Positions 1 to 64,000 of a DNA stretch of 64,000 bases are shown in pieces; within the stretch, counting starts at the first letter, position 1, and the number at the start of each line of letters is the position of its first letter. Under the pieces are notes generated by a model. That model was not told the origin of the DNA. It made no database searches and saw only the letters and a list, made by a program, of their open reading frames with translations. Location of the stretch: NCBI GenBank assembly GCA_963383645.1, contig OY726559.1:119249405-119313404 (forward strand), given 5' to 3'. This stretch comes from Muscardinus avellanarius (lineage: Eukaryota; Chordata; Mammalia; Rodentia; Gliridae). Both the position numbers and the translations under genes were made by a program.

Positions 1-295
1 TATTGGGAAGGTCACCAGTGATGAGGACCTCTCACTCAACCACAGTCCCATTAGTTGAGGACCTTGTGAATGACTACATCACCAGCCTCTCTTTCCCCCT
101 AAAAACCAAGCGTATTTCTCATTGTTTATTCTCCCATATGCAGAGTCTTCAAAGCAGAAGTAGTTTCCCAACAAATTATTTTCTATTCTCTTTAGGCCTG
201 TCCAGAAATCATCTCACTGTTTCTATAACAGTAGATTCATAGCTTTTCCTCAAACAAAAACTGGAAAAGTTTTCAGGTGGCAAATTTCTATCATA
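1..295. other. no recognised feature
   Basis: Ordinary AT-rich sequence. A 79-codon frame covers it but shows no family resemblance, repeat match or splice context. Confidence 0.4.
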
Positions 296-405
296 GCTGG
301 CATGCGGGCTCATGCCTCCTATGATCCCAGCACATGGAGGCTGAGACAGGATGATCTCAAGTATGAGGTCAGCCTCAGCAAGTTAGGGTGGCTCTCATCA
401 ACTTA
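296..405 (+). repeat. old B1/ID-type SINE, 5' part
   Basis: Degraded SINE left half with the series ATCCCAGCAC, GGAGGCTGAGACAGGA and CAGCCTCAGCAA, as in the other old SINEs here. The ID-like 3' half is missing. Confidence 0.65.
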
Positions 406-679
406 AGAGGCAGAATGCCTCTGCTTTCAATTTATAGTACTTCAAAAAAGATGGCCATGATGTACTTTCCACATTATTCCTAAAGTATAGAACAATATAT
501 ATCATGCACAATAAATAATCGGTGCTTTTATTTTTCTGCTTTTATCAATATTATTCTTGCTACCTTTATTTTTATTGGCTTATTTTGTCTCACTGGGGCA
601 TCTGTTGGCTTTTCACTTAACCCAAGTCAAGTTCAATATCATGAACTCTTACCCTCCTCTATGTTGGCCTGTTTTGTTT

Positions 680-868
680 GGGTGGGGAGTTTGTGCCAGG
701 AATTGAACCAAGAGTCTCCCCACATCTGAGCAATACCATCAGCCCTAAGATTTATCTCTAATTTTAAAACAGGGTCTCACTAAATGCCAGAGGCTGGCCT
801 CCAACCTGCCATTTTCCTCTCAGCCTCCCAAATACTCAGATTACAGGCATACACTACCACTACAGGCT
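680..868 (-). repeat. old B1-ID SINE
   Basis: Reverse-oriented SINE. On the plus strand the ID part (degraded GAATTGAACC) precedes AAAACAGGGTCTCACTAAAT and the B1 part CAGCCTCCCAAATACT…ATTACAGGC. Strongly diverged. Confidence 0.75.
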
Positions 869-976
869 TTGTTTTTCGTTTTGTAAATGTTACCAAGCAC
901 TACATTTTATAGTTTTTACTTGGAGATTTAATTCTAGCAACACAGAGCTATTTTTAAGGTCAATGTGATTAAAATT

Positions 977-1400
977 GTTTATAAACTGGGTGTGGTAGCT
1001 CATCCTTATAATCCCAGCACTTGGGAGGCTGAGACAGGAGGATTGCACAGGTTTGAAGCCAGCCTCAGTTACTTAGTGAGGCACTCAGCAACTTCTTGAG
1101 ACTGTTTTTATTTAATTATTTTTATTTTGGGGGGTGTTACTGGGGTTCCTGGAAGCCCTTCTACCTTCGGGCTACACTCGCAGACCTATTATATTTTTGG
1201 AAACAGGTTCTCTTAAGCCAGCATGGCTATCTTCGAACCTGTGTTATCCTCCTGTCTCTGCCTCCCAAGCGCAGGGATTACAAGTGTGCTTCACCACACC
1301 TGGCTGAGACCCTGTTTTTAAATAAAATATAAACATATGTTTGGGAGTATAGCCTGGATGTAGAAAAGCCCCTGGGTTCCCCCAGTACCACAAAAAATTG
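977..1400 (+). repeat. old B1-ID SINE split by a younger SINE
   Basis: Left half at 977-1115 (TGGGTGTGGTAGCTCA…CAGCCTCAG). The right half with ID part lies at 1306-1400 (GGGAGTATAGCCTGGATG…CCCAGTACCACAAAAAA). The two halves are separated by a minus-strand B1-dID. The target sequence GAGACTGTTTTTATTTA / GAGACCCTGTTTTTAAATA is repeated on both sides as an imperfect target-site duplication. Confidence 0.8.
1116..1305 (-). repeat. B1-dID SINE (young type), nested
   Basis: Complete dimeric SINE in reverse: T-rich start, GGTTCCTGGAAGCCCTTCTA, GGGCTACACTC, then AAGCCAGC and CTCCCAAGCGCAGGGATTAC. It has the 3' half typical of the younger family and sits in the A-rich linker region of an older SINE. 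Confidence 0.85.
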
Positions 1401-1486
1401 GTTTATGTACATAAACTTTAGTACATGTAATGACCACCTATTTGAGGAATAGTTTCAAATATGCTGTATATGTAATTATATTTTTT

Positions 1487-1605
1487 TCTTTTAAATTTTT
1501 TATTGGTGCATTATATTCATACAACATATTGCGTAAAAAACTTGTGTGTACAAACATGTACTCATCACTGATTTATTTACTTCAATTCAACCATATCTTA
1601 ACACA
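1487..1605 (-). mobile_element. L1 3'UTR fragment
   Basis: Reverse of the resident L1 3' end: TTTTTTATTGGTGCATTATA, TCATACAACATATTG, then TGTGTGTACAAACATGT. The same sequence recurs at 27.9 kb, 40.1 kb and 60.7 kb. Only the last ~120 bp are present. Confidence 0.75.
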
Positions 1606-2105
1606 GGGCCTGTTATGTTATGAAGTATTTCTAGGTCTATCAGTGTGAGATTTCTGAATGCGGTGGACTCGTTGAATTTCACTAATAGAACTTGGAGAGG
1701 TCAAGGTCACGAGTGTGGGGCTCTGGTGGTCCAGGATGTCCACGTCTAGTGGGATCCAGTGACAGGGAAGCTGAGGTTGTGATGAGAGGGGCAGGCAGGC
1801 AGAGGAGGCCTATTCCCCAGATCACCTCCACACTCTTTCATCCTCACCCAGGACACATCTGAGACTTCAACAGAGACATCCATATGGAGGTCCACGTCCA
1901 ATTCTTTTTAAGTTTACTCCCTAGACTCACCTGAGCTTGGTGTGCAACACGTGATCACGAACCAATGAAGATGCAAGTCAAAGTGAAAGGAGGAGGATTG
2001 CACCAACCACTTTTGAAAGCTGGCCTCTCACCACTCGTCTTCCAGTTATACTGTGTAATGATACTGTTTCTGAGATTTAGATAATGCTCTTATGAAATTA
2101 GGAAA
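1606..2105. other. no recognised feature
   Basis: Unique-looking sequence. I see no coding exon, repeat family or regulatory motif. Confidence 0.35.
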
Positions 2106-2107
2106 GG

Positions 2108-2326
2108 CAGCTAGGCATGGTGACACACGCTATTAATACCAGCTTTTGGGAGGCTGAGATATGAGGATCACAGTTCACAGGCAACCTCGTCTACTTAGTG
2201 AGGCACTCTGCAAATAGTGAGACCCTGTTTCAAAATAAAAAGAATAAAAAATAGGGTGGGGATGTAACTCAGAGGTAGAATGCCCCTGGCTTCCATCCCC
2301 AATACTGCCAAAAAAAAAAAAAAAAT
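2108..2326 (+). repeat. old B1-ID SINE
   Basis: Left part CTAGGCATGGTGACACAC, dimer linker GAGACCCTGTTTCAAAATAA, ID part GGGGATGTAACTCAGAGGTA…CCAATACTGCC, ending in a poly-A run of about 16 A. Confidence 0.85.
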
Positions 2327-2447
2327 AGGAAAGGCAACATTTCCCAGGAACACACAGGAAAAATTGGGTATAGAATGCTTGTTGATCCTAAACTATGTAT
2401 TGTGTGTTGACGTGCTCCATTATTTATACTTTGTGTGTGTGTGTTTG

Positions 2448-2642
2448 TGTTTGCAGTACTGGGGATTAAACCCAGGAACATTTTTCCTTCTACTTACCCC
2501 CACAGCCCTCATTTTTATTCATTATTTGAAGCAGAGTGTCGCTAAGTTGCAGAGGGTCTCACAAGTTGCTGAAGCTGGTCTATAATCCTCCAGTCTCAGC
2601 CTTCCAAGTACTGGAATTCCAAGCATGCACCAAAACACCCGG
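2448..2642 (-). repeat. old B1-ID SINE
   Basis: Reverse SINE: CAGTACTGGGGATTAAACCC, then GCAGAGTGTCGCTAAGTTGC, then CAGCCTTCCAAGTACTGG. Preceded by a short TG-rich run. Confidence 0.8.
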
Positions 2643-2777
2643 ATGCTTTTTGATTTATTGTCACAGAATAATTCTACATCATATCGAGTTTCAAAATGAA
2701 AAACACAGTACTTGATATATTACCCTTCAACAGGTAACCTGCCTACCCCAGTCCCCATTCCTGCTTCCTACTTCGCC

Positions 2778-2778
<1 letters not shown>

Positions 2779-2821
<43 letters not shown>
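2779..2821. repeat. (TG)n microsatellite
   Basis: About 20 uninterrupted TG dinucleotides directly beside the 3' (ID) end of a reverse SINE, as expected for an expanded SINE tail. Confidence 0.95.
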
Positions 2822-2824
<3 letters not shown>

Positions 2825-3025
2825 CAAGGATGGAACCCAGGGGCATTCTACATCCAAGCTACACTCCCATCGCTGCTTTTTAGTCTTTTTTATTTTGAAA
2901 CAGGGTCTCACTGAGTTGCCAAGAGCCTTGCAATGTATCTGAGGCTGCCTGCAAACCTCGATCCTCCAGTCTCTGCCTCCTGAATGCTGGGATTACAAGC
3001 GCGCACTACCACACCCTGCTAGCAG
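2822..3025 (-). repeat. old B1-ID SINE
   Basis: Reverse SINE: GATGGAACCCAGGGGCATTC, GAAACAGGGTCTCACTGAGT, TGCTGGGATTACAAGCGCGC. Its tail has become the adjoining (TG)n. Confidence 0.85.
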
Positions 3026-3336
3026 GTACTATTAACTGCAATAAAATTTCTCTCACTTGGATACAATTAACCCCAGTTATGGATCCAATTCCACTTGAGT
3101 CACATTCTGATCAGGATCCTGTCCTTGTTGGAGATTCCCTGCTTTATCATGCATTACGCAGGCATTTCCAGTCCTTCTCCGCGTGACTTCTGTTGATTCT
3201 GCAACTATCTAAGATGTAAAATGGAATACATGAAGGGGACCCATGCTAAGTATCTGATAATCCTCAACTGTGGGACAACCTTTGAAAGAGATTTCCAGAT
3301 TTCATTTGTCTCAAATAAGTGTGTTTTCTCTATGTG

Positions 3337-3530
3337 TATGGTACTGGGATTGAACCCAAGGGTATTCTGACTCTGAGCTATACCTCTAGTCTTGTTATTA
3401 ACATTATTAAATAGAGTCTTGCTAAGTTGGTGACAATCTCCCTGCATTGCAAAGGCGGTCCTGGAAGCCAAAGTCCTCCTGTTTCAGCCTCCTAAGTAAT
3501 GGGGATTTGGTGTACACCCCCACACCCTAC
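3337..3530 (-). repeat. old B1-ID SINE
   Basis: Reverse SINE beginning GGTACTGGGATTGAACCC with the GAGCTATACC ID motif, then a diverged B1 half (CAGCCTCCTAAGTAATGGGG). Confidence 0.75.
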
Positions 3531-3870
3531 TCCCCAAAATCTTTAGCAGGCAAAGTCCACTGTTGTCTTGGTTCTTCACTGCCATCTTCCCTTTCATCAG
3601 GTGGCCTTCCCATGTCTGCTACTGATGTTCTCACCAAGTGAGAAGGCTGGCTGCATTTGGAACAGACATTTAAGCTTCCTTCAGTCAGCCCTGGTGCACC
3701 CTTGCTCTGCATTGCCCAGTGGAAACAAAAGGGTGCTTTACCCATAGGAGCTCAGCAGAGGCATTCATTGTGCTTAACTGATTTAGAATCCAAAGTCTCT
3801 AGACAAGCAGAGGTTTTCTATGTAAGGATAAATTAAAAGGAGCAAAGCAGCCTGTTAGCTAATTCATTCA

Positions 3871-3883
3871 TATTCTCTCTCTT

Positions 3884-3957
<74 letters not shown>

Positions 3958-4088
3958 CTCTCTCTCCTTTCCCCCTCCGTCCCTCACTCCCTCCCTCTAT
4001 CCCTCCCTCCCTCCTCGCTCCCTTGCTCCCTTCCTCCCTTGCTCCCTCCTTTCCTTCCTTCCTTGCTTCCTTCCTTTCCTTCTTTCTT
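3871..4088. repeat. polypyrimidine tract, (CT)n to (CCCT)n/(CTTC)n
   Basis: Over 200 bp almost wholly C/T on the plus strand. It starts with a pure (CT)n block of about 75 bp and grades into CCCT and CCTT variants. It abuts a minus-strand L1 3' end, so it may derive from an L1 tail. Such mirror-type tracts can form triplex DNA; that is inference. Confidence 0.9.
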
Positions 4089-4310
4089 GTGCACTGTAGT
4101 CATATATCTTAATGGGGTACAAGATGGTAGAGCATACATGCACACATCACTTATTTAGCCCTTCCCCAATTCCCACCTCATTCACTCTCCTTTTCCTCCT
4201 TCTCAAAATGTTTGGCTTAGCTATTGACTTTGATATGCTTATGAATGTACATCGTGAACATTAGGGAATTTCCCTCTTTCACCTCCAAACCCCCTCAGTT
4301 AGGTCACAAA
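4089..4310 (-). mobile_element. L1 3'UTR fragment
   Basis: Reverse L1 3' end: GTGCACTGTAGTCATATAT, ACAAGATGGTAGAGCATACA, TGCACACATCACTTATTTAG, and the C-rich block that is G-rich on the sense strand. It matches 30.48-30.72 kb and the sense copy at 7.8-8.04 kb. Confidence 0.8.
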
Positions 4311-4329
4311 AAATCACTGTATATTTACC

Positions 4330-5470
4330 ACTTGGATATCAGAAAGCCACGATTTTAGCTCCTACCCTCCTACCTTTTGACTGTAAGTATGAAAATTGCT
4401 TAAATTCTTCCCACCCTATATATGTGAAATGTGAGTATTAAACATCAGAAATTACAATTTTAGAAATACGGCCTATATTTAATTTCTTTTCATCTGGTAA
4501 AGAACAGTAAAGTCTGGAAAGAATTTATGAGACAGCAGAGAACATCATGATAATTTTGTGCAATAATTTGTAATTCTTCCTAACTTGACTCTTTTTTCTC
4601 CAGCTCTCCAGAACATGGCCAATGACTACTGATATCATCAGTTTCAGACCCTGGCAGTGTGGACTGTTCTGAGCCAATCTGGAGCCCAGCTGTTGGCAAC
4701 ATTATGAGAGGATAGGAATCATTATCCCCAGACAGACAGGCCATCCAGCTTTTGAAACAAACAAAGGGAGGATAAACATGGCCATGGGTGTTAGCCCACA
4801 CAGCACTGGCTACTTCCATCAGCAAACCTACTGCCACTTTCCAGGCCTAACTGGTTCCCAAACTGAGAGCCCTGTGGATGCTGGGTAATGCTATATTCTT
4901 CTCACTATAATTTAACTCCAAACTGATGACTAAGCACTGAGGAGCCCTTCATCAGTCTTCATTCAAAGATCGCATGAAAGTAGCAGCAAATCTGCAATCA
5001 CCTCAACTCTGTTCCTGCCCCAATGTCTTGTCAGGGATGCTCGGCTTTCTCCTAGGATGCAACAAATCCCCTCCTGAGACAGAGGCCTGTCCCATAGCAT
5101 CAGTGGCTTATGACCTTTCACTGTGGGAGCTCTGATGACAATTGGACTGTTTTCAGGAACCATACCCATGAGTCGCTTTGTCATTTGGAACAAATGTCTT
5201 TGACTTGAGCACCCATATTCTGTGCTGCCCCAGACCCAGTGGAGGCAAACTATGCTTATTAAACTGTGCTTCCTCTCACTGCTTGTTTCTTCGTGGAAAT
5301 ACCCTTGATATCTGATGTCCAAGATTTTAATACAGCTTAAGGTAAATGAAGCATTTTAGCAAATATGAGAGATATATGGTGTGGAAGACTCCCACAACTC
5401 AAAATGTGAAAGGACAGCATAATCTATCCAAATAAAGCAGATCCATTTAAGGTACCAATGGCTATTTTCA
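4330..5470. other. unrecognised single-copy-like sequence
   Basis: About 1.1 kb without a recognised repeat. Minus-strand frames of 85 and 119 codons (4580-4837, 4963-5322) show no known domain. I see no gene that I can support. Confidence 0.35.
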
Positions 5471-5479
5471 ACTTCTTCA

Positions 5480-6720
5480 AGCATAATATATTCATTCTAT
5501 GTACTTCTTCGTACATCAAATATGAGTACAGCTCTAACTTCCCCTGAATTCCCTCTGAAATCAAGGGCAGGGCCTTATGGATCTATCCACAAGACCTCTC
5601 ATGGAGTTGCTACTTGCAAGCACTATAATCAAGCTCCAAGTCCACCCTGTAGATCTCTTTGGCCAGAAGATGCACACAGTCACTGTGCAGCAGATTCCCT
5701 CCCAGTCCCCACTGCTCAGCCCCAGCTGCACCTTGAGGGGTGGATGCTTAGGCATTCCTCAGCATGAACCCAACTTACTCTTTTCTAACCTCTTTGGTTT
5801 CCACCTGCTTCACCATTACCTGGTCCTTTTCAAATGTTTACAATCTCCCAATCTGCTGGATCTTTCTTCCATCTGCTCCTTCTTTTATGGATTCTCATGA
5901 TGGGGATACTCAGGTATTGTTCTGAGAACTTGACATTTGGTGAGTAACTCATGGAATCACTACACAGGTTCATAGCACCTGATGGAGACACCAACACCTC
6001 TTACTCAGGTTTCTGCCATACCTCTCCTGGTACACATGAAAACAACCCCAGGGTCCCTTGAGATGCTCCAGGAACCAAGGCAGCTCTCCTCTGATGGACA
6101 TGCATCTCCATGGCCTCCTTTCTCTCCGATTCAACTTTTCCTTTGCCACAAAAAGCAAGAGCAGTAACTGACAGACTTAAGGATCTTGTGAGGACCATCC
6201 CAAGAAGTGTTTTCTTCTACCCCATCATGGTGATGCACACCTGCAATCCCACTACTTGGGATGCTGAGAGGGGAGAATTCCATGTTCATGCCAGACTCGC
6301 TAAGTTAGTGAACAGCCTAGTGATACCTGTTTCCAAACCAAAACTAAAGAAAGGGGAGGGGAGTAGCACAGAGATCCCTGGGTTTAAGTACCATAAAGAA
6401 AAGAACCCTGACTTTTTCTAAGGTTTCACCGGAATAAATTCCTGCCCTCCTACACTAGCAAAAGAGGATTCCAGAAGACATTACTGCCCATGCTAGTAAT
6501 GGTGGAACTAGACTGCAACCTCTAGATCCCCATGTGTAGTCTCTCTCTTGGTCCCCAAGATCTTCCCTTCCTGAGGTCTCTGCTCTCTCCACGGACCATA
6601 GAAACTCTCCCACCATTTTCCTGCCCTCCCTTTATCCCAGTGGGCAATCTGCAGTGCATTTCCATCACAACTTACCTTCTGGGAGGACAAAGAGCCCAAT
6701 ACCCCTGCAAGACATTTTGT
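5480..6720 (+). repeat. old duplicated block D, copy 1
   Basis: Low-copy sequence that recurs diverged elsewhere in the window. 5.48-5.90 kb resembles 15.58-16.02 kb (shared GTGCAGCAG…TCCCAGTCC…CACTGCTCAGC and CTTCACCATTAC). 5.92-6.72 kb resembles 22.33-23.18 kb (shared CTGCCATACCT, CTGGTACACATGAAAA, GATTCAACTTTTCCTTTGCC). A SINE at 6.23-6.42 kb lies inside both copies at the same place. No coding function is evident. Confidence 0.7.
6230..6420 (+). repeat. diverged B1-ID SINE within block D
   Basis: ATCATGGTGATGCACACCTG, CTACTTGGGATGCTGAGAG and TAGCACAGAGATCCCTGGG. Its counterpart is at 22.68-22.88 kb, so it predates the duplication. Confidence 0.65.
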
Positions 6721-6799
6721 GACAATCTAAAACTCTCTGGATGTAAATTTCTGAATTTCTGAAAAAAATGTCAGACATATCATTAACCAACTTTAGCAG

Positions 6800-8047
6800 T
6801 TTATTTTAAAATAACAAAATGTAGAGCAGAGAACTGGATTCTCCTTAAAGAGGACACTGGTTCAACAGTGTAACACCGAAGCACAGGTAAAACTTGCTCA
6901 ACAAGACCCCAAACGCACAGGAAACTAAAAGGCAGATCAATATGTGGGATTGCATGAAACTCAAGAGCTTCTGTACAGCAAAGGAAAATATCAAGAACAT
7001 CAAGCATGAGCCAACAGAATGAAAGAAGGTTTTTTGCCACCTACTCTTCCAATAGAGAACTAATATCTAGAATATAGAGAGAACTCAAGAAACTCAGCAC
7101 TAAAAAAGCAAATAACCCAATAAAAATGGGCAAGTGAAGTAGAATCTTCATGAAAGAAGAAATTCAAATGGCAAAAAAATGCATAAAAGTGCTCAACATC
7201 ATTAATAATCAGAGAAACGCAAATCAAAACTACCCTGAAATTTCACCTTACTCCAACTAGAATGGCAATAGTTTAAAACACAAACAACAACAAATGCTGG
7301 TAAGGATGTGGAGAAGTGGGAACAATAACATATTGTTGGTGGCACTGAAAATTAGTGCAACCACTTTGGAAAATGGTATGGAAGACCCTCAGAAGAATGG
7401 GAATGAACTTACCATCTGATCCAGCAATATCACTTCTGGTTTTCTGCCCAAAAGAATGGAAACCAAACTACCAAACTAATGACTATGGATCTATGTTCAG
7501 AGCTACACAATTCACAATTGCCAAACTATGGAACCAGCCAAGATGTTCATCAAAAGATGATGGATTACAAAACTGTGGCATATGTACACAATGGAATTTT
7601 ACTCAGCCATAAAGAAAAACACAATTACCGCATTTACAGGGAAATGGATGGAATGGGAGAACATTTTGCTAAGTGAGATTAGTCAGTAACAAAAAATACA
7701 AAATCAGATGCTCTTCCTAAAATCCAAAAGCTAGGCAGAAAAGGGGCCACAGGAGGAACTTTAGATGAAGAAGGAGATACTATGGATAAGCAAATAAGGT
7801 GACCTAACTGAGAGGGTGGCAGAAGGGAAGAGGGAAATTCTCTGTTTTCATGATGAAAATAACAAACATATCAAAGTCAATCACTAAGGGAAACATGAGA
7901 AGGAGGAAGGGGAGGGAATGGGGCAGGAATTGGGTAAGGGCTAATTGGGTGATGTGTGCATATATGCCTCTACCATCTTGTACTCCATTAATATGTATGA
8001 TCCACCAAGAAAAAAAATGAAAATGCACCAAGAAAAAATTTAAAAAA
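6800..8047 (+). mobile_element. L1, 3' end of ORF2 plus 3'UTR
   Basis: 5'-truncated L1. From about 6.9 kb the ORF2 C-terminal coding sequence is recognisable but full of stops. It includes the relic of the tail that reads, near 7.36-7.61 kb, as a cysteine-rich end (…PLWKMVWKTLRRMG… then …TQWNFTQP…). The 3'UTR from 7.70 kb has CAGATGCTCTTCC, a G-rich run and TGTGTGCATATATGCCTCTA, and ends in an A-rich tail near 8.04 kb. Not active. Confidence 0.85.
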
Positions 8048-8089
8048 TAAGAATCTCAGACAAGGAGCAAAAAACGTAGATATGATCAC

Positions 8090-8745
8090 AAGTGGAATGT
8101 GATATTGCATGTCTGCATTCCCAGTACTTGGGAGGCTGAGACACAAAGATTACAAGTTCAAGGCCAGCCTCAGCAACTCATTAGTTTAGCAAAACCCTCA
8201 ATCCAAATAAAGAACAAAAGGAAACTGGGAGTTGTGTGCTGGGAGCAAAGTGGTACAGTGCCCCTGACTTTTAGTCTCAATACCAATATAAAAAAAAACA
8301 AACTAAATTTAAGCTCTTCCTTCTGCATCTGGCCTTAATGGAGTAACAGTCCTGATTTACTCTCCTGTATTGCTGGGGTGGTGGGGAATCGTGGGGATTG
8401 ATCTAAGAAGCATTTTACCACCTTGCGATACTATCAGCTCCATTTTATTGTTTAGTATAAAACAAGCTCTAGCTAAGTTTGAGTGTCTTGCTAAGTTGCT
8501 GAGCTCATAACTTTTAAGTAGAGAAAAGCAGGTGTGGCAGGGCTTCAATGCAAAGCAAGCACACATCATGCCCTCACGACACCAAGTGTCCAGCAGTGGG
8601 CCAGCCTCCAGGTGGCACACATTTACTTCACCAGCTGGACCCTAAATAGTCCAGGCACAGCACAGATTCTACAAAATATTGTCCAGACTCTCCCCTATTC
8701 TCCCACTTCCTCGCCCTCCCAGTACACCACTGCAGGTTCTTGTGC
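8090..8745 (+). repeat. old duplicated block E, copy 1 (with SINE)
   Basis: Recurs at 36.52-37.42 kb. Both copies carry a SINE introduced by the same non-SINE lead (GTAGATATGATCACAAGTGG / GTAGATGTGATTATTAGTGG). Both then have GGAGTAACA, TTTTAAGTA-AGAAAAGCA and CCAAGTGTC-GCAGTGG-CC. The shared SINE position shows true duplication rather than independent insertions. The plus-strand SINE here runs about 8096-8300. Confidence 0.7.
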
Positions 8746-9125
8746 AATAGTGAGGTGGGTTAGAGACACAGGTGTCCCTGTCAGACTTTGTCTGGTCCCA
8801 GGAGCAAAGTTCCATCGATGGAGTTGGAAGAAGGGACTGAGTATGGCCAAGAGTTGAAGCCAAGGGATTAAGGGAGGAAGTATTTGAGGAGTCTTTTCAC
8901 CCTGGTTGGGGTAGAGCGTGAGGCTGGGGCAGGCCACACCCAGCTCCACCACACAGTCATGAAAAGATTGGTTCTGAGGTCAGCACTTCTGGCTTTGAGA
9001 ACCACATCTATAATTGAGAAGATTCCACAATGCAAAGTTAGGAATTAGTGATGTCTTTCTTTCAGTTAGTTTTCTGTGATGACATTTCTATAAAGATCTG
9101 CAGAAATTAATTCTTGTTCACTTGA
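8746..9125. other. no recognised feature
   Basis: Unique-looking. Overlapping frames on both strands have no recognisable protein features. Confidence 0.3.
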
Positions 9126-9127
9126 AT

Positions 9128-9196
9128 CTGTGATCCTCCAGTCTCAGCCTTCCAAGTACTGGGATTACTAGCATGCAACCACACCTGGTTTTCCTC
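9128..9196 (-). repeat. SINE fragment (B1 part)
   Basis: GATCCTCCAGTCTCAGCCTT CCAAGTACTGGGATTAC in reverse orientation. Only the 5' end of the SINE is left. Confidence 0.7.
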
Positions 9197-9474
9197 TCGA
9201 TTTTGCAAATGCCCCTCTAGGCCCCTTTGACTCAGTTTCTTCCTCCCCTAGCAATGGTTTCTCCTAAGAATTGAGAAATGTCCAATGTATTTATTTAGTG
9301 TCTTTTCTTCTTGAATCCTCTGGGTAGATCATCTGGAAATCACTCAGGGTTATATGGGTCAGCAATATGTTAGGGGAGAGATGACCAAGCAACTGTAGTG
9401 GTGTCCATTAACTGATAGCTTCTTATATGCCAGATACTATGCTGAAGACTTTCACTGCTATATGTCTGAGAACT

Positions 9475-9559
9475 AGGGAGACCCTGTTTCAATATAAAAA
9501 TAAAATAGACCTGGGGGTATAGCTCAGAGGTAGAATGCCTCTAGGTTAAATTCCCAGTA

Positions 9560-9600
<41 letters not shown>
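9475..9600 (+). repeat. SINE 3' part with (CA)n tail
   Basis: GAGACCCTGTTTCAATATAA, GGGGGTATAGCTCAGAGGTA, CCAGTACTACA, then about 18 CA repeats (9563-9598). The tail has become a microsatellite. Confidence 0.85.
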
Positions 9601-9603
9601 AAT

Positions 9604-10300
9604 GAAGCCAGGCCATGGTGCACAAACCTGTAATTCCAGTACCGGGGAGGCTGACACAGGAGGATTGCAGGCTCAAGACCAGCATCAGCAACTTAGCTAT
9701 AGTCTGTTTCAAATTTTAAAAAAAGAGTTGATTGTCGAAGTTCACACCTGTAATCTCAGTCCTTGAGAGGCTGAGACAGGAGAATCACAGGTTCAAAGAC
9801 AACCCCAGCAATTTAGTGAGGCTTTCAACAATATACTGAGACCCTGCTTCTAAATAAAAAATAAAATGAGGCTGACAATGCAAGAGATGGGGGGGGGTGC
9901 TGAACAGTAATTTAAATTCTTGTTTCAAAACTGCCCTGATAAAATTTTTATACTTTCTAATCCCAGTACTTGGGAGGAAGAGACAGAAAGAGTACAGGTT
10001 CAAGGACAGTCTCAAGAATTAGTGAGATTCTTATCAACATAATGAAGCCCTGTTACAAAATAAAAGTGAGCCAGTCATGGTGGTGTATGCTTGTAATCCA
10101 AGTACTTGGAAGGTTGAGACAGGAAAATCATAGGTTCCATGGTAGTCTCAGTAATTTTGCGACATTTTGAGCAACATAGTGAGACCCTGTTTCCAAACAA
10201 ATAAAATACGGCTGTGGGTTAAGCTTGGAGGTAGAATACCTTTGGACTTAATCTCCAGTACCAATTAATTAATTAATTAATTAATTAAATGAGGGAAACT
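9604..10300 (+). repeat. cluster of four old SINEs, ending in (ATTA)n
   Basis: Tandemly arranged same-strand SINEs or left halves at about 9604-9722, 9733-9895, 9955-10068 and 10069-10292. Each has the GGAGGCTGA/CAGACAGG core. The last has an ID part (CTGTGGGTTAAGCTTGGAGG) and an (ATTA)n tail at 10262-10290. Confidence 0.8.
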
Positions 10301-10335
10301 ACAGTCAACTACCAAAAGTATATTCTTTAAAAAGA

Positions 10336-13120
10336 GACTTCTGGGAAGATGGTGACCAAGAAAAGCGGGGCTTAAGAGCCCCGCTAACAACCAATCTCCA
10401 TTACCACAAAATCAGCGCCTTTCATAGCCAGAAAACACCATCACCAGAAACAAAAAAATCACCAGGCTCCAGAGAGAAAGCGCACTGAGAACAGAGCTCA
10501 GAGCCACAGAGGAGATAACCGGCCTCATGCCCAAGGACGCGGCAGCAGCGCCATACTGCCGGCAGCAGTGGCAAATTCACCGGACGGCTACAGCAAGTCG
10601 AGGTGAGCCGCTGCGGAAGAGCCAGGCGGGATTTCTCGCTGCAGGTAAAATTTAAAGCTCCCAGTGGCTGAACTCAGCACACGCCGCAGGGATTCAGAGT
10701 GGAAGTCAAAACCAAGAAGAACTATGCCAGCCTCACGGCCGAGGGCGTGGCAGCGGCGCCATATTGCCACTGGCGGCAGCAGCAGAGAATTCACCGAATC
10801 CAATACAGCTACATCTGCATACTCAAGAACAGTGAGTCAAATTGCGGGCCACAGAGGAGAAATCCCAGTACTGTACTCCCTGGGACTTGACCCAGTGGGG
10901 GAGGGGCGGTGGCAGAGATATCACACCATAGGAGAACGGGCAACCTGGCACCCCCCCACAGTCTAAAGCAGCCTCTATCGACTCTCTGGGTCGGAGACTC
11001 TGTGATACAACCCAGTAAAGGAGTAGTGGGGTCTGAGATACTACAGACTCGAGATCCTGAACACCTTAAGTGAAGTCATAGTGACTCAAGATAGGAACCC
11101 AGAGAAGGCACAAACTTCCTAAATCATGGGAAGGAGGAATAATACTGGAGCAATGAATGCCCACAACCCCACAACATCAGAACCCGATAAAACAGAAAAT
11201 CAGAGATTTCTAGAAGATCAAATCAGGAAAATAACTGTAGAAATAACAGAGGTGCTTCGAAAAGAACTCAGAGAGAGCCAAAAAGAGATAAAGGATGTAA
11301 TTAATGAAGTAAAGGCCTCAATTCAAAGCACAAACAACCGATTAGATCACATGGAGAACAGAATCTCGCTCTTAGAAGATGAGCAATCCAAAAATGAACG
11401 CATAGTTTCTAATCTAGAAAAAAATATCCGACAGCAGGAATCTGACATTGAAGAAATATGGGCCCATTTTAAGAGAGCTAACCTAAGAATAATTGGAATA
11501 GAGGAGGGAAAAGAAAGTGAAACCAAAGGGATCAACAATCTCTTCAAGGAAGTAATAGCAGAAAATTTTCCAAACGTAGAGCAAGAGGTTGATACACAGG
11601 TCCAGGAAACTTATAGAACTCCCTTTAGACAGGATCGGAGAAGAGGATCCCCACGCCACATAATTGTCAAAATGACCAATGTGGAAGCCAAGCAGAGAAT
11701 CTTAAAGGCAACAAAAGCAAAGGGCCAAGTGACATTCAGAGGCAAACCAATTAGAATCACTCCAGACTTCCCAAACCAAGTCATGAGAGCCAGAAGGGCT
11801 TGGAGTAACATATTCCAAACTATGAAAGAAAACAACTTCCAGCCAAAAATTTCCTACCCAGCAAAACTTTCTATCAAATTAGATGGAGAAATAAGAAGCT
11901 TCCATGACAAACAGAAACTGAAGGAATTTATGTCTTCAAAACCAGCACTAGAGAAAATACTCAAAGAGATTAACTACAAAGAAGAAATAGGTAACACACT
12001 CCAGAACTAGAGAAACAAGATTTTCCATCCAACAAACAACTAAGATTGGTTATCTGTGGAGATTCATTATTTATGTTAGTCTTTTACCTATCTCTAAAGG
12101 GTATTGTTTGCCTTTATTGTTGTTAATTTTTAGGATTTCTAGTTGGAATATTAATATACCTTCAGATATAGCAATTGGAAATATTTTATCCCATTCTATT
12201 AGTAACTGTTAACTCTGTTTACATTGTCTTTGGATATACAATATTTTTTTATTTTTTAGGGAGTTTGTATACTCTTCTGTTGCCTGTGCCATTGTAATCA
12301 TAACCAAGAAATCACTGCCAATTTCAATGTTGTCAGGTTTAATGACCCAGATTTTCTCCTAAAAGTTTATAGTCTTAAGATATATATTTAGGTCTATTAT
12401 CTATTTTGAGTTAATATTTGTATATGGGATTAGGTAAGGGTCCAATTTTATTCTTTTCCATGTAATTATTATTTTTAACAATATTTAGTTAAAAGATTAT
12501 TATTTCCACCACCAAATGTTCGTGGAAACCTTGTCAAAAATAACTTGACAATATAGGGAAGAATTTAGCTCTAGGCTTGTATTTAACTCCAATGGTTTAT
12601 ATATCTGCCTTTAGAACAGTACTACACTGTTTCAATTATTGTAGCTTTATATGGTTTGAAATCAGAAAATATATATCTTCTAGCTTTGTTCTTTTTCAAG
12701 ATCGTTTTGGGTACCTAGACTCCATATTCCATATTAGGATAGATTTTTTTCTGAAAAATAAATATATAAATATATGATAGTTTCACCTAAAAAATAGAAA
12801 AAAAATATTCTCTGGTAAGAAAGAAAGCAAAAAGAAATATTGAAATGTTATCTTTAAGTCATCAAAAGCTTGGTATCAGACAAATGAAACTCTTATGTGA
12901 GATTATCATTTTTAATTTTAGATAAATTGCCATAATACTAGATGTCAATTACTAAGCCAAGCATGGGAGGGAGGGATAGGGAGAGAATGGGGTGGGGATT
13001 GGGTGGGGGCTGACTGGGAAAAGTGTGCATGTATGTCTACAAAAGTATGTATCCTACTATGATGTATGAATACAGTGCACCAATTAAAAAAATAAATAAA
13101 TAAAAATTAAAAAAAAAAAA
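10336..13120 (+). mobile_element. chimeric L1 element, copy A (5'UTR-ORF1-inverted ORF2-3'UTR)
   Basis: Starts GACTTCTGGGAAGATGGTG. The 5'UTR (10336-11125) is CpG-rich and contains two related blocks near 10.53 and 10.74 kb (GGCAGCAGCGCCATACTGCC and a GGCAGCGGCGCCATATTGCC). ORF1 spans 11126-12010. From about 12.06 to 12.78 kb the plus strand reads as ANTISENSE L1 ORF2, for example a CCAATGG..TATATATCTGCC stretch matching the reverse of the usual 'placed partner' region. From 12.79 kb the sequence is sense L1 3'UTR (G-rich run, TGTGCATGTATGTCTAC) with an A-rich end. There is no ORF2 in sense orientation. Copies B and C have the same joints. The target-site duplication is unclear (A-rich on both sides). 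Confidence 0.85.
11126..12010 (+). pseudogene. L1 ORF1p of chimeric copy A, shortened at both ends
   Basis: ORF1p is the L1 RNA-binding chaperone that trimerises through a coiled coil and coats its RNA in cytoplasmic RNPs. Visible here: heptad-rich segment at residues ~30-115 (SLLEDEQSKNERIVSNLEKN), RRM-like core ~120-220 (LRIIGIEEG, HIIVKMTNVEAKQRIL, GKPIRITPDFP) and C-terminal domain ~220-290 (ARRAWSNIF, PAKLSIKLDGE). Compared with copy C, the upstream ATG is changed to GTG and a TAA lies between it and the ATG used here. At the 3' end a CAG-to-TAG change removes the last 13 residues. Frame otherwise open, 294 codons. About 20 residue differences from copy C by eye. Probably inactive. Confidence 0.9.
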
Positions 13121-13130
13121 GAAACAGTGA

Positions 13131-13318
13131 GCTGGGCGTGGTGGCGCACACTTGTAATCCCCGTGCTTGGGAGGCGGACACGGGGATCGCGCAGGTTCGA
13201 AGCCAGACGCGCGTGCTGGCTTAGGAGACCCTGTTTCCCATAAAAATATAAAAAATAGGTCTGGGAGTGTAGCCTGGAGGTATAAGGGCTTCCAGGAACC
13301 CCAGTAACACCACCAAAA
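13131..13318 (+). repeat. B1-dID SINE (young type)
   Basis: GCTGGGCGTGGTGGCGCACA, CTTGGGAGGCGGACACGGGG, AGGTTCGAAGCCAG, then the diagnostic 3' half GGTCTGGGAGTGTAGCCTGG…GGGCTTCCAGGAACCCC. Flanked by AAAAAGAAACAGTGAGC on both sides (left copy ending 13131, right copy ending near 13350). It inserted at the very start of an older SINE. Confidence 0.9.
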
Positions 13319-13344
13319 AATAAGAAATAAGAAAAAAAGAAACA

Positions 13345-13550
13345 GTGAGCCAGGCATGCAGGCACACACTTGTAGTACCAGTATTCGAACGGCTGAGACA
13401 GGAGGATCACTGTTCACAGACAGCCTCAGCTACTTAGTGAGGTCCTCTGCAATTCACTGAGACCTTAAATATTAAAGGTAGAATGCCATTGGGTCCCATC
13501 CCAGTACTGCCAAAAAGAAAAAAAGAAAAGAAAAGAAAAGAAAGAAAGCA
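13345..13550 (+). repeat. old B1-ID SINE
   Basis: GAGCCAGGCATGCAGGCACA, ACAGCCTCAGCTACTTAGTG, TCCCAGTACTGCC with an (A3-4G)n tail at 13513-13548. The ID part is shortened. Confidence 0.8.
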
Positions 13551-14385
13551 GCAGAAACATGAACTATCAGTGTTTACTCTGTCAGGTACTTCTGTAAGAC
13601 CTTGATGAAAATTACCTCTTGTATTCTTTTAAACCAAACAAGTATTTGCTACTATATATCTTATGCAGAGAGGAGGAAACTGAGAAACAAAGAAGACAGG
13701 AAACCTGGAAGAAACAAAGAGACCAGCACCCATGTTACACACCCCATTTCCTCAATAGGCCGCTGCCAGATATCTTTTTTCTTGTTTTATTTTCTTCCCT
13801 TTCTCCAAATTTGTCTCTCGATGCATTAACTGGCTTACATGTTTAATTTGTTCCTTAACTTCTTTTCAATTAAAAAAGGTCTTTCATAATGTTTTTGAGA
13901 ACAAGTGTAGGTAAGTGAGGCAAATTCAGGCTCAGAGATGGCAGGATAACCATCAACCACGCTGATTTGCCTGTATCCAAGCCCAGGGCTCCTTTAGTAT
14001 CTGCAGGCCATTATGTTCAACAGACCAATGGCATCCACTGAGAGACTGGATGTAAACAGGGAGGGCCTGTCCTGCAGAGTGCCTGGGGGATGATGATTTC
14101 CCCTAGGTACCCTTATTCTTACTTAGGCTTCATGTCTCAAAGCTCCACATGGAACTACTGGAAGTCCTACATTCCTGAAGATCCACAGAACAGGGAGAGA
14201 CAGAGAATGGGCCACACATTCTCTGATGTTCCACAACACCTTCTAGGGTACCGCAGAGCATCAAAGGACTCTCCTGAACTTGTAATGGAGACTGTGTAGG
14301 AGAAGCAGGCTTCCGCCTCACCAGCACAGGCCCTGATCTCCCTCAGGGATGTCAGTTTCAGGTAGGAGCCCATGATTCTTCAGTT
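13551..14385. other. unrecognised sequence
   Basis: No repeat family or coding exon recognised. Frames of 65-75 codons at 13.6-13.85 and 14.1-14.37 kb overlap each other on both strands and look incidental. Confidence 0.3.
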
Positions 14386-14388
14386 CTT

Positions 14389-14441
14389 TAATGAAGGTAC
14401 TTTAATGAAGGTTCTTTAATGAAGGTTCTTTAATGAAGGTA
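14389..14441. repeat. 14-bp tandem repeat, about 4 units
   Basis: Four successive copies of the unit TTTAATGAAGGTTC (variant …GGTAC at the ends). Near-perfect and therefore recent. Confidence 0.95.
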
Positions 14442-14693
14442 CAATCACATTTTTCTAGCATAGCTAGCACAATGCTGTGTCAAGTAGTGATTTGTTAGAA
14501 TTTTATTCAGTCTGAGAAATGATTATAGCTGAAATTGTTTATCTACTGTTAAGAAAAGATTCATCTACACTTGAGATTCCTTGGACCACAATCAACAGTC
14601 AAAATGCCAGAGCTCTGACCTAAGGGTGCCTACAGCTCAGATGAGGACAGGGGTGAGGCAGGCAGGGCTCAGGGCACCAGCTAACTGTCAGGG

Positions 14694-15465
14694 AGATGCC
14701 AATCAAAACTACGCGGAGATTCCATCTAACCCCAATCAGAGTGGCAAGAATAAAGAAATCAAACAACAATTGCTGGTGAGTATGTGGGGAAAAAGGAACT
14801 CTTTTACACTGTAGGTGGGAGTGCAGAGTAGTTCGGTCACTATGGAGATCAGTATGGAGATTCCTTAAAAAACTGGGATTAGATCCACCATTTGATCTGG
14901 GTATACCACTCCTGGGTATCTTTCCAAAGGGTTGAAATCAGAGAACTACATTAACATATGCATACCCATGTTCATAGCAGCACAATTTGTAATAGCCAAA
15001 ATATGGAACCAACCTAGATCTCCATCAACAGATGAATGGATTGCATAAGTATGGGAAATACACACAATGTAATTCTATTCAGCTATCAAGAAGAATAAAA
15101 TAATAGCATTTGCAAGGAGATGGAAGGAACTGGAGAACATTACGTTAAGTGAGATTAGTCAAGCACAGAAAGAGAAGGGACTTACGTTTTCTCTAATATG
15201 CCCAAGCTAGGGAATAGTGGTAATACCAGAGGGACTCCAGATGATGGAGGGGAAATCTCAGCAAAGCTTGAATGGAAGGATAGAAGAGGAAGAAAGCTGA
15301 GGTTGTTCAACGGAGGAGCAACATACGAATATGTGTAATAGTATAAATATAACAAGGTTAACCTGGACACTCTTTATTGGGCAGGGGGAAGGGAAATGGG
15401 AGGGGCATGAAGCACAATCTAAATGTACACCATTTTCAATATGTTCCACTTATAAATAAAAAAAA
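14694..15465 (+). mobile_element. L1, 3' end of ORF2 plus 3'UTR
   Basis: 5'-truncated L1 beginning in the ORF2 C-terminal part (GATGCCAATCAAAACTAC, CCTGGGTATCTTTCC, AACCTAGATCTCCATCAACA). The 3'UTR from ~15.17 kb (AGAGAAGGGACTTACGTTT, GGAAATGGGAGGGGCATGAA) ends TTATAAATAAAAAAAAATAG. It belongs to a different 3'UTR subfamily from that at 7.8 kb and matches those in reverse at 49.6 and 57.0 kb. Many stops. Confidence 0.85.
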
Positions 15466-15530
15466 ATAGTGGTTTGTAGCTCAGAGGCCAGATTCCTTTG
15501 GGTTCAACTCCCAGTACCAAACAAACAAAA
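15466..15530 (+). repeat. SINE ID-part fragment
   Basis: GTGGTTTGTAGCTCAGAGGC…GGTTCAACTCCCAGTACC, the tRNA-like 3' half only. Confidence 0.7.
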
Positions 15531-15579
15531 ACCTGTCATGACTTCTCCAAGCATTGTAGTTACCCCCTAAGCTCTTACC

Positions 15580-16030
15580 TATTTGGAAGGTATCAGGTAT
15601 AAGTGTAGCTCCAAATTAAAGCATCTGAAATCTAGGGCAGGGTCTAATGATTCTATCTCCAACACCCCACATGGAATTGGTACTTGTAAGCATTCTAGGC
15701 TCTGGGTCCACCCAGTGGAGCTCTTGGCCAGGTGTACACGCTCACTGTGCAGCAGCTTCTCTCCCAGTCCTCACTGCTCAGCTCCGGCTGCTCCTTGAGG
15801 GTTTTCAATGTTGTTAGGTGTTCCTCAGTCTGAACTCAACTTACCCTTATTCTAATCTCTTTGGTTCCCACCTCCTTCACCATTACTTGATCCATTTTCA
15901 ATTATTCTCCTCCTGCCAATCTGCTGACTTTGTTTTATCTGCTCCCTCAGTTCTGTTCTCTCAGGCTGGGGACTGGCTCTGGATCCTGTCGGAGACACAT
16001 GAAGTAGGGATCAAGTTCCAATCTCTGCTA
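15580..16030 (+). repeat. old duplicated block D, copy 2 (first part only)
   Basis: Diverged counterpart of 5.48-5.90 kb: shared AGGGCAGGG, TACTTG-AAGCA, CACTGTGCAGCAG, CCTCACTGCTCAGC, CTAATCTCTTTGGTTCCCAC, CCACCTCCTTCACCATTACT. The continuation present at 5.9-6.7 kb is absent here. Confidence 0.7.
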
Positions 16031-16057
16031 CTGGCTCCAGAGAACTTTATTTTATGT

Positions 16058-16083
16058 TATTCATTCATTCATTCATTCATTGT
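16058..16083. repeat. (ATTC)n microsatellite
   Basis: Six tandem ATTC units at the tail of a reverse SINE. Confidence 0.95.
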
Positions 16084-16490
16084 AATTCTTGGGATGCAAC
16101 CCAGGGGCATTCAACCTCCATGCTACACCTCAGTCCTATATTTATTCTTTTTTTTTTTTTTTTGGTGGTACTGGGGTTCCTGGAAGCCCTTCTATCTCCG
16201 GGCTACACTCCCAGACCTATTTTTACATTTTTATTTGGAAACAGGGTCTCCTAAGCCAGCGCGCGCGGCTAGCTTCGAACCTGCGCGATCCTCCTGTCTC
16301 TGCCTCCCAAGCGCGGGGATTACAAGCGTGCGCCACCACGCCCGGCTATATTTATTCTTTTATTTGGAAACTGGATCTCACTAATTTGCAGAGTCCCACG
16401 AGTTGCTGAGACTAGTTGCAAACCTGTGATCCTCCTGCCTCAGCCTCTCAAGTACAGGGATTACAAGCATTTGCCATCATTCCCGGCTTT
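16084..16490 (-). repeat. old B1-ID SINE split by B1-dID
   Basis: ID part at 16084-16136 (GGGATGCAACCCAGGGGCAT) and the rest at 16362-16490 (GAAACTGGATCTCACTAATT…CAGCCTCTCAAGTACAGGG). The young SINE between them is flanked by a 16-bp target-site duplication CTATATTTATTCTTTT. Confidence 0.85.
16152..16346 (-). repeat. B1-dID SINE (young type), nested
   Basis: Full-length reverse copy: T-run, GGTGGTACTGGGGTTCCTGG, CTCCGGGCTACACTCCCAG, CCAGCGCGCGCGGCTAGCTT, CCAAGCGCGGGGATTACAAG, ending GCGCCACCACGCCCGGC. The retained CpGs suggest a recent insertion. Perfect target-site duplication on both sides (CTATATTTATTCTTTT). Confidence 0.95.
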
Positions 16491-16639
16491 GCAGAGCACT
16501 TGAAACATACATATCAGGCTTTGTCAGAAATACCTGGTAAGAAAGAATGCAGATGACCCTGCAAGGCACACAGTGTCTCTGACTGACATTTAGCACATAA
16601 GGAGGATCCATAGCTCTCCAACCATAGAAAATGAATTTT

Positions 16640-17062
16640 TCTTTTTTGCCAGTCTGGGGATAGAACCCAGGGGCATTCAACTTCTGAGCTAAACCCCTGT
16701 CCTGCTTTCTTTATTCGTTGTTTTTTTTTTTTTTTTTTTTTTTTGGTGGAACTGGGTTTCCTGGAAGCCCTTCTACCTCCGGGCTACATTCCCAGGCCTA
16801 TTTTATACTTTTTATTTGGAAACAGGGTCTCTTAAGCCAGCGAGGCTGGCTTTGAACATGCACGATCTTCCTGTCTCTGCCTCCCAAGTGCAAGAATTAC
16901 AAGTGTGCACCACCAAACCCGGCCTATTTTTTTATTATTTATTTTGAAACAGGGTCTCAATAAGTTGCAGAGGGCCTCACTAAGTAGCTGAGGCTGTCTG
17001 CGCACCGCAGTCTCAGTCTCCCTAATGCTGGGATTACAAGTGTGCACCACCACGCCCAGCTG
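16640..17062 (-). repeat. old B1-ID SINE split by B1-dID
   Basis: ID part 16640-16718 (GGGGATAGAACCCAGGGGCA) and remainder 16926-17062 (GAAACAGGGTCTCAATAAGT…GGGATTACAAGTGTGCACCA). The young SINE lies between the two parts. Confidence 0.85.
16722..16922 (-). repeat. B1-dID SINE (young type), nested
   Basis: Reverse copy with a long T-run (~25), GGTGGAACTGGGTTTCCTGG, CTCCGGGCTACATTCCCAG, CCTCCCAAGTGCAAGAATTA. Somewhat more diverged than the 16.15-kb copy. Confidence 0.9.
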
Positions 17063-17460
17063 AAAATGAATTTTTCGTCCTCTGTAGTGCTTTTGGAAGA
17101 ATAGCCTGAAGTCCACAATAAAATGCATTCAGCCACATATGAATTTCAGCCTCATAAGACCCTGATTAGAGACTCCAGCCTCACCTTACTGCACTTGTTG
17201 CACTGTGTTGTCAGCAGTTTCCTATGTCTCCAAGGAGGAGTGCAGGAGTCAGAAACCTGGGTCTGCTCTCCATGCATTCCCGCACCCACTGAAGGACCTG
17301 ACACCTAATAACACACAAAGTTTGCCCCTGGTCTAAGCCCGTGGGTGGGAGAGTGGTGACTAAGCATTCCACTGTTGTCTTAACAATTTTTAGTCCCAGA
17401 GAATCTGAGAAATGGAAGTTGTGAAAGGCTTTTTAACATTAAAAGAGCTGTCCTTCCTTT
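17063..17460. other. no recognised feature
   Basis: Unique-looking; nothing supported. Confidence 0.3.
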
Positions 17461-17462
17461 TT

Positions 17463-17522
17463 TTCTTTTTCATACTGGGAATTGAAGCCAGGAACATTCT
17501 ACCTTTGAACTACCGCCCCCAC
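17463..17522 (-). repeat. SINE ID-part fragment
   Basis: CATACTGGGAATTGAAGCCA GGAACATTCTACC in reverse orientation. Confidence 0.65.
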
Positions 17523-17529
17523 AATTATT

Positions 17530-19170
17530 TCTAACTTTAATATTTCCATAAAATAACAAATCCTGGTTCTAAAAAGTATCTGTCCGTGGAGAAGAGGAAA
17601 AAAATTATTGCAACAGCAAAGAAAAGAATTCTTGGGAGGGCAGGACTTTTGCACAGAGCAGGAAACTAGAAGGCAAAGCAGAGTAGAGAAATTGCAGGAG
17701 GTCTGAATGTTCTTTCCTGTTCCTGAACTCAAAATTGATTTAACTGTATTCTCAGAGATGCAAAGCTGTGAGCGGGCAGAGAGAATATGATTTGGTGGTG
17801 ACCCTCTGTTGTTGGCTGATAGTACTTGTTTTATAACCCAATAACAAAAAGCCCCTGGAGGAAATTCTGAGGAAAGATGAAGGCTGAGAAAGAACTTGAA
17901 CACTTACAGCAAGTTGAACATCTCTGTCCTTGTGATTCTACTGTGTAATGCTGAGCCCTCTGGACTCTGAATGCAGTGATCCTTTCAGATAAAACCAACA
18001 CTTTACCCAGGACAAAACTGGTTCTGCAAAGCAGTCCCACTCCTCCAACACAGTGGATGGGATTGGGCTTCCCCTTCCAAGGTCCCCTCTACTTGCTGGT
18101 GTAAGGAACAGGAAGGTTTGGTCCAGGGAAGAGGCTGAGCAGACCAGGGCTGCTCCAATCCTTGTGCTTCCATCTACAGGTATAACCTCCTGGATCAGAT
18201 TGACCCAAGTGTGGCAGGGCAACCTTCTGGTGAGTGTTTTCCATCTACGTAGGATGCTCCCTCTTTTCAGCTCCTCCTCTTGGAAGTTACATTCATGTGT
18301 CTCCAAGGCTGAGTGCACCCTGAGGAATTTATCCAGGTTGGGCCTTTCTCCATCACTGCCTAAGCCTTGAGGAGAGGACACCACCACCACAACACAAACG
18401 GACCCATAACAACCCTGGGGTTATTACAGAGCACATCTAGTGATCTGCTCATGCTCTAAGTCCTGGGATTGATTGTATCTCCAGATTAACAGAATGCTGT
18501 TCATGGCCAAAAGGCCTCCATAGGAGGAATTTGGCTCAGGGGTAGAATCTGAATTTCCTCTTCCCGCTCCCTTTGGCCATAGAGCCACATGATCTAAAAA
18601 TCAGGCTGAAGAAGACTCAGCTGTCCACACTTGCGGAGCCCACCTGGCCCTGTGTAGCTCTGCCGGTAGCTGACCTCATCCCGACTCTACTCAGTGACCT
18701 GGCAGTTTTGATACTCTCAGCTGACTCTCTGGCATCCAGGGTGAAATTGTCTACCCTGAGATTTCATCAACCAGCCTTTCCTCCACCCTCGCTCACACAC
18801 CTACAGGATGGGCATTGCCTTATAGGTCTCTGAACAGAAAATGATCCATGTAAATAGAGAAATGATCCACTATTTCTCAGATTTCTGAATCCCTTCTTCC
18901 ATTAGGATGGAACAGCTTTTCCTCTCCTGACTGTGGGCCTGGGGTCCACTGGGGCATCTCTTCTTATTTCAATAGGATTCACTCCAGCCAGCTGCTAATA
19001 GATTCCTGTCCTTCATGTCTCTATTGATACCTGCTTGATAGATGGTCTCCTATCCCCGATCCTGACACCTACCCTCAGAAACTGCCTCAATACTGGGGCT
19101 TAACAGGCTGAGAAGGCAAGACTGCAGATTCATGAAAAAACAGCTCAAGTGTCATTGCCCAACACAAACT
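17530..19170. other. unrecognised single-copy-like sequence
   Basis: About 1.6 kb without recognised repeats. A minus-strand frame of 150 codons (17938-18390) and others have no recognisable domain, signal peptide or splice context that I trust. Confidence 0.35.
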
Positions 19171-19177
19171 GAAAATC

Positions 19178-19400
19178 TTTAGCTGTGCCTGGTGGCACAC
19201 ACCTTTGAGCCCAGTTAGGTGGGAAGCTGAAAAAGAAGAATCACAAGTTTCAGGCCATAACATAGTAATGTTGCAAGATCTTGTTTCAAAATAATAAAAA
19301 TAAAAAGGGCTGGGTATGTAGATTAGAGGTAGAATGTCCCTGAGTTCAATCCCCAGCGTACACACACAAACCAAAAAAAAAAAAAAAAAAAAAAAAACCT
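19178..19400 (+). repeat. old B1-ID SINE
   Basis: GCTGTGCCTGGTGGCACACA, GGGCTGGGTATGTAGATTAG, GAGTTCAATCCCCAGCG, and an A-run of ~25. Confidence 0.85.
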
Positions 19401-20280
19401 CAAAAAACAACAAATAAGTTACAAAATATACAAAAATTTTCTTTTTATCCAACCTCCTGAATTTGGAGAAAACTTACTGCTGTGAGCCTCAGCTTTCTCA
19501 TGTACACAATGACCAGTGGAGACTCAATCAAGGAAGTTCACCAGGTTAACAGGGAGCTGGTGTTACCTGGGCCCCACAGGATGCAGTTTGGAGACAGATA
19601 CAGATTCTCTGCAAACTATGGCTGATCTTTTCACCAGTTGGTTTTGGATTTCTGGTGCCCAGGACTGAACTCAGGAACTTGTTTATACTAAACACGGGCC
19701 CTAGCCCTGAACTTAGCCTTTTACCCAGGCGGGGAAAGTTTGCTGACCTTGCACGTGTTGAGATTCCCAAAGGGGAGGGCTGGCACTAAGCCTGTGGCAG
19801 CTGCCACCACTGCCTGCATGAACCAGTGCACTTACTTGCCACCAACACTATTGGGACACAGAGTTGTGCTCTTCCTCACTCTCTACTATCCTGGATCCCC
19901 CTTCTGCCCCAGCCCTCCTCCTTCAGACCCAGAGATCCAGGCCCCAGCCTTCTTCCCTCACACCCAGGGACCCAGGCACAGCATCCTCCCTCAGACCTAG
20001 ATCCGGGTGTCCTCATTAAAGTGCCCCAGTCCTGGCCCATAGATGCTGGGTTACTGTGGACATTGTAGGACAGGGCATTCAATCTAAAGGTAAGATACTG
20101 GCTGTCAGCATAGATGGATATGGGGAATTGAGATGGCTCTGGAGGAAAGAACACACAGGCCCAGAAGTGGGAGATTGCCAAGGGTATACAAATACGTTGG
20201 CTTCACTTCATAGCAGGAAAAGGCCTCAGAGGTTTGGGGTGCAGCCTGAGAAATGCTCAAGAAATCAGTGTAAAAACATG
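19401..20280. other. unrecognised sequence with a possible ID remnant
   Basis: A reverse ID-like remnant lies near 19.64-19.70 kb (GGACTGAACTCAGGAACTTG). Pyrimidine-rich GC-moderate sequence follows at 19.86-20.02 kb, with short CCCAGAGATCCAGGCC / CCCAGGGACCCAGGC near-repeats. No supported gene. Confidence 0.35.
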
Positions 20281-20283
20281 TGG

Positions 20284-20470
20284 GGCAGGATTAGCCTGGT
20301 GAGTCACATCTGTGACCCCAGGACTTGGGAGGCTGAGGCAGGAAGTTTGTAAACCAAGGCCAGCTTCTGCAGTCTGCTGAAAACCTGGTTCAAAATAGAA
20401 TATAAAACGGTCTAAGGGCAGAGCTCAGAGTCACAACACTCGAGTTTAATCTGCAGTATTAAAAAAAGGT
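20284..20470 (+). repeat. old B1-ID SINE
   Basis: GTGAGTCACATCTGTGACCC, ACTTGGGAGGCTGAGGCAGG, GTCTAAGGGCAGAGCTCAGA. Strongly diverged. Confidence 0.75.
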
Positions 20471-21395
20471 TGTGGATGGCATCACAGGAGCCAGTTTAGG
20501 CAACATGAGGACAGGATAACTACCCCAACTGGTCCCTACGTGGCTGCTGTGGACAGTGGGGGCAGCACTGCCTCCTATGCACAGGTCCAGTGCAGACAAT
20601 GGTGAAACAGTGTAGAACACTGACTAGGGCCTGAGTGTAAACTATGGGCATAGCAGTATGGATAATGGCTGGGAAAGCCCGTCGGGACATGTGAGGAAAG
20701 TGGTTGTAGGCGCTGCCAAACGGAAACAGTATGGGGTGTCAGCATCCATACTGGCTAAGGGAACCAGGGTAGACCAGTTGGGGAGAGGAATGGACTCTGA
20801 CCTGAGTAACCAGTGTAAATGGTGATGGTGGTGTTGTACATGGCTTGAGGTGCAGACAGTGGGTTTGGAGGCAGCTCACATGCAGAACTCAATGTACACA
20901 GGGGGGTCATAGGCAGCAGGATTGGCTCCTCCCAACTCCGGTATTCCACTATACAGACATCGTCCCCGCCATGTACCTGGTTCCAGGACAGCAGCATCAA
21001 GAAGTTGGTGATGTCAAATGTGCCAGTCATGGTTCCAGTCACCTGCTCTCACTTCTCTCTTCCAGTCATCTGGGCAATTCATTCAGGTGTAATGACCAGG
21101 TTACTTGGGTGAGCAGGTACCTCCAGATAAGGACACAATAGTTCATTAGCAAGGGCTCTGGGTTTCCACGGTGTTCTAGAGTCGTGCTAGGGAGAGAAGC
21201 AATGGGAGAGGTCAGTTTCTATCTCTGGTCACTCCACAGAACCCAGTAGCAGTGAAGGACTACTGAAGGGTCCAGCATGGCCTGGTTCAAATCCGAGCTT
21301 TGTCCCTAAGTAGCTGGGTGGCCATGGACAAGACTTAGTTTTTTTTTTTTTTTACTAGATAATGAAGAAATTATGGGAAATTAAAATGTATGCAG
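20471..21395. other. unrecognised single-copy-like sequence
   Basis: No repeat recognised. A minus-strand 95-codon frame (20755-21042) is open but unrecognised. A plus-strand pyrimidine tract plus AG (ending near 21065) looks like a splice acceptor but has no convincing exon after it. Confidence 0.3.
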
Positions 21396-21397
21396 CA

Positions 21398-21720
21398 AAA
21401 GTTGAGCTTGGTGGTACTAGTCTGTAACCAGTATTAGGCTGAGGCTGAAGGTTCACATGTTTGAAGACAGTCAAAAAACTCAAAGAAGAACAGAGAAACT
21501 TAGCAAAGATCCTGTGCTGAAACAAAAAGGAACTGGGCGTGTTGGTGCACATTTGCAAAGCCAACAAGTGGGAAGCTGAGACAAGAGGATCAGAGGTTCA
21601 TGGCCAGCCTCAGCAAATTAGTAAGACACTGTTTAAAAATAAAATGGAAAAATAGTTGGGGATCTATTTCAGAGGTAGAAACTCCTGGGATCAATCACCA
21701 TTACTACAAACCAAATGAAA
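21398..21720 (+). repeat. two old SINEs
   Basis: First diverged copy about 21398-21528 (GAGCTTGGTGGTACTAGTCT). Second about 21532-21720 (GGGCGTGTTGGTGCACATTT, TTGGGGATCTATTTCAGAGG, ATTACTACAAACC). Confidence 0.7.
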
Positions 21721-21769
21721 AAGAAAAATTGTAAAAGCAGAAAAGGTAAAATTCTCCTAGGTTCATCCT

Positions 21770-22325
21770 CTGATATCAAAAAACAATAAAAAGGAAAGAA
21801 TGAAAATAAAAGGATATATGCAGCAAACTACTAGAATGCCATTTGGCACATAATGAGTGCTCAATAAATAGTGCTTGCTTGGGAAATTGGACACTAAGCA
21901 ATGACAGAGAACCCCCCCACCCTGCCTTCGTGGGGTACGGGTCCCCAGGCAAAGATGGGTATTCCCCTGGCAGGGATGACCAAGACAGAGCAGGGCTGGG
22001 ATGGGAGACTCAGATGTGTCTTCTGAGTCTGAAGTTGGAAAGGAGAGTGCTGTGCAAAGAAAATGAAGAAGGAACACGAATGAGCAGGAAGTGGCAGAGC
22101 TGGCCTTTACCACAAGGTCCCTGTGACTCCAAAATCCTACTCAATGGACCTAAACCATCACTCTGGTGACTCCTATTCCTGAGACTTCCCTGGGGCTCTT
22201 CCTGTCATGCCCTGAGTAACTGTTGATGGAAGCTTTCTCTTTTACTGATTCTCTTTATTCTTCAGCCTAAAACCAAGAACCAGAACCCTAGCTTTGCTGG
22301 ATCCACAGGAAATGCCATTTGTGCT
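21770..22325. other. no recognised feature
   Basis: Frames on both strands of 108-116 codons overlap and show no known protein features. Confidence 0.3.
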
Positions 22326-22329
22326 ATTG

Positions 22330-23185
22330 TTTATGCCAGGCACTGTGCTGAGCACTTGATATTTGCTAGTGACTCACCAGAATGCCTACACAGGTGTCTG
22401 GCACCTAGGGGTGTTGGTGGGTGGGATGGAGAAACCAAGATCTCTTACTCACGTGTCTGCCATACCTTCCCTGGTACACATGAAAATGACCTCAGGGTCC
22501 CATGAGATGCTCCGGGAATCCAGGCAGCTCTCCTTGCTGGGCAGGAGGCTACCTGGCCTCCATCCTCTCTGATTCAACTTTTCCTTTGCCAACAAAAGCA
22601 GGAGTAGAAACTAACAGACATAAGGAGCTGGTGAGGTCGGGCCAAGGAGGCCAGCCAGGAAGTGTCCCCTTCTACCTGGGCATGGTGATGCACAGCTATA
22701 ATCACACTGCTTGGGATGGTAAAACAGAATTGCAGGCTCAATGCAAGACTCTGCAACTTAGTAAGACTCTCAGCAGCCTAGAGTAATGACAACTGTTTCT
22801 GAAAAATGAAAAAAAAAAAACTAAAGAAAGCAAAGGGGGTATAGTGCAGAGCTCCCTGAGTTCAATCCCCAGTATCAAGAAAGAAAGAAAATAAAGTGAC
22901 TCCTTCAACGGTTTCTTCTAGATAAATTTCTGTACTATTACAGTGTAAAGGAGTCTTGTAGAAGACACTACTGTCAAAGCTCATACTGGTAGGCGAGAAT
23001 GGAGCTCAGGATCGGCATGTGCAGTGTTTCCTTCATGCTTACCCTTGGGCTTCAAGGTTTTCCCTTCCTGGGGTCTGCTCTCTCCCTGGACCACAGCCCG
23101 TCTTCCACCATTGCCCTGCCCTCCCCTTTGGTCCTAGTGGGGAATCTGCAGTGGAGCCCACACTGCTCCCCTTGAGACCCCTTTG
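22330..23185 (+). repeat. old duplicated block D, copy 3 (second part)
   Basis: Counterpart of 5.92-6.72 kb: AAGATCTCTTACTCACG/ACACCTCTTACTCAGG, GGTACACATGAAAA, GAGATGCTCC, CTGATTCAACTTTTCCTTTG. A SINE (22.68-22.88 kb) sits at the same position, then CTTCCCTTCCTG-GGTCT, CCACCATT and GGGCAATCTGCAGTG/GGGGAATCTGCAGTG. Confidence 0.75.
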
Positions 23186-23188
23186 CCT

Positions 23189-23473
23189 TCATGGCAATTC
23201 CTCTAGTTCTTTCATTCCCCATCCCGTCAGCTCACCCAGCAGAGGGAGCCAGGACTCTGCTTTCCAGATGCCCCTCTGGAACTTGTTGAACTGGCAGGTG
23301 GTGTTGGCTTCAAACTCCACATGCAAATGGAACACCGCCAGTGAGGCTCCTGCTGATCTGTATCTGGCCTGGTGGCCTAGTACTGCATCTGTTGGGGCTC
23401 CTCTGAGAGGCTGGACCCCACATGGGGTGGAAGACAGCCTCCTTGCAGGCAGCTCCGGCCATTCCCTCCACAT
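23189..23473 (-). other. exon-like open frame, unrecognised
   Basis: A minus-strand frame of 94 codons. The stretch read around 23.23-23.35 kb (LHVEFEANTTCQFNKF…) looks protein-like and is followed by a GTGAGC donor-like site. No family recognised. No upstream exon or promoter seen. Could be a pseudo-exon or chance. Confidence 0.2.
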
Positions 23474-23629
23474 TCACATCACCTGCATCATCTTGCTCCG
23501 CGCTGCAGACACTGCAGCCAGCATGGCAGCATCAGGGAGTCATCCAAGAAGCACCTGCCAGGAGCTCAGACATTCACCATCCTGGACCCAAAGGAAAACC
23601 AGGGCACCACTTACAAATGGTTACTGTAC

Positions 23630-23740
23630 TTGTGAGGATGAGACAGGAGGGCTGCCTGTTCCTTGAGAACAGCCTCAGCAACTTAGCAAGACTCTAACTC
23701 ACAGGTAGAATGCTCCTGGGTTCAATCCCCCAACTCCCAA
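23630..23740 (+). repeat. SINE remnant with ID tail
   Basis: GAACAGCCTCAGCAACTTAG CAAGACTC, then AGGTAGAATGCTCCTGGGTT CAATCCCCC. Confidence 0.75.
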
Positions 23741-24164
23741 AGAACCCACAAGTTGGGAGAGGGAAATAGGGCAGCCATGAAAGGTGTGACACAGGTCTCC
23801 CATGGTGGCCCAGCAACTCTGACGTCCGGGTGGTGTTTATATTACCAAAATGTGGAGCCAAGGGTATAAATTGGATTCACCAATTGAGAGAGCCCCTTGC
23901 AAAGTTGCCACACACCTGACAACCACATGTGATGGTGTTATGGGGCACATCGAGTTTCACTGGTGTTCTTATGGCCCAAACCTACCCATGCTGGACTTTC
24001 CTGCACAGCTAAAGTCTCCAGACCAACCTCTGTTGCTACCATTTCCAAACCAAAAAATCTGCACTACCAGAAGTTACCACCTATGTTTCTGTCCAACCTC
24101 TTGGGCTGGTGCCCTGTGGGTATCTTCACATCCTTACCCCTCTCAGGCTCAGATGTGCAATTTC

Positions 24165-24765
24165 AACTCTGATTCCTTCAGAGTCTGGGTCTCTGCACCA
24201 TGGTTCTTAACCCCACCTCCCTCTAGAAAATGTGATCCTAGACCTAGAAAGGAATCAGGTCTTTGGCACCAAAACCTGCTGCAAAAAATAACCACCCAGC
24301 CTGTAGTCTTCAGCTCAAACACGATGGGCAGTGTCACACTGGATATTGGGGTCATTTGTCAACTCATACTCAGATAGTGCAGCCTAAGTTCCCTGAATCC
24401 TCTGAATGCAAGTCACCACGACCAGTGAACTCATGAGTGTATTCGAAGCCTCAGCAGCACACATGAACTCTTCAAGTTTGTTCTACCCAGTGCAATGTCT
24501 CTTGGGTTCTACCTACTCTCCCTTTTGCCCCCACCAACCCCTAAGGCCAGATTCTTCCTGTGTACACCCCATTCAAACCCACAAAACCTGCACCCAATAC
24601 CTCCTGCCAGCAACATCCAGGTCCCCATGCTGCTTACAAAACAAATTCATCACAAAATCTGCCTAAATATATTTTTATGGCCAGAAACTGCTGCTCTTCT
24701 CACCCCAGTCCCTGCCCAGGCCTGGCAAGCCATCCATCACTGAGCTTCACCCCCTGACATAAATC
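24165..24765 (+). repeat. low-copy repeat R, copy 1
   Basis: Diverged copy of a block also at 38.34-38.92 kb (reverse) and 55.63-56.10 kb. Shared: GTCTGGG-CTCTG-ACCA, AACC-G-TGCTGC-AAA-AA, CAGCTCAAACAC-A-GGGCAG, TTCCCTG-ATCCTCTGAATGCA (variants), TTGTTCTACCC-AG-GCAATG, TTCTACCT-CTCTCC. This is the most diverged of the three. Not obviously coding. Confidence 0.7.
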
Positions 24766-24847
24766 ATCTTTCTATTCAAGAATAGTGAGCAATTGAAAAA
24801 TGAAACTAAGAAAACAAATCCAGAGTTTTGCAACATAAATACATAAT

Positions 24848-25020
24848 AACGCTGGGCATGGTGGTAAATGTTTATAATCTCAGTGCTGTGGAGGCTGAGT
24901 CAGGAGGAGCAGAGGAATGAAGCCAGCTTCAGCAACAACTGTTTCAAAATAAAATTAGGGCTCTAAGTTTGTGCCTCTGTGCAGGGGACCCCTGAGTTCA
25001 ATTTCCAGTACCACAAAAAG
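24848..25020 (+). repeat. old B1-ID SINE
   Basis: CGCTGGGCATGGTGGTAAAT, GGAGGCTGAGTCAGGAGG, GAGTTCAATTTCCAGTACCA. Confidence 0.8.
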
Positions 25021-25039
25021 AATATAGAATAAGGAGACC

Positions 25040-25335
25040 CATTTTCTATCTGCAGCCCTTTGTACACTCAGGTGACCTCTCTTTTTCTCTCCGTGTGCTG
25101 CCTCTGGTAGGTGCACAGGCACAGCCAAAGCTGAATTGTTTGCCACACTGATCACACGCCGAGGGCTTCTTTCCCCTGTGGAACCGCTCAAGTTAGTGCA
25201 GGCATGAGGTGCACAGGAAGGCATTTCCACATTCTTGGCTCCTGTAACGCTTCTCCCCTGTGGGCCTTCTGCTGACCAGGAGCCCTGATTTGTGGCTGAA
25301 GCCTTTGCCACATTGGGCGCATATATATGGTTTCT
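25040..25335 (-). pseudogene. C2H2 zinc-finger array relic
   Basis: On the minus strand one frame (not the longest) reads Y-I-CAQCGKGFSHKSGLLVS, then a TGEK-type linker, then a second finger (CGNAFLC…), an in-frame stop near 25.19 kb, and a third finger (CDQCGKQFSFGC). Conserved: C-x2-C, GK-F and linker TGEK. Many His ligands are lost (for example LLVSRRPTGEK instead of an H-x3-H spacing). KRAB/C2H2 proteins are DNA-binding repressors; this copy is a broken terminal-exon fragment of about three fingers. It lies ~280 bp from a minus-strand CpG-island exon, as in a compact or decayed ZNF locus. Confidence 0.75.
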
Positions 25336-25614
25336 ACCCTTTTCACTTGCCCTGTCTCCTACCATCCTTGTAATCCTTAGGCTCCAGACAAATGCCCCTT
25401 AATCGGTGCCCATGATACAGCATACTGGGTCTAAAGCACCACGGCCCAGAGCCTAGGAGCCCAGCCACCCTCAGCCCTCTTCCGGCTTCCCGCCTAGACC
25501 CGCGCACGCGCAGTCACACACCCAGCACCACCATTACCACCCGCCCGGCCACCGCGGCCCTCGCACAGGCCTGGCCTTTCTGGGGCTCAGGCCGCGGCTG
25601 TGCAGCAGGACTCA

Positions 25615-26033
<419 letters not shown>

Positions 26034-26084
26034 TTAGCTATGGGCTCCCAAGACTCCCTGCAGGACTGAGCTGCTAGGGCCAAG

Positions 26085-26450
26085 TGGCTGAGGCTTGAGG
26101 TGGGGGTTGCGGTGGAGAAAAGTAGGAGAGGAGAGGGAAGGAGGATGCTGAGGAAGAAGGGAGGATGTTAGAGAGAGAGGGCAGAAGGCTGGGAGGTCGT
26201 GTTGGTGGGTGAGAAAATGAAGAAAGGTTGGAGGGGAAAAGAGGAGTTGAGGGAAGACAAGGATGGAGGAAGGAAGAATCAAAGGAAGAAAGATGGAAAG
26301 ACGCTAGTTGCCAATGCAAGGCAGAGGGTAAGAGGAGGAAGGCAAGGGAACGCAAAGCACAGAAAAGAGAAAAGGTCGAGGTGTGGGAAGAGGAGAGAGG
26401 GAGGACAGAGGGAGAGGAGCAGGAGGGGAGGAAACTAGGCAGTGGCAGAA
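26085..26450. repeat. purine-rich (GGA/GAA) tract
   Basis: Plus strand almost entirely A/G, irregular GGAGG/GAAGAAAG runs of ~350 bp. Frames within it (R/K/E-rich or S/P/L-rich) are compositional artefacts. Confidence 0.85.
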
Positions 26451-26519
26451 CTCATGCTGAGGTCTTTCCTGTGGAGGGCCATCAGCAGCTGGCTACATCA
26501 GCAGCAGCTGCCCCTCAGC

Positions 26520-26680
26520 GCTAGAACTGAGGACCCGACAATTGGGCCAGCCCAGCCAGGAGGCCCCAGCAGCTCCACCTCTGGACTTGGTCCAGCGCCC
26601 CATGCTCCAGCCATACCTGGAGGCTCCTCCACCTGTGATGGGTGATTTTCCCATCCTTCCCCCTCACACCTCGATGACAG
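26520..26680 (+). other. short proline-rich open segment, unrecognised
   Basis: Reads QPSQEAPAAPPLDLVQRP, then PYLEAPPPVMGDFP in one frame. No family recognised. Directly followed by an L1 fragment. Could be a decayed exon; low support. Confidence 0.15.
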
Positions 26681-26689
26681 TTGGGGTTT

Positions 26690-26935
26690 GGCTTTTTGTT
26701 ACTGGGGGTATACTTTTTGTTACTGACTGATCTCACTTTGCATAATGTTTCCCAATTCCATCCATTTCCGTGTAATGATATAATTTTGTTCTTCTTCATG
26801 GCTGAGTAAAATTTTATTGTATACAATGAAATCCATTAATCTGTTTTGTAATCCATTCATCTGTTGACTGACATCTTTGCTGGTTCCATACTTTGGCATT
26901 TGTGAGTTGTGTGGCTATTAACAAAGAGAATTCAG
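26690..26935 (-). mobile_element. L1 ORF2 C-terminal fragment
   Basis: Reverse L1: the minus strand reads YTIKFYSAMKKNKIIS (usual ORF2 C-terminal tail region). Then AATCCATTCATCTGTTGACTG and GGTTCCATACTTTGG. Old and truncated at both ends. Confidence 0.8.
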
Positions 26936-27680
26936 CACTTCATTCTAATACAAGAATTCTGCATTATGTAGTTTGTAATCTGTTTTGCATGGCACTTTCT
27001 GTTACTAATGGCAGATTCATAAAAATTAGGAAAACAGATATGATATAAAATGGAAAAGGCAGCGCAAGAATGTAGAAATATGTATTTCTGAAATTTCTGT
27101 GATAAATTATTTGTATGTGAATCGCAGTAAAAATATTGGAATATATCTATTTATTTTTTAGTTTTATCAGATGTCCATTGTTATCATGTATGCTCTTTTG
27201 CAATAAAAATTTTGAATGAGTAAAAATGAGCCAATAACAGAAGAGATATACAAAAAATTTTCGGCTTGTTTTACAACTTAGAAAACTTTGAGCAACTCAA
27301 TAACAACAATCCCCAGAGTTGTGAGACTTCCATTTGGTTTAGACTGAGCATGTCACCTGTGCTTAAATCCCAGGGATATTGACTTACTGAAAATCAAATA
27401 TTTTCTTTGGAATAGGAACTGAAATTTAGACCAGAAAGGGCTCACTATATGATGAATTTGGGACGCATAGGCAGCATAGAGGGTGAGATTATTTTCAAGA
27501 ATCCATAGCAGGATTGAGAGCATTATTTTGAAATGGGGGTTTCCTCCTTTATTGTGGTATTGTCTCTTTCTTCTGGAATATATTTTTTAATAAAAAAAAG
27601 TTCTTTGAGAGGGAAGGTGATTTTCTACATTTAATTAAAACTTGAAAGAATACTTTTAGTCACTCAAGTGCTGTGGCTAC
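26936..27680. other. no recognised feature
   Basis: AT-rich sequence; nothing supported. Confidence 0.35.
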
Positions 27681-27711
<31 letters not shown>

Positions 27712-27733
27712 GTGTGTGTGTGTGTGCGTGTTA
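27681..27733. repeat. (TG)n microsatellite with GCG interruptions
   Basis: About 25 TG units with two C interruptions, at the tail of a reverse SINE. Confidence 0.95.
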
Positions 27734-27915
27734 ATGAGGATATTTCTGTGAGCTATACTTCCATTATTTTATCTTTTAAAACTGGGTCTCACTATTTTAC
27801 TCACTATGTGGCTGAGGACCTTGATAACTTGCTGAGGCTGGCCTCAAACCTGTGACCTCCTGTATCAGCCTTCCAAATATTAGGATTATACATATGAATT
27901 ACAATGCCCAGCTTT
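27734..27915 (-). repeat. old B1-ID SINE, internally disturbed
   Basis: AAAACTGGGTCTCACTATTT, GCTGAGGCTGGCCTCAAACC, CAGCCTTCCAAATATTAGG in reverse order. Confidence 0.8.
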
Positions 27916-27932
27916 GTTGCTGCTCATTGATT

Positions 27933-28062
27933 TTTTAAATTTTTAATTGGTGCATTATATTCATACATCATATTGGGGTAAAAAAACTTGTGTGTACATA
28001 CATATACACATCACTGGATTAATCCCTACCCAATTCCCACCCCATTCCCTCCCCGTCCCTGA
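27933..28062 (-). mobile_element. L1 3'UTR fragment
   Basis: TTTAATTGGTGCATTATATT, TCATACATCATATTGGGGTA, CACATCACTGGATTAAT, then a C-rich block. Same family as the 3'UTRs of the chimeric elements. Confidence 0.8.
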
Positions 28063-28700
28063 TATATTTGTGAACTTTGTCCAAAAATCATGATTTTGAA
28101 TCTTGTTAATTAGTATGTGCCTGAATCCTTTCATTCCAAACAGGCAATAAAAAATAGGCTGGTGGTTCAAGTGAGATTGGGGAAAAGTGTTGAAATCCCT
28201 GGAGAATAGAAGGAAAACGTTAAATGATATCCGCTAGGAGCTTTTTTTTGTCATGTTCCGTGTCTGTGAATTGATCCTTAGGAGCCATCTTTTTCAGGAA
28301 TAAGCCAGAGAGGATAGCACAAATGGCAGTCTCAGAAGTCTTGAGAGCAGATGTCCATTGGTGGCTGTAAAACTGGCTTTCATCTGAGGAGACTCTCCTT
28401 GAAATTTTATGCATAGGCTTTTAGAATGCATATGAGATTTTGGCAAAACTCTAGTCTAACTATGGTATATAAGTAACATTTTCCCAAAAATTATAAACTA
28501 AAGAAATTCTGGAGAAAAGTTCACATGGCCATTCAGTCTAACTGTGAAGGCAAGAAACCATGGTGGTATAAATAAGTCCAAAGGCCATTGAGCTAAAAAT
28601 GTGGAGGACTGTAAAGTTTGCATGTTTTGTAAGTGATTTTTTTTTCCATAGGAATTTTGTCAGTAATTACTAAAAATTGCAAGTTTTACAAATTTTATTA
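28063..28700. other. no recognised feature
   Basis: AT-rich. A 64-codon minus-strand frame (28220-28414) has no known features. Confidence 0.3.
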
Positions 28701-28702
28701 TT

Positions 28703-28893
28703 GGCCAGGCATGGTGGCTCACGCTTGTTATCCTAGCGCTTGGGAGGCGGAGACAAGAGGATCACGCTGGTTCAAAGCCAACCTTGCTGGCTTACAAGAT
28801 TCTGTTTCCAAATAAAAAATATAAAATAGGTCTGGGAGTGTAACCGGAGGTATAAGTGTGTCCAGGAAACCCAGTACCATCAAAAAATATATA
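28703..28893 (+). repeat. B1-dID SINE (young type)
   Basis: GGCCAGGCATGGTGGCTCAC, GCGCTTGGGAGGCGGAGACA, GGTCTGGGAGTGTAACCGG, CCAGTACCATCAAAAAATAT. The flanks share TTATTATTGG-like sequence. Confidence 0.9.
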
Positions 28894-29201
28894 TATTATT
28901 GGCAACAATTATATTTTAATAACAGTACATAAGATGACAGAATCCAAAATCAAATTACATAAAAATATACAATTTCTTTGTACAGTAGGTGAGAAATCTA
29001 TAGTATGGAAGAATAGAGGCAAAGAGATATGAAAGAAAACGTAGAAGGGTATGAGTGCAAATAACATTTTTAATAGTAAACCCACAAGTAGAAGACCTAT
29101 AATTGTACATGCTTATTTTATCTAATTAACTTTAGGAAACTGCAGTGCAAATATAAACCTAACCAGAATTTTTTAGTATTTAGGGTAAATCACAGTAAGC
29201 C

Positions 29202-30330
29202 AAATTTAGAACCATGCAAGGCCAGTGCCGGGGCCTCCAAGCCTGGGATTGGAGCCTGCCGAGGGGTGAGGCCAGTGCAGGGCCAGCGGAAGTGGGATTG
29301 GGGCCTGCTGTGAGGCAAGGCTGGTGTTAAGATCCTTGGAGACCAGGATCGTAGACTGCCGAGGGATTAGTCCAGTGCCAGGGCCAGCAAGGCTAGGACC
29401 GGGGCCTGCTGTGACACAAGGCTGCTGCAAAGGTCTCCAAGAACAGGATCGGAGCCTTCTGAGGAGTTCGGCCAGTGCCAGGACCAGCCTGACCAGGATT
29501 GGGGCCTACTGTGAGGCAAGGCCAGAGCTGAGGCCTCCGATGCCGGGATGGGAACTTGCCGAGGGGTGAGGCCGGAGACTGGGCCAGCGTAACAGGATTG
29601 AAGCCTGCTGTGAGACAAGGCTGATGTTGGATCCTCTGAGGATGGGAAACGAGCCAGCCGAGGGGTGAGGCCGATCACAGGGCCAGCGAGTTCAAGATTC
29701 GAGCCTGCCATGAGGCAAGGCGGTGCTGGGGCCTCTGAAGAAGGGATCGGAGCTTCCCAAGTGGTGAGGCCAGAGCCGGAGTCAGCAGGTTAGGGATTGG
29801 GGTCTGCCATGTGGCAAGGTCATTGCTGTAGCCAGTGAGGCCAGGATCAGAGTTTACCAGGGGGCAAGGCTGGCTGCAGGGCCTTCAGGAGCGGAAACGG
29901 AACTTGCTATATGGCATACACAGAGAAACATCATAGAAAATAGAATATCAGATGCTTTCTCTACTATGCAAAAATTAGAAAGAAATGGGTAATGGGAGGA
30001 GAGCTAGTTGAAGAAAGAACCACATGGAAGAGCAATCAAGGTGACCAATCAGAGGGGATGGGATGGGGGAAGACGGAATCTCTTTAAAACGCATGATGTA
30101 CGTAAACAAATGTATCAAAGTTAATCACCAAATGAAGCTTGGAATCGAGAGAGGGGGAGGGAATGGGACAGGGTCGGGATAAGGGCTAATTGGATGAAAT
30201 ATGCTTGTATACCCTCACAAGTCTTGTATTCTACTGTGATGTTTACTACAATGTGACAATAAAATTTATTAAAAATGAAAAGAATGAATATCAAAGCAAA
30301 AATAAAAGAAAGTAAAATAAATTTAGAACC
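29202..30330 (+). mobile_element. composite retroelement: GC-rich VNTR + L1 3'UTR, with TSD
   Basis: Bounded by a perfect 12-bp direct repeat AAATTTAGAACC (29202-29213 and 30319-30330), the expected target-site duplication of L1-machinery insertion. Inside, 29214-29930 is a GC-rich tandem repeat; 29945-30300 is an L1 3'UTR in sense orientation (ATCAGATGCTTTCTC, G-rich GAGAGAGGGGGAGGGAATGG, ATATGCTTGTATACCCTCAC) ending in an A-rich tail. No ORF. Either an SVA-like composite that hijacks L1 machinery through an L1 3' end, or an L1 with a monomeric 5'UTR and a complete internal deletion. Confidence 0.8.
29214..29930 (+). repeat. ~100-bp GC-rich tandem repeat (about 7 units)
   Basis: The landmark GAGGGGTGAGG (or a variant) recurs at 29261, 29361, 29461, 29561, 29660 and 29759, a period of 99-100 bp. 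Each unit has two related halves of ~50 bp: one with GGAGCCTGCCGAGG, the other with GGGGCCTGCTGTGAGGCAAGG, plus GGGCCAGC. Units are moderately diverged. The open frames across it (for example 29324-29569 plus and 29206-29711 minus) are by-products of the periodicity. Confidence 0.9.
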
Positions 30331-30477
30331 TAATTTTTTTTCTTTTTTTTAGATCTTGGGGATAATGAATAATGTCATAGCCCTCAACAGCCAGAAAATG
30401 TTGCTGCTACGATCAATCATAGAGATGGGTGTGACTGGAATACAAAAAGTACATTTTTACTGTGTTTTAATTTATTT

Positions 30478-30725
30478 TTAAATTTTATTTGTGCATTGTA
30501 GTCGTATATTAATAGAGTATAAGATGGTAGAGGCATACATGTACACATCACTCATATATAATCCTTTCCCAATTACCATCACATTCCCTCCCACCTTCTT
30601 CCTTCTCATGTTTAGCTACTGATTGACTTTTCTAGGTTTGTGTATGTATCATATATAAATTAGGGAATCTCCCTATTTCCTTCTTCCATTCCGGCATCGT
30701 TTGTTGATCTATATTTTCTCCTTCT
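30478..30725 (-). mobile_element. L1 3'UTR fragment
   Basis: GTGCATTGTAGTCGTATATT, ATAAGATGGTAGAGGCATAC, ACATCACTCATATATAATCC in reverse orientation, parallel to 4.09-4.31 kb. Confidence 0.8.
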
Positions 30726-31700
30726 TCATGTAGTTTTGGGAGTGATTTCTTCCATAAGAATTTTGTTAGTAAAACTGTAGTTATTTCACAGACATTGGAA
30801 AATTGTAAAAGCTATAAAAAACATTCTGAAATACGTTTATTTTGAAGTAAAACATATTTTATTAAACAATAATATTAGTGACTGTCATTTGTGCAATAAT
30901 TTCCCTATGCAATGATTATGTTATTATTACAGAGTAGTCATTCAAAAATAAAGACATGTCAACATGCAATAACACCTAATTTTACTCCTTAGCCTAAAAT
31001 TTAGTATTAATAAGGTATATTTAATAACTTGGTTTCATTCACATGCACACACACAAACACATTTGTATACAATATCACACAAAGAAGTTGAGCATTTCTA
31101 ATCTGAAATGAAAAATGCTCCAAAACCCAAATATTTCAAAGGCCAACATGATGTCACAAGGGAAACTGCATTGTGTATTTTACAGGACACTTTTCTCTCA
31201 CTGTACTTCTGTTAACGTGACCAAAATGTTTTCATTACTTGGTTGTTAAGAAACATTCTGCTAGACAAAAGAATAATCAAAACAGAATTTTAAAACTGCC
31301 TAGGCCTCAGGTGGATGGCTCCTCTGATCATGAGTTAGTCCTCCTTCTCTGCTTTGGGTTTATTCACATGTTTCCCCACCACAAATTTCATTCTGAGAAG
31401 ATACAGAGCCTGCAATACATTTTGTGGCAATCTGAAAATCTATTAAATATAAGTTTATTTTATAAATGAAGTTAGCTTTAATATTTAAACATATATTTAC
31501 ATATTAACTATAGGATGAGATTCAAAATGGCAACTGCAGGATGCAGCACATCTCAGTACCTGGCACAAATAAAGTTGAACTACTGAGAAGGCCGTGTTTT
31601 AATAAACAAAATAAATATAGCTCATGACATAAAACAGAACCAGGTATCATGGAAGAAGGAATCCAGTAACTCTGAACTGCATTTTCCATTGCAAAAAATC
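30726..31700. other. no recognised feature
   Basis: AT-rich. The region at 31.08-31.46 kb weakly resembles 6.70-6.77 kb (GCAATACATTTTGTGGCAAT / GCAAGACATTTTGTGACAAT), suggesting an old interspersed repeat that I cannot name. Confidence 0.3.
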
Positions 31701-33229
31701 CTGAGTATGTGACAGACCAGCTATGGACGTGGCGGGCTGCTGCCACCGGCCCAAACCACGAGTTTCAGAGTAGAAGCTCCAAGAAATCAGAAAAAAACCA
31801 AGAGTTTGAAAGCAGCCATAGAGCTCCAATATCTTAAGCGGCGAGCTGCACCCAAGCACCTTTGTGGCACCATTTGCTCACCAGAGGCGGCACTCACAGC
31901 AGCACAGCGAGACCTTCAGAGACCTGGAAGGGGACCAGGTAACCGTGTGTGCCCAGAATACCTGCAGGACTCAGCAGAACAGTGAGTCCTCCAGAGCCCC
32001 AGACCAGGGCAGCCAGGTAACAGTGTGCACCCAGAAAGCCACGAGAACTGGCATGCACCCAATGTGTGCCACGGGACACGGTGGTAACTGTGTGAACCCA
32101 TTATGTGCTTTGGGACCTGGCTGGCTAGTCCACTTAGAGCCTCCAGAGACACAGGGAAGGTGCTCAAGGCGTGATACCTGCACAGGGCCACAGGGGGTTG
32201 CTCCAAGACTACATTGAACACCCTCCGCCATTGCGGGTAGGGAAGCACAAGTCTGAGCTCTAGAAGAAGAGTTCAGAGACACAGACCTCAGGCTGGAAAT
32301 ACACAGAACCCAGGACTTTCACAAAACTCATTAACAGTGACTCCTGTTGCCCTGACACCTAAAAGCAAAGCTGTCAGAGGTGAGAGAGGGATCTAAGCAC
32401 GCAGAAAGGGGATTCGGAAGCTGACAAGAGGGTACAGAGCGAATAATAGTCTTTGGAAAATACTCCAGAAACTATCACAGTGATCAGACATTCAGATATT
32501 ATATGAGCCTGCCCCATATTCTTACATTAGTAGGACATTTTTTGTTTTGTTTTGTTTTGTTTTATGGTTTTGTTTTGTTTAGAGGGATTTTTTTCTTTTG
32601 TTTGGTTGTTTTTGTTGTTTTACTTTGTTGTCTCATAAGGTCACTAGTTTATTTTATTTTGTTTTTGTACTTTTATCTCTTTCTTACTTTTTTTTCTCTT
32701 TTGGATTTTTTTGTCTTTGATATATAAAAGTTAGTTTTGTATCTTGTTTTATTACTGTATTCATGCTTGTTTACTTTTTCCCCCACTCCTTTTACAAATT
32801 TCTTCACTCTATCGTATCTAGTCTCTTCTCTCAGAACTGTTTTTTCCCTTTACTTTATCTTCTTGTTTAATACTCAAGGTATTTCTTATCTCCATACTTA
32901 ATTATTCTATTAACTACAATAGTCCTACTATCTAGCATCCTTCCATTCACAACAAGATACTACCTTAATATATTTAAATTCTTCCTCACCTAATCATATC
33001 CTCTACCTTACCCGACTCCTGCACCCATCACCCCAGCTCCTCCACCATCACCCAACCCTCACCATTGAATAAAGTACTGCTTACCTGCTAATGCTTCTAA
33101 ATTCCTACTACTAAGTCTGGATTAGACATAATAACCACAAAAGATGCCAAAATATCAGAAAATAACATAAGAACCTTGAAAATACTAGAATAAGGAATAG
33201 TGAAGAAACAACAAAAATCATGAATACTG

Positions 33230-34305
33230 ACCTATAAGAAATGAAAGAAGAATTCCAAATCCTGACCTACAGTATGATGAAAGGCCTCAAAATATGCATA
33301 CAGAAAATGAAAGAGGAAATGGAGGCACTCATAAAGAATCAGAAAGAGGTCTGGAATGAAATGAAAGAGTCAATAAAAAACAAAGACAGCAATAGAAAGA
33401 AATTCTAGATTAGATGAAATGGAAAATAGAATATCATTGTGAGAAGACAGCTCATTCAAAACTGATAGCACATTCAACAACATACAAGCCATTACAGCAA
33501 CAAAATCTAAACAGCCAACAACTATGGGACAATATGAAACATCCTAAATTTTGAATAAAAGGCACTGAAGAAGGATAGGGGAACAAACTAAGGACATATA
33601 TAATCTCTTCAAAGAAATAATTTCAGAGAATTTTCCAGATGTGGGAAGAGACTTGGACTTACATATTCAGGAGACATACAGAACACCATTAAGAAAGAAT
33701 CACTGGGCATGGAGGTAGGAGTTTGTAATCCCAGCATTCAGGAGGCTGAGACTGGAGGATCACGGTTTGAGGAAAGCCTCAGCTCCTTAATGAGGCCCTC
33801 TGCAACTCAGTGAGAACTGGTTTCAAAATAAAGAATAAAAAATAGGGCAGGGGGTGTAGCTCAGAGGTCAAATGCCCCTGGGATTCATCCTAAGACCCAC
33901 ACAAAAAAATCAATAATCAAAGCGACCAACATAGAAGCCAAGGAAAGATTCTAAAAAGTAGTGAGAACAAAAAAACGAGTAACACTTAGGGGCAATACAA
34001 TAAAAATTACCTTAGACTATAAAACCCAAGTCAGGAATGCCAGGAGAGACTGGTGTGATGCGATCCTGACCCTGGAAGGAAACAACTTCCAACCCAAATT
34101 GCTATATCCAGAAAAATTATTATTCAAAATAATATATTCATCAAAATAATAATTTTGATGGAGAAACAAAGTGTTTCAAGATAAGCAGTATCTCAAAAAA
34201 TTCATGAATTCAAAGCCAACACTAGAGAAAATACTTGAAGAAATAAATTATAAAGAAGAAAAAAGAAGCACGTTACAGAAGCAGAAAAGAGATCCAGTTG
34301 ATTAG
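33230..34305 (+). pseudogene. L1 ORF1 relic (older subfamily)
   Basis: Reading in pieces: coiled-coil region near 33.24-33.48 kb, then after a SINE insertion an RRM/C-terminal part around 33.90-34.25 kb (VTLRGNTIKITLDYKTQ, NARRDW, NNFQPKLLYPEKL). Interrupted by frameshifts, stops and the SINE. Same domain order as the chimeric-element ORF1 but clearly a different lineage. Confidence 0.8.
33697..33906 (+). repeat. old B1-ID SINE inside L1
   Basis: CACTGGGCATGGAGGTAGGA, CCTCAGCTCCTTAATGAGG, GGGGGTGTAGCTCAGAGGTC, ending in CACACAAAAAAATC. Inserted in the ORF1 relic. Confidence 0.85.
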
Positions 34306-35105
34306 TAGGGCATCTAAATAAAGAAGAAATTATATGATACCAAACAGAAGTTAGAACACAAAATGACAAGAAACAAAAATCATATTTAAATAATAACTCT
34401 TAATGTCAAAGGACTTGACTCACAAAGACAGAGACTGGCAGTGTGGATTAGAAAACACAATCCAAATATATCCTCTTTGCAAGAAACTCACCTTACAGCT
34501 AGACATTCACAGATTGAAAGTGAAAGGCTGGAAAAGATATATCATGCCAATTGAGACCAAAAACGGGCAGGGAGAGCAACGCTGATTAATAACAAAACAG
34601 ACTTTAAGCTAAAACACATCAGAAGAGACAAAGCGGGGCACTTCCTTTTGTTAAAAGGTACAATCCACCAAGAAGATTTAATGATAGTAAATGTTTATGC
34701 CCCAAATGTGAGTGCAGCCACATTTGTAAAACAAATCCTACTGGACATCAGATCTCAAATAGACCCAAATACAATAATATTGGGAGACGTCAGAACACTG
34801 CTCACACCACTCGATTGATCTTCAATGCAAAAGATGAGTAAGACTCTTCAGAACTAAAGAAAAATATAAACCAAATGGACCTAATAGATACATAAAGAAC
34901 ATTTCAACCAGGAACATCAGAATACACATTCATCTCATTAACCGATAAAATCCTCTCCAAAATAGATCACATCCTGGGACACAAAGCAAGAACCATCAAA
35001 TTCAAAAGATGTATTAAAATCCCCTGCATCGTTTCAGACCATAATGGAATGAAAGTAGAAATCATCCATGGGAAACTCAAAAGAAAATACTTAAATACAT
35101 GGAGA

Positions 35106-35341
35106 TGACCAAGCGAGGTGGCACACGCTTGTAATCCCCATGCTTGGGAAGTGGAGACAGGAGTATCACGCAGGTTCGAAGCCAGCCATGCGCGCTGGCT
35201 TAGAAGACCCTGTTCCCAAATAAAAATGTAAAAATAGGTATGGGAGTGTAGCCCAGAGGTAGAAGGGCTTCCAGGAACCCCAGTACCACAAATAAATAAA
35301 TAAATAAATAAATAAATATATAAATAAATAAATAAATAAAT
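35106..35341 (+). repeat. B1-dID SINE (young type) with (AAAT)n tail
   Basis: ACCAAGCGAGGTGGCACACG, AGGTTCGAAGCCAGCC, GTATGGGAGTGTAGCCCAGA, GGGCTTCCAGGAACCCCAGT, then (AAAT)n at 35288-35341. Inserted in the ORF2 relic. Confidence 0.9.
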
Positions 35342-36261
35342 TAGTATGGAATAATACACTGTTGAATGATGAGTGGGTAAGATCGGATATTATGGGAAAA
35401 ATAAAGAAATTTACGGAAATGAATGAAAATAGAGAAACAACTTACCAAAATCTGTGGGACACTTTTAAGGCAGTGTTAAGGGAAATTTTTACAACATTGT
35501 TTGCCCACATAAGAAGGACAGAGAGTCGCCAAGTAAACAACCTAATAATACAATTCAAGGACCTAGAAAAACTGAAATAGTCTAATCCCAAAGACAGCAG
35601 AAGGCAGGAGATTATTAAAATCAGAGCAGAAATAAATAAAATAGAGAACAAAAAAAAATTCAAGGAATCAACAAAACAAAAGCTGGTTCTTTGAAAAGAT
35701 TAACAAGATTGGTAAATCCCTGGCCAACCTAACCAAAAGAAAGCGAGAAATAACTCAAATTATTAAAATTAGAAATGAAAAATAAGACATCACCAGAGAC
35801 TATGGGAAAATTCAAAGAATTATCAGAAACTATTTTGAAAAATTTTACTCCAATAGTCTGGAAAACATGGAAGAAATTAATAGATTGCTAAGTGCATATA
35901 AACTAACTGAACCAAGAGGACATAGCAAGCCTAAACTAACCAATAGCAAGCAAAGAAATAGAAACAGCAATAAAAATTCTGCCATCAGAGAAAAGTCCAG
36001 GCCCTGATGTGTTTTCAGCTGAACTCTACAAAACCTTCCGTGAAGAACTAATACCAATACTCACAACTTGTTTCAGGAAATTGAAAGAGATGGAATTCTC
36101 TGAAATTCCTTCTATGAGACCCGTTCACATGAAACCCCAAACCAAATAAAGATACTATAATAAAGGAAAATTACAGACCAATATCCTTAATGAGCATAGA
36201 TGCAAAAATCCTAAACAAAATACTAGCTATACACATTCAAAACTATATCAAGAGATTTGTA

Positions 36262-36515
36262 CACCTGCTGGATGTGCGAAGATTCCAAGAGCTCCTCCTG
36301 CCGGCAATCAAGCAGCAGCAGGCCCCAGGTGCCCCACCAAGCCTACATATAGCCCATGTTGGGGGCCATGGAGTTGGTTTTTCATAGAGACTTGGGGTGC
36401 ACAGGATGGGTGGAGCAGCCCTGACCTGGGAAGGCGCCCTGGCCTCCAGGACCCCAGCTGCTTCTCAGGGTACCCGCCTCCTGCCAACTGCAGTTTATCT
36501 TAAAGTAAGAACAAG
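36262..36515 (+). other. GC-rich unrecognised segment after the L1 break
   Basis: Abrupt change from AT-rich L1 to GC-richer sequence. One frame reads [18 protein letters not shown]. No identified family. Could be a decayed exon or part of block E. Confidence 0.25.
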
Positions 36516-36660
36516 TAGATGTGATTATTAGTGGGATGTGGTGTTGCACGCCCATAATCCAAGTACTTGAGAGGCTGAAGCAGGAAGATTACAGGTTCAA
36601 AGCCAGGCTCAGCAATTTAGGAAGAGCCTCATCAGGTCAGCAAGACCCAGTTTCAAAATA

Positions 36661-36825
36661 AGCCGGGCGTGTTGGGAGGCAGAGACAGGAGGATTGCGCA
36701 GGTTCTAAGCCAGCCTAGCTGGCTTAAGAGACCCTGTTTCCAAATAAAAACATAAATTGGTGTGGGACTCTAGCCCAGAGGTAGAAGGGTTTCCAGGAAC
36801 CCCAGTACCACCAATAAATAAATGA
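36661..36825 (+). repeat. B1-dID SINE with internal deletion
   Basis: AGCCGGGCGTGTTGGGAGGC lacks ~25 bp of the usual left half. The rest is standard (CCTAGCTGGCTTAAGAGACC, GGGTTTCCAGGAACCCCAGT). Confidence 0.85.
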
Positions 36826-36835
36826 AGGAAGAAAA

Positions 36836-36883
<48 letters not shown>

Positions 36884-36918
36884 AAAAAGGAAGGAAGAAA
36901 AGAAGGAAGGAAGGGATA
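36826..36918. repeat. (GAAA)n / (GGAA)n tract
   Basis: About 15 GAAA units then GGAA variants, grown from the tail of the B1-dID. Confidence 0.95.
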
Positions 36919-37699
36919 AAAGTGCTGGGGCATAGTAAAATGGTCAAGTGCCCTGGGTTCAATCCCCAGTACAAAAACAAAACAACAAAAATAGTAAATG
37001 TCTCCCCTCTGCTTCTGTCCATGATGGAGTAACAAGGCACAGATTTAGTCTCCCTTATTAGGGGTGTCGGTATGCTGAATGAACACAAGAGCATTCTACC
37101 TCTTAGCTCTACCATCTGCCCTATGTTTTATTTTTTATTTGAAACACGCTCTCACTAAGTTTCAGAGGGTCTAGCTAAGTTGCTGAGAGTATAAACGACT
37201 TTTAAGTAAAGAAAAGCAAGGTGTAGAGGTGCCCCGATTAGGATTAGGAGCACATCATGCGAACAAGCCTCCAAGTGTCTGGCAGTGGCCGGCCTCCTGG
37301 TGGCACGCATTCCCTTCAGCAGCAGGACCCCAAATCGTCCAGACACTCTCCAAGTGCTCCAAAAGCCTGGGCCAAACACCACCGCAGCCTATTTAGTGCT
37401 GGACCCAGGCGCCAGCTGTCCTCCATCCCATGATTTTTTATCCCGCCGTCACGGAAGTTTCTGAACTGTTACTTCAGGGGCTCCAGGAGCCAATGTGCTC
37501 TGTGCTCCCGTTGGGGCAGAAGCACCTCCATAATCCAGACCAAGGTGTCTGGCTCTGATCTCTGCCATGCAGCCCTACAGAAGTGACTCTTAGGGCCCTG
37601 GGTGCTGACTAGCTGAGCCGGACTAGGACGTGCAGTGCAGCCTTGGCTGCCGGCTTGACCCGGTGAGCCCTGTTGTAGTGGTGCTGGTCTGAGCACCTG

Positions 37700-37990
37700 T
37701 GTCGTGTATGGGAAAAGTTTCAGGTACAGCTCAAGGCTCCTCATTCTTCAGAAGGTCGACATGGGCGAGAAGCCTTAAGGGTGGTAAAATTGTGAACAGG
37801 GCTTCCCGTGCACCTTCAGGCTTCACAAACATCCGCGGGTCCTCATCGCAAAGCAGCCCTGCGTGTGAATAGTTCGGCAAGGATTTAGCTGACTCCTACC
37901 TGCGCATACATCAGAGGAAGCACACGGGAGAGAAACGCAGAGGGGTCTTGAGTGTGCAAAGGCTTCAGATATGGCTCAGGTCTCCTGGTG
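37700..37990 (+). pseudogene. C2H2 zinc-finger array relic
   Basis: In broken frames the plus strand reads CVVYGKSFRYSSRLL, then a MGEKP linker (degenerate TGEKP), a weak second finger (CEQGFPCTFRLHKH), and a third (GKDLADSYLRIHQRKHTGEK). Stops and frameshifts lie between fingers. Classical C2H2 repeats (C-x2-C-x12-H-x3-H with TGEKP linkers) of a KRAB-type ZNF terminal exon are the likely source. Opposite in orientation to the relic at 25 kb. It follows duplicated block E, so the block may be remnant ZNF-locus sequence. No KRAB exon seen. Confidence 0.7.
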
Positions 37991-38034
37991 TAACAGCACC
38001 TCTATCTCCTTAAACATTTATTACTGATTTATTT

Positions 38035-38232
38035 TGTGGTTCTGGGAATTGAAGCTGTGGAATTCTTACTTCTTTTTTATTTATAACCACCAGCCCTAAT
38101 TTATTTTGAAACAAGGTCTCCTAAGCTGTTGAGTGTCTTTCTCTGTTGCTGAGGCTGGCCTCTAACCTGTGCTTCTCCCAACTCATCCTACCAAGTACTG
38201 CGATGACAAGCATGTGCCAAGAGGCCAAGTTT
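38035..38232 (-). repeat. old B1-ID SINE
   Basis: TTCTGGGAATTGAAGCTGTG, GAAACAAGGTCTCCTAAGCT, GAGGCTGGCCTCTAACCTGT in reverse orientation. Confidence 0.8.
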
Positions 38233-38334
38233 ATTATCTAGTTATGTTGGAAACATTCATGGACTTGTTTTCTTAATTTCAATTTTAGACTGTTAATGGT
38301 TATTGTATAGAAACATGGTTTATGGCTGGTATGA

Positions 38335-39400
38335 GAGCTCAGTGGTAAACTGTTTGAGTACAACATGCAGGACCAGTGTGTGGGAGAGCAGCAGTTTGTG
38401 GGCATGGATAATTTTTAGGGAAAAATTTGTGTTGACTTCTTCTAGAATGTGACCTGGGGACCTGAATTGTTGCAGGCACCAGCCATAGGGTGTAGATTCT
38501 GTGGATTTGACCCAGATGTACCTGGAAAACCCTGGCCTTGGGAATTTGGGGAAGCAAAATGGAGAGCAGGTAGAAGCACGGAGCCATAGCTCTAGGATAG
38601 AACAACTAGACTGGGCTGCTGAGTCTTGTCATACTCTCACCAGGTCAGCAGGCATGGTGATTTGGGTTTGCAGGACTCAGGGAGCTAAAGGGAACATGGA
38701 CTGCACAATGTGTCTTCTGAGGACAAGGGATCCCTGGAGGCAGTGTTGTGCTGCCATTGTGTTTGAGCTGCGGCCCCCAAGGCTGCTGGGTAGTTGTTTG
38801 TTGCAGCACATTCTGGTTCTGCATTCTTCTCTTGGTCCAGTCCCAGCTTCTTCAGTAGTCAGCAGGGATGAGATGTGTGGTACAGAGGCCCAAGATTTTG
38901 GAAGGAAGAGTGAAAACCCAGGGATGGGTTCGATTTCTGAGCTACACTCTCTGTCAAGTTTTATTTTATTTTTTTAATTTAAAACAGAATTAGCAAGTTG
39001 CTGAGACTGATGCTGAACCTGTGATCCTCTTCTCAGCCTCCCATATACTAGGATAACAGCTTGAACCTCCATGCCCAGCGCCATCTTGTTTTCTTTCTAT
39101 TGGGAAATTCAGCCTGGTTTCCCTCCATGTGTGTTGTCACCAGAATAAGTCCTGGAATAAAGAAAATATTTTCCATAGCAGCTGAGTTAAAACCAGTCAC
39201 CAGAAATATCTTCAGTGGCACAACTGGTGGGAGAAGGGACACACCTAGAATGCATTCAATGTATGATCACACATTTTCCTGCAAATATTTCTGTAGTTGT
39301 ATGCACCTAAGTAATACCAGGGAAAAACATACTGTGTTTCTGAGCATACCCATATGTGCCAGAAGGCTTTATGTCCTGCTATGACAAGAGATTTTCTATT
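38335..39400 (-). repeat. inverted duplicate of 55.15-56.11 kb (repeat R copy 2 plus flank)
   Basis: Reverse complement of 55.15-56.11 kb along its length. 38.34-38.92 kb matches repeat R (for example GGTGATTTGGGTTTGCAGGA versus TCCTGCAAACCCAAATCACC). The SINE at 38.93-39.08 kb corresponds to 55.45-55.63 kb. 39.09-39.40 kb matches 55.15-55.44 kb (GTCCTGGAATAAAGAAAAT / CTTTATTCCAGGAC). Collinear over about 1 kb, so a genuine duplication. Confidence 0.8.
38930..39088 (-). repeat. old SINE inside the inverted duplicate
   Basis: Reverse SINE with ID remnant GGTTCGATTTCTGAGCTACA and CAGCCTCCCATATACTAGG. Equivalent to the plus-strand SINE at 55.45-55.63 kb. Confidence 0.75.
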
Positions 39401-39421
39401 TTTACTTAAAATTGTGATAAA

Positions 39422-39650
39422 AAGCAGGGCATGGCAGTGCACACCTATAATCCCAGTCTTGAGAGGCTAAGACAGGAGGATTTCAGGTTTGAGGACAGCC
39501 TCCCCAATGCAGCAACACTCTCAGCAACATACCAAGACTGTATTTTGAAACAAACACAAAATGTGGCTGGGAGTGTAGCTCATATTTGGAGCACCTCTGG
39601 GTTCAATTTCCAGTACCCCAAAAGTATATGTTATATATATATATATAATT
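39422..39650 (+). repeat. old B1-ID SINE with (TA)n tail
   Basis: GCAGGGCATGGCAGTGCACA, TGGCTGGGAGTGTAGCTCAT, GTTCAATTTCCAGTACCCC, TATATATATATATA. Confidence 0.85.
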
Positions 39651-39904
39651 AAACCTTTCATTTTAACTATTTGAAGTATAAATTCATTGAGTAGACTCTC
39701 CCTTGTGTACCTATCATGGTTTCCATTTTCCGCTTTCATTTTCTTTAAACTTGCTATGAGGCCTTTCATTATATTGAATAACAGGACTTGGAATTCTCCT
39801 TGCATTTCTTGTAGGCCAGTATTCATGATTTCTGTTATTTCTTCACTGTTCCTAGTTCCTCTGTTTCCAGGGTCCTCAGGCTTGTTTTTCTGATATCTTG
39901 GCAT
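39651..39904 (-). pseudogene. L1 ORF1 N-terminal fragment (older subfamily)
   Basis: Starts MPRYQKNKPEDPGNRGTRN and continues with a coiled-coil-like stretch, about 80 codons open before the break. Counterpart of the start of the 33.2-kb ORF1 relic. Confidence 0.75.
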
Positions 39905-40100
39905 CCTGTCTATTATGGGTATTAAGTCTGACCCAATCTTAGTAGTAGGAATTTAGAGGCGTCAGCAGGTAAGTAGTGCTTTTTTCAATGGTGAGAGTGG
40001 GGTAATGAAGAAGGAGCTGGGGTGATGGGTACAGGAGTTGGGTGAAGTAGAGGATATGATTAGGTTAGTAAGAATTTAATAAGGTAGTATCTGGTTGAAA

Positions 40101-42913
40101 ATGAGAGAATTTTATTTTTTAATTTTTTTTATTTTTTTTAATTTTATTTTATTAGTGCACTGTATTCATACATCATAGTGGGATACAAACTTTTGTAGAC
40201 ATACATGCACACATTGCCCAGTCATTCCCCTCCCAATCCCCACCCCATTCTCTCCCCATCCCTCCCTCCCATGCTTGGCTTAGTGGTTGACATCTAGTAT
40301 TATAGCAATATCCAAAATTAAAAATGATAATCTCACATAACAGTTTCATTTGTCTGATGCCAAGCTTTTGATGATTTAAAGATAACATTTCAATATTTCT
40401 TTTTGCTTTCTTTCTTACCAGAGCATATTTTTTCCTGTTGTTTTGGTGAAACTATCATATATTTATATATTTATTTTTCAGAAAAAAATCTATCCTAATA
40501 TGGAATATGAATTCTAGATACCCAAAACGATCTTGAAGAAGAACAAAGCTAGCAGATATATATTTTCTGATTTCAAACCATATAAAGCTACAATAATTGA
40601 AACAGTGTAGTACTGTTCTAAAGGCAGATATATAAACCATTGGAGTTAAATACAAGCCTAGAGCTAAATTCTTCCCTATATTGTCAAGTTATTTTTGACA
40701 AGGTTTCCACGAACATTTGGTGGTGGAAATAATATTCTTTTAACTAAATATTGTTGAAAAATAATAATTACATGGAAAAGAATAAAATTGGAACCTTACC
40801 TAATCCCACATACAAGTATTAACTCAAAATAGATAAAAGACCTAAATATAAATCTTAAGACTATAAACTTTTAGGAGAAAATCCGGGTCATAAAACCTCA
40901 CAACATTGAAATTGGCAGTGATTTCTTGGATATGATTTCAATGGCACAGGCAACAGAAGAATATACAAACTCCCTAAAAAATAAAAAAAATATTGTATAT
41001 CCAAAGACAATGTAAACAGAGTTAAAAGTTACTAATAGAATTGGATAAAATATTTCCAAATGCTATATCTGAAGGTATATCAATATCCCAACTAGAAATC
41101 CTAAAAATTAACAACAATAAAGGCAAACAATACAATTTAGAGATAGGTAAAAGACTAACATAAATAATGAATCTCCACAGATAACCAATCTTAGTTGTCT
41201 GTTGGATGGAAAGTCTTGTTTCTCTGGTTCTGGTGAGTGTTACCTATTTCTTCTTTGTAGTTAATCTCTTTGAGTATTTTCTCTAGCGCTGGACTTGAAG
41301 ACATAAATTCCTTCAGTTTCTGTTTGTCATGGAAGCTTCTTATTTCTCCATCTAATTTGACAGATTGTTTTGCTGGATAGGAAATTTTTGGCTGGAAGTT
41401 GTTTTCTTTCAGAGTTTGGAATATGTTACTCCAAGCCCTTCTGGCTCTCATGACTTGGTTTGGGAAGTCTGGAGTGATTCTAATTGGTTTGCCTCTGAAT
41501 GTCACTTCGCCCTTTGTTTTTGTTGCCTTTAAGATTCTCTGCTTGGCTTCCACATTGGTCATTTTGACAATTATGTGGCATGGGGATCCTCTTCTCTGAT
41601 CCTGTCTAAAGGGAGTTCTATAAGTTTCCTGGACCCGTGTATCAACCTCTTGCTCTATGTTTGGAAAATTTTCTGCTATTACTTCCTTGAAGAGATTGTT
41701 GATCCCTTTGGTTTCACTTTCTTTTCCCTCCTCTATTCCAATTATTCTTAGGTTAGCTCTCTTAAGATGGGCCCATATTTCTTCAATGTCAGATTCCTGC
41801 TGTCGGATATTTTTTTCTAGATTAGAAACTATGCGTTCATTTTTGGATTGCTCATCTTCTAAGAGCGAGATTCTGTTCTCCATGTGTTCTAATCGGTTGT
41901 TTGTGCTTTGAATTGAGGCCTTTACTTCATTAATTGCATCCTTTATCTATTTTTGGCTCTCTATGAGTTCTTTTCGAAGCACCTCTATTATTTCTACAGT
42001 TATTTTCCTAATTTTATCTTCTAGAAATCTCTGATTTTCTGTTTTATCGGGTTCTGATGTTGTGGGGTTGTGGGCGGTATTCATTGCTCCAGTATTATTC
42101 CTCTTTCCCATGATTTCGGATGCTTGTGCCTTCTCTGGGTTCTTCCCTTGGGTCATTATGACTTCACTTAAGGTGTTCTGGATCTCGAGTCAGTAGTATC
42201 TCAGACCCCACTACTCCTTTACTGGGTTTTATCACAGAGTCTCCGACCCAGGGAGTCGATAGAGGCTGCTTTAAACTATGGGGGGTGCCAGGTTGCACGT
42301 TCTCCTATGGTGTGATATCTCTGCCACCACCACTCCCTCACTGGGTACAGTGAGGTACAGTACTGGGATTTCTCCTCTGTGGCCCGCAATTTGACTCACT
42401 GTTCTTGAGTACGCAGATGTAGCTGTACTGGATTCGGCGCATTCACTGCTGCTGCCGCCGCCGGTGGCAATATGGCGCCTCTGCCACGCCCTCGGCCATG
42501 AGGCTGGCGTATTTTTTCTTCTCTGGTTTTGATTTCCACTCTGAATCCCTGCAGCGTGTGCTGAGCTCAGCCACTGGGAGCTTTAAATCCTCTCTGCGCC
42601 GAAAGATCCTGCCTGGCTGTTCCGCAGCGGCTCACCTTGGCTTGCTGTAGCCGTCCGATGAGTTCGCTGCTGCCGCCGGCAGTATGGCGCTGCTGCCGCG
42701 TCCTCGGGCACGTGTGTCTCCTCTGTGGCCCTGAGCTCTGTTCTCAGTCCGCTTTCTCTCTGGAGCCTGGTGGTTTTTTTGTTTTTCTGGTGATGGTGTT
42801 TTCTGGCTATGAAAGGCGCTGGTTTTGTGGTAATGGAGATTGGTTGTTAGCAGGGCTCTTAAGCCCCGCTTTTCTCGGTCGCCATCTTCCCGGAAGTCGA
42901 TGAGAGAATTTTA
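40101..42913 (-). mobile_element. chimeric L1 element, copy B, with 14-bp TSD
   Basis: Flanked by ATGAGAGAATTTTA at 40101-40114 and 42900-42913. On the minus strand: 5' end (GACTTCCGGGAAGATGGCG) near 42898, CpG-rich 5'UTR to 42157, ORF1 42156-41191, then ORF2-derived sequence that is sense on the PLUS strand (about 41.15-40.45 kb), i.e. inverted relative to the element, then 3'UTR to 40115 with A-rich tail (T-rich on plus). About 2.78 kb. Inserted into the 5'UTR of an older L1 on the same strand. Confidence 0.9.
41191..42156 (-). pseudogene. L1 ORF1 of chimeric copy B, one premature stop
   Basis: Full-length ORF1 frame of 321 codons with a single nonsense change at codon 70 (GAG/GAA to TAG, in …RKELIESQK*), after which the same frame continues unbroken to …HPTDN. 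There is one extra codon near residue 27 (MNTAHNP versus MNAHNP in copy C). Coiled coil, RRM core (HIIVKMTNVEAKQRIL) and C-terminal domain (ARRAWSNIF) all present. Recently inactivated, judged by so little damage. Confidence 0.9.
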
Positions 42914-43091
42914 GACAGTAGAACTCTTGTAGTTAGGATTTAAGTATGGGGATATGAAAGACCTAAAATATAAAACAAGGACATACAATAAGAGAAAAAA
43001 TTAAAGTTTTGAGAGAAGAGATGCAGGTAAGCTACAATGAGGAGTGCTGTAAAAGGAATTGAGAGGAAGGAAGGAGCAAACAAACATGAAT

Positions 43092-43322
43092 AAAATAAAA
43101 CAAGTTACGCCGGGCGTGGTGGCGCACGCTTGTAATCCCCGCGCTTGGGAGGCAGAGACAGGAGGATCGCGCAGGTTCGAAGCCAGCCGTGCTGGCGTAA
43201 GAGACCCTGTTTCAAAAATATAAAATAGGTCTGGGAGTGTAGCCCGGAGGAAGAAGGGCTTCCAGGAACCCCAGTACCACCAAAAAAAATATAATAATAA
43301 TAAAAAAAATAAAACAAGTTAC
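43092..43322 (+). repeat. B1-dID SINE (young) with 17-bp TSD
   Basis: Element 43109-43305, flanked by AAAATAAAACAAGTTAC on both sides. GCCGGGCGTGGTGGCGCACG, CCGCGCTTGGGAGGCAGAG, TCTGGGAGTGTAGCCCGGAG. CpGs retained. Confidence 0.95.
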
Positions 43323-43434
43323 AAAAACTAATACTTATTAATCAAAGGAAAAAAAAACAAACAACTGAAAGGAAAAAATAAGATAGATAAAATAGAAAAA
43401 AGGACAAAAAGAAAAGAACTAGTGACAGTGTGAG

Positions 43435-43696
43435 AGAAAAACAAAATAGCCGGGCATGGTGGTGCACGCTTGTAATCCCCGCGCTTGGGAGGCAGAGAGA
43501 AGAGGATCGCGCAGGTTCGAAGCCAGCCCTGTGCTGGCTTAGGAGACCCTGTTTCCAAGTAAAAAAAATGTAAAAATAGGTTTGGGAGTGTAGCCCGGAG
43601 GTAGAAGGGCTTCCAGGAACCCCAGTACTACCAAAAAAAAAAAAAAAAAAAAAAAGAAAAAGAAAAAAAAAAAGAAAGAAAAAGAAAAACAAAATA
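43435..43696 (+). repeat. B1-dID SINE (young) with 14-bp TSD
   Basis: Element 43449-43682, flanked by AGAAAAACAAAATA. Ends in an A-run of ~22 and an A/G-rich tail. Nearly identical in diagnostic positions to the 43.1-kb copy. Confidence 0.95.
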
Positions 43697-43837
43697 AACC
43701 AACAAAAACCAATAAAAGGAAATAAAAGAACAATTGTCCTACTAATTTACATATAAAAGATTGGTCCCATATAAAATATGTATGTCTGCTCACTGTGGTA
43801 GATTCTGGAGTATATTCCAAAATCTTTCCTTTTTTAT

Positions 43838-44030
43838 TTTTTATTTTTTGGTAGTTCTGGGGTTCCAGTAAACTCTTCTAACCCGGGCTACACCCTCAGA
43901 CCTATTTTTATACTTTTTATTTGGAAACAAGGTCTCTTACACCAGCGCTGCGGGCTTCGAGCCTGAGCAATCCTTCTGGCTCCACTTCTCAAGTGCAGGG
44001 ATTACATGCGTACATCACCATGTCCGGCTA
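43838..44030 (-). repeat. B1-dID SINE (older copy)
   Basis: TTTTTGGTAGTTCTGGGGTT, AACCCGGGCTACACCCTCAG, AAGTGCAGGGATTACATGCG in reverse, ending CACCATGTCCGGC. Confidence 0.9.
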
Positions 44031-44840
44031 AAAGTCTCTCATTTGTTCTAGAACCTATTGGCAGCTTTTCATCCCACTCTCTGAGTGTTTGCGCACCTCT
44101 CTCACCTCTGACAGCTTTGTGTTTAGGTTTCAGGTTGCTGGGTGTCACTGTTAATCAGTTCCATGTAAATTCAGGGTTCTGTGTTTTTCCATCTTGTGCT
44201 CCACACAACCTGGGGCCCCGACACTCTCTGCCCAGGGCTCAGATGCTCTGTTCTGCAGTTGTGTTTCCCTACCTGCACATGTTAAGGGCATCCAGTGTAG
44301 TGGAGCAACCCCCTGTGACCCTGTGCAGGGAGTGCACCTTGAGCACCTTTCCTGTGTCTCTGGAGTTTCTAAAAAGAATAGCTCAACAGATCTTGTGGAT
44401 GCTCTCATAAGTCTTCCAATGAGTACTGAGTAATGCAAGCATTTACCTGGCTGTCCTGCCTGGTGTCTGGAAGGCTGGCTGTACCACTGCGAGTGCCACC
44501 TTGTGTGAGTGCACGGGCTTTTGAACCTTTTTTTTCCTGCATCCCTGAAGTATGGAGCCTGTCGCTTAAGATGTTGAAATTCTGAGGTCATATTCAAGTT
44601 CTTAGATTATTTTTTCTGGACTTCTTAAGGCTGCCACACTGCTGTTGGCCAGAGCCACACTCACCATTTGGAGTGGCAGCCTGAGATGATTTGGTGCACA
44701 TTGGTCTGGATCTCAGGAGGTGTGGTGAGCTTTTCTACCACTGGCAAGATGGTGCCGCCATGGCACCCTTGGCCATGGGGCAGGTGAGATTACTTTCTAG
44801 TGTTGAGCTCTGCTCTGGATCCCTGGAGAGCTAGATGGAC

Positions 44841-46550
44841 ATGACTCTGATGTCCCTGCTGCCACAGCTGCTCCCTTAGGTTAACAGGAAAACAGACTTA
44901 ACAAAGGGACTAGAAAACTGTCCTCTCCTTCCTAGACTGAGATGTTATTACATATTCACATTTTACATTCAGTGTCTCTTTTCCTATAAGATGGCAAAGA
45001 GCATTCTCTTTTTCTTTTTTTAATTGTTGCAGATCATGTGACTAGGTGCGTGGGCCTGTCCCTGCAGAGGGATTTTCTAGAACCTGGCCATATGGTGTAC
45101 AGGGACTGGGCAGCTCAACTGTAAGCTGGAATCTCAGAGGCTCCTCCATACAAGTACATCCCCTTGCTCATCCTCTGAAATGTCCCCCACCATGATTCTG
45201 GTTTCAGGCTTCAGGCTTCTGGCTTCAGGCTTCTGGCTTCTGACTTGCTGCAAGACTTTCACTCCTGCCTCATGCCATCGGGAGGGGTTAATACTCTTTC
45301 TGAATCAGTTTAATTTTCACCTGCAGATGAAATCCTTAAGGGCTCTGCACTACACTCCAGCCTTGTTACTCTTGCCTCCAGGAGCCACACAAGAAGCAAA
45401 GCCACCAGAAGTCCCTACATAGGAGGGAGGGAGGGTCCATCCCCTTTCGCTCAGTTGCCCATCTGCTCAGGAGCCTCTGAGCCCCATCCCTCCAAGCCTG
45501 ATGGAAGTCTGCAGAACTGGCCATAGACACATCCTGCGATAGCATGCAGAATAGGCAGAAGGACTTGCATTCAGTGTTGACTACCATCAGCAGAGGTCAC
45601 TGGCCCAGCACTGAGTAAAACACATGCGAGACTGCATAGGAGACTGAGACACTGCCTCTTAACAGCCTTGGTAACACTGTACCTGCCACAGCATGGTTCT
45701 CACCTTAGCAGCCAGCTGTTCTCAGATGGTCAACTCGGGAAGTTGGACTGCTCCTACCAAGGGTGTGTGTGGTCCCAACACTGGAGCTCCTCAGGAAGGT
45801 CTAGACGCACATACTGTGCAGCATTCCCCTGCTGGACAATACAGAGGCTGGGAAAGACCACTCAGAGAGCCACACAAACCCAGGCTAGCTCCACCAGGCA
45901 CAGCCATGCTGGCCTTCAGCCAGCACCGTCATGCCTGTGCTCTTCATGTCCATGTGTGAGCATGGTGAGTAGCTCAGGGCCTCTCATCCTTAGCCTAGCA
46001 CATTCTGTATCTTTCTTGCATGTTCTCCAGTGTGTACTGACCCCTTTAAATATGCTGTCCTGTTTTGTCATATTTCTTCCTTCAAAAGTACTGAGAACTG
46101 ATGGCCACCATAGCCTATAGCAAACCATGCATACAGCAGCCGGTGCTTGTTTATAATTGACACTGGCCAGACCCCAGCTGTACTGAAGCTGCATCTGCAT
46201 CTACACAGTGCTCACATGATGTTGGTATGGGTGTATAAATATGTGACAGAGATTATATTTACATTGTTGAAGCCTAGGTTAAGTCCACCCTGACTTGTGG
46301 ACAGGGTGGGTAAGAGGAAAGAAGCAGTCTTCTGGGTGGGTATGAAAGCAAGATGTATACAAATAAATGGTTCTGTTTGTCTTCCTTGTTTCCCTTTTCT
46401 ACACCAGTCCCTGGAACAAGTATATGAGAATAAGAAAAGTCAAACTGTCATTACTCATATATTTGCTTCTGACATTTACATTCAAGTGATTACTATTTAT
46501 ATCTGTATTATTCTGTACAAACCCTCAGTCTAAAATGTGAGAAGAGCTTC
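44841..46550. other. unrecognised single-copy-like sequence
   Basis: About 1.7 kb with moderate GC, including a short GGCTTCAGGCTTCT-type direct repeat at 45205-45242. A 150-codon plus frame (45668-46120) and overlapping minus frames lack recognisable features. Confidence 0.35.
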
Positions 46551-46554
46551 TTAA

Positions 46555-47112
46555 ACTCGGTGTGACTTGCAACTAAAAATTGCAGGACCTACTTCCTGGG
46601 CCACAGTACCAATAGTTTTGTTGCTCGGGGATCCCAGAACCAGTGTCTTTCTAATTGGAACACCAGATGATTCTCTTGCAGGTTGGCTGCAGACCACAGT
46701 CTATAAAAACATTTTTCAATATCATTGGATCTGGCAATACATAAATTCATTGGCAATTGTGAATTAATCACAAAAAGTAAAAAAAAAAAATCAGATGCTT
46801 TCTCTAACAAAAGAAAGCTAGGGAGAAAAAAAGGTCATAGAGGAATTTTGGACTAAGATCGAGAATCCATAGATGAGCAAATGAAATTACCTAAGAGAGA
46901 AATAGGAGGGGGAAAGAGAGAAATTCCCTAAGGTACATGATATACATTAATAAACATATTAATCAGTAAGCTAAAAATAAGAAGGTAGGGGGAGAGAATG
47001 GGGTGGGAATTGGGGAAGAACTCAATAAGTGATGTATACATGTATGCTTCAATCATCTTGTACCCCATAAAGATGTTTGACTAAAATGCACCAATAAAAA
47101 GTTAAAAATAAA
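46555..47112 (+). mobile_element. L1 3'UTR preceded by unrecognised segment
   Basis: 46.79-47.11 kb is an L1 3'UTR (TCAGATGCTTTCTCTAAC, GGGGGAGAGAATGGGGTGGG, ACATGTATGCTTCAATCATC, A-rich end). The ~200 bp before it do not look like ORF2 and contain GATCCCAGAACCAGTGTC and a poly-A run just before the 3'UTR. Possibly another composite or 5'-rearranged insertion. Confidence 0.65.
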
Positions 47113-47127
47113 ACTATTATTGTGTGT

Positions 47128-47190
47128 ATATGTGTTTAGGGGGATTAAACAGGGTGTTCTATCACTGAGCTATACACTCAGCCCTTTTTT
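47128..47190 (-). repeat. SINE ID-part fragment
   Basis: GGGGGATTAAACAGGGTGTT, CACTGAGCTATACACTCAGC in reverse. Confidence 0.65.
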
Positions 47191-47267
47191 TTTTTTAAAC
47201 AAGGATGAAGATGAGATTCAGAGTTAGACCTCTCATGAGTTCAACCTGAAATATTGTGCATGCCCTT

Positions 47268-47271
<4 letters not shown>

Positions 47272-47316
<45 letters not shown>
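47272..47316. repeat. (CA)n microsatellite
   Basis: About 22 uninterrupted CA units. Confidence 0.95.
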
Positions 47317-47317
<1 letters not shown>

Positions 47318-47319
47318 TT

Positions 47320-47760
47320 CTTATAATGATAAATATTAGCCATACAGCCTTTCAGAATAACAAACAAAACACAAAACACCTACATACACAAAAATGGAGA
47401 TAGAACTTTAATAAGTATAATGCACTAAATATGACAAATATAGCCTGAGAGATATAGGAAGCTGATAATAAAATACAAATGTTTTATACTCTTATGTACC
47501 AAATTGATCATGGAAATCAATCATTATAAGAAGGAATTTTTAAAACCCATGAGTCCATAGGAATAAAAATATTTTAATAAAATATTAATTAGAATTAAAA
47601 AGTAATTATGGACAATGAATGCCCCCTTTTTACAACATAAACAACATGTATGAAGCAAACACATTACACTGCAAGAACTGGAGAATTTCCAGGGTAAGCA
47701 TAAAGATAATTATTTATACTGGTAGGGATAAATGAATGGCGAACATTTTTAAAGAAAGAG
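47320..47760. other. no recognised feature
   Basis: AT-rich; nothing supported. Confidence 0.35.
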
Positions 47761-47765
47761 TTTGA

Positions 47766-48017
47766 TCAAGTAAAAAAAGCTACTTCTTCCGATACAGCTT
47801 TCACCAGATGATGGAGTCTATAATATCTTAGTTCCTGCAGTTTGGGGTTGAGAGAGGGAAAGAAAAAAATGAGATTCTTAGTCAGGTCCTGGTGAGAGCT
47901 GCCACTTGAGATGCTGCTCAGTGGTGACAGGCCAGCACCACCTGAACTCCTGTGGGAGGATGAGCTAAAAGGCCTGGCTGGCCAATGGGAAAGGTGACAT
48001 CTACGAGTGAGAGGCAA
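47766..48017 (-). other. exon-like Ser-rich open frame (candidate gene X, 3' part)
   Basis: Minus-strand frame of 83 codons reading HWPARPFSSSSHRSSGG, then AGLSPLSSISSGSSHQDL. Ser/Gly/Pro-rich and protein-like, though low-complexity. On the same strand as the two better-supported exon-like segments at 52.4 and 54.5 kb and downstream of them, so it could be a terminal exon of the same locus. No polyadenylation signal established. Confidence 0.25.
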
Positions 48018-48224
48018 ACCTCCTGAACTTATAGTTCATGATCTGCTCCGAGATACAGGGCCCTGCACTGTCCCACCCTGAAGCTGTGACATCAGCCACT
48101 TTCCTGTTGATCCATTTATTTTGATGAAAGTGAGGGATATATATGAAAATATAACACATGACATGCATGATATATAACATATGTATAACCCATATATAAT
48201 ACACAAACACACACTCACATACAC

Positions 48225-48345
48225 TTCACTGATGCACTGTAGTCTCACATCATAACATAGTTCAGAGTGTCAGGGACATACATGAACACAACACTTGGTG
48301 AACTTCCCCTTGGTGCTCTTCCCATTCTCCACCAGTCCTCATACG
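48225..48345 (-). mobile_element. L1 3'UTR fragment, diverged
   Basis: GATGCACTGTAGTCTCACAT, GGGACATACATGAACACAAC, then CCCATTCTCCACC. A weak but ordered match to the reverse L1 3' end. Confidence 0.5.
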
Positions 48346-48734
48346 TGATACTGAGATGGGCTTTGTTAATTTCACATATATACATAATATCAATGGAAGT
48401 GTTTCCTTCATTAATTTTTTCCTACAACCCCCCCACTATACCTACTCCATCTATTCACTGAGGTTTCTCCTCTATGGTCTAAAGTTCCTCTTAAAAGCCC
48501 ACCAAGTGCTCTGTACATTTACATCACTACCAACATAATTAGGAGGCAAGGCTAGAATGTACCAATAAAAGAATAACAAAAAGTAAAAGCAAAAATATAA
48601 TAAAGACCCTCTTATACACTAGTCACTTCTTAGCTTCCAAATATTAAAGAAAACACAAGACCCTCATCTTCTGTGACTGGTATTCAATTAAGGGCTTTTC
48701 CTGCTTCTCAGTAAGAGATATGCTTCCCATCAGT

Positions 48735-48875
48735 GTTGCACATCCAGAGACTGAGAACACTCTCAGCAACTTAATGAGACTCTCAACAACCTACCAAGAC
48801 ACTACATCAAGTACAAAAACTAAAGGGATCAGGGCATAGCTCAAAAGTAGAACTTCTCTGTCTTCAATCAGAAAG
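48735..48875 (+). repeat. old B1-ID SINE fragment
   Basis: CACTCTCAGCAACTTAATGA, GATCAGGGCATAGCTCAAAA. Confidence 0.65.
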
Positions 48876-49084
48876 AGGAAGAAAAGGAAAGAATTGACTG
48901 CTTATAGCAAGTAGAGGACCCGTTGCAGAAACAGCCCCTCTAGGGACAGGATGCCCAGGCTCTGGTGGGAGTGGGTGGGCAATGGGAAGCACCCTGCAGG
49001 GAGCCAGCAGGGACCTCAGACAACACCCAAGCCCAGTTCCACCTTTTACAAAGGAGGAGACAGGGATGTCACAGGTTGGTTAAG

Positions 49085-49165
49085 AAAAGGGAAAGGGCTG
49101 AGAGAATAACTCAGAGGAAGAGTGCACCTAGGTTCAATCCCCAGTACATAAAAAATAAACAGGAA
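49085..49165 (+). repeat. SINE ID part
   Basis: GGGCTGAGAGAATAACTCAG, TAGGTTCAATCCCCAGTACA. Confidence 0.75.
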
Positions 49166-49169
49166 TAAG

Positions 49170-49570
49170 GGTAGAAAGAAAGATTACATTCCAAATGTGT
49201 AATGGAACGAGGATTTTGTTTTTGTATACTGAACTTTAATATAGTTATAACATTTTATTTTATCTTTAATACAAAACAGTTTGTCCCCAAGTGCTTCAAG
49301 TAAAGAGGCTGCTGGCCTAATCTGTTTACCACCTAAATGGAGAGGGTTTTTTTTTAATCTTTTTCTGATATACATACTTTCTTTTTGAGAAGGGAATATA
49401 AATTTTATCAATAACTGATGGAGGCATAGCTTTCTTTATAAAGTGAACCACATTTCTGGGGCAATTCCATGTTGATAATCTGAGGTCACAGTAGATAATG
49501 TTTCTTTTCATTTTAAGCTGTATGCTATATAAGTGAGGATCTCAAGCATGCCTTCAAGGCATTCATTTTT
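49170..49570. other. no recognised feature
   Basis: AT-rich; nothing supported. Confidence 0.3.
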
Positions 49571-49574
49571 TTTT

Positions 49575-51950
49575 CTTCTAAATTTATTTATTTTTAAAAA
49601 ATTTTTATTGAATATAAATGATATACATTTAAACTATACTTGATGACCTCTCGCCCCTCCTGCCCCTGATTTCCCTTGCCCCCTCCCAGCAATGATTGTC
49701 CTTGGTAACCATGCCATATTCATAATTTTACACATATTCAGATGTGGACTCTCATTAATCAAGTTCAGCCTTCCTCCTCCTCTATCTTTCCATTCAAGCT
49801 TTGCTGTAATTTCCCCTCCATTATCTGGAGTACCACTGGTATCCTCTAGGTTCCCTAGTTTGGGCATATTAGAGGAAACATATGTACTTTCTGTTTCTGT
49901 GCGTGGCTGGTCTCACTTAACATAATGCTCTCGAGGACTTTCCACCTTTTTGCAAATGGTTTGATTTTATTCTTCTTTATGGCTGAGTAGAATTCCATTG
50001 TGTGTATTCCCAGAGTTTTGCAATCCATTCATCAGTTGATGGAGACCTGGGTTGGTTCCATATTCTGGCTATTACAAATTGTGCTGCTATGAACATAGGT
50101 ATGCATATATTGCTATAGTTCCCTAATTTCAACCCTTTTTGGAAAAATACCCAGGAGTGGTAGAGCTGGATCGTATGGTGGATCTATTCCTAGCTTTCTT
50201 AGGAATCTCCACTCAGATCTCCATAGTGGCTGAACTAGTTTGCACTCCCACCAACATTGTAAAAGAGTTCCTGTTTCCCCACATCCTCACCAGCATTTGT
50301 TGTTATTTGATTTCTTTATGCTTGCCACTCTAACTGGGGTTAGAATGGAATCTCAGTGTAGTTTTGATTTGCATCTCCCTGATGGCCAATGATGTAGAAC
50401 ATCTTTTCATGTATCTATTGGCCCTTTGTATCTCTTCTTTTGTGAAGTGTCTATTTAGTTCATTTGCCCATTTCTTGATTGGGTTGTTTGTTTTGCTACT
50501 GTAGAATCTTTTGATCTCTTTGTATATTCTGGATATTAGCCCCCTATCAGAATGGTGGCTGGTAAAGATCTTTTCCCATTCTGTAGGCTTCCTCTTTAGG
50601 TTATTGATAGTTTCCTTTGATGAGAAGAAACTTAAGTTTGATGCTATCCCACTTGTTAATTCTTGTTTTAATTTCTTGAGCTTTGGAGGTTTTGTTGAGA
50701 AAGTGACTGCCTGTGCCAATATGTTGTAGTGTCGAACCTATGCTCTCCTTTACTAACTGCACAGTCTCAGGTTTAATTTCTAAGTCTTTGACCCATTTTG
50801 ACTGGATTCCTGTGCATGGAGAGAGATATAGGGGTTTAGATTCATCTTTTTACAAATAGATAGCCAGTTCTCCCAGCACCAATTGTTGAAAGGCTGTCTT
50901 TTCTCCAGCGTATGCGTTTGGCTTCTTTGTCAAAGATTAATTAACTAAAGATGTGTGGGTTTGTTTCTGTATCTTCTATTTTAATCCACTGGTCAGTATA
51001 TCCGTTATTGTGCCAGTACCATGCTATTTTTACTACTATTGCTCTATAGTATAATTTGAAGTCTGGGATTGTGATGCCTCCTGCATGTTTCTTATTGCTG
51101 AGAATTGCTTTGGCTATTCTGGGTCTTTTCTTTCTCCATATATAAAGTTCATGATTGATTTTTCTAGGTCTCTGAAGAATGTTGCTGGTATTTTAATGGG
51201 AATTGAATCTATATATCAGTTTTGGCAGAATGGCCATTTTGATGATATTTATTCTGCCTATCCATGAGCACGGGAGATCTTTCCATTTTCCAAGGTCTTC
51301 TTCAATTTCTTTCTTTAATGTTTTATAATTTTTGTTGTAGAGGTCTTTTACATCTTGGGTTAGGTTTATTCCTAGGTATTTTATTGGTTTTGAGGTTATA
51401 GTGAATGGAGTTGTTTTCTTTGTTTCTTTCATTGTGGATTCATTGTTGGTGTAAAGAAAAGCTACCTATTTCTTTAGGTTGATTTTGTATCCTGTGATTG
51501 TGCTGAATTTTTCACTCAGCTCCAGAAGTCTTTTGGTTGAGTTCTTTGGGTCTTCCAGATAAAGGATCATGTCATCTATGAAGAAGGATAATTTTAATTC
51601 CTCTCTTCCTATGTGAATTCCTTTGATTTCCTTCTCTTTTCTTATTGACTATATTGAAAAGGAGTGGTGATAGTGGGCAACCTTTTCTTATTCCTGATTT
51701 TAGAGAAAATTCTTGCAGTTTTTTTCCATTCAATATAATATTGGCTTTGGATTTACAATATATTGACTTAATGATGTTGAACTACGTTCCTTCTATCCCA
51801 ATTTTCTGCAGTGTTTTTAACATAAATGGGTGTTGGGATTTTGTCAAATGCGTTTTCAGCATCTATTGCTATGATGATGATTTGTTCTTGGCATTGCTAT
51901 GTTCTTGGTATTGCTATGATGATGTGGTTTTTGTTTTGTTAGTGGCAGGA
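49575..51950 (-). mobile_element. L1, ORF2 3' half plus 3'UTR
   Basis: Minus-strand 5'-truncated L1. 3'UTR at about 49.58-49.95 kb (sense GAGGGGAAAT, A-rich end at 49.58). ORF2 runs upward to ~51.95 kb. In pieces the minus strand shows an [14 protein letters not shown] active-site stretch near 51.56-51.59 kb (first residues changed from FADD), [17 protein letters not shown] (51.2-51.27 kb) and a 129-codon open piece at 50330-50719 ([20 protein letters not shown]). Frameshifted and dead. Confidence 0.85.
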
Positions 51951-51959
51951 ACAGAGGTG

Positions 51960-52235
51960 ATTTACATCAGCTGTCGCAGAGAACAAATGGTGAAGAGAAA
52001 ACCTGGTAGAAGAATGAGCCACAAGCTTACCTAGTGTTAAAGAGTAAATGCACACAGGAGCCACGCATGCAGTGACCACTGTACCTGAGGCTGGAAGACC
52101 AGGGAGCCTGAAGCTATATACCACTTGTGCACTGGTCTCTTTCTTTTGAATATTCTGTTTCCCACCACTTGGGGCATCATTAGCATCATTACATCCTCCA
52201 ACTTCCTTACACAAATCCTCCCTGGAGACAGGATA
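51960..52235. other. no recognised feature
   Basis: Unique-looking sequence between an L1 5' break and an ID fragment. Confidence 0.3.
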
Positions 52236-52247
52236 GCCCCTCCCAAA

Positions 52248-52312
52248 CTGCAGGGGTGTAACTCAGAGGTCAAAGCCCCTGGGTTCCATTCCCAGACTTG
52301 CCAATAAAAAAA
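52248..52312 (+). repeat. SINE ID part
   Basis: TGCAGGGGTGTAACTCAGAG GTCAAAGCCCC, GGTTCCATTCCCAGACTTGC, A-run. Confidence 0.8.
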
Positions 52313-52401
52313 AAAATTCTGGTGGTGGTAATGGCATGTCTTGTGAGCTGGGAACCTTGGAGCATCTCAGTGTAATCAGGGACTCTCTGTGGACTCCTCA
52401 C

Positions 52402-52570
52402 CTGCATGGAGCTTGGGGTCTAGGTGCTCCATCAGCCTCTGCACCTCAGCCAGTTGCTCTTGTTGACTTTCAGGAACATCCGGGTTGAGAAGCTCCTCCA
52501 GATCCTGGATGAAGGAGGAAGTGGCATCTTTCCCTTCCTGTAACTTCTGTTGTAAATGCGGGAGTAGCTC
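52402..52570 (-). other. candidate coding exon (gene X), Leu/Glu-rich
   Basis: Minus strand, ~169 bp. Frame reads ELLPHLQQKLQEGKDATSSF, then IQDLEELLNPDVPESQ and AEVQRLMEHLDPKL, ending at CATGCAG|GTGAGG, a consensus splice donor (gt at 52400-52401). The acceptor is weak (ACCAG|GAG, poor pyrimidine tract) and two stops lie just upstream in frame, fitting an intron boundary. Helical, acidic composition. By eye the KD…LEELL.PD pattern recalls the NUT (NUTM) family, but I cannot confirm this. Could be a decayed duplicate. Confidence 0.45.
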
Positions 52571-52805
52571 CTGGTTTGTCTATGGATTACTTCATAGCAT
52601 TTTCTAAGGTAAACAGTGAAGGAGAAACAGTGGAATGGGGTCATGATGCATCGTAAAAAATCTGAGAAGGATTTCTCTGAATGGATTCCAGTGGAGTCCT
52701 TCCAACATTGTTCTCAGGAATGTTGATGGCACAAATCAAATCCATAAACATTTAGAAATCACCGGAATTATATTATAGGTAATTTAAAATATTAATGACA
52801 AGTGG

Positions 52806-53030
52806 TAGCTGGGTGTGATGGTGCATGCCTGTAATGTCAGTACTTATGATAATGAGACAGAATGAGGTGCAGGTTGGCGGTCGGCCTCTACCAACCTTCT
52901 TCGCAAACTAGTGAGACCCTGTTTTAAAAGAAAGAAAAAGATAGGGTTGGGTTGTGGTTTGGTGGAAGAATCGCCCTGAGTTAAATTCCCCAGTACCACA
53001 AAAAGAGAAAGAAAGAAAAAAAGAAAGAAA
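52806..53030 (+). repeat. old B1-ID SINE
   Basis: AGCTGGGTGTGATGGTGCAT, GTGAGACCCTGTTTTAAAAG, GGGTTGTGGTTTGGTGGAAG, CCCAGTACCACAAAAAG. GA-rich tail. Confidence 0.85.
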
Positions 53031-53870
53031 GAGTGGATTTCAATAGAGGAAAACTGAAACAGGAAAGCAACAAACTTTGGAAACATACTTTGTGGTTGGT
53101 TGGTTGGGTGAAATAGGTATGTGTATTCAGTAGATTTTTCTTGTTTCTTTGTTTTGGTCTGGTATCCACAGATAAAATCTTTGTGTCACACTAGTTACCA
53201 TTAACAGTCCTTAATTATCAGAGTTACCTGGGGGTCTTTTGCTGTGTGTATTTTCATCTTCACAATCTCTTTTGTTTTCTGCAAATATAATCAGGTCCAG
53301 TCTTACAACATCATTTTTGTTTGGAATGTAGCAAAAACAGGAATATAAATTCTTTCAGGATAAATGAGGATATTAAGTGGAACCAACAAGGGGCCTCAGA
53401 ATGTGTCCAGGAGTAGGAACTTATCTTGATTGTCTGAGCCATTGCATCCTGAGCTCCCGATGTGACAGATGATCAACACACCTCAACTCTTGGCACCAAA
53501 AGAGTCAAGCATATATTATTTTTTCCCAGATTTATTGGGAACCTGCCTTGTTGCCTGTTAGAACTTTGTTCTACAATCTGTTTTAACAGATACCTTTTTC
53601 ATTTTTGGTTTTGTTGAGAACAAATATTGAGATTAGATTTAGTTGGAATATACAAACTTTCACAAGGGAAGGAGTCCTGGGTGCTTCCTAGAGAACACAA
53701 TCCTTGGCCATTGATGGACACTGGGCACCATTGTGCTGTCCTTCCTTTAGAAAATTCCATAAAGGGCAATGGTAGTGTGGATGTGTTTGAATAGCCAGCA
53801 ATACTCATAAAGGACAAGACCATCAGGAGAGAACTGGGAACTCAGAGTGGAGAAATATGATATACAACCT
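53031..53870. other. no recognised feature
   Basis: AT-rich. A 74-codon minus frame (53599-53823) is unrecognised. Confidence 0.3.
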
Positions 53871-53884
53871 AAAAAAAAGAAAAG

Positions 53885-54034
53885 AAAATATATATATATA
53901 TGTATATATTATATATATAACATGTAAATACAAATATATTTTTGTACTTCAATTATTTAATATTACAAAAGTTAATATATAAATATATCCTATTCTTTAG
54001 ATATATATCAATTATATCCAAATATATATATATA

Positions 54035-54091
<57 letters not shown>
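53885..54091. repeat. (TA)n/(TATATG)n microsatellite region
   Basis: Discontinuous AT-dinucleotide runs, the longest at 54030-54091 (TGTG core flanked by TA repeats). Confidence 0.9.
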
Positions 54092-54094
<3 letters not shown>

Positions 54095-54514
54095 CTGCTG
54101 AACTTGGTTAACCTGACATGTTCAAGGAAATTTTTAAAGAAGTTACATGATAAAAGACAGTTGGAGGAGATATACAAAATGCCATCATAAAACGGTTCAT
54201 TAGACAATGATGTACATAGGTGGAGGGTCAGGAATTTTCAAGATACCTTCACTCTCCTAACCTTGGCTTGCTTTACTTACATACTCTGAATCTGCCAGTG
54301 AGTGTCAAGGAAAGAGGGTATTGCTTGGATCTAGAAAGAGTTTGAGCTGACTCTCCCACCTGACGTTAGGTTCTAGACTGTGGCTGAAACTCAAGTGTCT
54401 CTACAGGGCCTGCCTGCAGAGAGGTCTCTACCCACACAGAGTGCTGGGCTTAAGGAATGTGAAGGCCGCATGAGAATACAGGGAACCTTAGGATCTTCAT
54501 CATGGCATACATAC

Positions 54515-54681
54515 CAGCCATATCCAAAGCAGAGCAAGCCAAGTGCTCCTCACAAACAAAGTCTGGACTGAGGGTAGCCTGTATAGAATCAGACACATCA
54601 CGGCAACTGGAATTAACCCAATACATCTCATCCAGTGAGTTTGCCAACTCTTCATCCAGTTCTTTATCTTCTGCCAGATCC
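54515..54681 (-). other. candidate coding exon (gene X), acidic
   Basis: Minus strand, 167 bp with both splice sites close to consensus: acceptor CTCCCTTTTTACCTGGCTCATAG| with a pyrimidine tract, donor GGCTG|GTATGT (gt at 54513-54514). Open frame reads DLAEDKELDEELANSLDEMY, then WVNSSCRDVSDSIQATLSPD and CEEHLACSALDMA. No stop. Protein-like and acidic. Same strand as the 52.4-kb exon but the phases do not join directly, so another exon or a different locus would be needed. Family not identified; a NUT-like gene is only a guess. Confidence 0.5.
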
Positions 54682-55149
54682 CTATGAGCCAGGTAAAAAG
54701 GGAGACCACAGTGTTACAGAGTGCAAGACTGGCTTTCTCAAAGTATCTCCTGGTCCTCATTGAAAGCCTCATGGAGAGGCCACACAACTGTCACTCTCTG
54801 AGATGAAATACTCTGAAGGTGTCTTTAAGAGGAAAATGATTAGCATTGAGGGTCCATATATGAAAAAGTGAAAATCACCAGATAAACAACACAATTATAT
54901 ACCTCAATGCCCTAACAAAACAGGAACATGATGGATACACCCTACCTATTCACTACAATGGTCATGGAAATCATGGTCTACTTCACTGGATGAATTAAAA
55001 AGAATCCATGTAGGAAGCCACTTCAATTCTAAAATCTTTATCTTAGGAAATGCACTACAGAAACAGAAAAGATACAGATAAGAAAATAGGAACAGCAATG
55101 GGCGCAGAAGGCTGAGTCTACTCAATGCCATTGGACTTTTCACTTACAA

Positions 55150-56108
55150 TAGTTAAAATGGTAAATTTTATATGCATTTTTATCACATATGTGTATGCTC
55201 AGAAACAGAGTGTGTTCTCTGCTATTTACTTGGTGCACACAACTATAGACATATTTGCAGAAATATGTGTGATCATGTATTGAATGCATTCTAGCTGTGT
55301 CCCTTCCCCACCAGTTGTGCCACTGAAGATATTTCCAAAGATCACTTTTCATTCAGCTGTTATGAAAACGCCTTTCTTTATTCCAGGACTTATTCTGGTG
55401 ACAACACACATGAGGGAATCCAGGCTGAACTTCTACAAAAAGAGAACTCAAGATAGAGCTGGGTGTGGTAGTGCAAGCCTGAAATCCGAGTATTTGAGAG
55501 GATGAGAAGAGTATCACAGGTTCAAGACCAGTCTCTGCAACTTGTTAACACTCTTTCACAATGAAAAACATAAAGAAGGGCTGAGGGTATAGCTCAGAAG
55601 TAGAACTCATTCTTGGGATTCAACACTTCCTTACAACATCTTGGGCCTCTGTACCACTTATCTCAGCCCTGTTTGCCTATGGAATAACCTGGGACTGGAC
55701 CTAAAGAAGAATGCAGAACCAGAATGTGCTGCGACAAATAAATACACAGCAGCCTTGGGGGGGGGGGGCGGGAGGCTCAGCTCAAACACAACGGGCAGCA
55801 CGACACTGCGTCCAGGATCCCTTCTCAGAAGACACATAGTGCAGTCAGTCCATGTTCCCTCTAGCTCCCTGAGTCCTGCAAACCCAAATCACCATGCCTG
55901 GTGACCTGGTGAGAGTATTATGAGACTCAGCACCACACTCCAAGGGTCACTCTTCTAGCTTGTTCTACCCCAGAGCAATGCCTCCGTGCTTCTACCTGCT
56001 CTCCAATGCCCACCAATGCCCAAGGCCAGAGTCTTCCTGGTACATCAGGTTCAAACCCACTGGAGCTGCACCCATTGGCTAGTGCCTGCAACAATTCAGA
56101 CATCCTTA
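55150..56108 (+). repeat. duplicated block (inverted partner of 38.3-39.4 kb), incl. repeat R copy 3
   Basis: Collinear with the reverse complement of 38.34-39.40 kb, including the embedded SINE (55.45-55.63 kb). The R part (55.63-56.10 kb) is also shared with 24.2-24.76 kb. A G12 run (55757-55768) is unique to this copy. Ends where a minus-strand L1 begins. Confidence 0.8.
55448..55635 (+). repeat. old B1-ID SINE
   Basis: AGCTGGGTGTGGTAGTGCAA, GGCTGAGGGTATAGCTCAGA. Lies within the duplicated block. Confidence 0.8.
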
Positions 56109-56109
56109 T

Positions 56110-56982
56110 CTTGTTCCTGTTTTTAGGGGGGATTCTTGAAGTTTTTCCCCATTTAATATAATGTTGGTGGTGGGCTTATTGTAGATTGCCTTTATAATGT
56201 TGAGATATGTTCCTTCTATTCCAATTCTCTGCAGTGTTTTTTTATCATAAATGGGTGTTGGATTTTATCAAATGCTTTTTCAGCATCTATTGAAATGATC
56301 ATGTAATTTTTGTCTTTGATTTTGTTTATATGATGAATTACATGGATTGATTTTTGTATGTTGAACCAGCCTTGCATCGCTGGGATGAATCCTACCTGGT
56401 CATGGTGTAAGATTTTCTTTATGTGGTTTTGAATGCGTGTTGCTAGTATTTTGTTTAATAGTTTTGCATCCAAGTTCATCAGAGATATAGGCCTGTAGTT
56501 TTTCTTCCTTGAACTGTCTTTATTCGGTTTGGGTATTAGTGTGATGTTGGCTTCATAGAATGTATTTGGAAGAGTCCCACTTTTTTTTATTTCATGAAAT
56601 AGTTTGAGGAGTATTGGGGTTAGATCTTCTATAATGGTTTTAAAGAATTAACTTGGAAAGCCATTTAGTCCTGGGCTTCTCTTTGTTTTTTTTGTTTTTT
56701 GTTTTTGTTTGTTTGTTTGTTTGTTTTTTGGTGGTACTGGGGTTCCTGGAAGCCCTTCTTCCTCCGGGCTACACTCCCAGACCTATTTTATATTTTTGAA
56801 ACAGGGTCTCTTACGCCAGCACGGCTGGCTTCGAACCTGCGCGATCCTCCTGTCTCCGCCTCCAAAGCGCGGGGATTACAAGCGTGCGCCACCACGCCCG
56901 GATGGGCTTCTCTTTGACTGTAAGGTTTTTATTGCTGTTTCTTTTATTTTTGATTATTTATTTATTTATTTATTTTAAGACA
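56110..56982 (-). mobile_element. L1 ORF2 fragment with nested SINE
   Basis: Minus strand reads reverse-transcriptase sequence [20 protein letters not shown], then [17 protein letters not shown] and [14 protein letters not shown] (56216-56479), standard L1 RT motifs. Truncated at both ends. Split by a B1-dID at 56.69-56.90 kb whose target-site duplication is GGGCTTCTCTTTG. Confidence 0.9.
56690..56904 (-). repeat. B1-dID SINE (young) with 13-bp TSD
   Basis: Reverse copy with (TTTG)n-rich tail, GGTGGTACTGGGGTTCCTGG, CCTCCGGGCTACACTCCCAG, AAGCGCGGGGATTACAAGCG, CACCACGCCCGG. Flanked by GGGCTTCTCTTTG. Confidence 0.95.
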
Positions 56983-58855
56983 AATTTTTATTGAAAATAA
57001 ATGGTATACATATAAACTGTACTTGATGCCCTCCCCCCCACCCCCGTTTGCCCTTCCCCCCTCCCACCAATTATTATCCAGGGTAGCCATGCCCTATTCA
57101 TACTTTTACACATATTAGAATGTAGACCCTCATTAATCAAGCTCAGCCTTTCTCCTATCTTTCCATTCAAACTTTGCTGAGATTTCCCCTCCATTATCTG
57201 GAGTCCCTATGTTCCCTAGTTTGGGCATATTAGAGGAAGCATATGTCCCTTCTCCTTCTGTGCTTGGCTGATCTCACTTAATATAATGCTCTCCAGATCT
57301 TTCCATCTTCTTGTAAATGCCATAATTTTGTTGTTCTTTACAGCTAATAGAATTGCATTGTGGGTATTTCCCATAATTGTGCAATCCATTCATCTGTTGT
57401 TGGGGACCTGGGTTGGTTCCATATTTTTGCTATTATGAATTGTGCTGCTATGAACATAGGTATGCATATGTTGCTGTAGTTCTCTGATTTCAACCCCTTT
57501 GGAAAAATACCCAGGAGTGGTAGAGCTGGTTCATATGGTGGATCTATTCCCAGTTTTCTTAGGAATCTCCACACAGATCTCCATAGTGGCTGAACTAGTT
57601 TGCACTCCCACCAACAGTGTAGAAGAGTTCCTCTTTCCCCACATCCTTGTAGCATTTGTTATTATTTGATTTCTTTATGCTTGCCACTCTGACTGGTTAT
57701 ATGGAATCTCAGTGTAGTTTTGATTTGCATCTCCCTGATGGCTAGTGATGAAGAACGTCTTTTCATGAATCTATCAGCCATTTGTATCTCGTCTTTTGTG
57801 AAGTGTCTGTTCAGTTCAGTTGTCCATATCTTGATTGGGTTGTTTGTTTTGCTAGTATAGAATCTTTTGAGCTCTTTAGGTTATTGATGGTTTCCTTTGA
57901 TGAGAAGAAACTTTTTAGTTTGATGCCATCCCACTTGTTAATTCTTGCTTTAATTTCCTGAGCTTTGGAGGTTTTGTTGAGAAAGTTACTTCCTGTGCAA
58001 ATATATTGTGGCGTTGAGCCTATGCTCTCTAATAACTTCACAGTCTCTGGTCTAATTTCTAAGTCTTTGATCCATCTCAAGTTGATTCCTGTGCATGGTG
58101 AGAGGTAAGTATTTAGTTCCATCTTTCTACAAATGGATAGCCAGTTCTCCCAGCACCATTTGTTGAAAAGGCTGTCTTTCCTCCAGCGTATGAGTTTAGC
58201 CATTTGTCAAAGATTAATTGACTAAAGATGTGTGGATTTGTTTCTGTATCTTCTATTCTAATCCTCTTGTCAGTATATCTGTTATTGTGCCAGTACCATG
58301 ATGTTTTTACTACTATTGCTCTATAGTATAATTTGAAGTCTGGGATTGTGATGCCTCCCACATGGTTCTTATTGCTGAGAATTGCTTTGGCTATTCTGGG
58401 TCTTTTCTTTCTCCATATAAAGTTCATGATTGATTTTTCTAGGTCTCTGAAGAATGTTGCTGGTATTTTAATGGGAATTGCATTGAATCTATAGATCAGT
58501 TTTGGCAGAATGGCCATTTTGATATTTATTCTGCCTATCCATGAGCATGGGAGATCTTTCCATCTTCCAAGGTCTTCTTCAATTTCTTCCTTTAATGTTT
58601 TATAGTTTTTGTTGTAGAGGTCTTTTACATCTTTGGTTATGGTTATTCCTAGGTATTTTATTGGTTTTGAGGTTATAGTGAATGGAATTGTTTTCTTTGT
58701 TTCTTTCATTGTGGATTCATTGTTGGCAAAAAAAAAAAGCCACTGATTTCTTTAGGTTGATTTTGTATCCTGCAACTTTGCTGAATTTGTCAATCATCTC
58801 CAGAAGTCTTTTGGTTGAGTTCTTTGTGTCCTCCAGATAAAGGATCATGTCATCT

Positions 58856-59083
58856 GCAAATAAGGATAATTTTTTTTTTGGTGGTACTGGGGTTCCTGGA
58901 AGCCCTTCTACTTCTGGGCTACACTCCCAGACCTATTTTTTATACTTTTTTATTTGGAAACAGGGTCTCATAAGCCAGCGCGCGCGGCTGGCTTCCAACC
59001 TGCGCGATCCTCCTGTCTCTGCCTCCCAAGCGCGGGGATTACAAGCGTGCGCCACCACGCCCGGCAAATAAGGATAATTTTAA
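58856..59083 (-). repeat. B1-dID SINE (young) with ~17-bp TSD
   Basis: Element about 58872-59065 flanked by CAAATAAGGATAATTTT. TCTGGGCTACACTCCCAGAC, CCAGCGCGCGCGGCTGG, CCAAGCGCGGGGATTACAAG. Inserted exactly where L1 ORF2 encodes its FADD active site. Confidence 0.95.
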
Positions 59084-59162
59084 TTCCTCTCTTCCTATAT
59101 GGATTCCTTTGACTTCCTTCTCTTGTCTTATTGCTGCGGCAAGAATCTCAAGGACTATATTG

Positions 59163-59385
59163 AAAAGGAGTGGTGAGCCGGGTATGGTGGCGCACGCTTG
59201 TAATCCCCGCATTTGGGAGGCAGAGACAGGAGGATCACGCTGGTTCGGAGCCAGCCTCGCTGGCTTAAGAGACCCTATTTCCAAATAAAAATATAAAAAT
59301 AGGTCTGGGAGTGTAGCCCGGACGTAGAAGGGCTTCCAGGAACTCCAGTACCACAAAAAAAAAAAAAAAAAAAGGAGTGGTGATA
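59163..59385 (+). repeat. B1-dID SINE (young) with TSD
   Basis: GAGCCGGGTATGGTGGCGCA, TCCCCGCATTTGGGAGGCAG, TCTGGGAGTGTAGCCCGGAC, then an A-run. Flanks share AAAAGGAGTGGTGA. Opposite in orientation to the SINE 100 bp away, so transcripts could fold into an inverted-repeat hairpin. Confidence 0.95.
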
Positions 59386-60463
59386 GTGGGCATCCTTGTC
59401 TTGTTCCTGATTTTAGAGGAAATTCTTGCAGTTTTTCCCCATTCAATATAATGTTGGCTTTGGGTTTTCAGTATATTGCCTATGTTGAAGTACCTTCCTT
59501 CTATTACAGTTTTCTGCAGTGTTTTTAACATGAATGGGTGTTGGATTTTTTCAAATGCTTTTTCAGCATCTATTGCTATGATGATGTGGTTTTTGTTCTT
59601 GGCTCTATTTATGTGGTGAATAACATGTATTGATTTGTGTATGTTGAACCAGCCTTGTTTTTCTGGGATGACACCAACTTGGTCATGGTGTATTCTCATG
59701 ATATGGTTTTGAATGCATATGGCTAGTATTTTGTTTAGAATTTTTGCACCCATATTCACTAAGAAATTGGTCTGTAGTTTTCCTTTCTTGAGGTATCGTT
59801 ATTTGGTTTGGGGATTAATGTGATACTGGCCTCATAGAAGGAATTTGGGAGAGTTCCATCTCTTTCAATTTCCTAGAACAAGTTATGAAGTATTAGTATT
59901 AGTTGTTCACTGAAGGTTTTGTAGAATTCAGCTGGAAACCCATCTGGGCCTGGGCTTTTCTTTGGTGGAAGAATTTTTATTGCCGTTTCTATTTCTTTCG
60001 TTGCTATTGGTTGGTTTAGGCTTGCTGTGTCCTCTTGGCTGAGTTTAGAAATCTATCAATTTCTTCCATGTTTTCTAGTCTATTGGAGTATAAATTTTAA
60101 AGTAGTTTCTGATAATTTTAAAAATTTCTTTGCTCTCTGTGGTGATATCTTTTTCATTTCTAATTTTAATAATTTGAGTTGATTCTCTTTTTCTTTTGGT
60201 TAGGTTGGCCAGGGGTTTATCAATTCTATTAATCTTTTCAAAGAACCAGCTTTTTGGGGTTTTTTGTTCTCTGTTTCATTTATTTCTGCTCTAATTTTAA
60301 TGATTTATTGCCTTCTTCTGACTTTGGGAATAGACTGTTGCAGTCTTTCTAGGTCCTTGAGTTGTGTTATTAGGTTCTTTACTTGGTGATTCTCTGTTCT
60401 TATGTGGGCACTCAGTGCAATAAACGTTCCTCTTAATACTGCCTTCATGGTGTCCCATTATTT

Positions 60464-60736
60464 CGTTTAATAGTTTTGCATCCAAGTTCATCAGAGATAT
60501 AGGCCTGTAGTTTTCCTTCCTTGAACTGTCTTTATTTGGCTTGGGTATAAATGTGATGTTGGCTTCATAGAATGTATTTGGAAGAGTCTCACTTTTTTCT
60601 ATTTCATGAAATAGTTTGAGGAGTATTGGGGTTAGCCCTTCTAAAAAGGTTTTATAGAATTCACTTGGAAAACCATCTAGTCCTGGGCTTTTCTTTGATT
60701 GTAAGGTCTTTATTGCTGTTTCAATCTCTGATTTTT
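60464..60736 (-). mobile_element. L1 ORF2 fragment (left part), resumes at 63517
   Basis: Minus-strand L1 RT region nearly repeating 56.45-56.96 kb (TTTAATAGTTTTGCATCCAA, GTTTGAGGAGTATTGGGGTT). Interrupted by chimeric copy C and continued at 63517-63572 (TTATTGGTTGGTTTAAGTGT, TCTTGACTCAGTTTAGG). Confidence 0.85.
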
Positions 60737-63516
60737 TTTATTTATTTTATTGGTGCACTGTATTCATACATCATAGTGGGATACAAACTTTTGTAGACAT
60801 ACATGCACACATCGCCCAGTCAGCCCCCACCCGATCCCCACCCCATTCCCTCCCCATCTCTCCCTCCCATGCTTGGCTTAGTGGTTGACATCTAGTATTA
60901 TAGCAATTTATCCAAAATTAAAAATGATAATCTCACATAACAGTTTCATTTTTCTGATACCAAGCTTTTGATGACTTAAAGATAACATTTCAATATTTCT
61001 TTTTGCTTTCTTACCAGAGAATATTTTTTTTCTATTTTTTTTAGGTGAAACTATCATATATTTATATATTTATTTTTCAGAAAAAAAATCTATCCTAATA
61101 TGGAATATGGATTCTAGATACCCAAAACGATCTTGAAAAAGAACAAAGCTAGAAGATATATATTTTCTGATTTCAAACCATATAAAGCTACAATAATTGA
61201 AACAGTGTAGTACTGTTCTAAAGGCAGATATATAAACCATTGGAGTTAAATACAAGCCTAGAGCTAAATTCTTCCCTATATTGTCAAGTTATTTTTGACA
61301 AGGTTTCCACGAACATTTGGTGGTGGAAATAATATTCTTTTAACTAAATATTGTTGAAAAATAATAATTACATGGAAAAGAATAAAATTGGAACCTTACC
61401 TAATCCCACATACAAGTATTAACTCAAAATAGATAAAAGACCTAAATATAAATCTTAAGACTATAAACTTTTAGGAGAAAATCCGGGTCATAAAACCTCA
61501 CAACATTGAAATTGGCAGTGATTTCTTGGATATGATTTCAATGGCACAGGCAACAGAAGAATAAAAAAACTCCCTAAAAAATAAAAAAATATTGTATATC
61601 CAAAGACAATGTAAACAGAGTTAGAAGTTACTAATAGAATGGGATAAAATATTTCCAAATGCTATATCTGAAGGTATATTAATATTCCAACTAGAAATTC
61701 TAAAAATTAACAACAATAAAGGCAAACAATACAACTTAGAGATAGGTAAAAGACTAACATAAATAATGAATCTCCACAGATAACCAATCTTAGTTGTCTG
61801 TTGGATGGAAACTCTTGTTTCTCTGGTTCTGGTGTGTGTTACCTATTTCTTCTTTGTAGTTAATCTCTTTGAGTATTTTCTCTAGCGCTGGTTTTGAAGA
61901 CATAAATTCCTTCAGTTTCTGTTTGTCGTGGAAGTTTCTTATTTCCCCATCTAATTTGATAGAAAGTTTTGCTGGGTAGGAAATTTTTGGCTGGAAGTTG
62001 TTTTTTTTCAGAGTTTGGAATATGTTACTCCAAGCCCTTCTGGCTCTCATGACTTGGTTTGGGAAGTCTGGAGTGATTCTAATTGGTTTGCCTCTGAATG
62101 TCACTTGGCCCTTTGTTTTTGTTGCCTTTAAGATTCTCTGCTTGGCTTCCACATTGGTCATTTTGACAATTATGTGGCGTGGGGATCCTCTTCTCCGATC
62201 CTGTCTAAAGGGAGTTCTATAAGTTTCCTGGATCTGTATATCAACCTCTTGCTCTATGTTTGGAAAATTTTCTGCTATTACTTCCTTGAAGAGATTGTTG
62301 ATCCCTTTGGTATCACTTGCTTTTTCCTCCTCTATTCCAATTATTCTTAGGTTAGCTCTCTTAAAATGGGCCCATATTTCTTCAATGTCAGATTCCTGCT
62401 GTCGGATATTTTTTTCTAGATTAGAAACTATGTGTTCATTTTTGGAATGATCATCTTCTAAGAGCGAGATTCTGTTCTCCATGTGTTCTAATCGGTTGTT
62501 TGTGCTTTGAATTGAGACCTTTACTTCATTAATTGCATCCTTTATCTCTTTTTGGCTCTCTCTGAGTTCTTTTCGAAGCACCTCTATTATTTCTACAGTT
62601 ATTTTCCTAATTTTATCTTCTAGAAATCTCTGATTTTCAGTTTTATCGGGTTCTGATGTTGTGGGGTTGTGGGCATTCATTGCTCCAGTATTATTCCTCT
62701 TTCCCATGATTTCGGAAGCTTGTGCCTTCTCTGGGTTCCTCCCTTGGGTCACTATGACTTCACTTAAGGTGTTCAGGATCTCGAGTCTGTAGTATCTCAG
62801 ACCCCACTACTCCTTTACTGGGTTGTATCACAGAGTCTCCGACCCAGGGAGTCGATAGAGGCTGCTTTAGACCATGGGGGGGTGCCAGGTTGGGAGTTCT
62901 CCTATGGTGTGATATCTCTGCCACCGCCACTTCCCCACTGGGTCGAGTCCAAGGAAGTACAGTACTGGGATTTCTCCTCTGTGGCCCGCAATTTGACTCA
63001 CTGTTCTTGAATTCGCAGATGTAGCTGTACTGGACTCGTTGAATTCAATGCTGCTGCCGTCGGTGGCAATATGGCGCCACTGTTACGCCCTCGGCCGTGA
63101 GGCTGGCTTATTTCTTCTTGGTTTTGAATTCCACTCTGAGTCCTTGCAGCATGTGCTGAGCTCAGCCACTGGGAGCTTTAGATGTTTCCTGCACTGAAAA
63201 ATCCTGCCTGGCTGTTCCGCAGCGGCTCACCTCGGCTTGCTGTAGCCGTCCAGTGAATTCGCTGCTGCCGCTGGCAGTATGGCGCTGCTGCCGCATCCTC
63301 GGGTGTGAGGCCGGTGTATCTCCTCTGTGGCTCTGAGGTCTGTTCTCAGTCCGCTTTCTCTCTGGAGCCTGGTGATTTTTTTGTTTCTCTGGTGATGGTG
63401 TTTTCTGGCTATGAAAGGCGCTGATTTTGTGGTAATGGAGATTGGTTGTTAGCAGGACTCTTAAGCCCTGCTTTTCTCGGTCGCCATCTTCCCGGAAGTC
63501 TCAATCTCTGATTTTT
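60721..63516 (-). mobile_element. chimeric L1 element, copy C, with perfect 16-bp TSD
   Basis: Flanked by TCAATCTCTGATTTTT at 60721-60736 and 63501-63516. Minus-strand order: 5' end (GACTTCCGGGAAGATGGCG) at 63500, CpG-rich 5'UTR to 62753, ORF1 62752-61790, inverted ORF2-derived segment about 61.75-61.05 kb (plus-sense), 3'UTR to 60737. Length 2764 bp. It has the same joints as copies A and B. The intact TSD and open ORF1 make it the best-preserved copy. Confidence 0.95.
61790..62752 (-). CDS. L1 ORF1p, intact frame, in chimeric copy C
   Basis: Encodes an L1 ORF1 protein of 320 residues, the RNA-binding chaperone that packages L1 RNA; it would act in cytoplasmic RNPs. N-terminal tail 1-45 (MTQGRNPEKAQASEIMGKRN), coiled coil ~45-140 with heptad leucines/isoleucines (ENRISLLEDDHSKNEHIVSN), RRM ~145-245 (LRIIGIEEEKASD, HIIVKMTNVEAKQRILKATK, GKPIRITPDFPNQ), C-terminal domain ~245-310 (ARRAWSNIFQTLKKNNFQPK, PAKLSIKLDGE). 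The start was chosen as the first ATG; the ORF ends …FHPTDN. Mammalian ORF1p is usually ~340-370 residues. No ORF2 follows in sense, so any mobility needs ORF2p supplied by other L1s. Expression unknown. Confidence 0.9.
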   Translation of the reverse strand: MTQGRNPEKAQASEIMGKRNNTGAMNAHNPTTSEPDKTENQRFLEDKIRKITVEIIEVLRKELRESQKEIKDAINEVKVSIQSTNNRLEHMENRISLLEDDHSKNEHIVSNLEKNIRQQESDIEEIWAHFKRANLRIIGIEEEKASDTKGINNLFKEVIAENFPNIEQEVDIQIQETYRTPFRQDRRRGSPRHIIVKMTNVEAKQRILKATKTKGQVTFRGKPIRITPDFPNQVMRARRAWSNIFQTLKKNNFQPKISYPAKLSIKLDGEIRNFHDKQKLKEFMSSKPALEKILKEINYKEEIGNTHQNQRNKSFHPTDN

Positions 63517-63588
63517 ATTGGTTGGTTTAAGTGTTCTATATCTTCTTGACTCAGTTTAGGAAGATTGTATTTCATTCTATACGGGTAA

Positions 63589-63598
63589 TTCGGCACCA
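63589..63598 (-). other. retroviral primer binding site (tRNA-Phe-like)
   Basis: TGGTGCCGAA matches the start of a tRNA-Phe-type PBS. The following bases (TTACCCGT) diverge from the expected AACCCGGG by substitutions or a small indel. Confidence 0.6.
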
Positions 63599-63601
63599 AG
63601 T

Positions 63602-63889
63602 TGTTAGAATAAATAAAGCACGGCGGGTCCCTCCGGGTGCACAGATATGCGGAAAGTAAGATATAGATGCCATAAGCCTTTATTGTTCCCCGCTCCCGCG
63701 GGAGAAGGCTCCCACGGGAGCGCCCACCAGAGTAGAAGTGGGTCTATGAGATAGCAGCATCTCCCTTATATCGAGGGGAGTGGTCTCTACCCTGGGAAAC
63801 ACAGAGCTCTGCAGGGTAAGGAGGTGGGTCCTTCCTGCCTCCTGGGCTTCCGGCCCCACCCGCTGCGGGGCAGCTGCTCAGACCTTTCA
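63602..63889 (-). mobile_element. ERV LTR (IAP/ERVK-like), with PBS
   Basis: 288-bp unit beginning TG and ending CA on either strand. On the minus strand it has a TATA-like box (GATATAAGGGAG, 63762-63773), a polyadenylation signal AATAAA (63679-63684), a GC-rich R/U5 and terminal …TTCTAACA. After a 3-nt spacer comes TGGTGCCGAA (63589-63598), matching the 3' end of tRNA-Phe, the primer used by IAP-type elements. The internal region is missing: within ~15 bp of the PBS the sequence returns to L1. So this is a 5' LTR plus leader stub. Class assignment is inferred. Confidence 0.75.
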
Positions 63890-63912
63890 ATGTGTGTGTG
63901 TGTGGGGGGGGG
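63890..63912. repeat. (TG)n and G-run
   Basis: A short TG run followed by about ten G, between the LTR and a reverse SINE. Confidence 0.9.
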
Positions 63913-64000
63913 GGTAATGGGGATGGAACCCAGGGGCATTCGATCTCTGAGCTACACCCCCTGCCCTATTTTTTATTTATTTTTGAAACCAGGTCTCACT
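63913..64000 (-). repeat. old B1-ID SINE, cut by the window end
   Basis: GGGATGGAACCCAGGGGCAT, CTCTGAGCTACACCCCCTGC, GAAACCAGGTCTCACT in reverse. Confidence 0.85.

What the first reader, a model, noticed from the sequence alone, without database searches (positions are those of the whole stretch)
10336..63500. A family of chimeric, ORF1-only L1 elements with a fixed internal inversion
Three copies (10336-13120 +; 40115-42898 -; 60737-63500 -) share 5'UTR, ORF1, a ~0.7-kb ORF2-derived segment in reverse orientation, and L1 3'UTR, each 2.76-2.79 kb. Single L1 insertions often carry 5' inversions (twin priming), but those differ copy to copy. An identical inversion in three loci with separate target sites means the rearranged form was itself a copied source. 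ORF1-only 'HAL1' elements are known in mammals; one with a built-in inverted ORF2 piece is not something I recognise. It would rely on ORF2p from other L1s in trans.
Basis: partly seen in the sequence, partly recalled or inferred. Interest (0 to 1): 0.88.

Follow-up and report, generated by a model that had tools for sequence, protein, structure and literature searches.

The report
ORF1-only L1 with backwards fossil tail
A mobile element that keeps only the first of L1's two genes, with a backwards scrap of a long-decayed L1 built into its tail, has left its signature junction at about 20,000 places in this genome, and young full-length L1s carry a closely related tail that they likely took from it.

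Summary
Three copies (10336-13120 +, about 40110-42898 -, 60737-63500 -) share their junctions, are 93.7-94.8% identical and have unrelated flanks. Three paralogous loci show copy C's empty target site. The ORF1/block junction occurs 19,996 times with up to 3 mismatches, control 0. This is a HAL1-type, ORF1-only family whose ORF1 shows purifying selection (omega 0.31-0.41, P 0.003).

The "inversion" needs correcting: the backwards segment is not the element's own ORF2 but an already decayed L1 fossil (59% identical to a modern ORF2, stops in every frame) inside a ~0.9-kb block.

Nor is it confined to the ORF1-only form. Most of the block plus the tip is also the 3'UTR of young autonomous L1s, two of which differ at 1 base, plus gaps, in 7,074. 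These go with other L1s by ORF1 and ORF2 but with the ORF1-only family by 3' tip. Best reading: ancient capture, spread in trans, then likely transfer of the tail to an L1 by template switch. The direction is inferred; the test on older copies could not be run.

The parts
10336..13120 (+). Copy A, full-length ORF1-only element with A-rich end
   Evidence: Alignment with B and C; target-site duplication not convincing
10336..11125 (+). Copy A 5'UTR, L1-type
   Evidence: First 121 bases about 82% identical to young L1s; A 125-788 about 72-75%
11126..12010 (+). Copy A ORF1, 294 codons, open (ends at a TAG 11 codons before the older stop position 12041-12043)
   Evidence: both L1 ORF1p Pfam domains
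12045..12940 (+). Captured block of copy A, between ORF1 and the L1 3' tip
   Evidence: Left edge: L1 homology ends after CAACTAAG. Right edge: homology to other L1 tips restarts at about 12941
12104..12714 (-). Antisense fossil of L1 ORF2 (aa 859-1070) within the block
   Evidence: tblastn and 200 shuffles; 59% DNA identity over 622 columns
12045..12197 (+). Left 153 nt of the block, present in the ORF1-only family and absent from the L1 3'UTRs seen
12198..13090 (+). Part shared with the 3'UTR of young full-length L1s
   Evidence: 88-91% identity to 14 L1 rows
12715..12940 (.). Unassigned stretch of the block between fossil ORF2 and L1 tip
   Evidence: No L1 match beyond short weak hits
12941..13090 (+). 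L1 3' tip with G-rich tract and AATAAA-type end
   Evidence: Sequence; homology to other L1 tips
40110..42898 (-). Copy B, full-length; target-site duplication AAATTCTCTCAT
41191..42111 (-). Copy B ORF1 remnant, one in-frame stop after codon 54
40295..41189 (-). Copy B captured block (right edge approximate)
   Evidence: Alignment
60737..63500 (-). Copy C, full-length, inserted into an L1 ORF2
   Evidence: empty sites in L019-L021
61790..62707 (-). Copy C ORF1, 305 codons, open
   Evidence: matches solved L1 ORF1p 2yko, E 2.5e-60; Pfam
60895..61788 (-). Copy C captured block (right edge approximate)
   Evidence: Alignment
60721..60736 (-). Target-site duplication of copy C, 3' side (AAAAATCAGAGATTGA)
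63501..63516 (-). Target-site duplication of copy C, 5' side

Best explanation
This is an ORF1-only (HAL1-type) L1 derivative whose 3' region holds a ~0.9-kb block with an antisense piece of a long-decayed L1 ORF2; it is likely copied in trans by the ORF2 protein of autonomous L1s, and its tail was likely passed to one autonomous L1 lineage by a template switch. Shown: the anatomy, the shared junctions, about 20,000 junction sites, copy C's clean insertion with a target-site duplication, one ORF1 lineage with a signal of purifying selection, and the same block and tip as 3'UTR of young L1s whose ORF1 and ORF2 belong with other L1s. Inferred: (1) the founder arose when an L1 cDNA joined ORF1 (break just after its stop) to an RNA holding the antisense fossil and ending in an L1 3' tip; (2) the element makes its own ORF1p, keeps L1 5'UTR, G-rich 3' tract and poly(A), and borrows ORF2p; (3) later, reverse transcription that began on an ORF1-only RNA switched at about A 12198 to an ordinary L1 RNA just past ORF2, giving a complete L1 with the borrowed tail.
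For: Shared junctions, different flanks. Clear, differing duplications in 8 of 13 copies. Empty sites for C in 3 paralogues, flanks 98.5-99.8% identical. Junction counts 19,996 and 786. Fossil nature: 59% identity, stops in all frames, 200-shuffle control. Same tail on young L1s with ORF2 directly upstream in 10 of 10 pattern loci. Incongruence: ORF1 and ORF2 place these L1s with other L1s, the 3' tip with the ORF1-only family. ORF1-only form has 153 nt more of the block. ORF1 omega 0.31-0.41, P 0.003.
Against: The block tree gives two reciprocal clades (23 and 14 rows), not L1 nested inside the ORF1-only family, so direction is not shown. The L1 clade stem (0.026) is no shorter than the ORF1-only stem (0.016). 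The ORF1 root rests on a distant outgroup and the ORF1-only side has weak support (62/54); L1 branching is mostly weak. Most ORF1-only rows were picked by similarity to A. ORF2p in trans is not demonstrated. No source locus of the block was found. The search for older ORF1-only copies did not complete (18 tries).
Confidence: 0.68

Rival explanations
1. The block entered an autonomous L1's 3'UTR first; the ORF1-only family arose from that L1 by loss of ORF2, and today's L1s later lost 153 nt of the block.
For: Reciprocal clades in the block tree allow it. Simple deletion is a plausible way to make an ORF1-only element (recalled).
Against: None of the L1s seen with the block keeps the extra 153 nt (4 full L1s, 10 pattern loci, which however were found by the shorter junction). 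ORF1-only ORF1 lies outside the sampled L1s, deep L1 branches lack the block, and ORF1 separates these families more than the block does.
Confidence: 0.22
2. One reading: the inverted part is the founder's own ORF2, turned round by twin priming and then copied.
For: It is ORF2 in reverse orientation inside an L1-derived element.
Against: 59% identity and stops in every frame against about 92% for ORF1 with the same L1; about 0.2 kb of unassigned sequence lies between it and the tip.
Confidence: 0.04
3. The ORF1-only form and the L1s took the block independently from one third source RNA or locus.
For: Left junctions differ.
Against: They also share the right junction and the same L1 tip, so two independent captures would need the same right-hand end.
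Confidence: 0.05
4. The copies are one segmental duplication, not separate insertions.
For: A has twins sharing flank at C3 119.195 and 120.12 Mb, C has one at C3 119.52 Mb.
Against: A, B and C flanks differ, duplications differ, empty sites exist, and the junction is found about 20,000 times.
Confidence: 0.01

Closest known systems
HAL1 (half-L1) families of mammals, including guinea pig and human
   Same: ORF1-only, poly(A), target-site duplications, thought to use L1 ORF2p; ORF1 kept coding for a long time in guinea pig (passages in PMC5753468, PMC3627910, PMC5322556)
   Different: 3' region built from an antisense L1 fossil and shared with young full-length L1s; junction at about 20,000 places here against about 2,100 HAL1 copies reported for human (passage in PMC5322556). 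Not compared with Repbase or Dfam
L1 UTR replacement in L1 evolution
   Same: An L1 lineage changed its 3'UTR for an unrelated one (replacement stated in a passage of PMC5753468)
   Different: A likely donor is present in the same genome and is a non-autonomous L1 derivative
Chimeric L1 insertions made by template switching or related routes
   Same: Joins L1 cDNA to other RNAs; proposed there, as speculation, to drive 5'UTR swaps (PMC13174262, abstract and passages)
   Different: Here chimeras became copied families, and the swap is in the 3'UTR
SVA / LAVA composite elements
   Same: Composite, non-autonomous, mobilised by L1 in trans (abstract of PMC7353768 in the listing)
   Different: They are not ORF1-coding L1 derivatives (recalled)
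Twin-primed inverted L1 insertions
   Same: L1 sequence in reverse orientation within an insertion

Membership tests
HAL1-type (ORF1-only L1 derivative) | Encodes L1 ORF1p | tested here: met
   Both L1 ORF1p Pfam domains in A and C; solved L1 ORF1p match for C; full open frame of 294 or 305 codons in 9 of 15 rows, of which A and L002 are twins
HAL1-type (ORF1-only L1 derivative) | Lacks ORF2 | tested here: met
   No sense ORF2 frame in the three window copies; ORF1 runs straight into the block
HAL1-type (ORF1-only L1 derivative) | L1-derived 5'UTR and 3' tip, poly(A) tail, target-site duplications | tested here: met
   clear duplications in 8 of 13 copies, weak or low-complexity in L003 and L015, not convincing in A, 2 not scored; empty sites
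HAL1-type (ORF1-only L1 derivative) | Copied as a family with ORF1 kept under selection | tested here: met
   One clade of 15 rows, junction counts, omega 0.31-0.41, P 0.003; part of the changes may lie on the L1 branch
HAL1-type (ORF1-only L1 derivative) | Mobilised by L1 ORF2p in trans | not testable with these tools
   Inferred from L1-type insertion without ORF2
HAL1-type (ORF1-only L1 derivative) | Identity with a named HAL1 entry of Repbase or Dfam | not tested
   Neither library is on hand; the original HAL1 paper is not held
Twin-primed L1 inversion | Inverted part is the element's own sequence | tested here: not met
   59% identity to modern ORF2 and stops in every frame, ORF1 about 92%
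Twin-primed L1 inversion | Breakpoints private to each copy | tested here: not met
   Junctions shared by A, B, C and found 19,996 times
Autonomous L1 | Intact ORF2 in sense orientation | tested here: not met
   Absent from the three window copies; present in L037 and L038, which share the tail

The most novel reading that the evidence does not exclude
A parasite of L1 re-tailed its host: an ORF1-only element that had built a fossil L1, backwards, into its 3'UTR donated that 3'UTR to an autonomous L1 and founded the L1 lineage that looks most recently active in this genome.
Probability: 0.58. Interest if true: 0.78.

Novelty: new variant of a known kind. Interest (0 to 1): 0.66.

Why it matters
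L1 lineages are known to replace their untranslated regions (passage in PMC5753468). Here a likely donor, a recipient and both junctions survive in one genome, so a 3'UTR swap can be tested directly. If the direction holds, a non-autonomous L1 derivative fed sequence back into the autonomous line. An ORF1-coding passenger also outnumbers the L1s that share its tail (19,996 against 786 junction sites, a rough ratio because the patterns differ). ORF1 under selection in the passenger supports the idea that ORF1p made in cis matters even when ORF2p is borrowed.

Tried and rejected
Rejected: inversion of own ORF2; one segmental duplication; chance antisense similarity (200 shuffles). The Rfam scan of the window at gathering scores found 0 matches.

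Led nowhere: a search for ORF1-only copies with an ancestral-looking ORF1 end did not complete (18 tries). Bao and Jurka 2010, the HAL1 paper, is not held; what is said of HAL1 comes from passages of citing papers. Species not determined: a rodent of squirrel or dormouse affinity is a guess from recall. No absolute ages are given, because no rate could be fixed.

Limits. Tip tree: the row L047 in the group of L1s without the block is a mis-grab of a neighbouring ORF1-only fragment, and L044 and L048 gave no row. L044 was labelled as lacking the block although its 3' end was not found. The ORF1 tree dropped 6 duplicate or partial rows, and 2 more. L041 was too short for the block trees. The 12 long L1 regions were picked by me, for long open frames, out of 150 listed matches. 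Most ORF1-only rows were picked by similarity to A; 9 were spread over the first 100 exact junction hits, all on C1, and 8 of these 9 (L077 dropped) gave the mean pairwise difference of 3.4%. The duplication finder took the longest word with up to 1 mismatch, so lengths lean upward; L008 and L014 lie in similar A-rich SINE-like ends, so their duplications resemble each other.

Full report
Observation. Copies A, B and C align over their whole length at 93.7-94.8% identity. They share the ORF1 end, the block, the tip and an A-rich end, and have unrelated flanks. B carries AAATTCTCTCAT and C AAAAATCAGAGATTGA on both sides. Of 13 copies examined, 8 have clear duplications (B, C, L005, L008, L012, L013, L014, L016), L003 and L015 are weak or low-complexity, A is not convincing, and L004 and L006 were not scored because the script's 5' motif was not found. 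Copy C has three natural empty sites: L019, L020 and L021 carry both flanks (98.5-99.8% identical) with a single target and no element. The nick position fits the L1 endonuclease rule TTTT/A (rule recalled). So C entered as one finished unit, block included.

Scale. The 30-base ORF1/block junction occurs 11,671 times exactly and 19,996 times with up to 3 mismatches; the reversed pattern gives 0 in both. The 40 candidates scored, of 767 in the first look, for a 301-base junction query all span it at 99-100%. Nine copies spread over the first 100 exact hits were fetched; 8 of them differ from one another by 3.4% on average, range 0.8-5.0%. In the block tree the ORF1-only rows form a ladder ending in the group of A, as a single source lineage would give.

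What the backwards part is. The antisense strand of the block matches ORF2p aa 859-1070 in two frames, 46.2 and 32.3 bits; the best of 200 dinucleotide shuffles is 27.3. As DNA it is 59% identical over 622 columns to ORF2 of a young L1 of this genome, and stops crowd every frame. ORF1 of copy A is about 92% identical to that same L1. An inversion of the founder's own ORF2 should not be so diverged, so an already decayed fossil was captured. Homology to other L1 3' tips restarts at about A 12941, which leaves about 0.2 kb (12715-12940) unassigned. The left junction falls just after the old ORF1 stop: L1s read CAACTAAG then CAAAG, the family CAACTAAG then ATTGG.

The same tail on autonomous L1s. 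Of 12 long L1 regions picked for long open frames out of 150 listed matches, L037, L038, L040 and L042 carry A 12198-13120 as 3'UTR just after ORF2 at 88-90% identity; L041 has a shortened version; L039, L043, L045, L046, L047 and L048 share only the tip (72-78%); L044's 3' end was not found. L037 and L038 have open frames of 322 codons (305 from the ATG) for ORF1 and 1,278 for ORF2, and the ORF2 product of L037 matches the solved L1 ORF2 protein 8uw3 nearly end to end. These two differ at 1 base, plus gaps, in 7,074 aligned columns and have different flanks, so this L1 moved very recently. The L1-type junction occurs 786 times, control 0. The two patterns differ in length and degeneracy, so 19,996 against 786 is a rough ratio. 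In 10 of 10 loci fetched by that pattern, ORF2 lies directly upstream.

Incongruence. ORF1: 15 ORF1-only rows form one clade (100/100); L1s with and without the block are not two clades, though L1 branching is mostly weak. With three old ORF1s as a distant outgroup the 9 L1s form a clade (93/97), and the ORF1-only rows lie outside it with weak support (62/54). ORF2, last 1.2 kb: L1s with and without the block differ by 3.2% on average (84 pairs). 3' tip: L1s with the block group with the ORF1-only family, away from 4 L1s without it (100/100; a fifth row, L047, is a mis-grab). Block: 23 ORF1-only and 14 L1 rows are reciprocal clades with stems of 0.016 and 0.026 on a midpoint root. The 5'UTRs of L1s and copy A are only about 72-75% identical, against 88-91% in the block. 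So one lineage took its 3'UTR from the other, or both from a close common source.

Direction. The ORF1-only form holds 153 nt more of the block; L1s without the block include the deeper L1 branches; and in the L1s, ordinary 3'UTR sequence continues past ORF2 before the switch at about A 12198. These fit reverse transcription that began on an ORF1-only RNA and switched to an L1 RNA. Against a firm claim: the block clades are reciprocal, the sampling leans towards copies like A, and the search for older ORF1-only copies did not complete (18 tries).

Function. ORF1 has both L1 ORF1p domains and matches the solved L1 ORF1p. Nine of 15 ORF1-only rows keep a full frame of 294 or 305 codons. Fixed differences between 15 ORF1-only and 8 L1 rows are 20 synonymous and 24 nonsynonymous: omega 0.31, or 0.41 against the family's own mutation spectrum, P 0.003. 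Part of these changes may lie on the L1 branch. Pairs within the family give 0.53, pairs of L1s 0.29. The family thus seems to have kept ORF1p working while it replicated. Copying in trans by ORF2p is inferred.

Comparison. The tested features of HAL1-type elements are met. HAL1 are described as ORF1-only, arising several times, with ORF1 kept coding for about 29-44 million years in guinea pig and about 2,100 human copies (passages in PMC5753468, PMC3627910 and PMC5322556; the original paper is not held). UTR replacement in L1 is known (PMC5753468, passage), and L1 chimeras are catalogued, with a speculation that they drive 5'UTR swaps (PMC13174262, abstract and passages). I found no paper describing a HAL1-type element with an antisense fossil tail, or one whose 3'UTR passed to an L1; that rests on listings from searches of the held library, without Repbase or Dfam.

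Noticed in passing
Window = G000:C3:119249405-119313404; paralogues at C3 119.03, 119.195, 119.52, 119.88, 120.08 and 120.12 Mb: The window lies in a segmentally duplicated stretch: the L1 that hosts copy C is found at 5 places at 98-100% identity, and copies A and C have twins.
   Followed up: partly
L037 1568-1921 and L038 likewise (5'UTR): The young full-length L1s carry an imperfect repeat of about 160 bp in the 5'UTR (80% identical), and an open frame of 257 codons upstream of ORF1.
   Followed up: no
L041 about 1998-2445: An L1 with the captured tail but with most of the block's right part missing, so the shared 3'UTR can be shortened further.
   Followed up: no
L003 and L004 (C5 127.50 Mb): Two ORF1-only copies about 4 kb apart in opposite orientation; L003 has an internal deletion in its block.
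   Followed up: no
L077: The most basal ORF1-only row of the block tree is rearranged: its block is interrupted and part of it is repeated.
   Followed up: no
window 12715-12940: About 0.2 kb of the block between the fossil ORF2 and the L1 tip has no assigned origin.
   Followed up: partly
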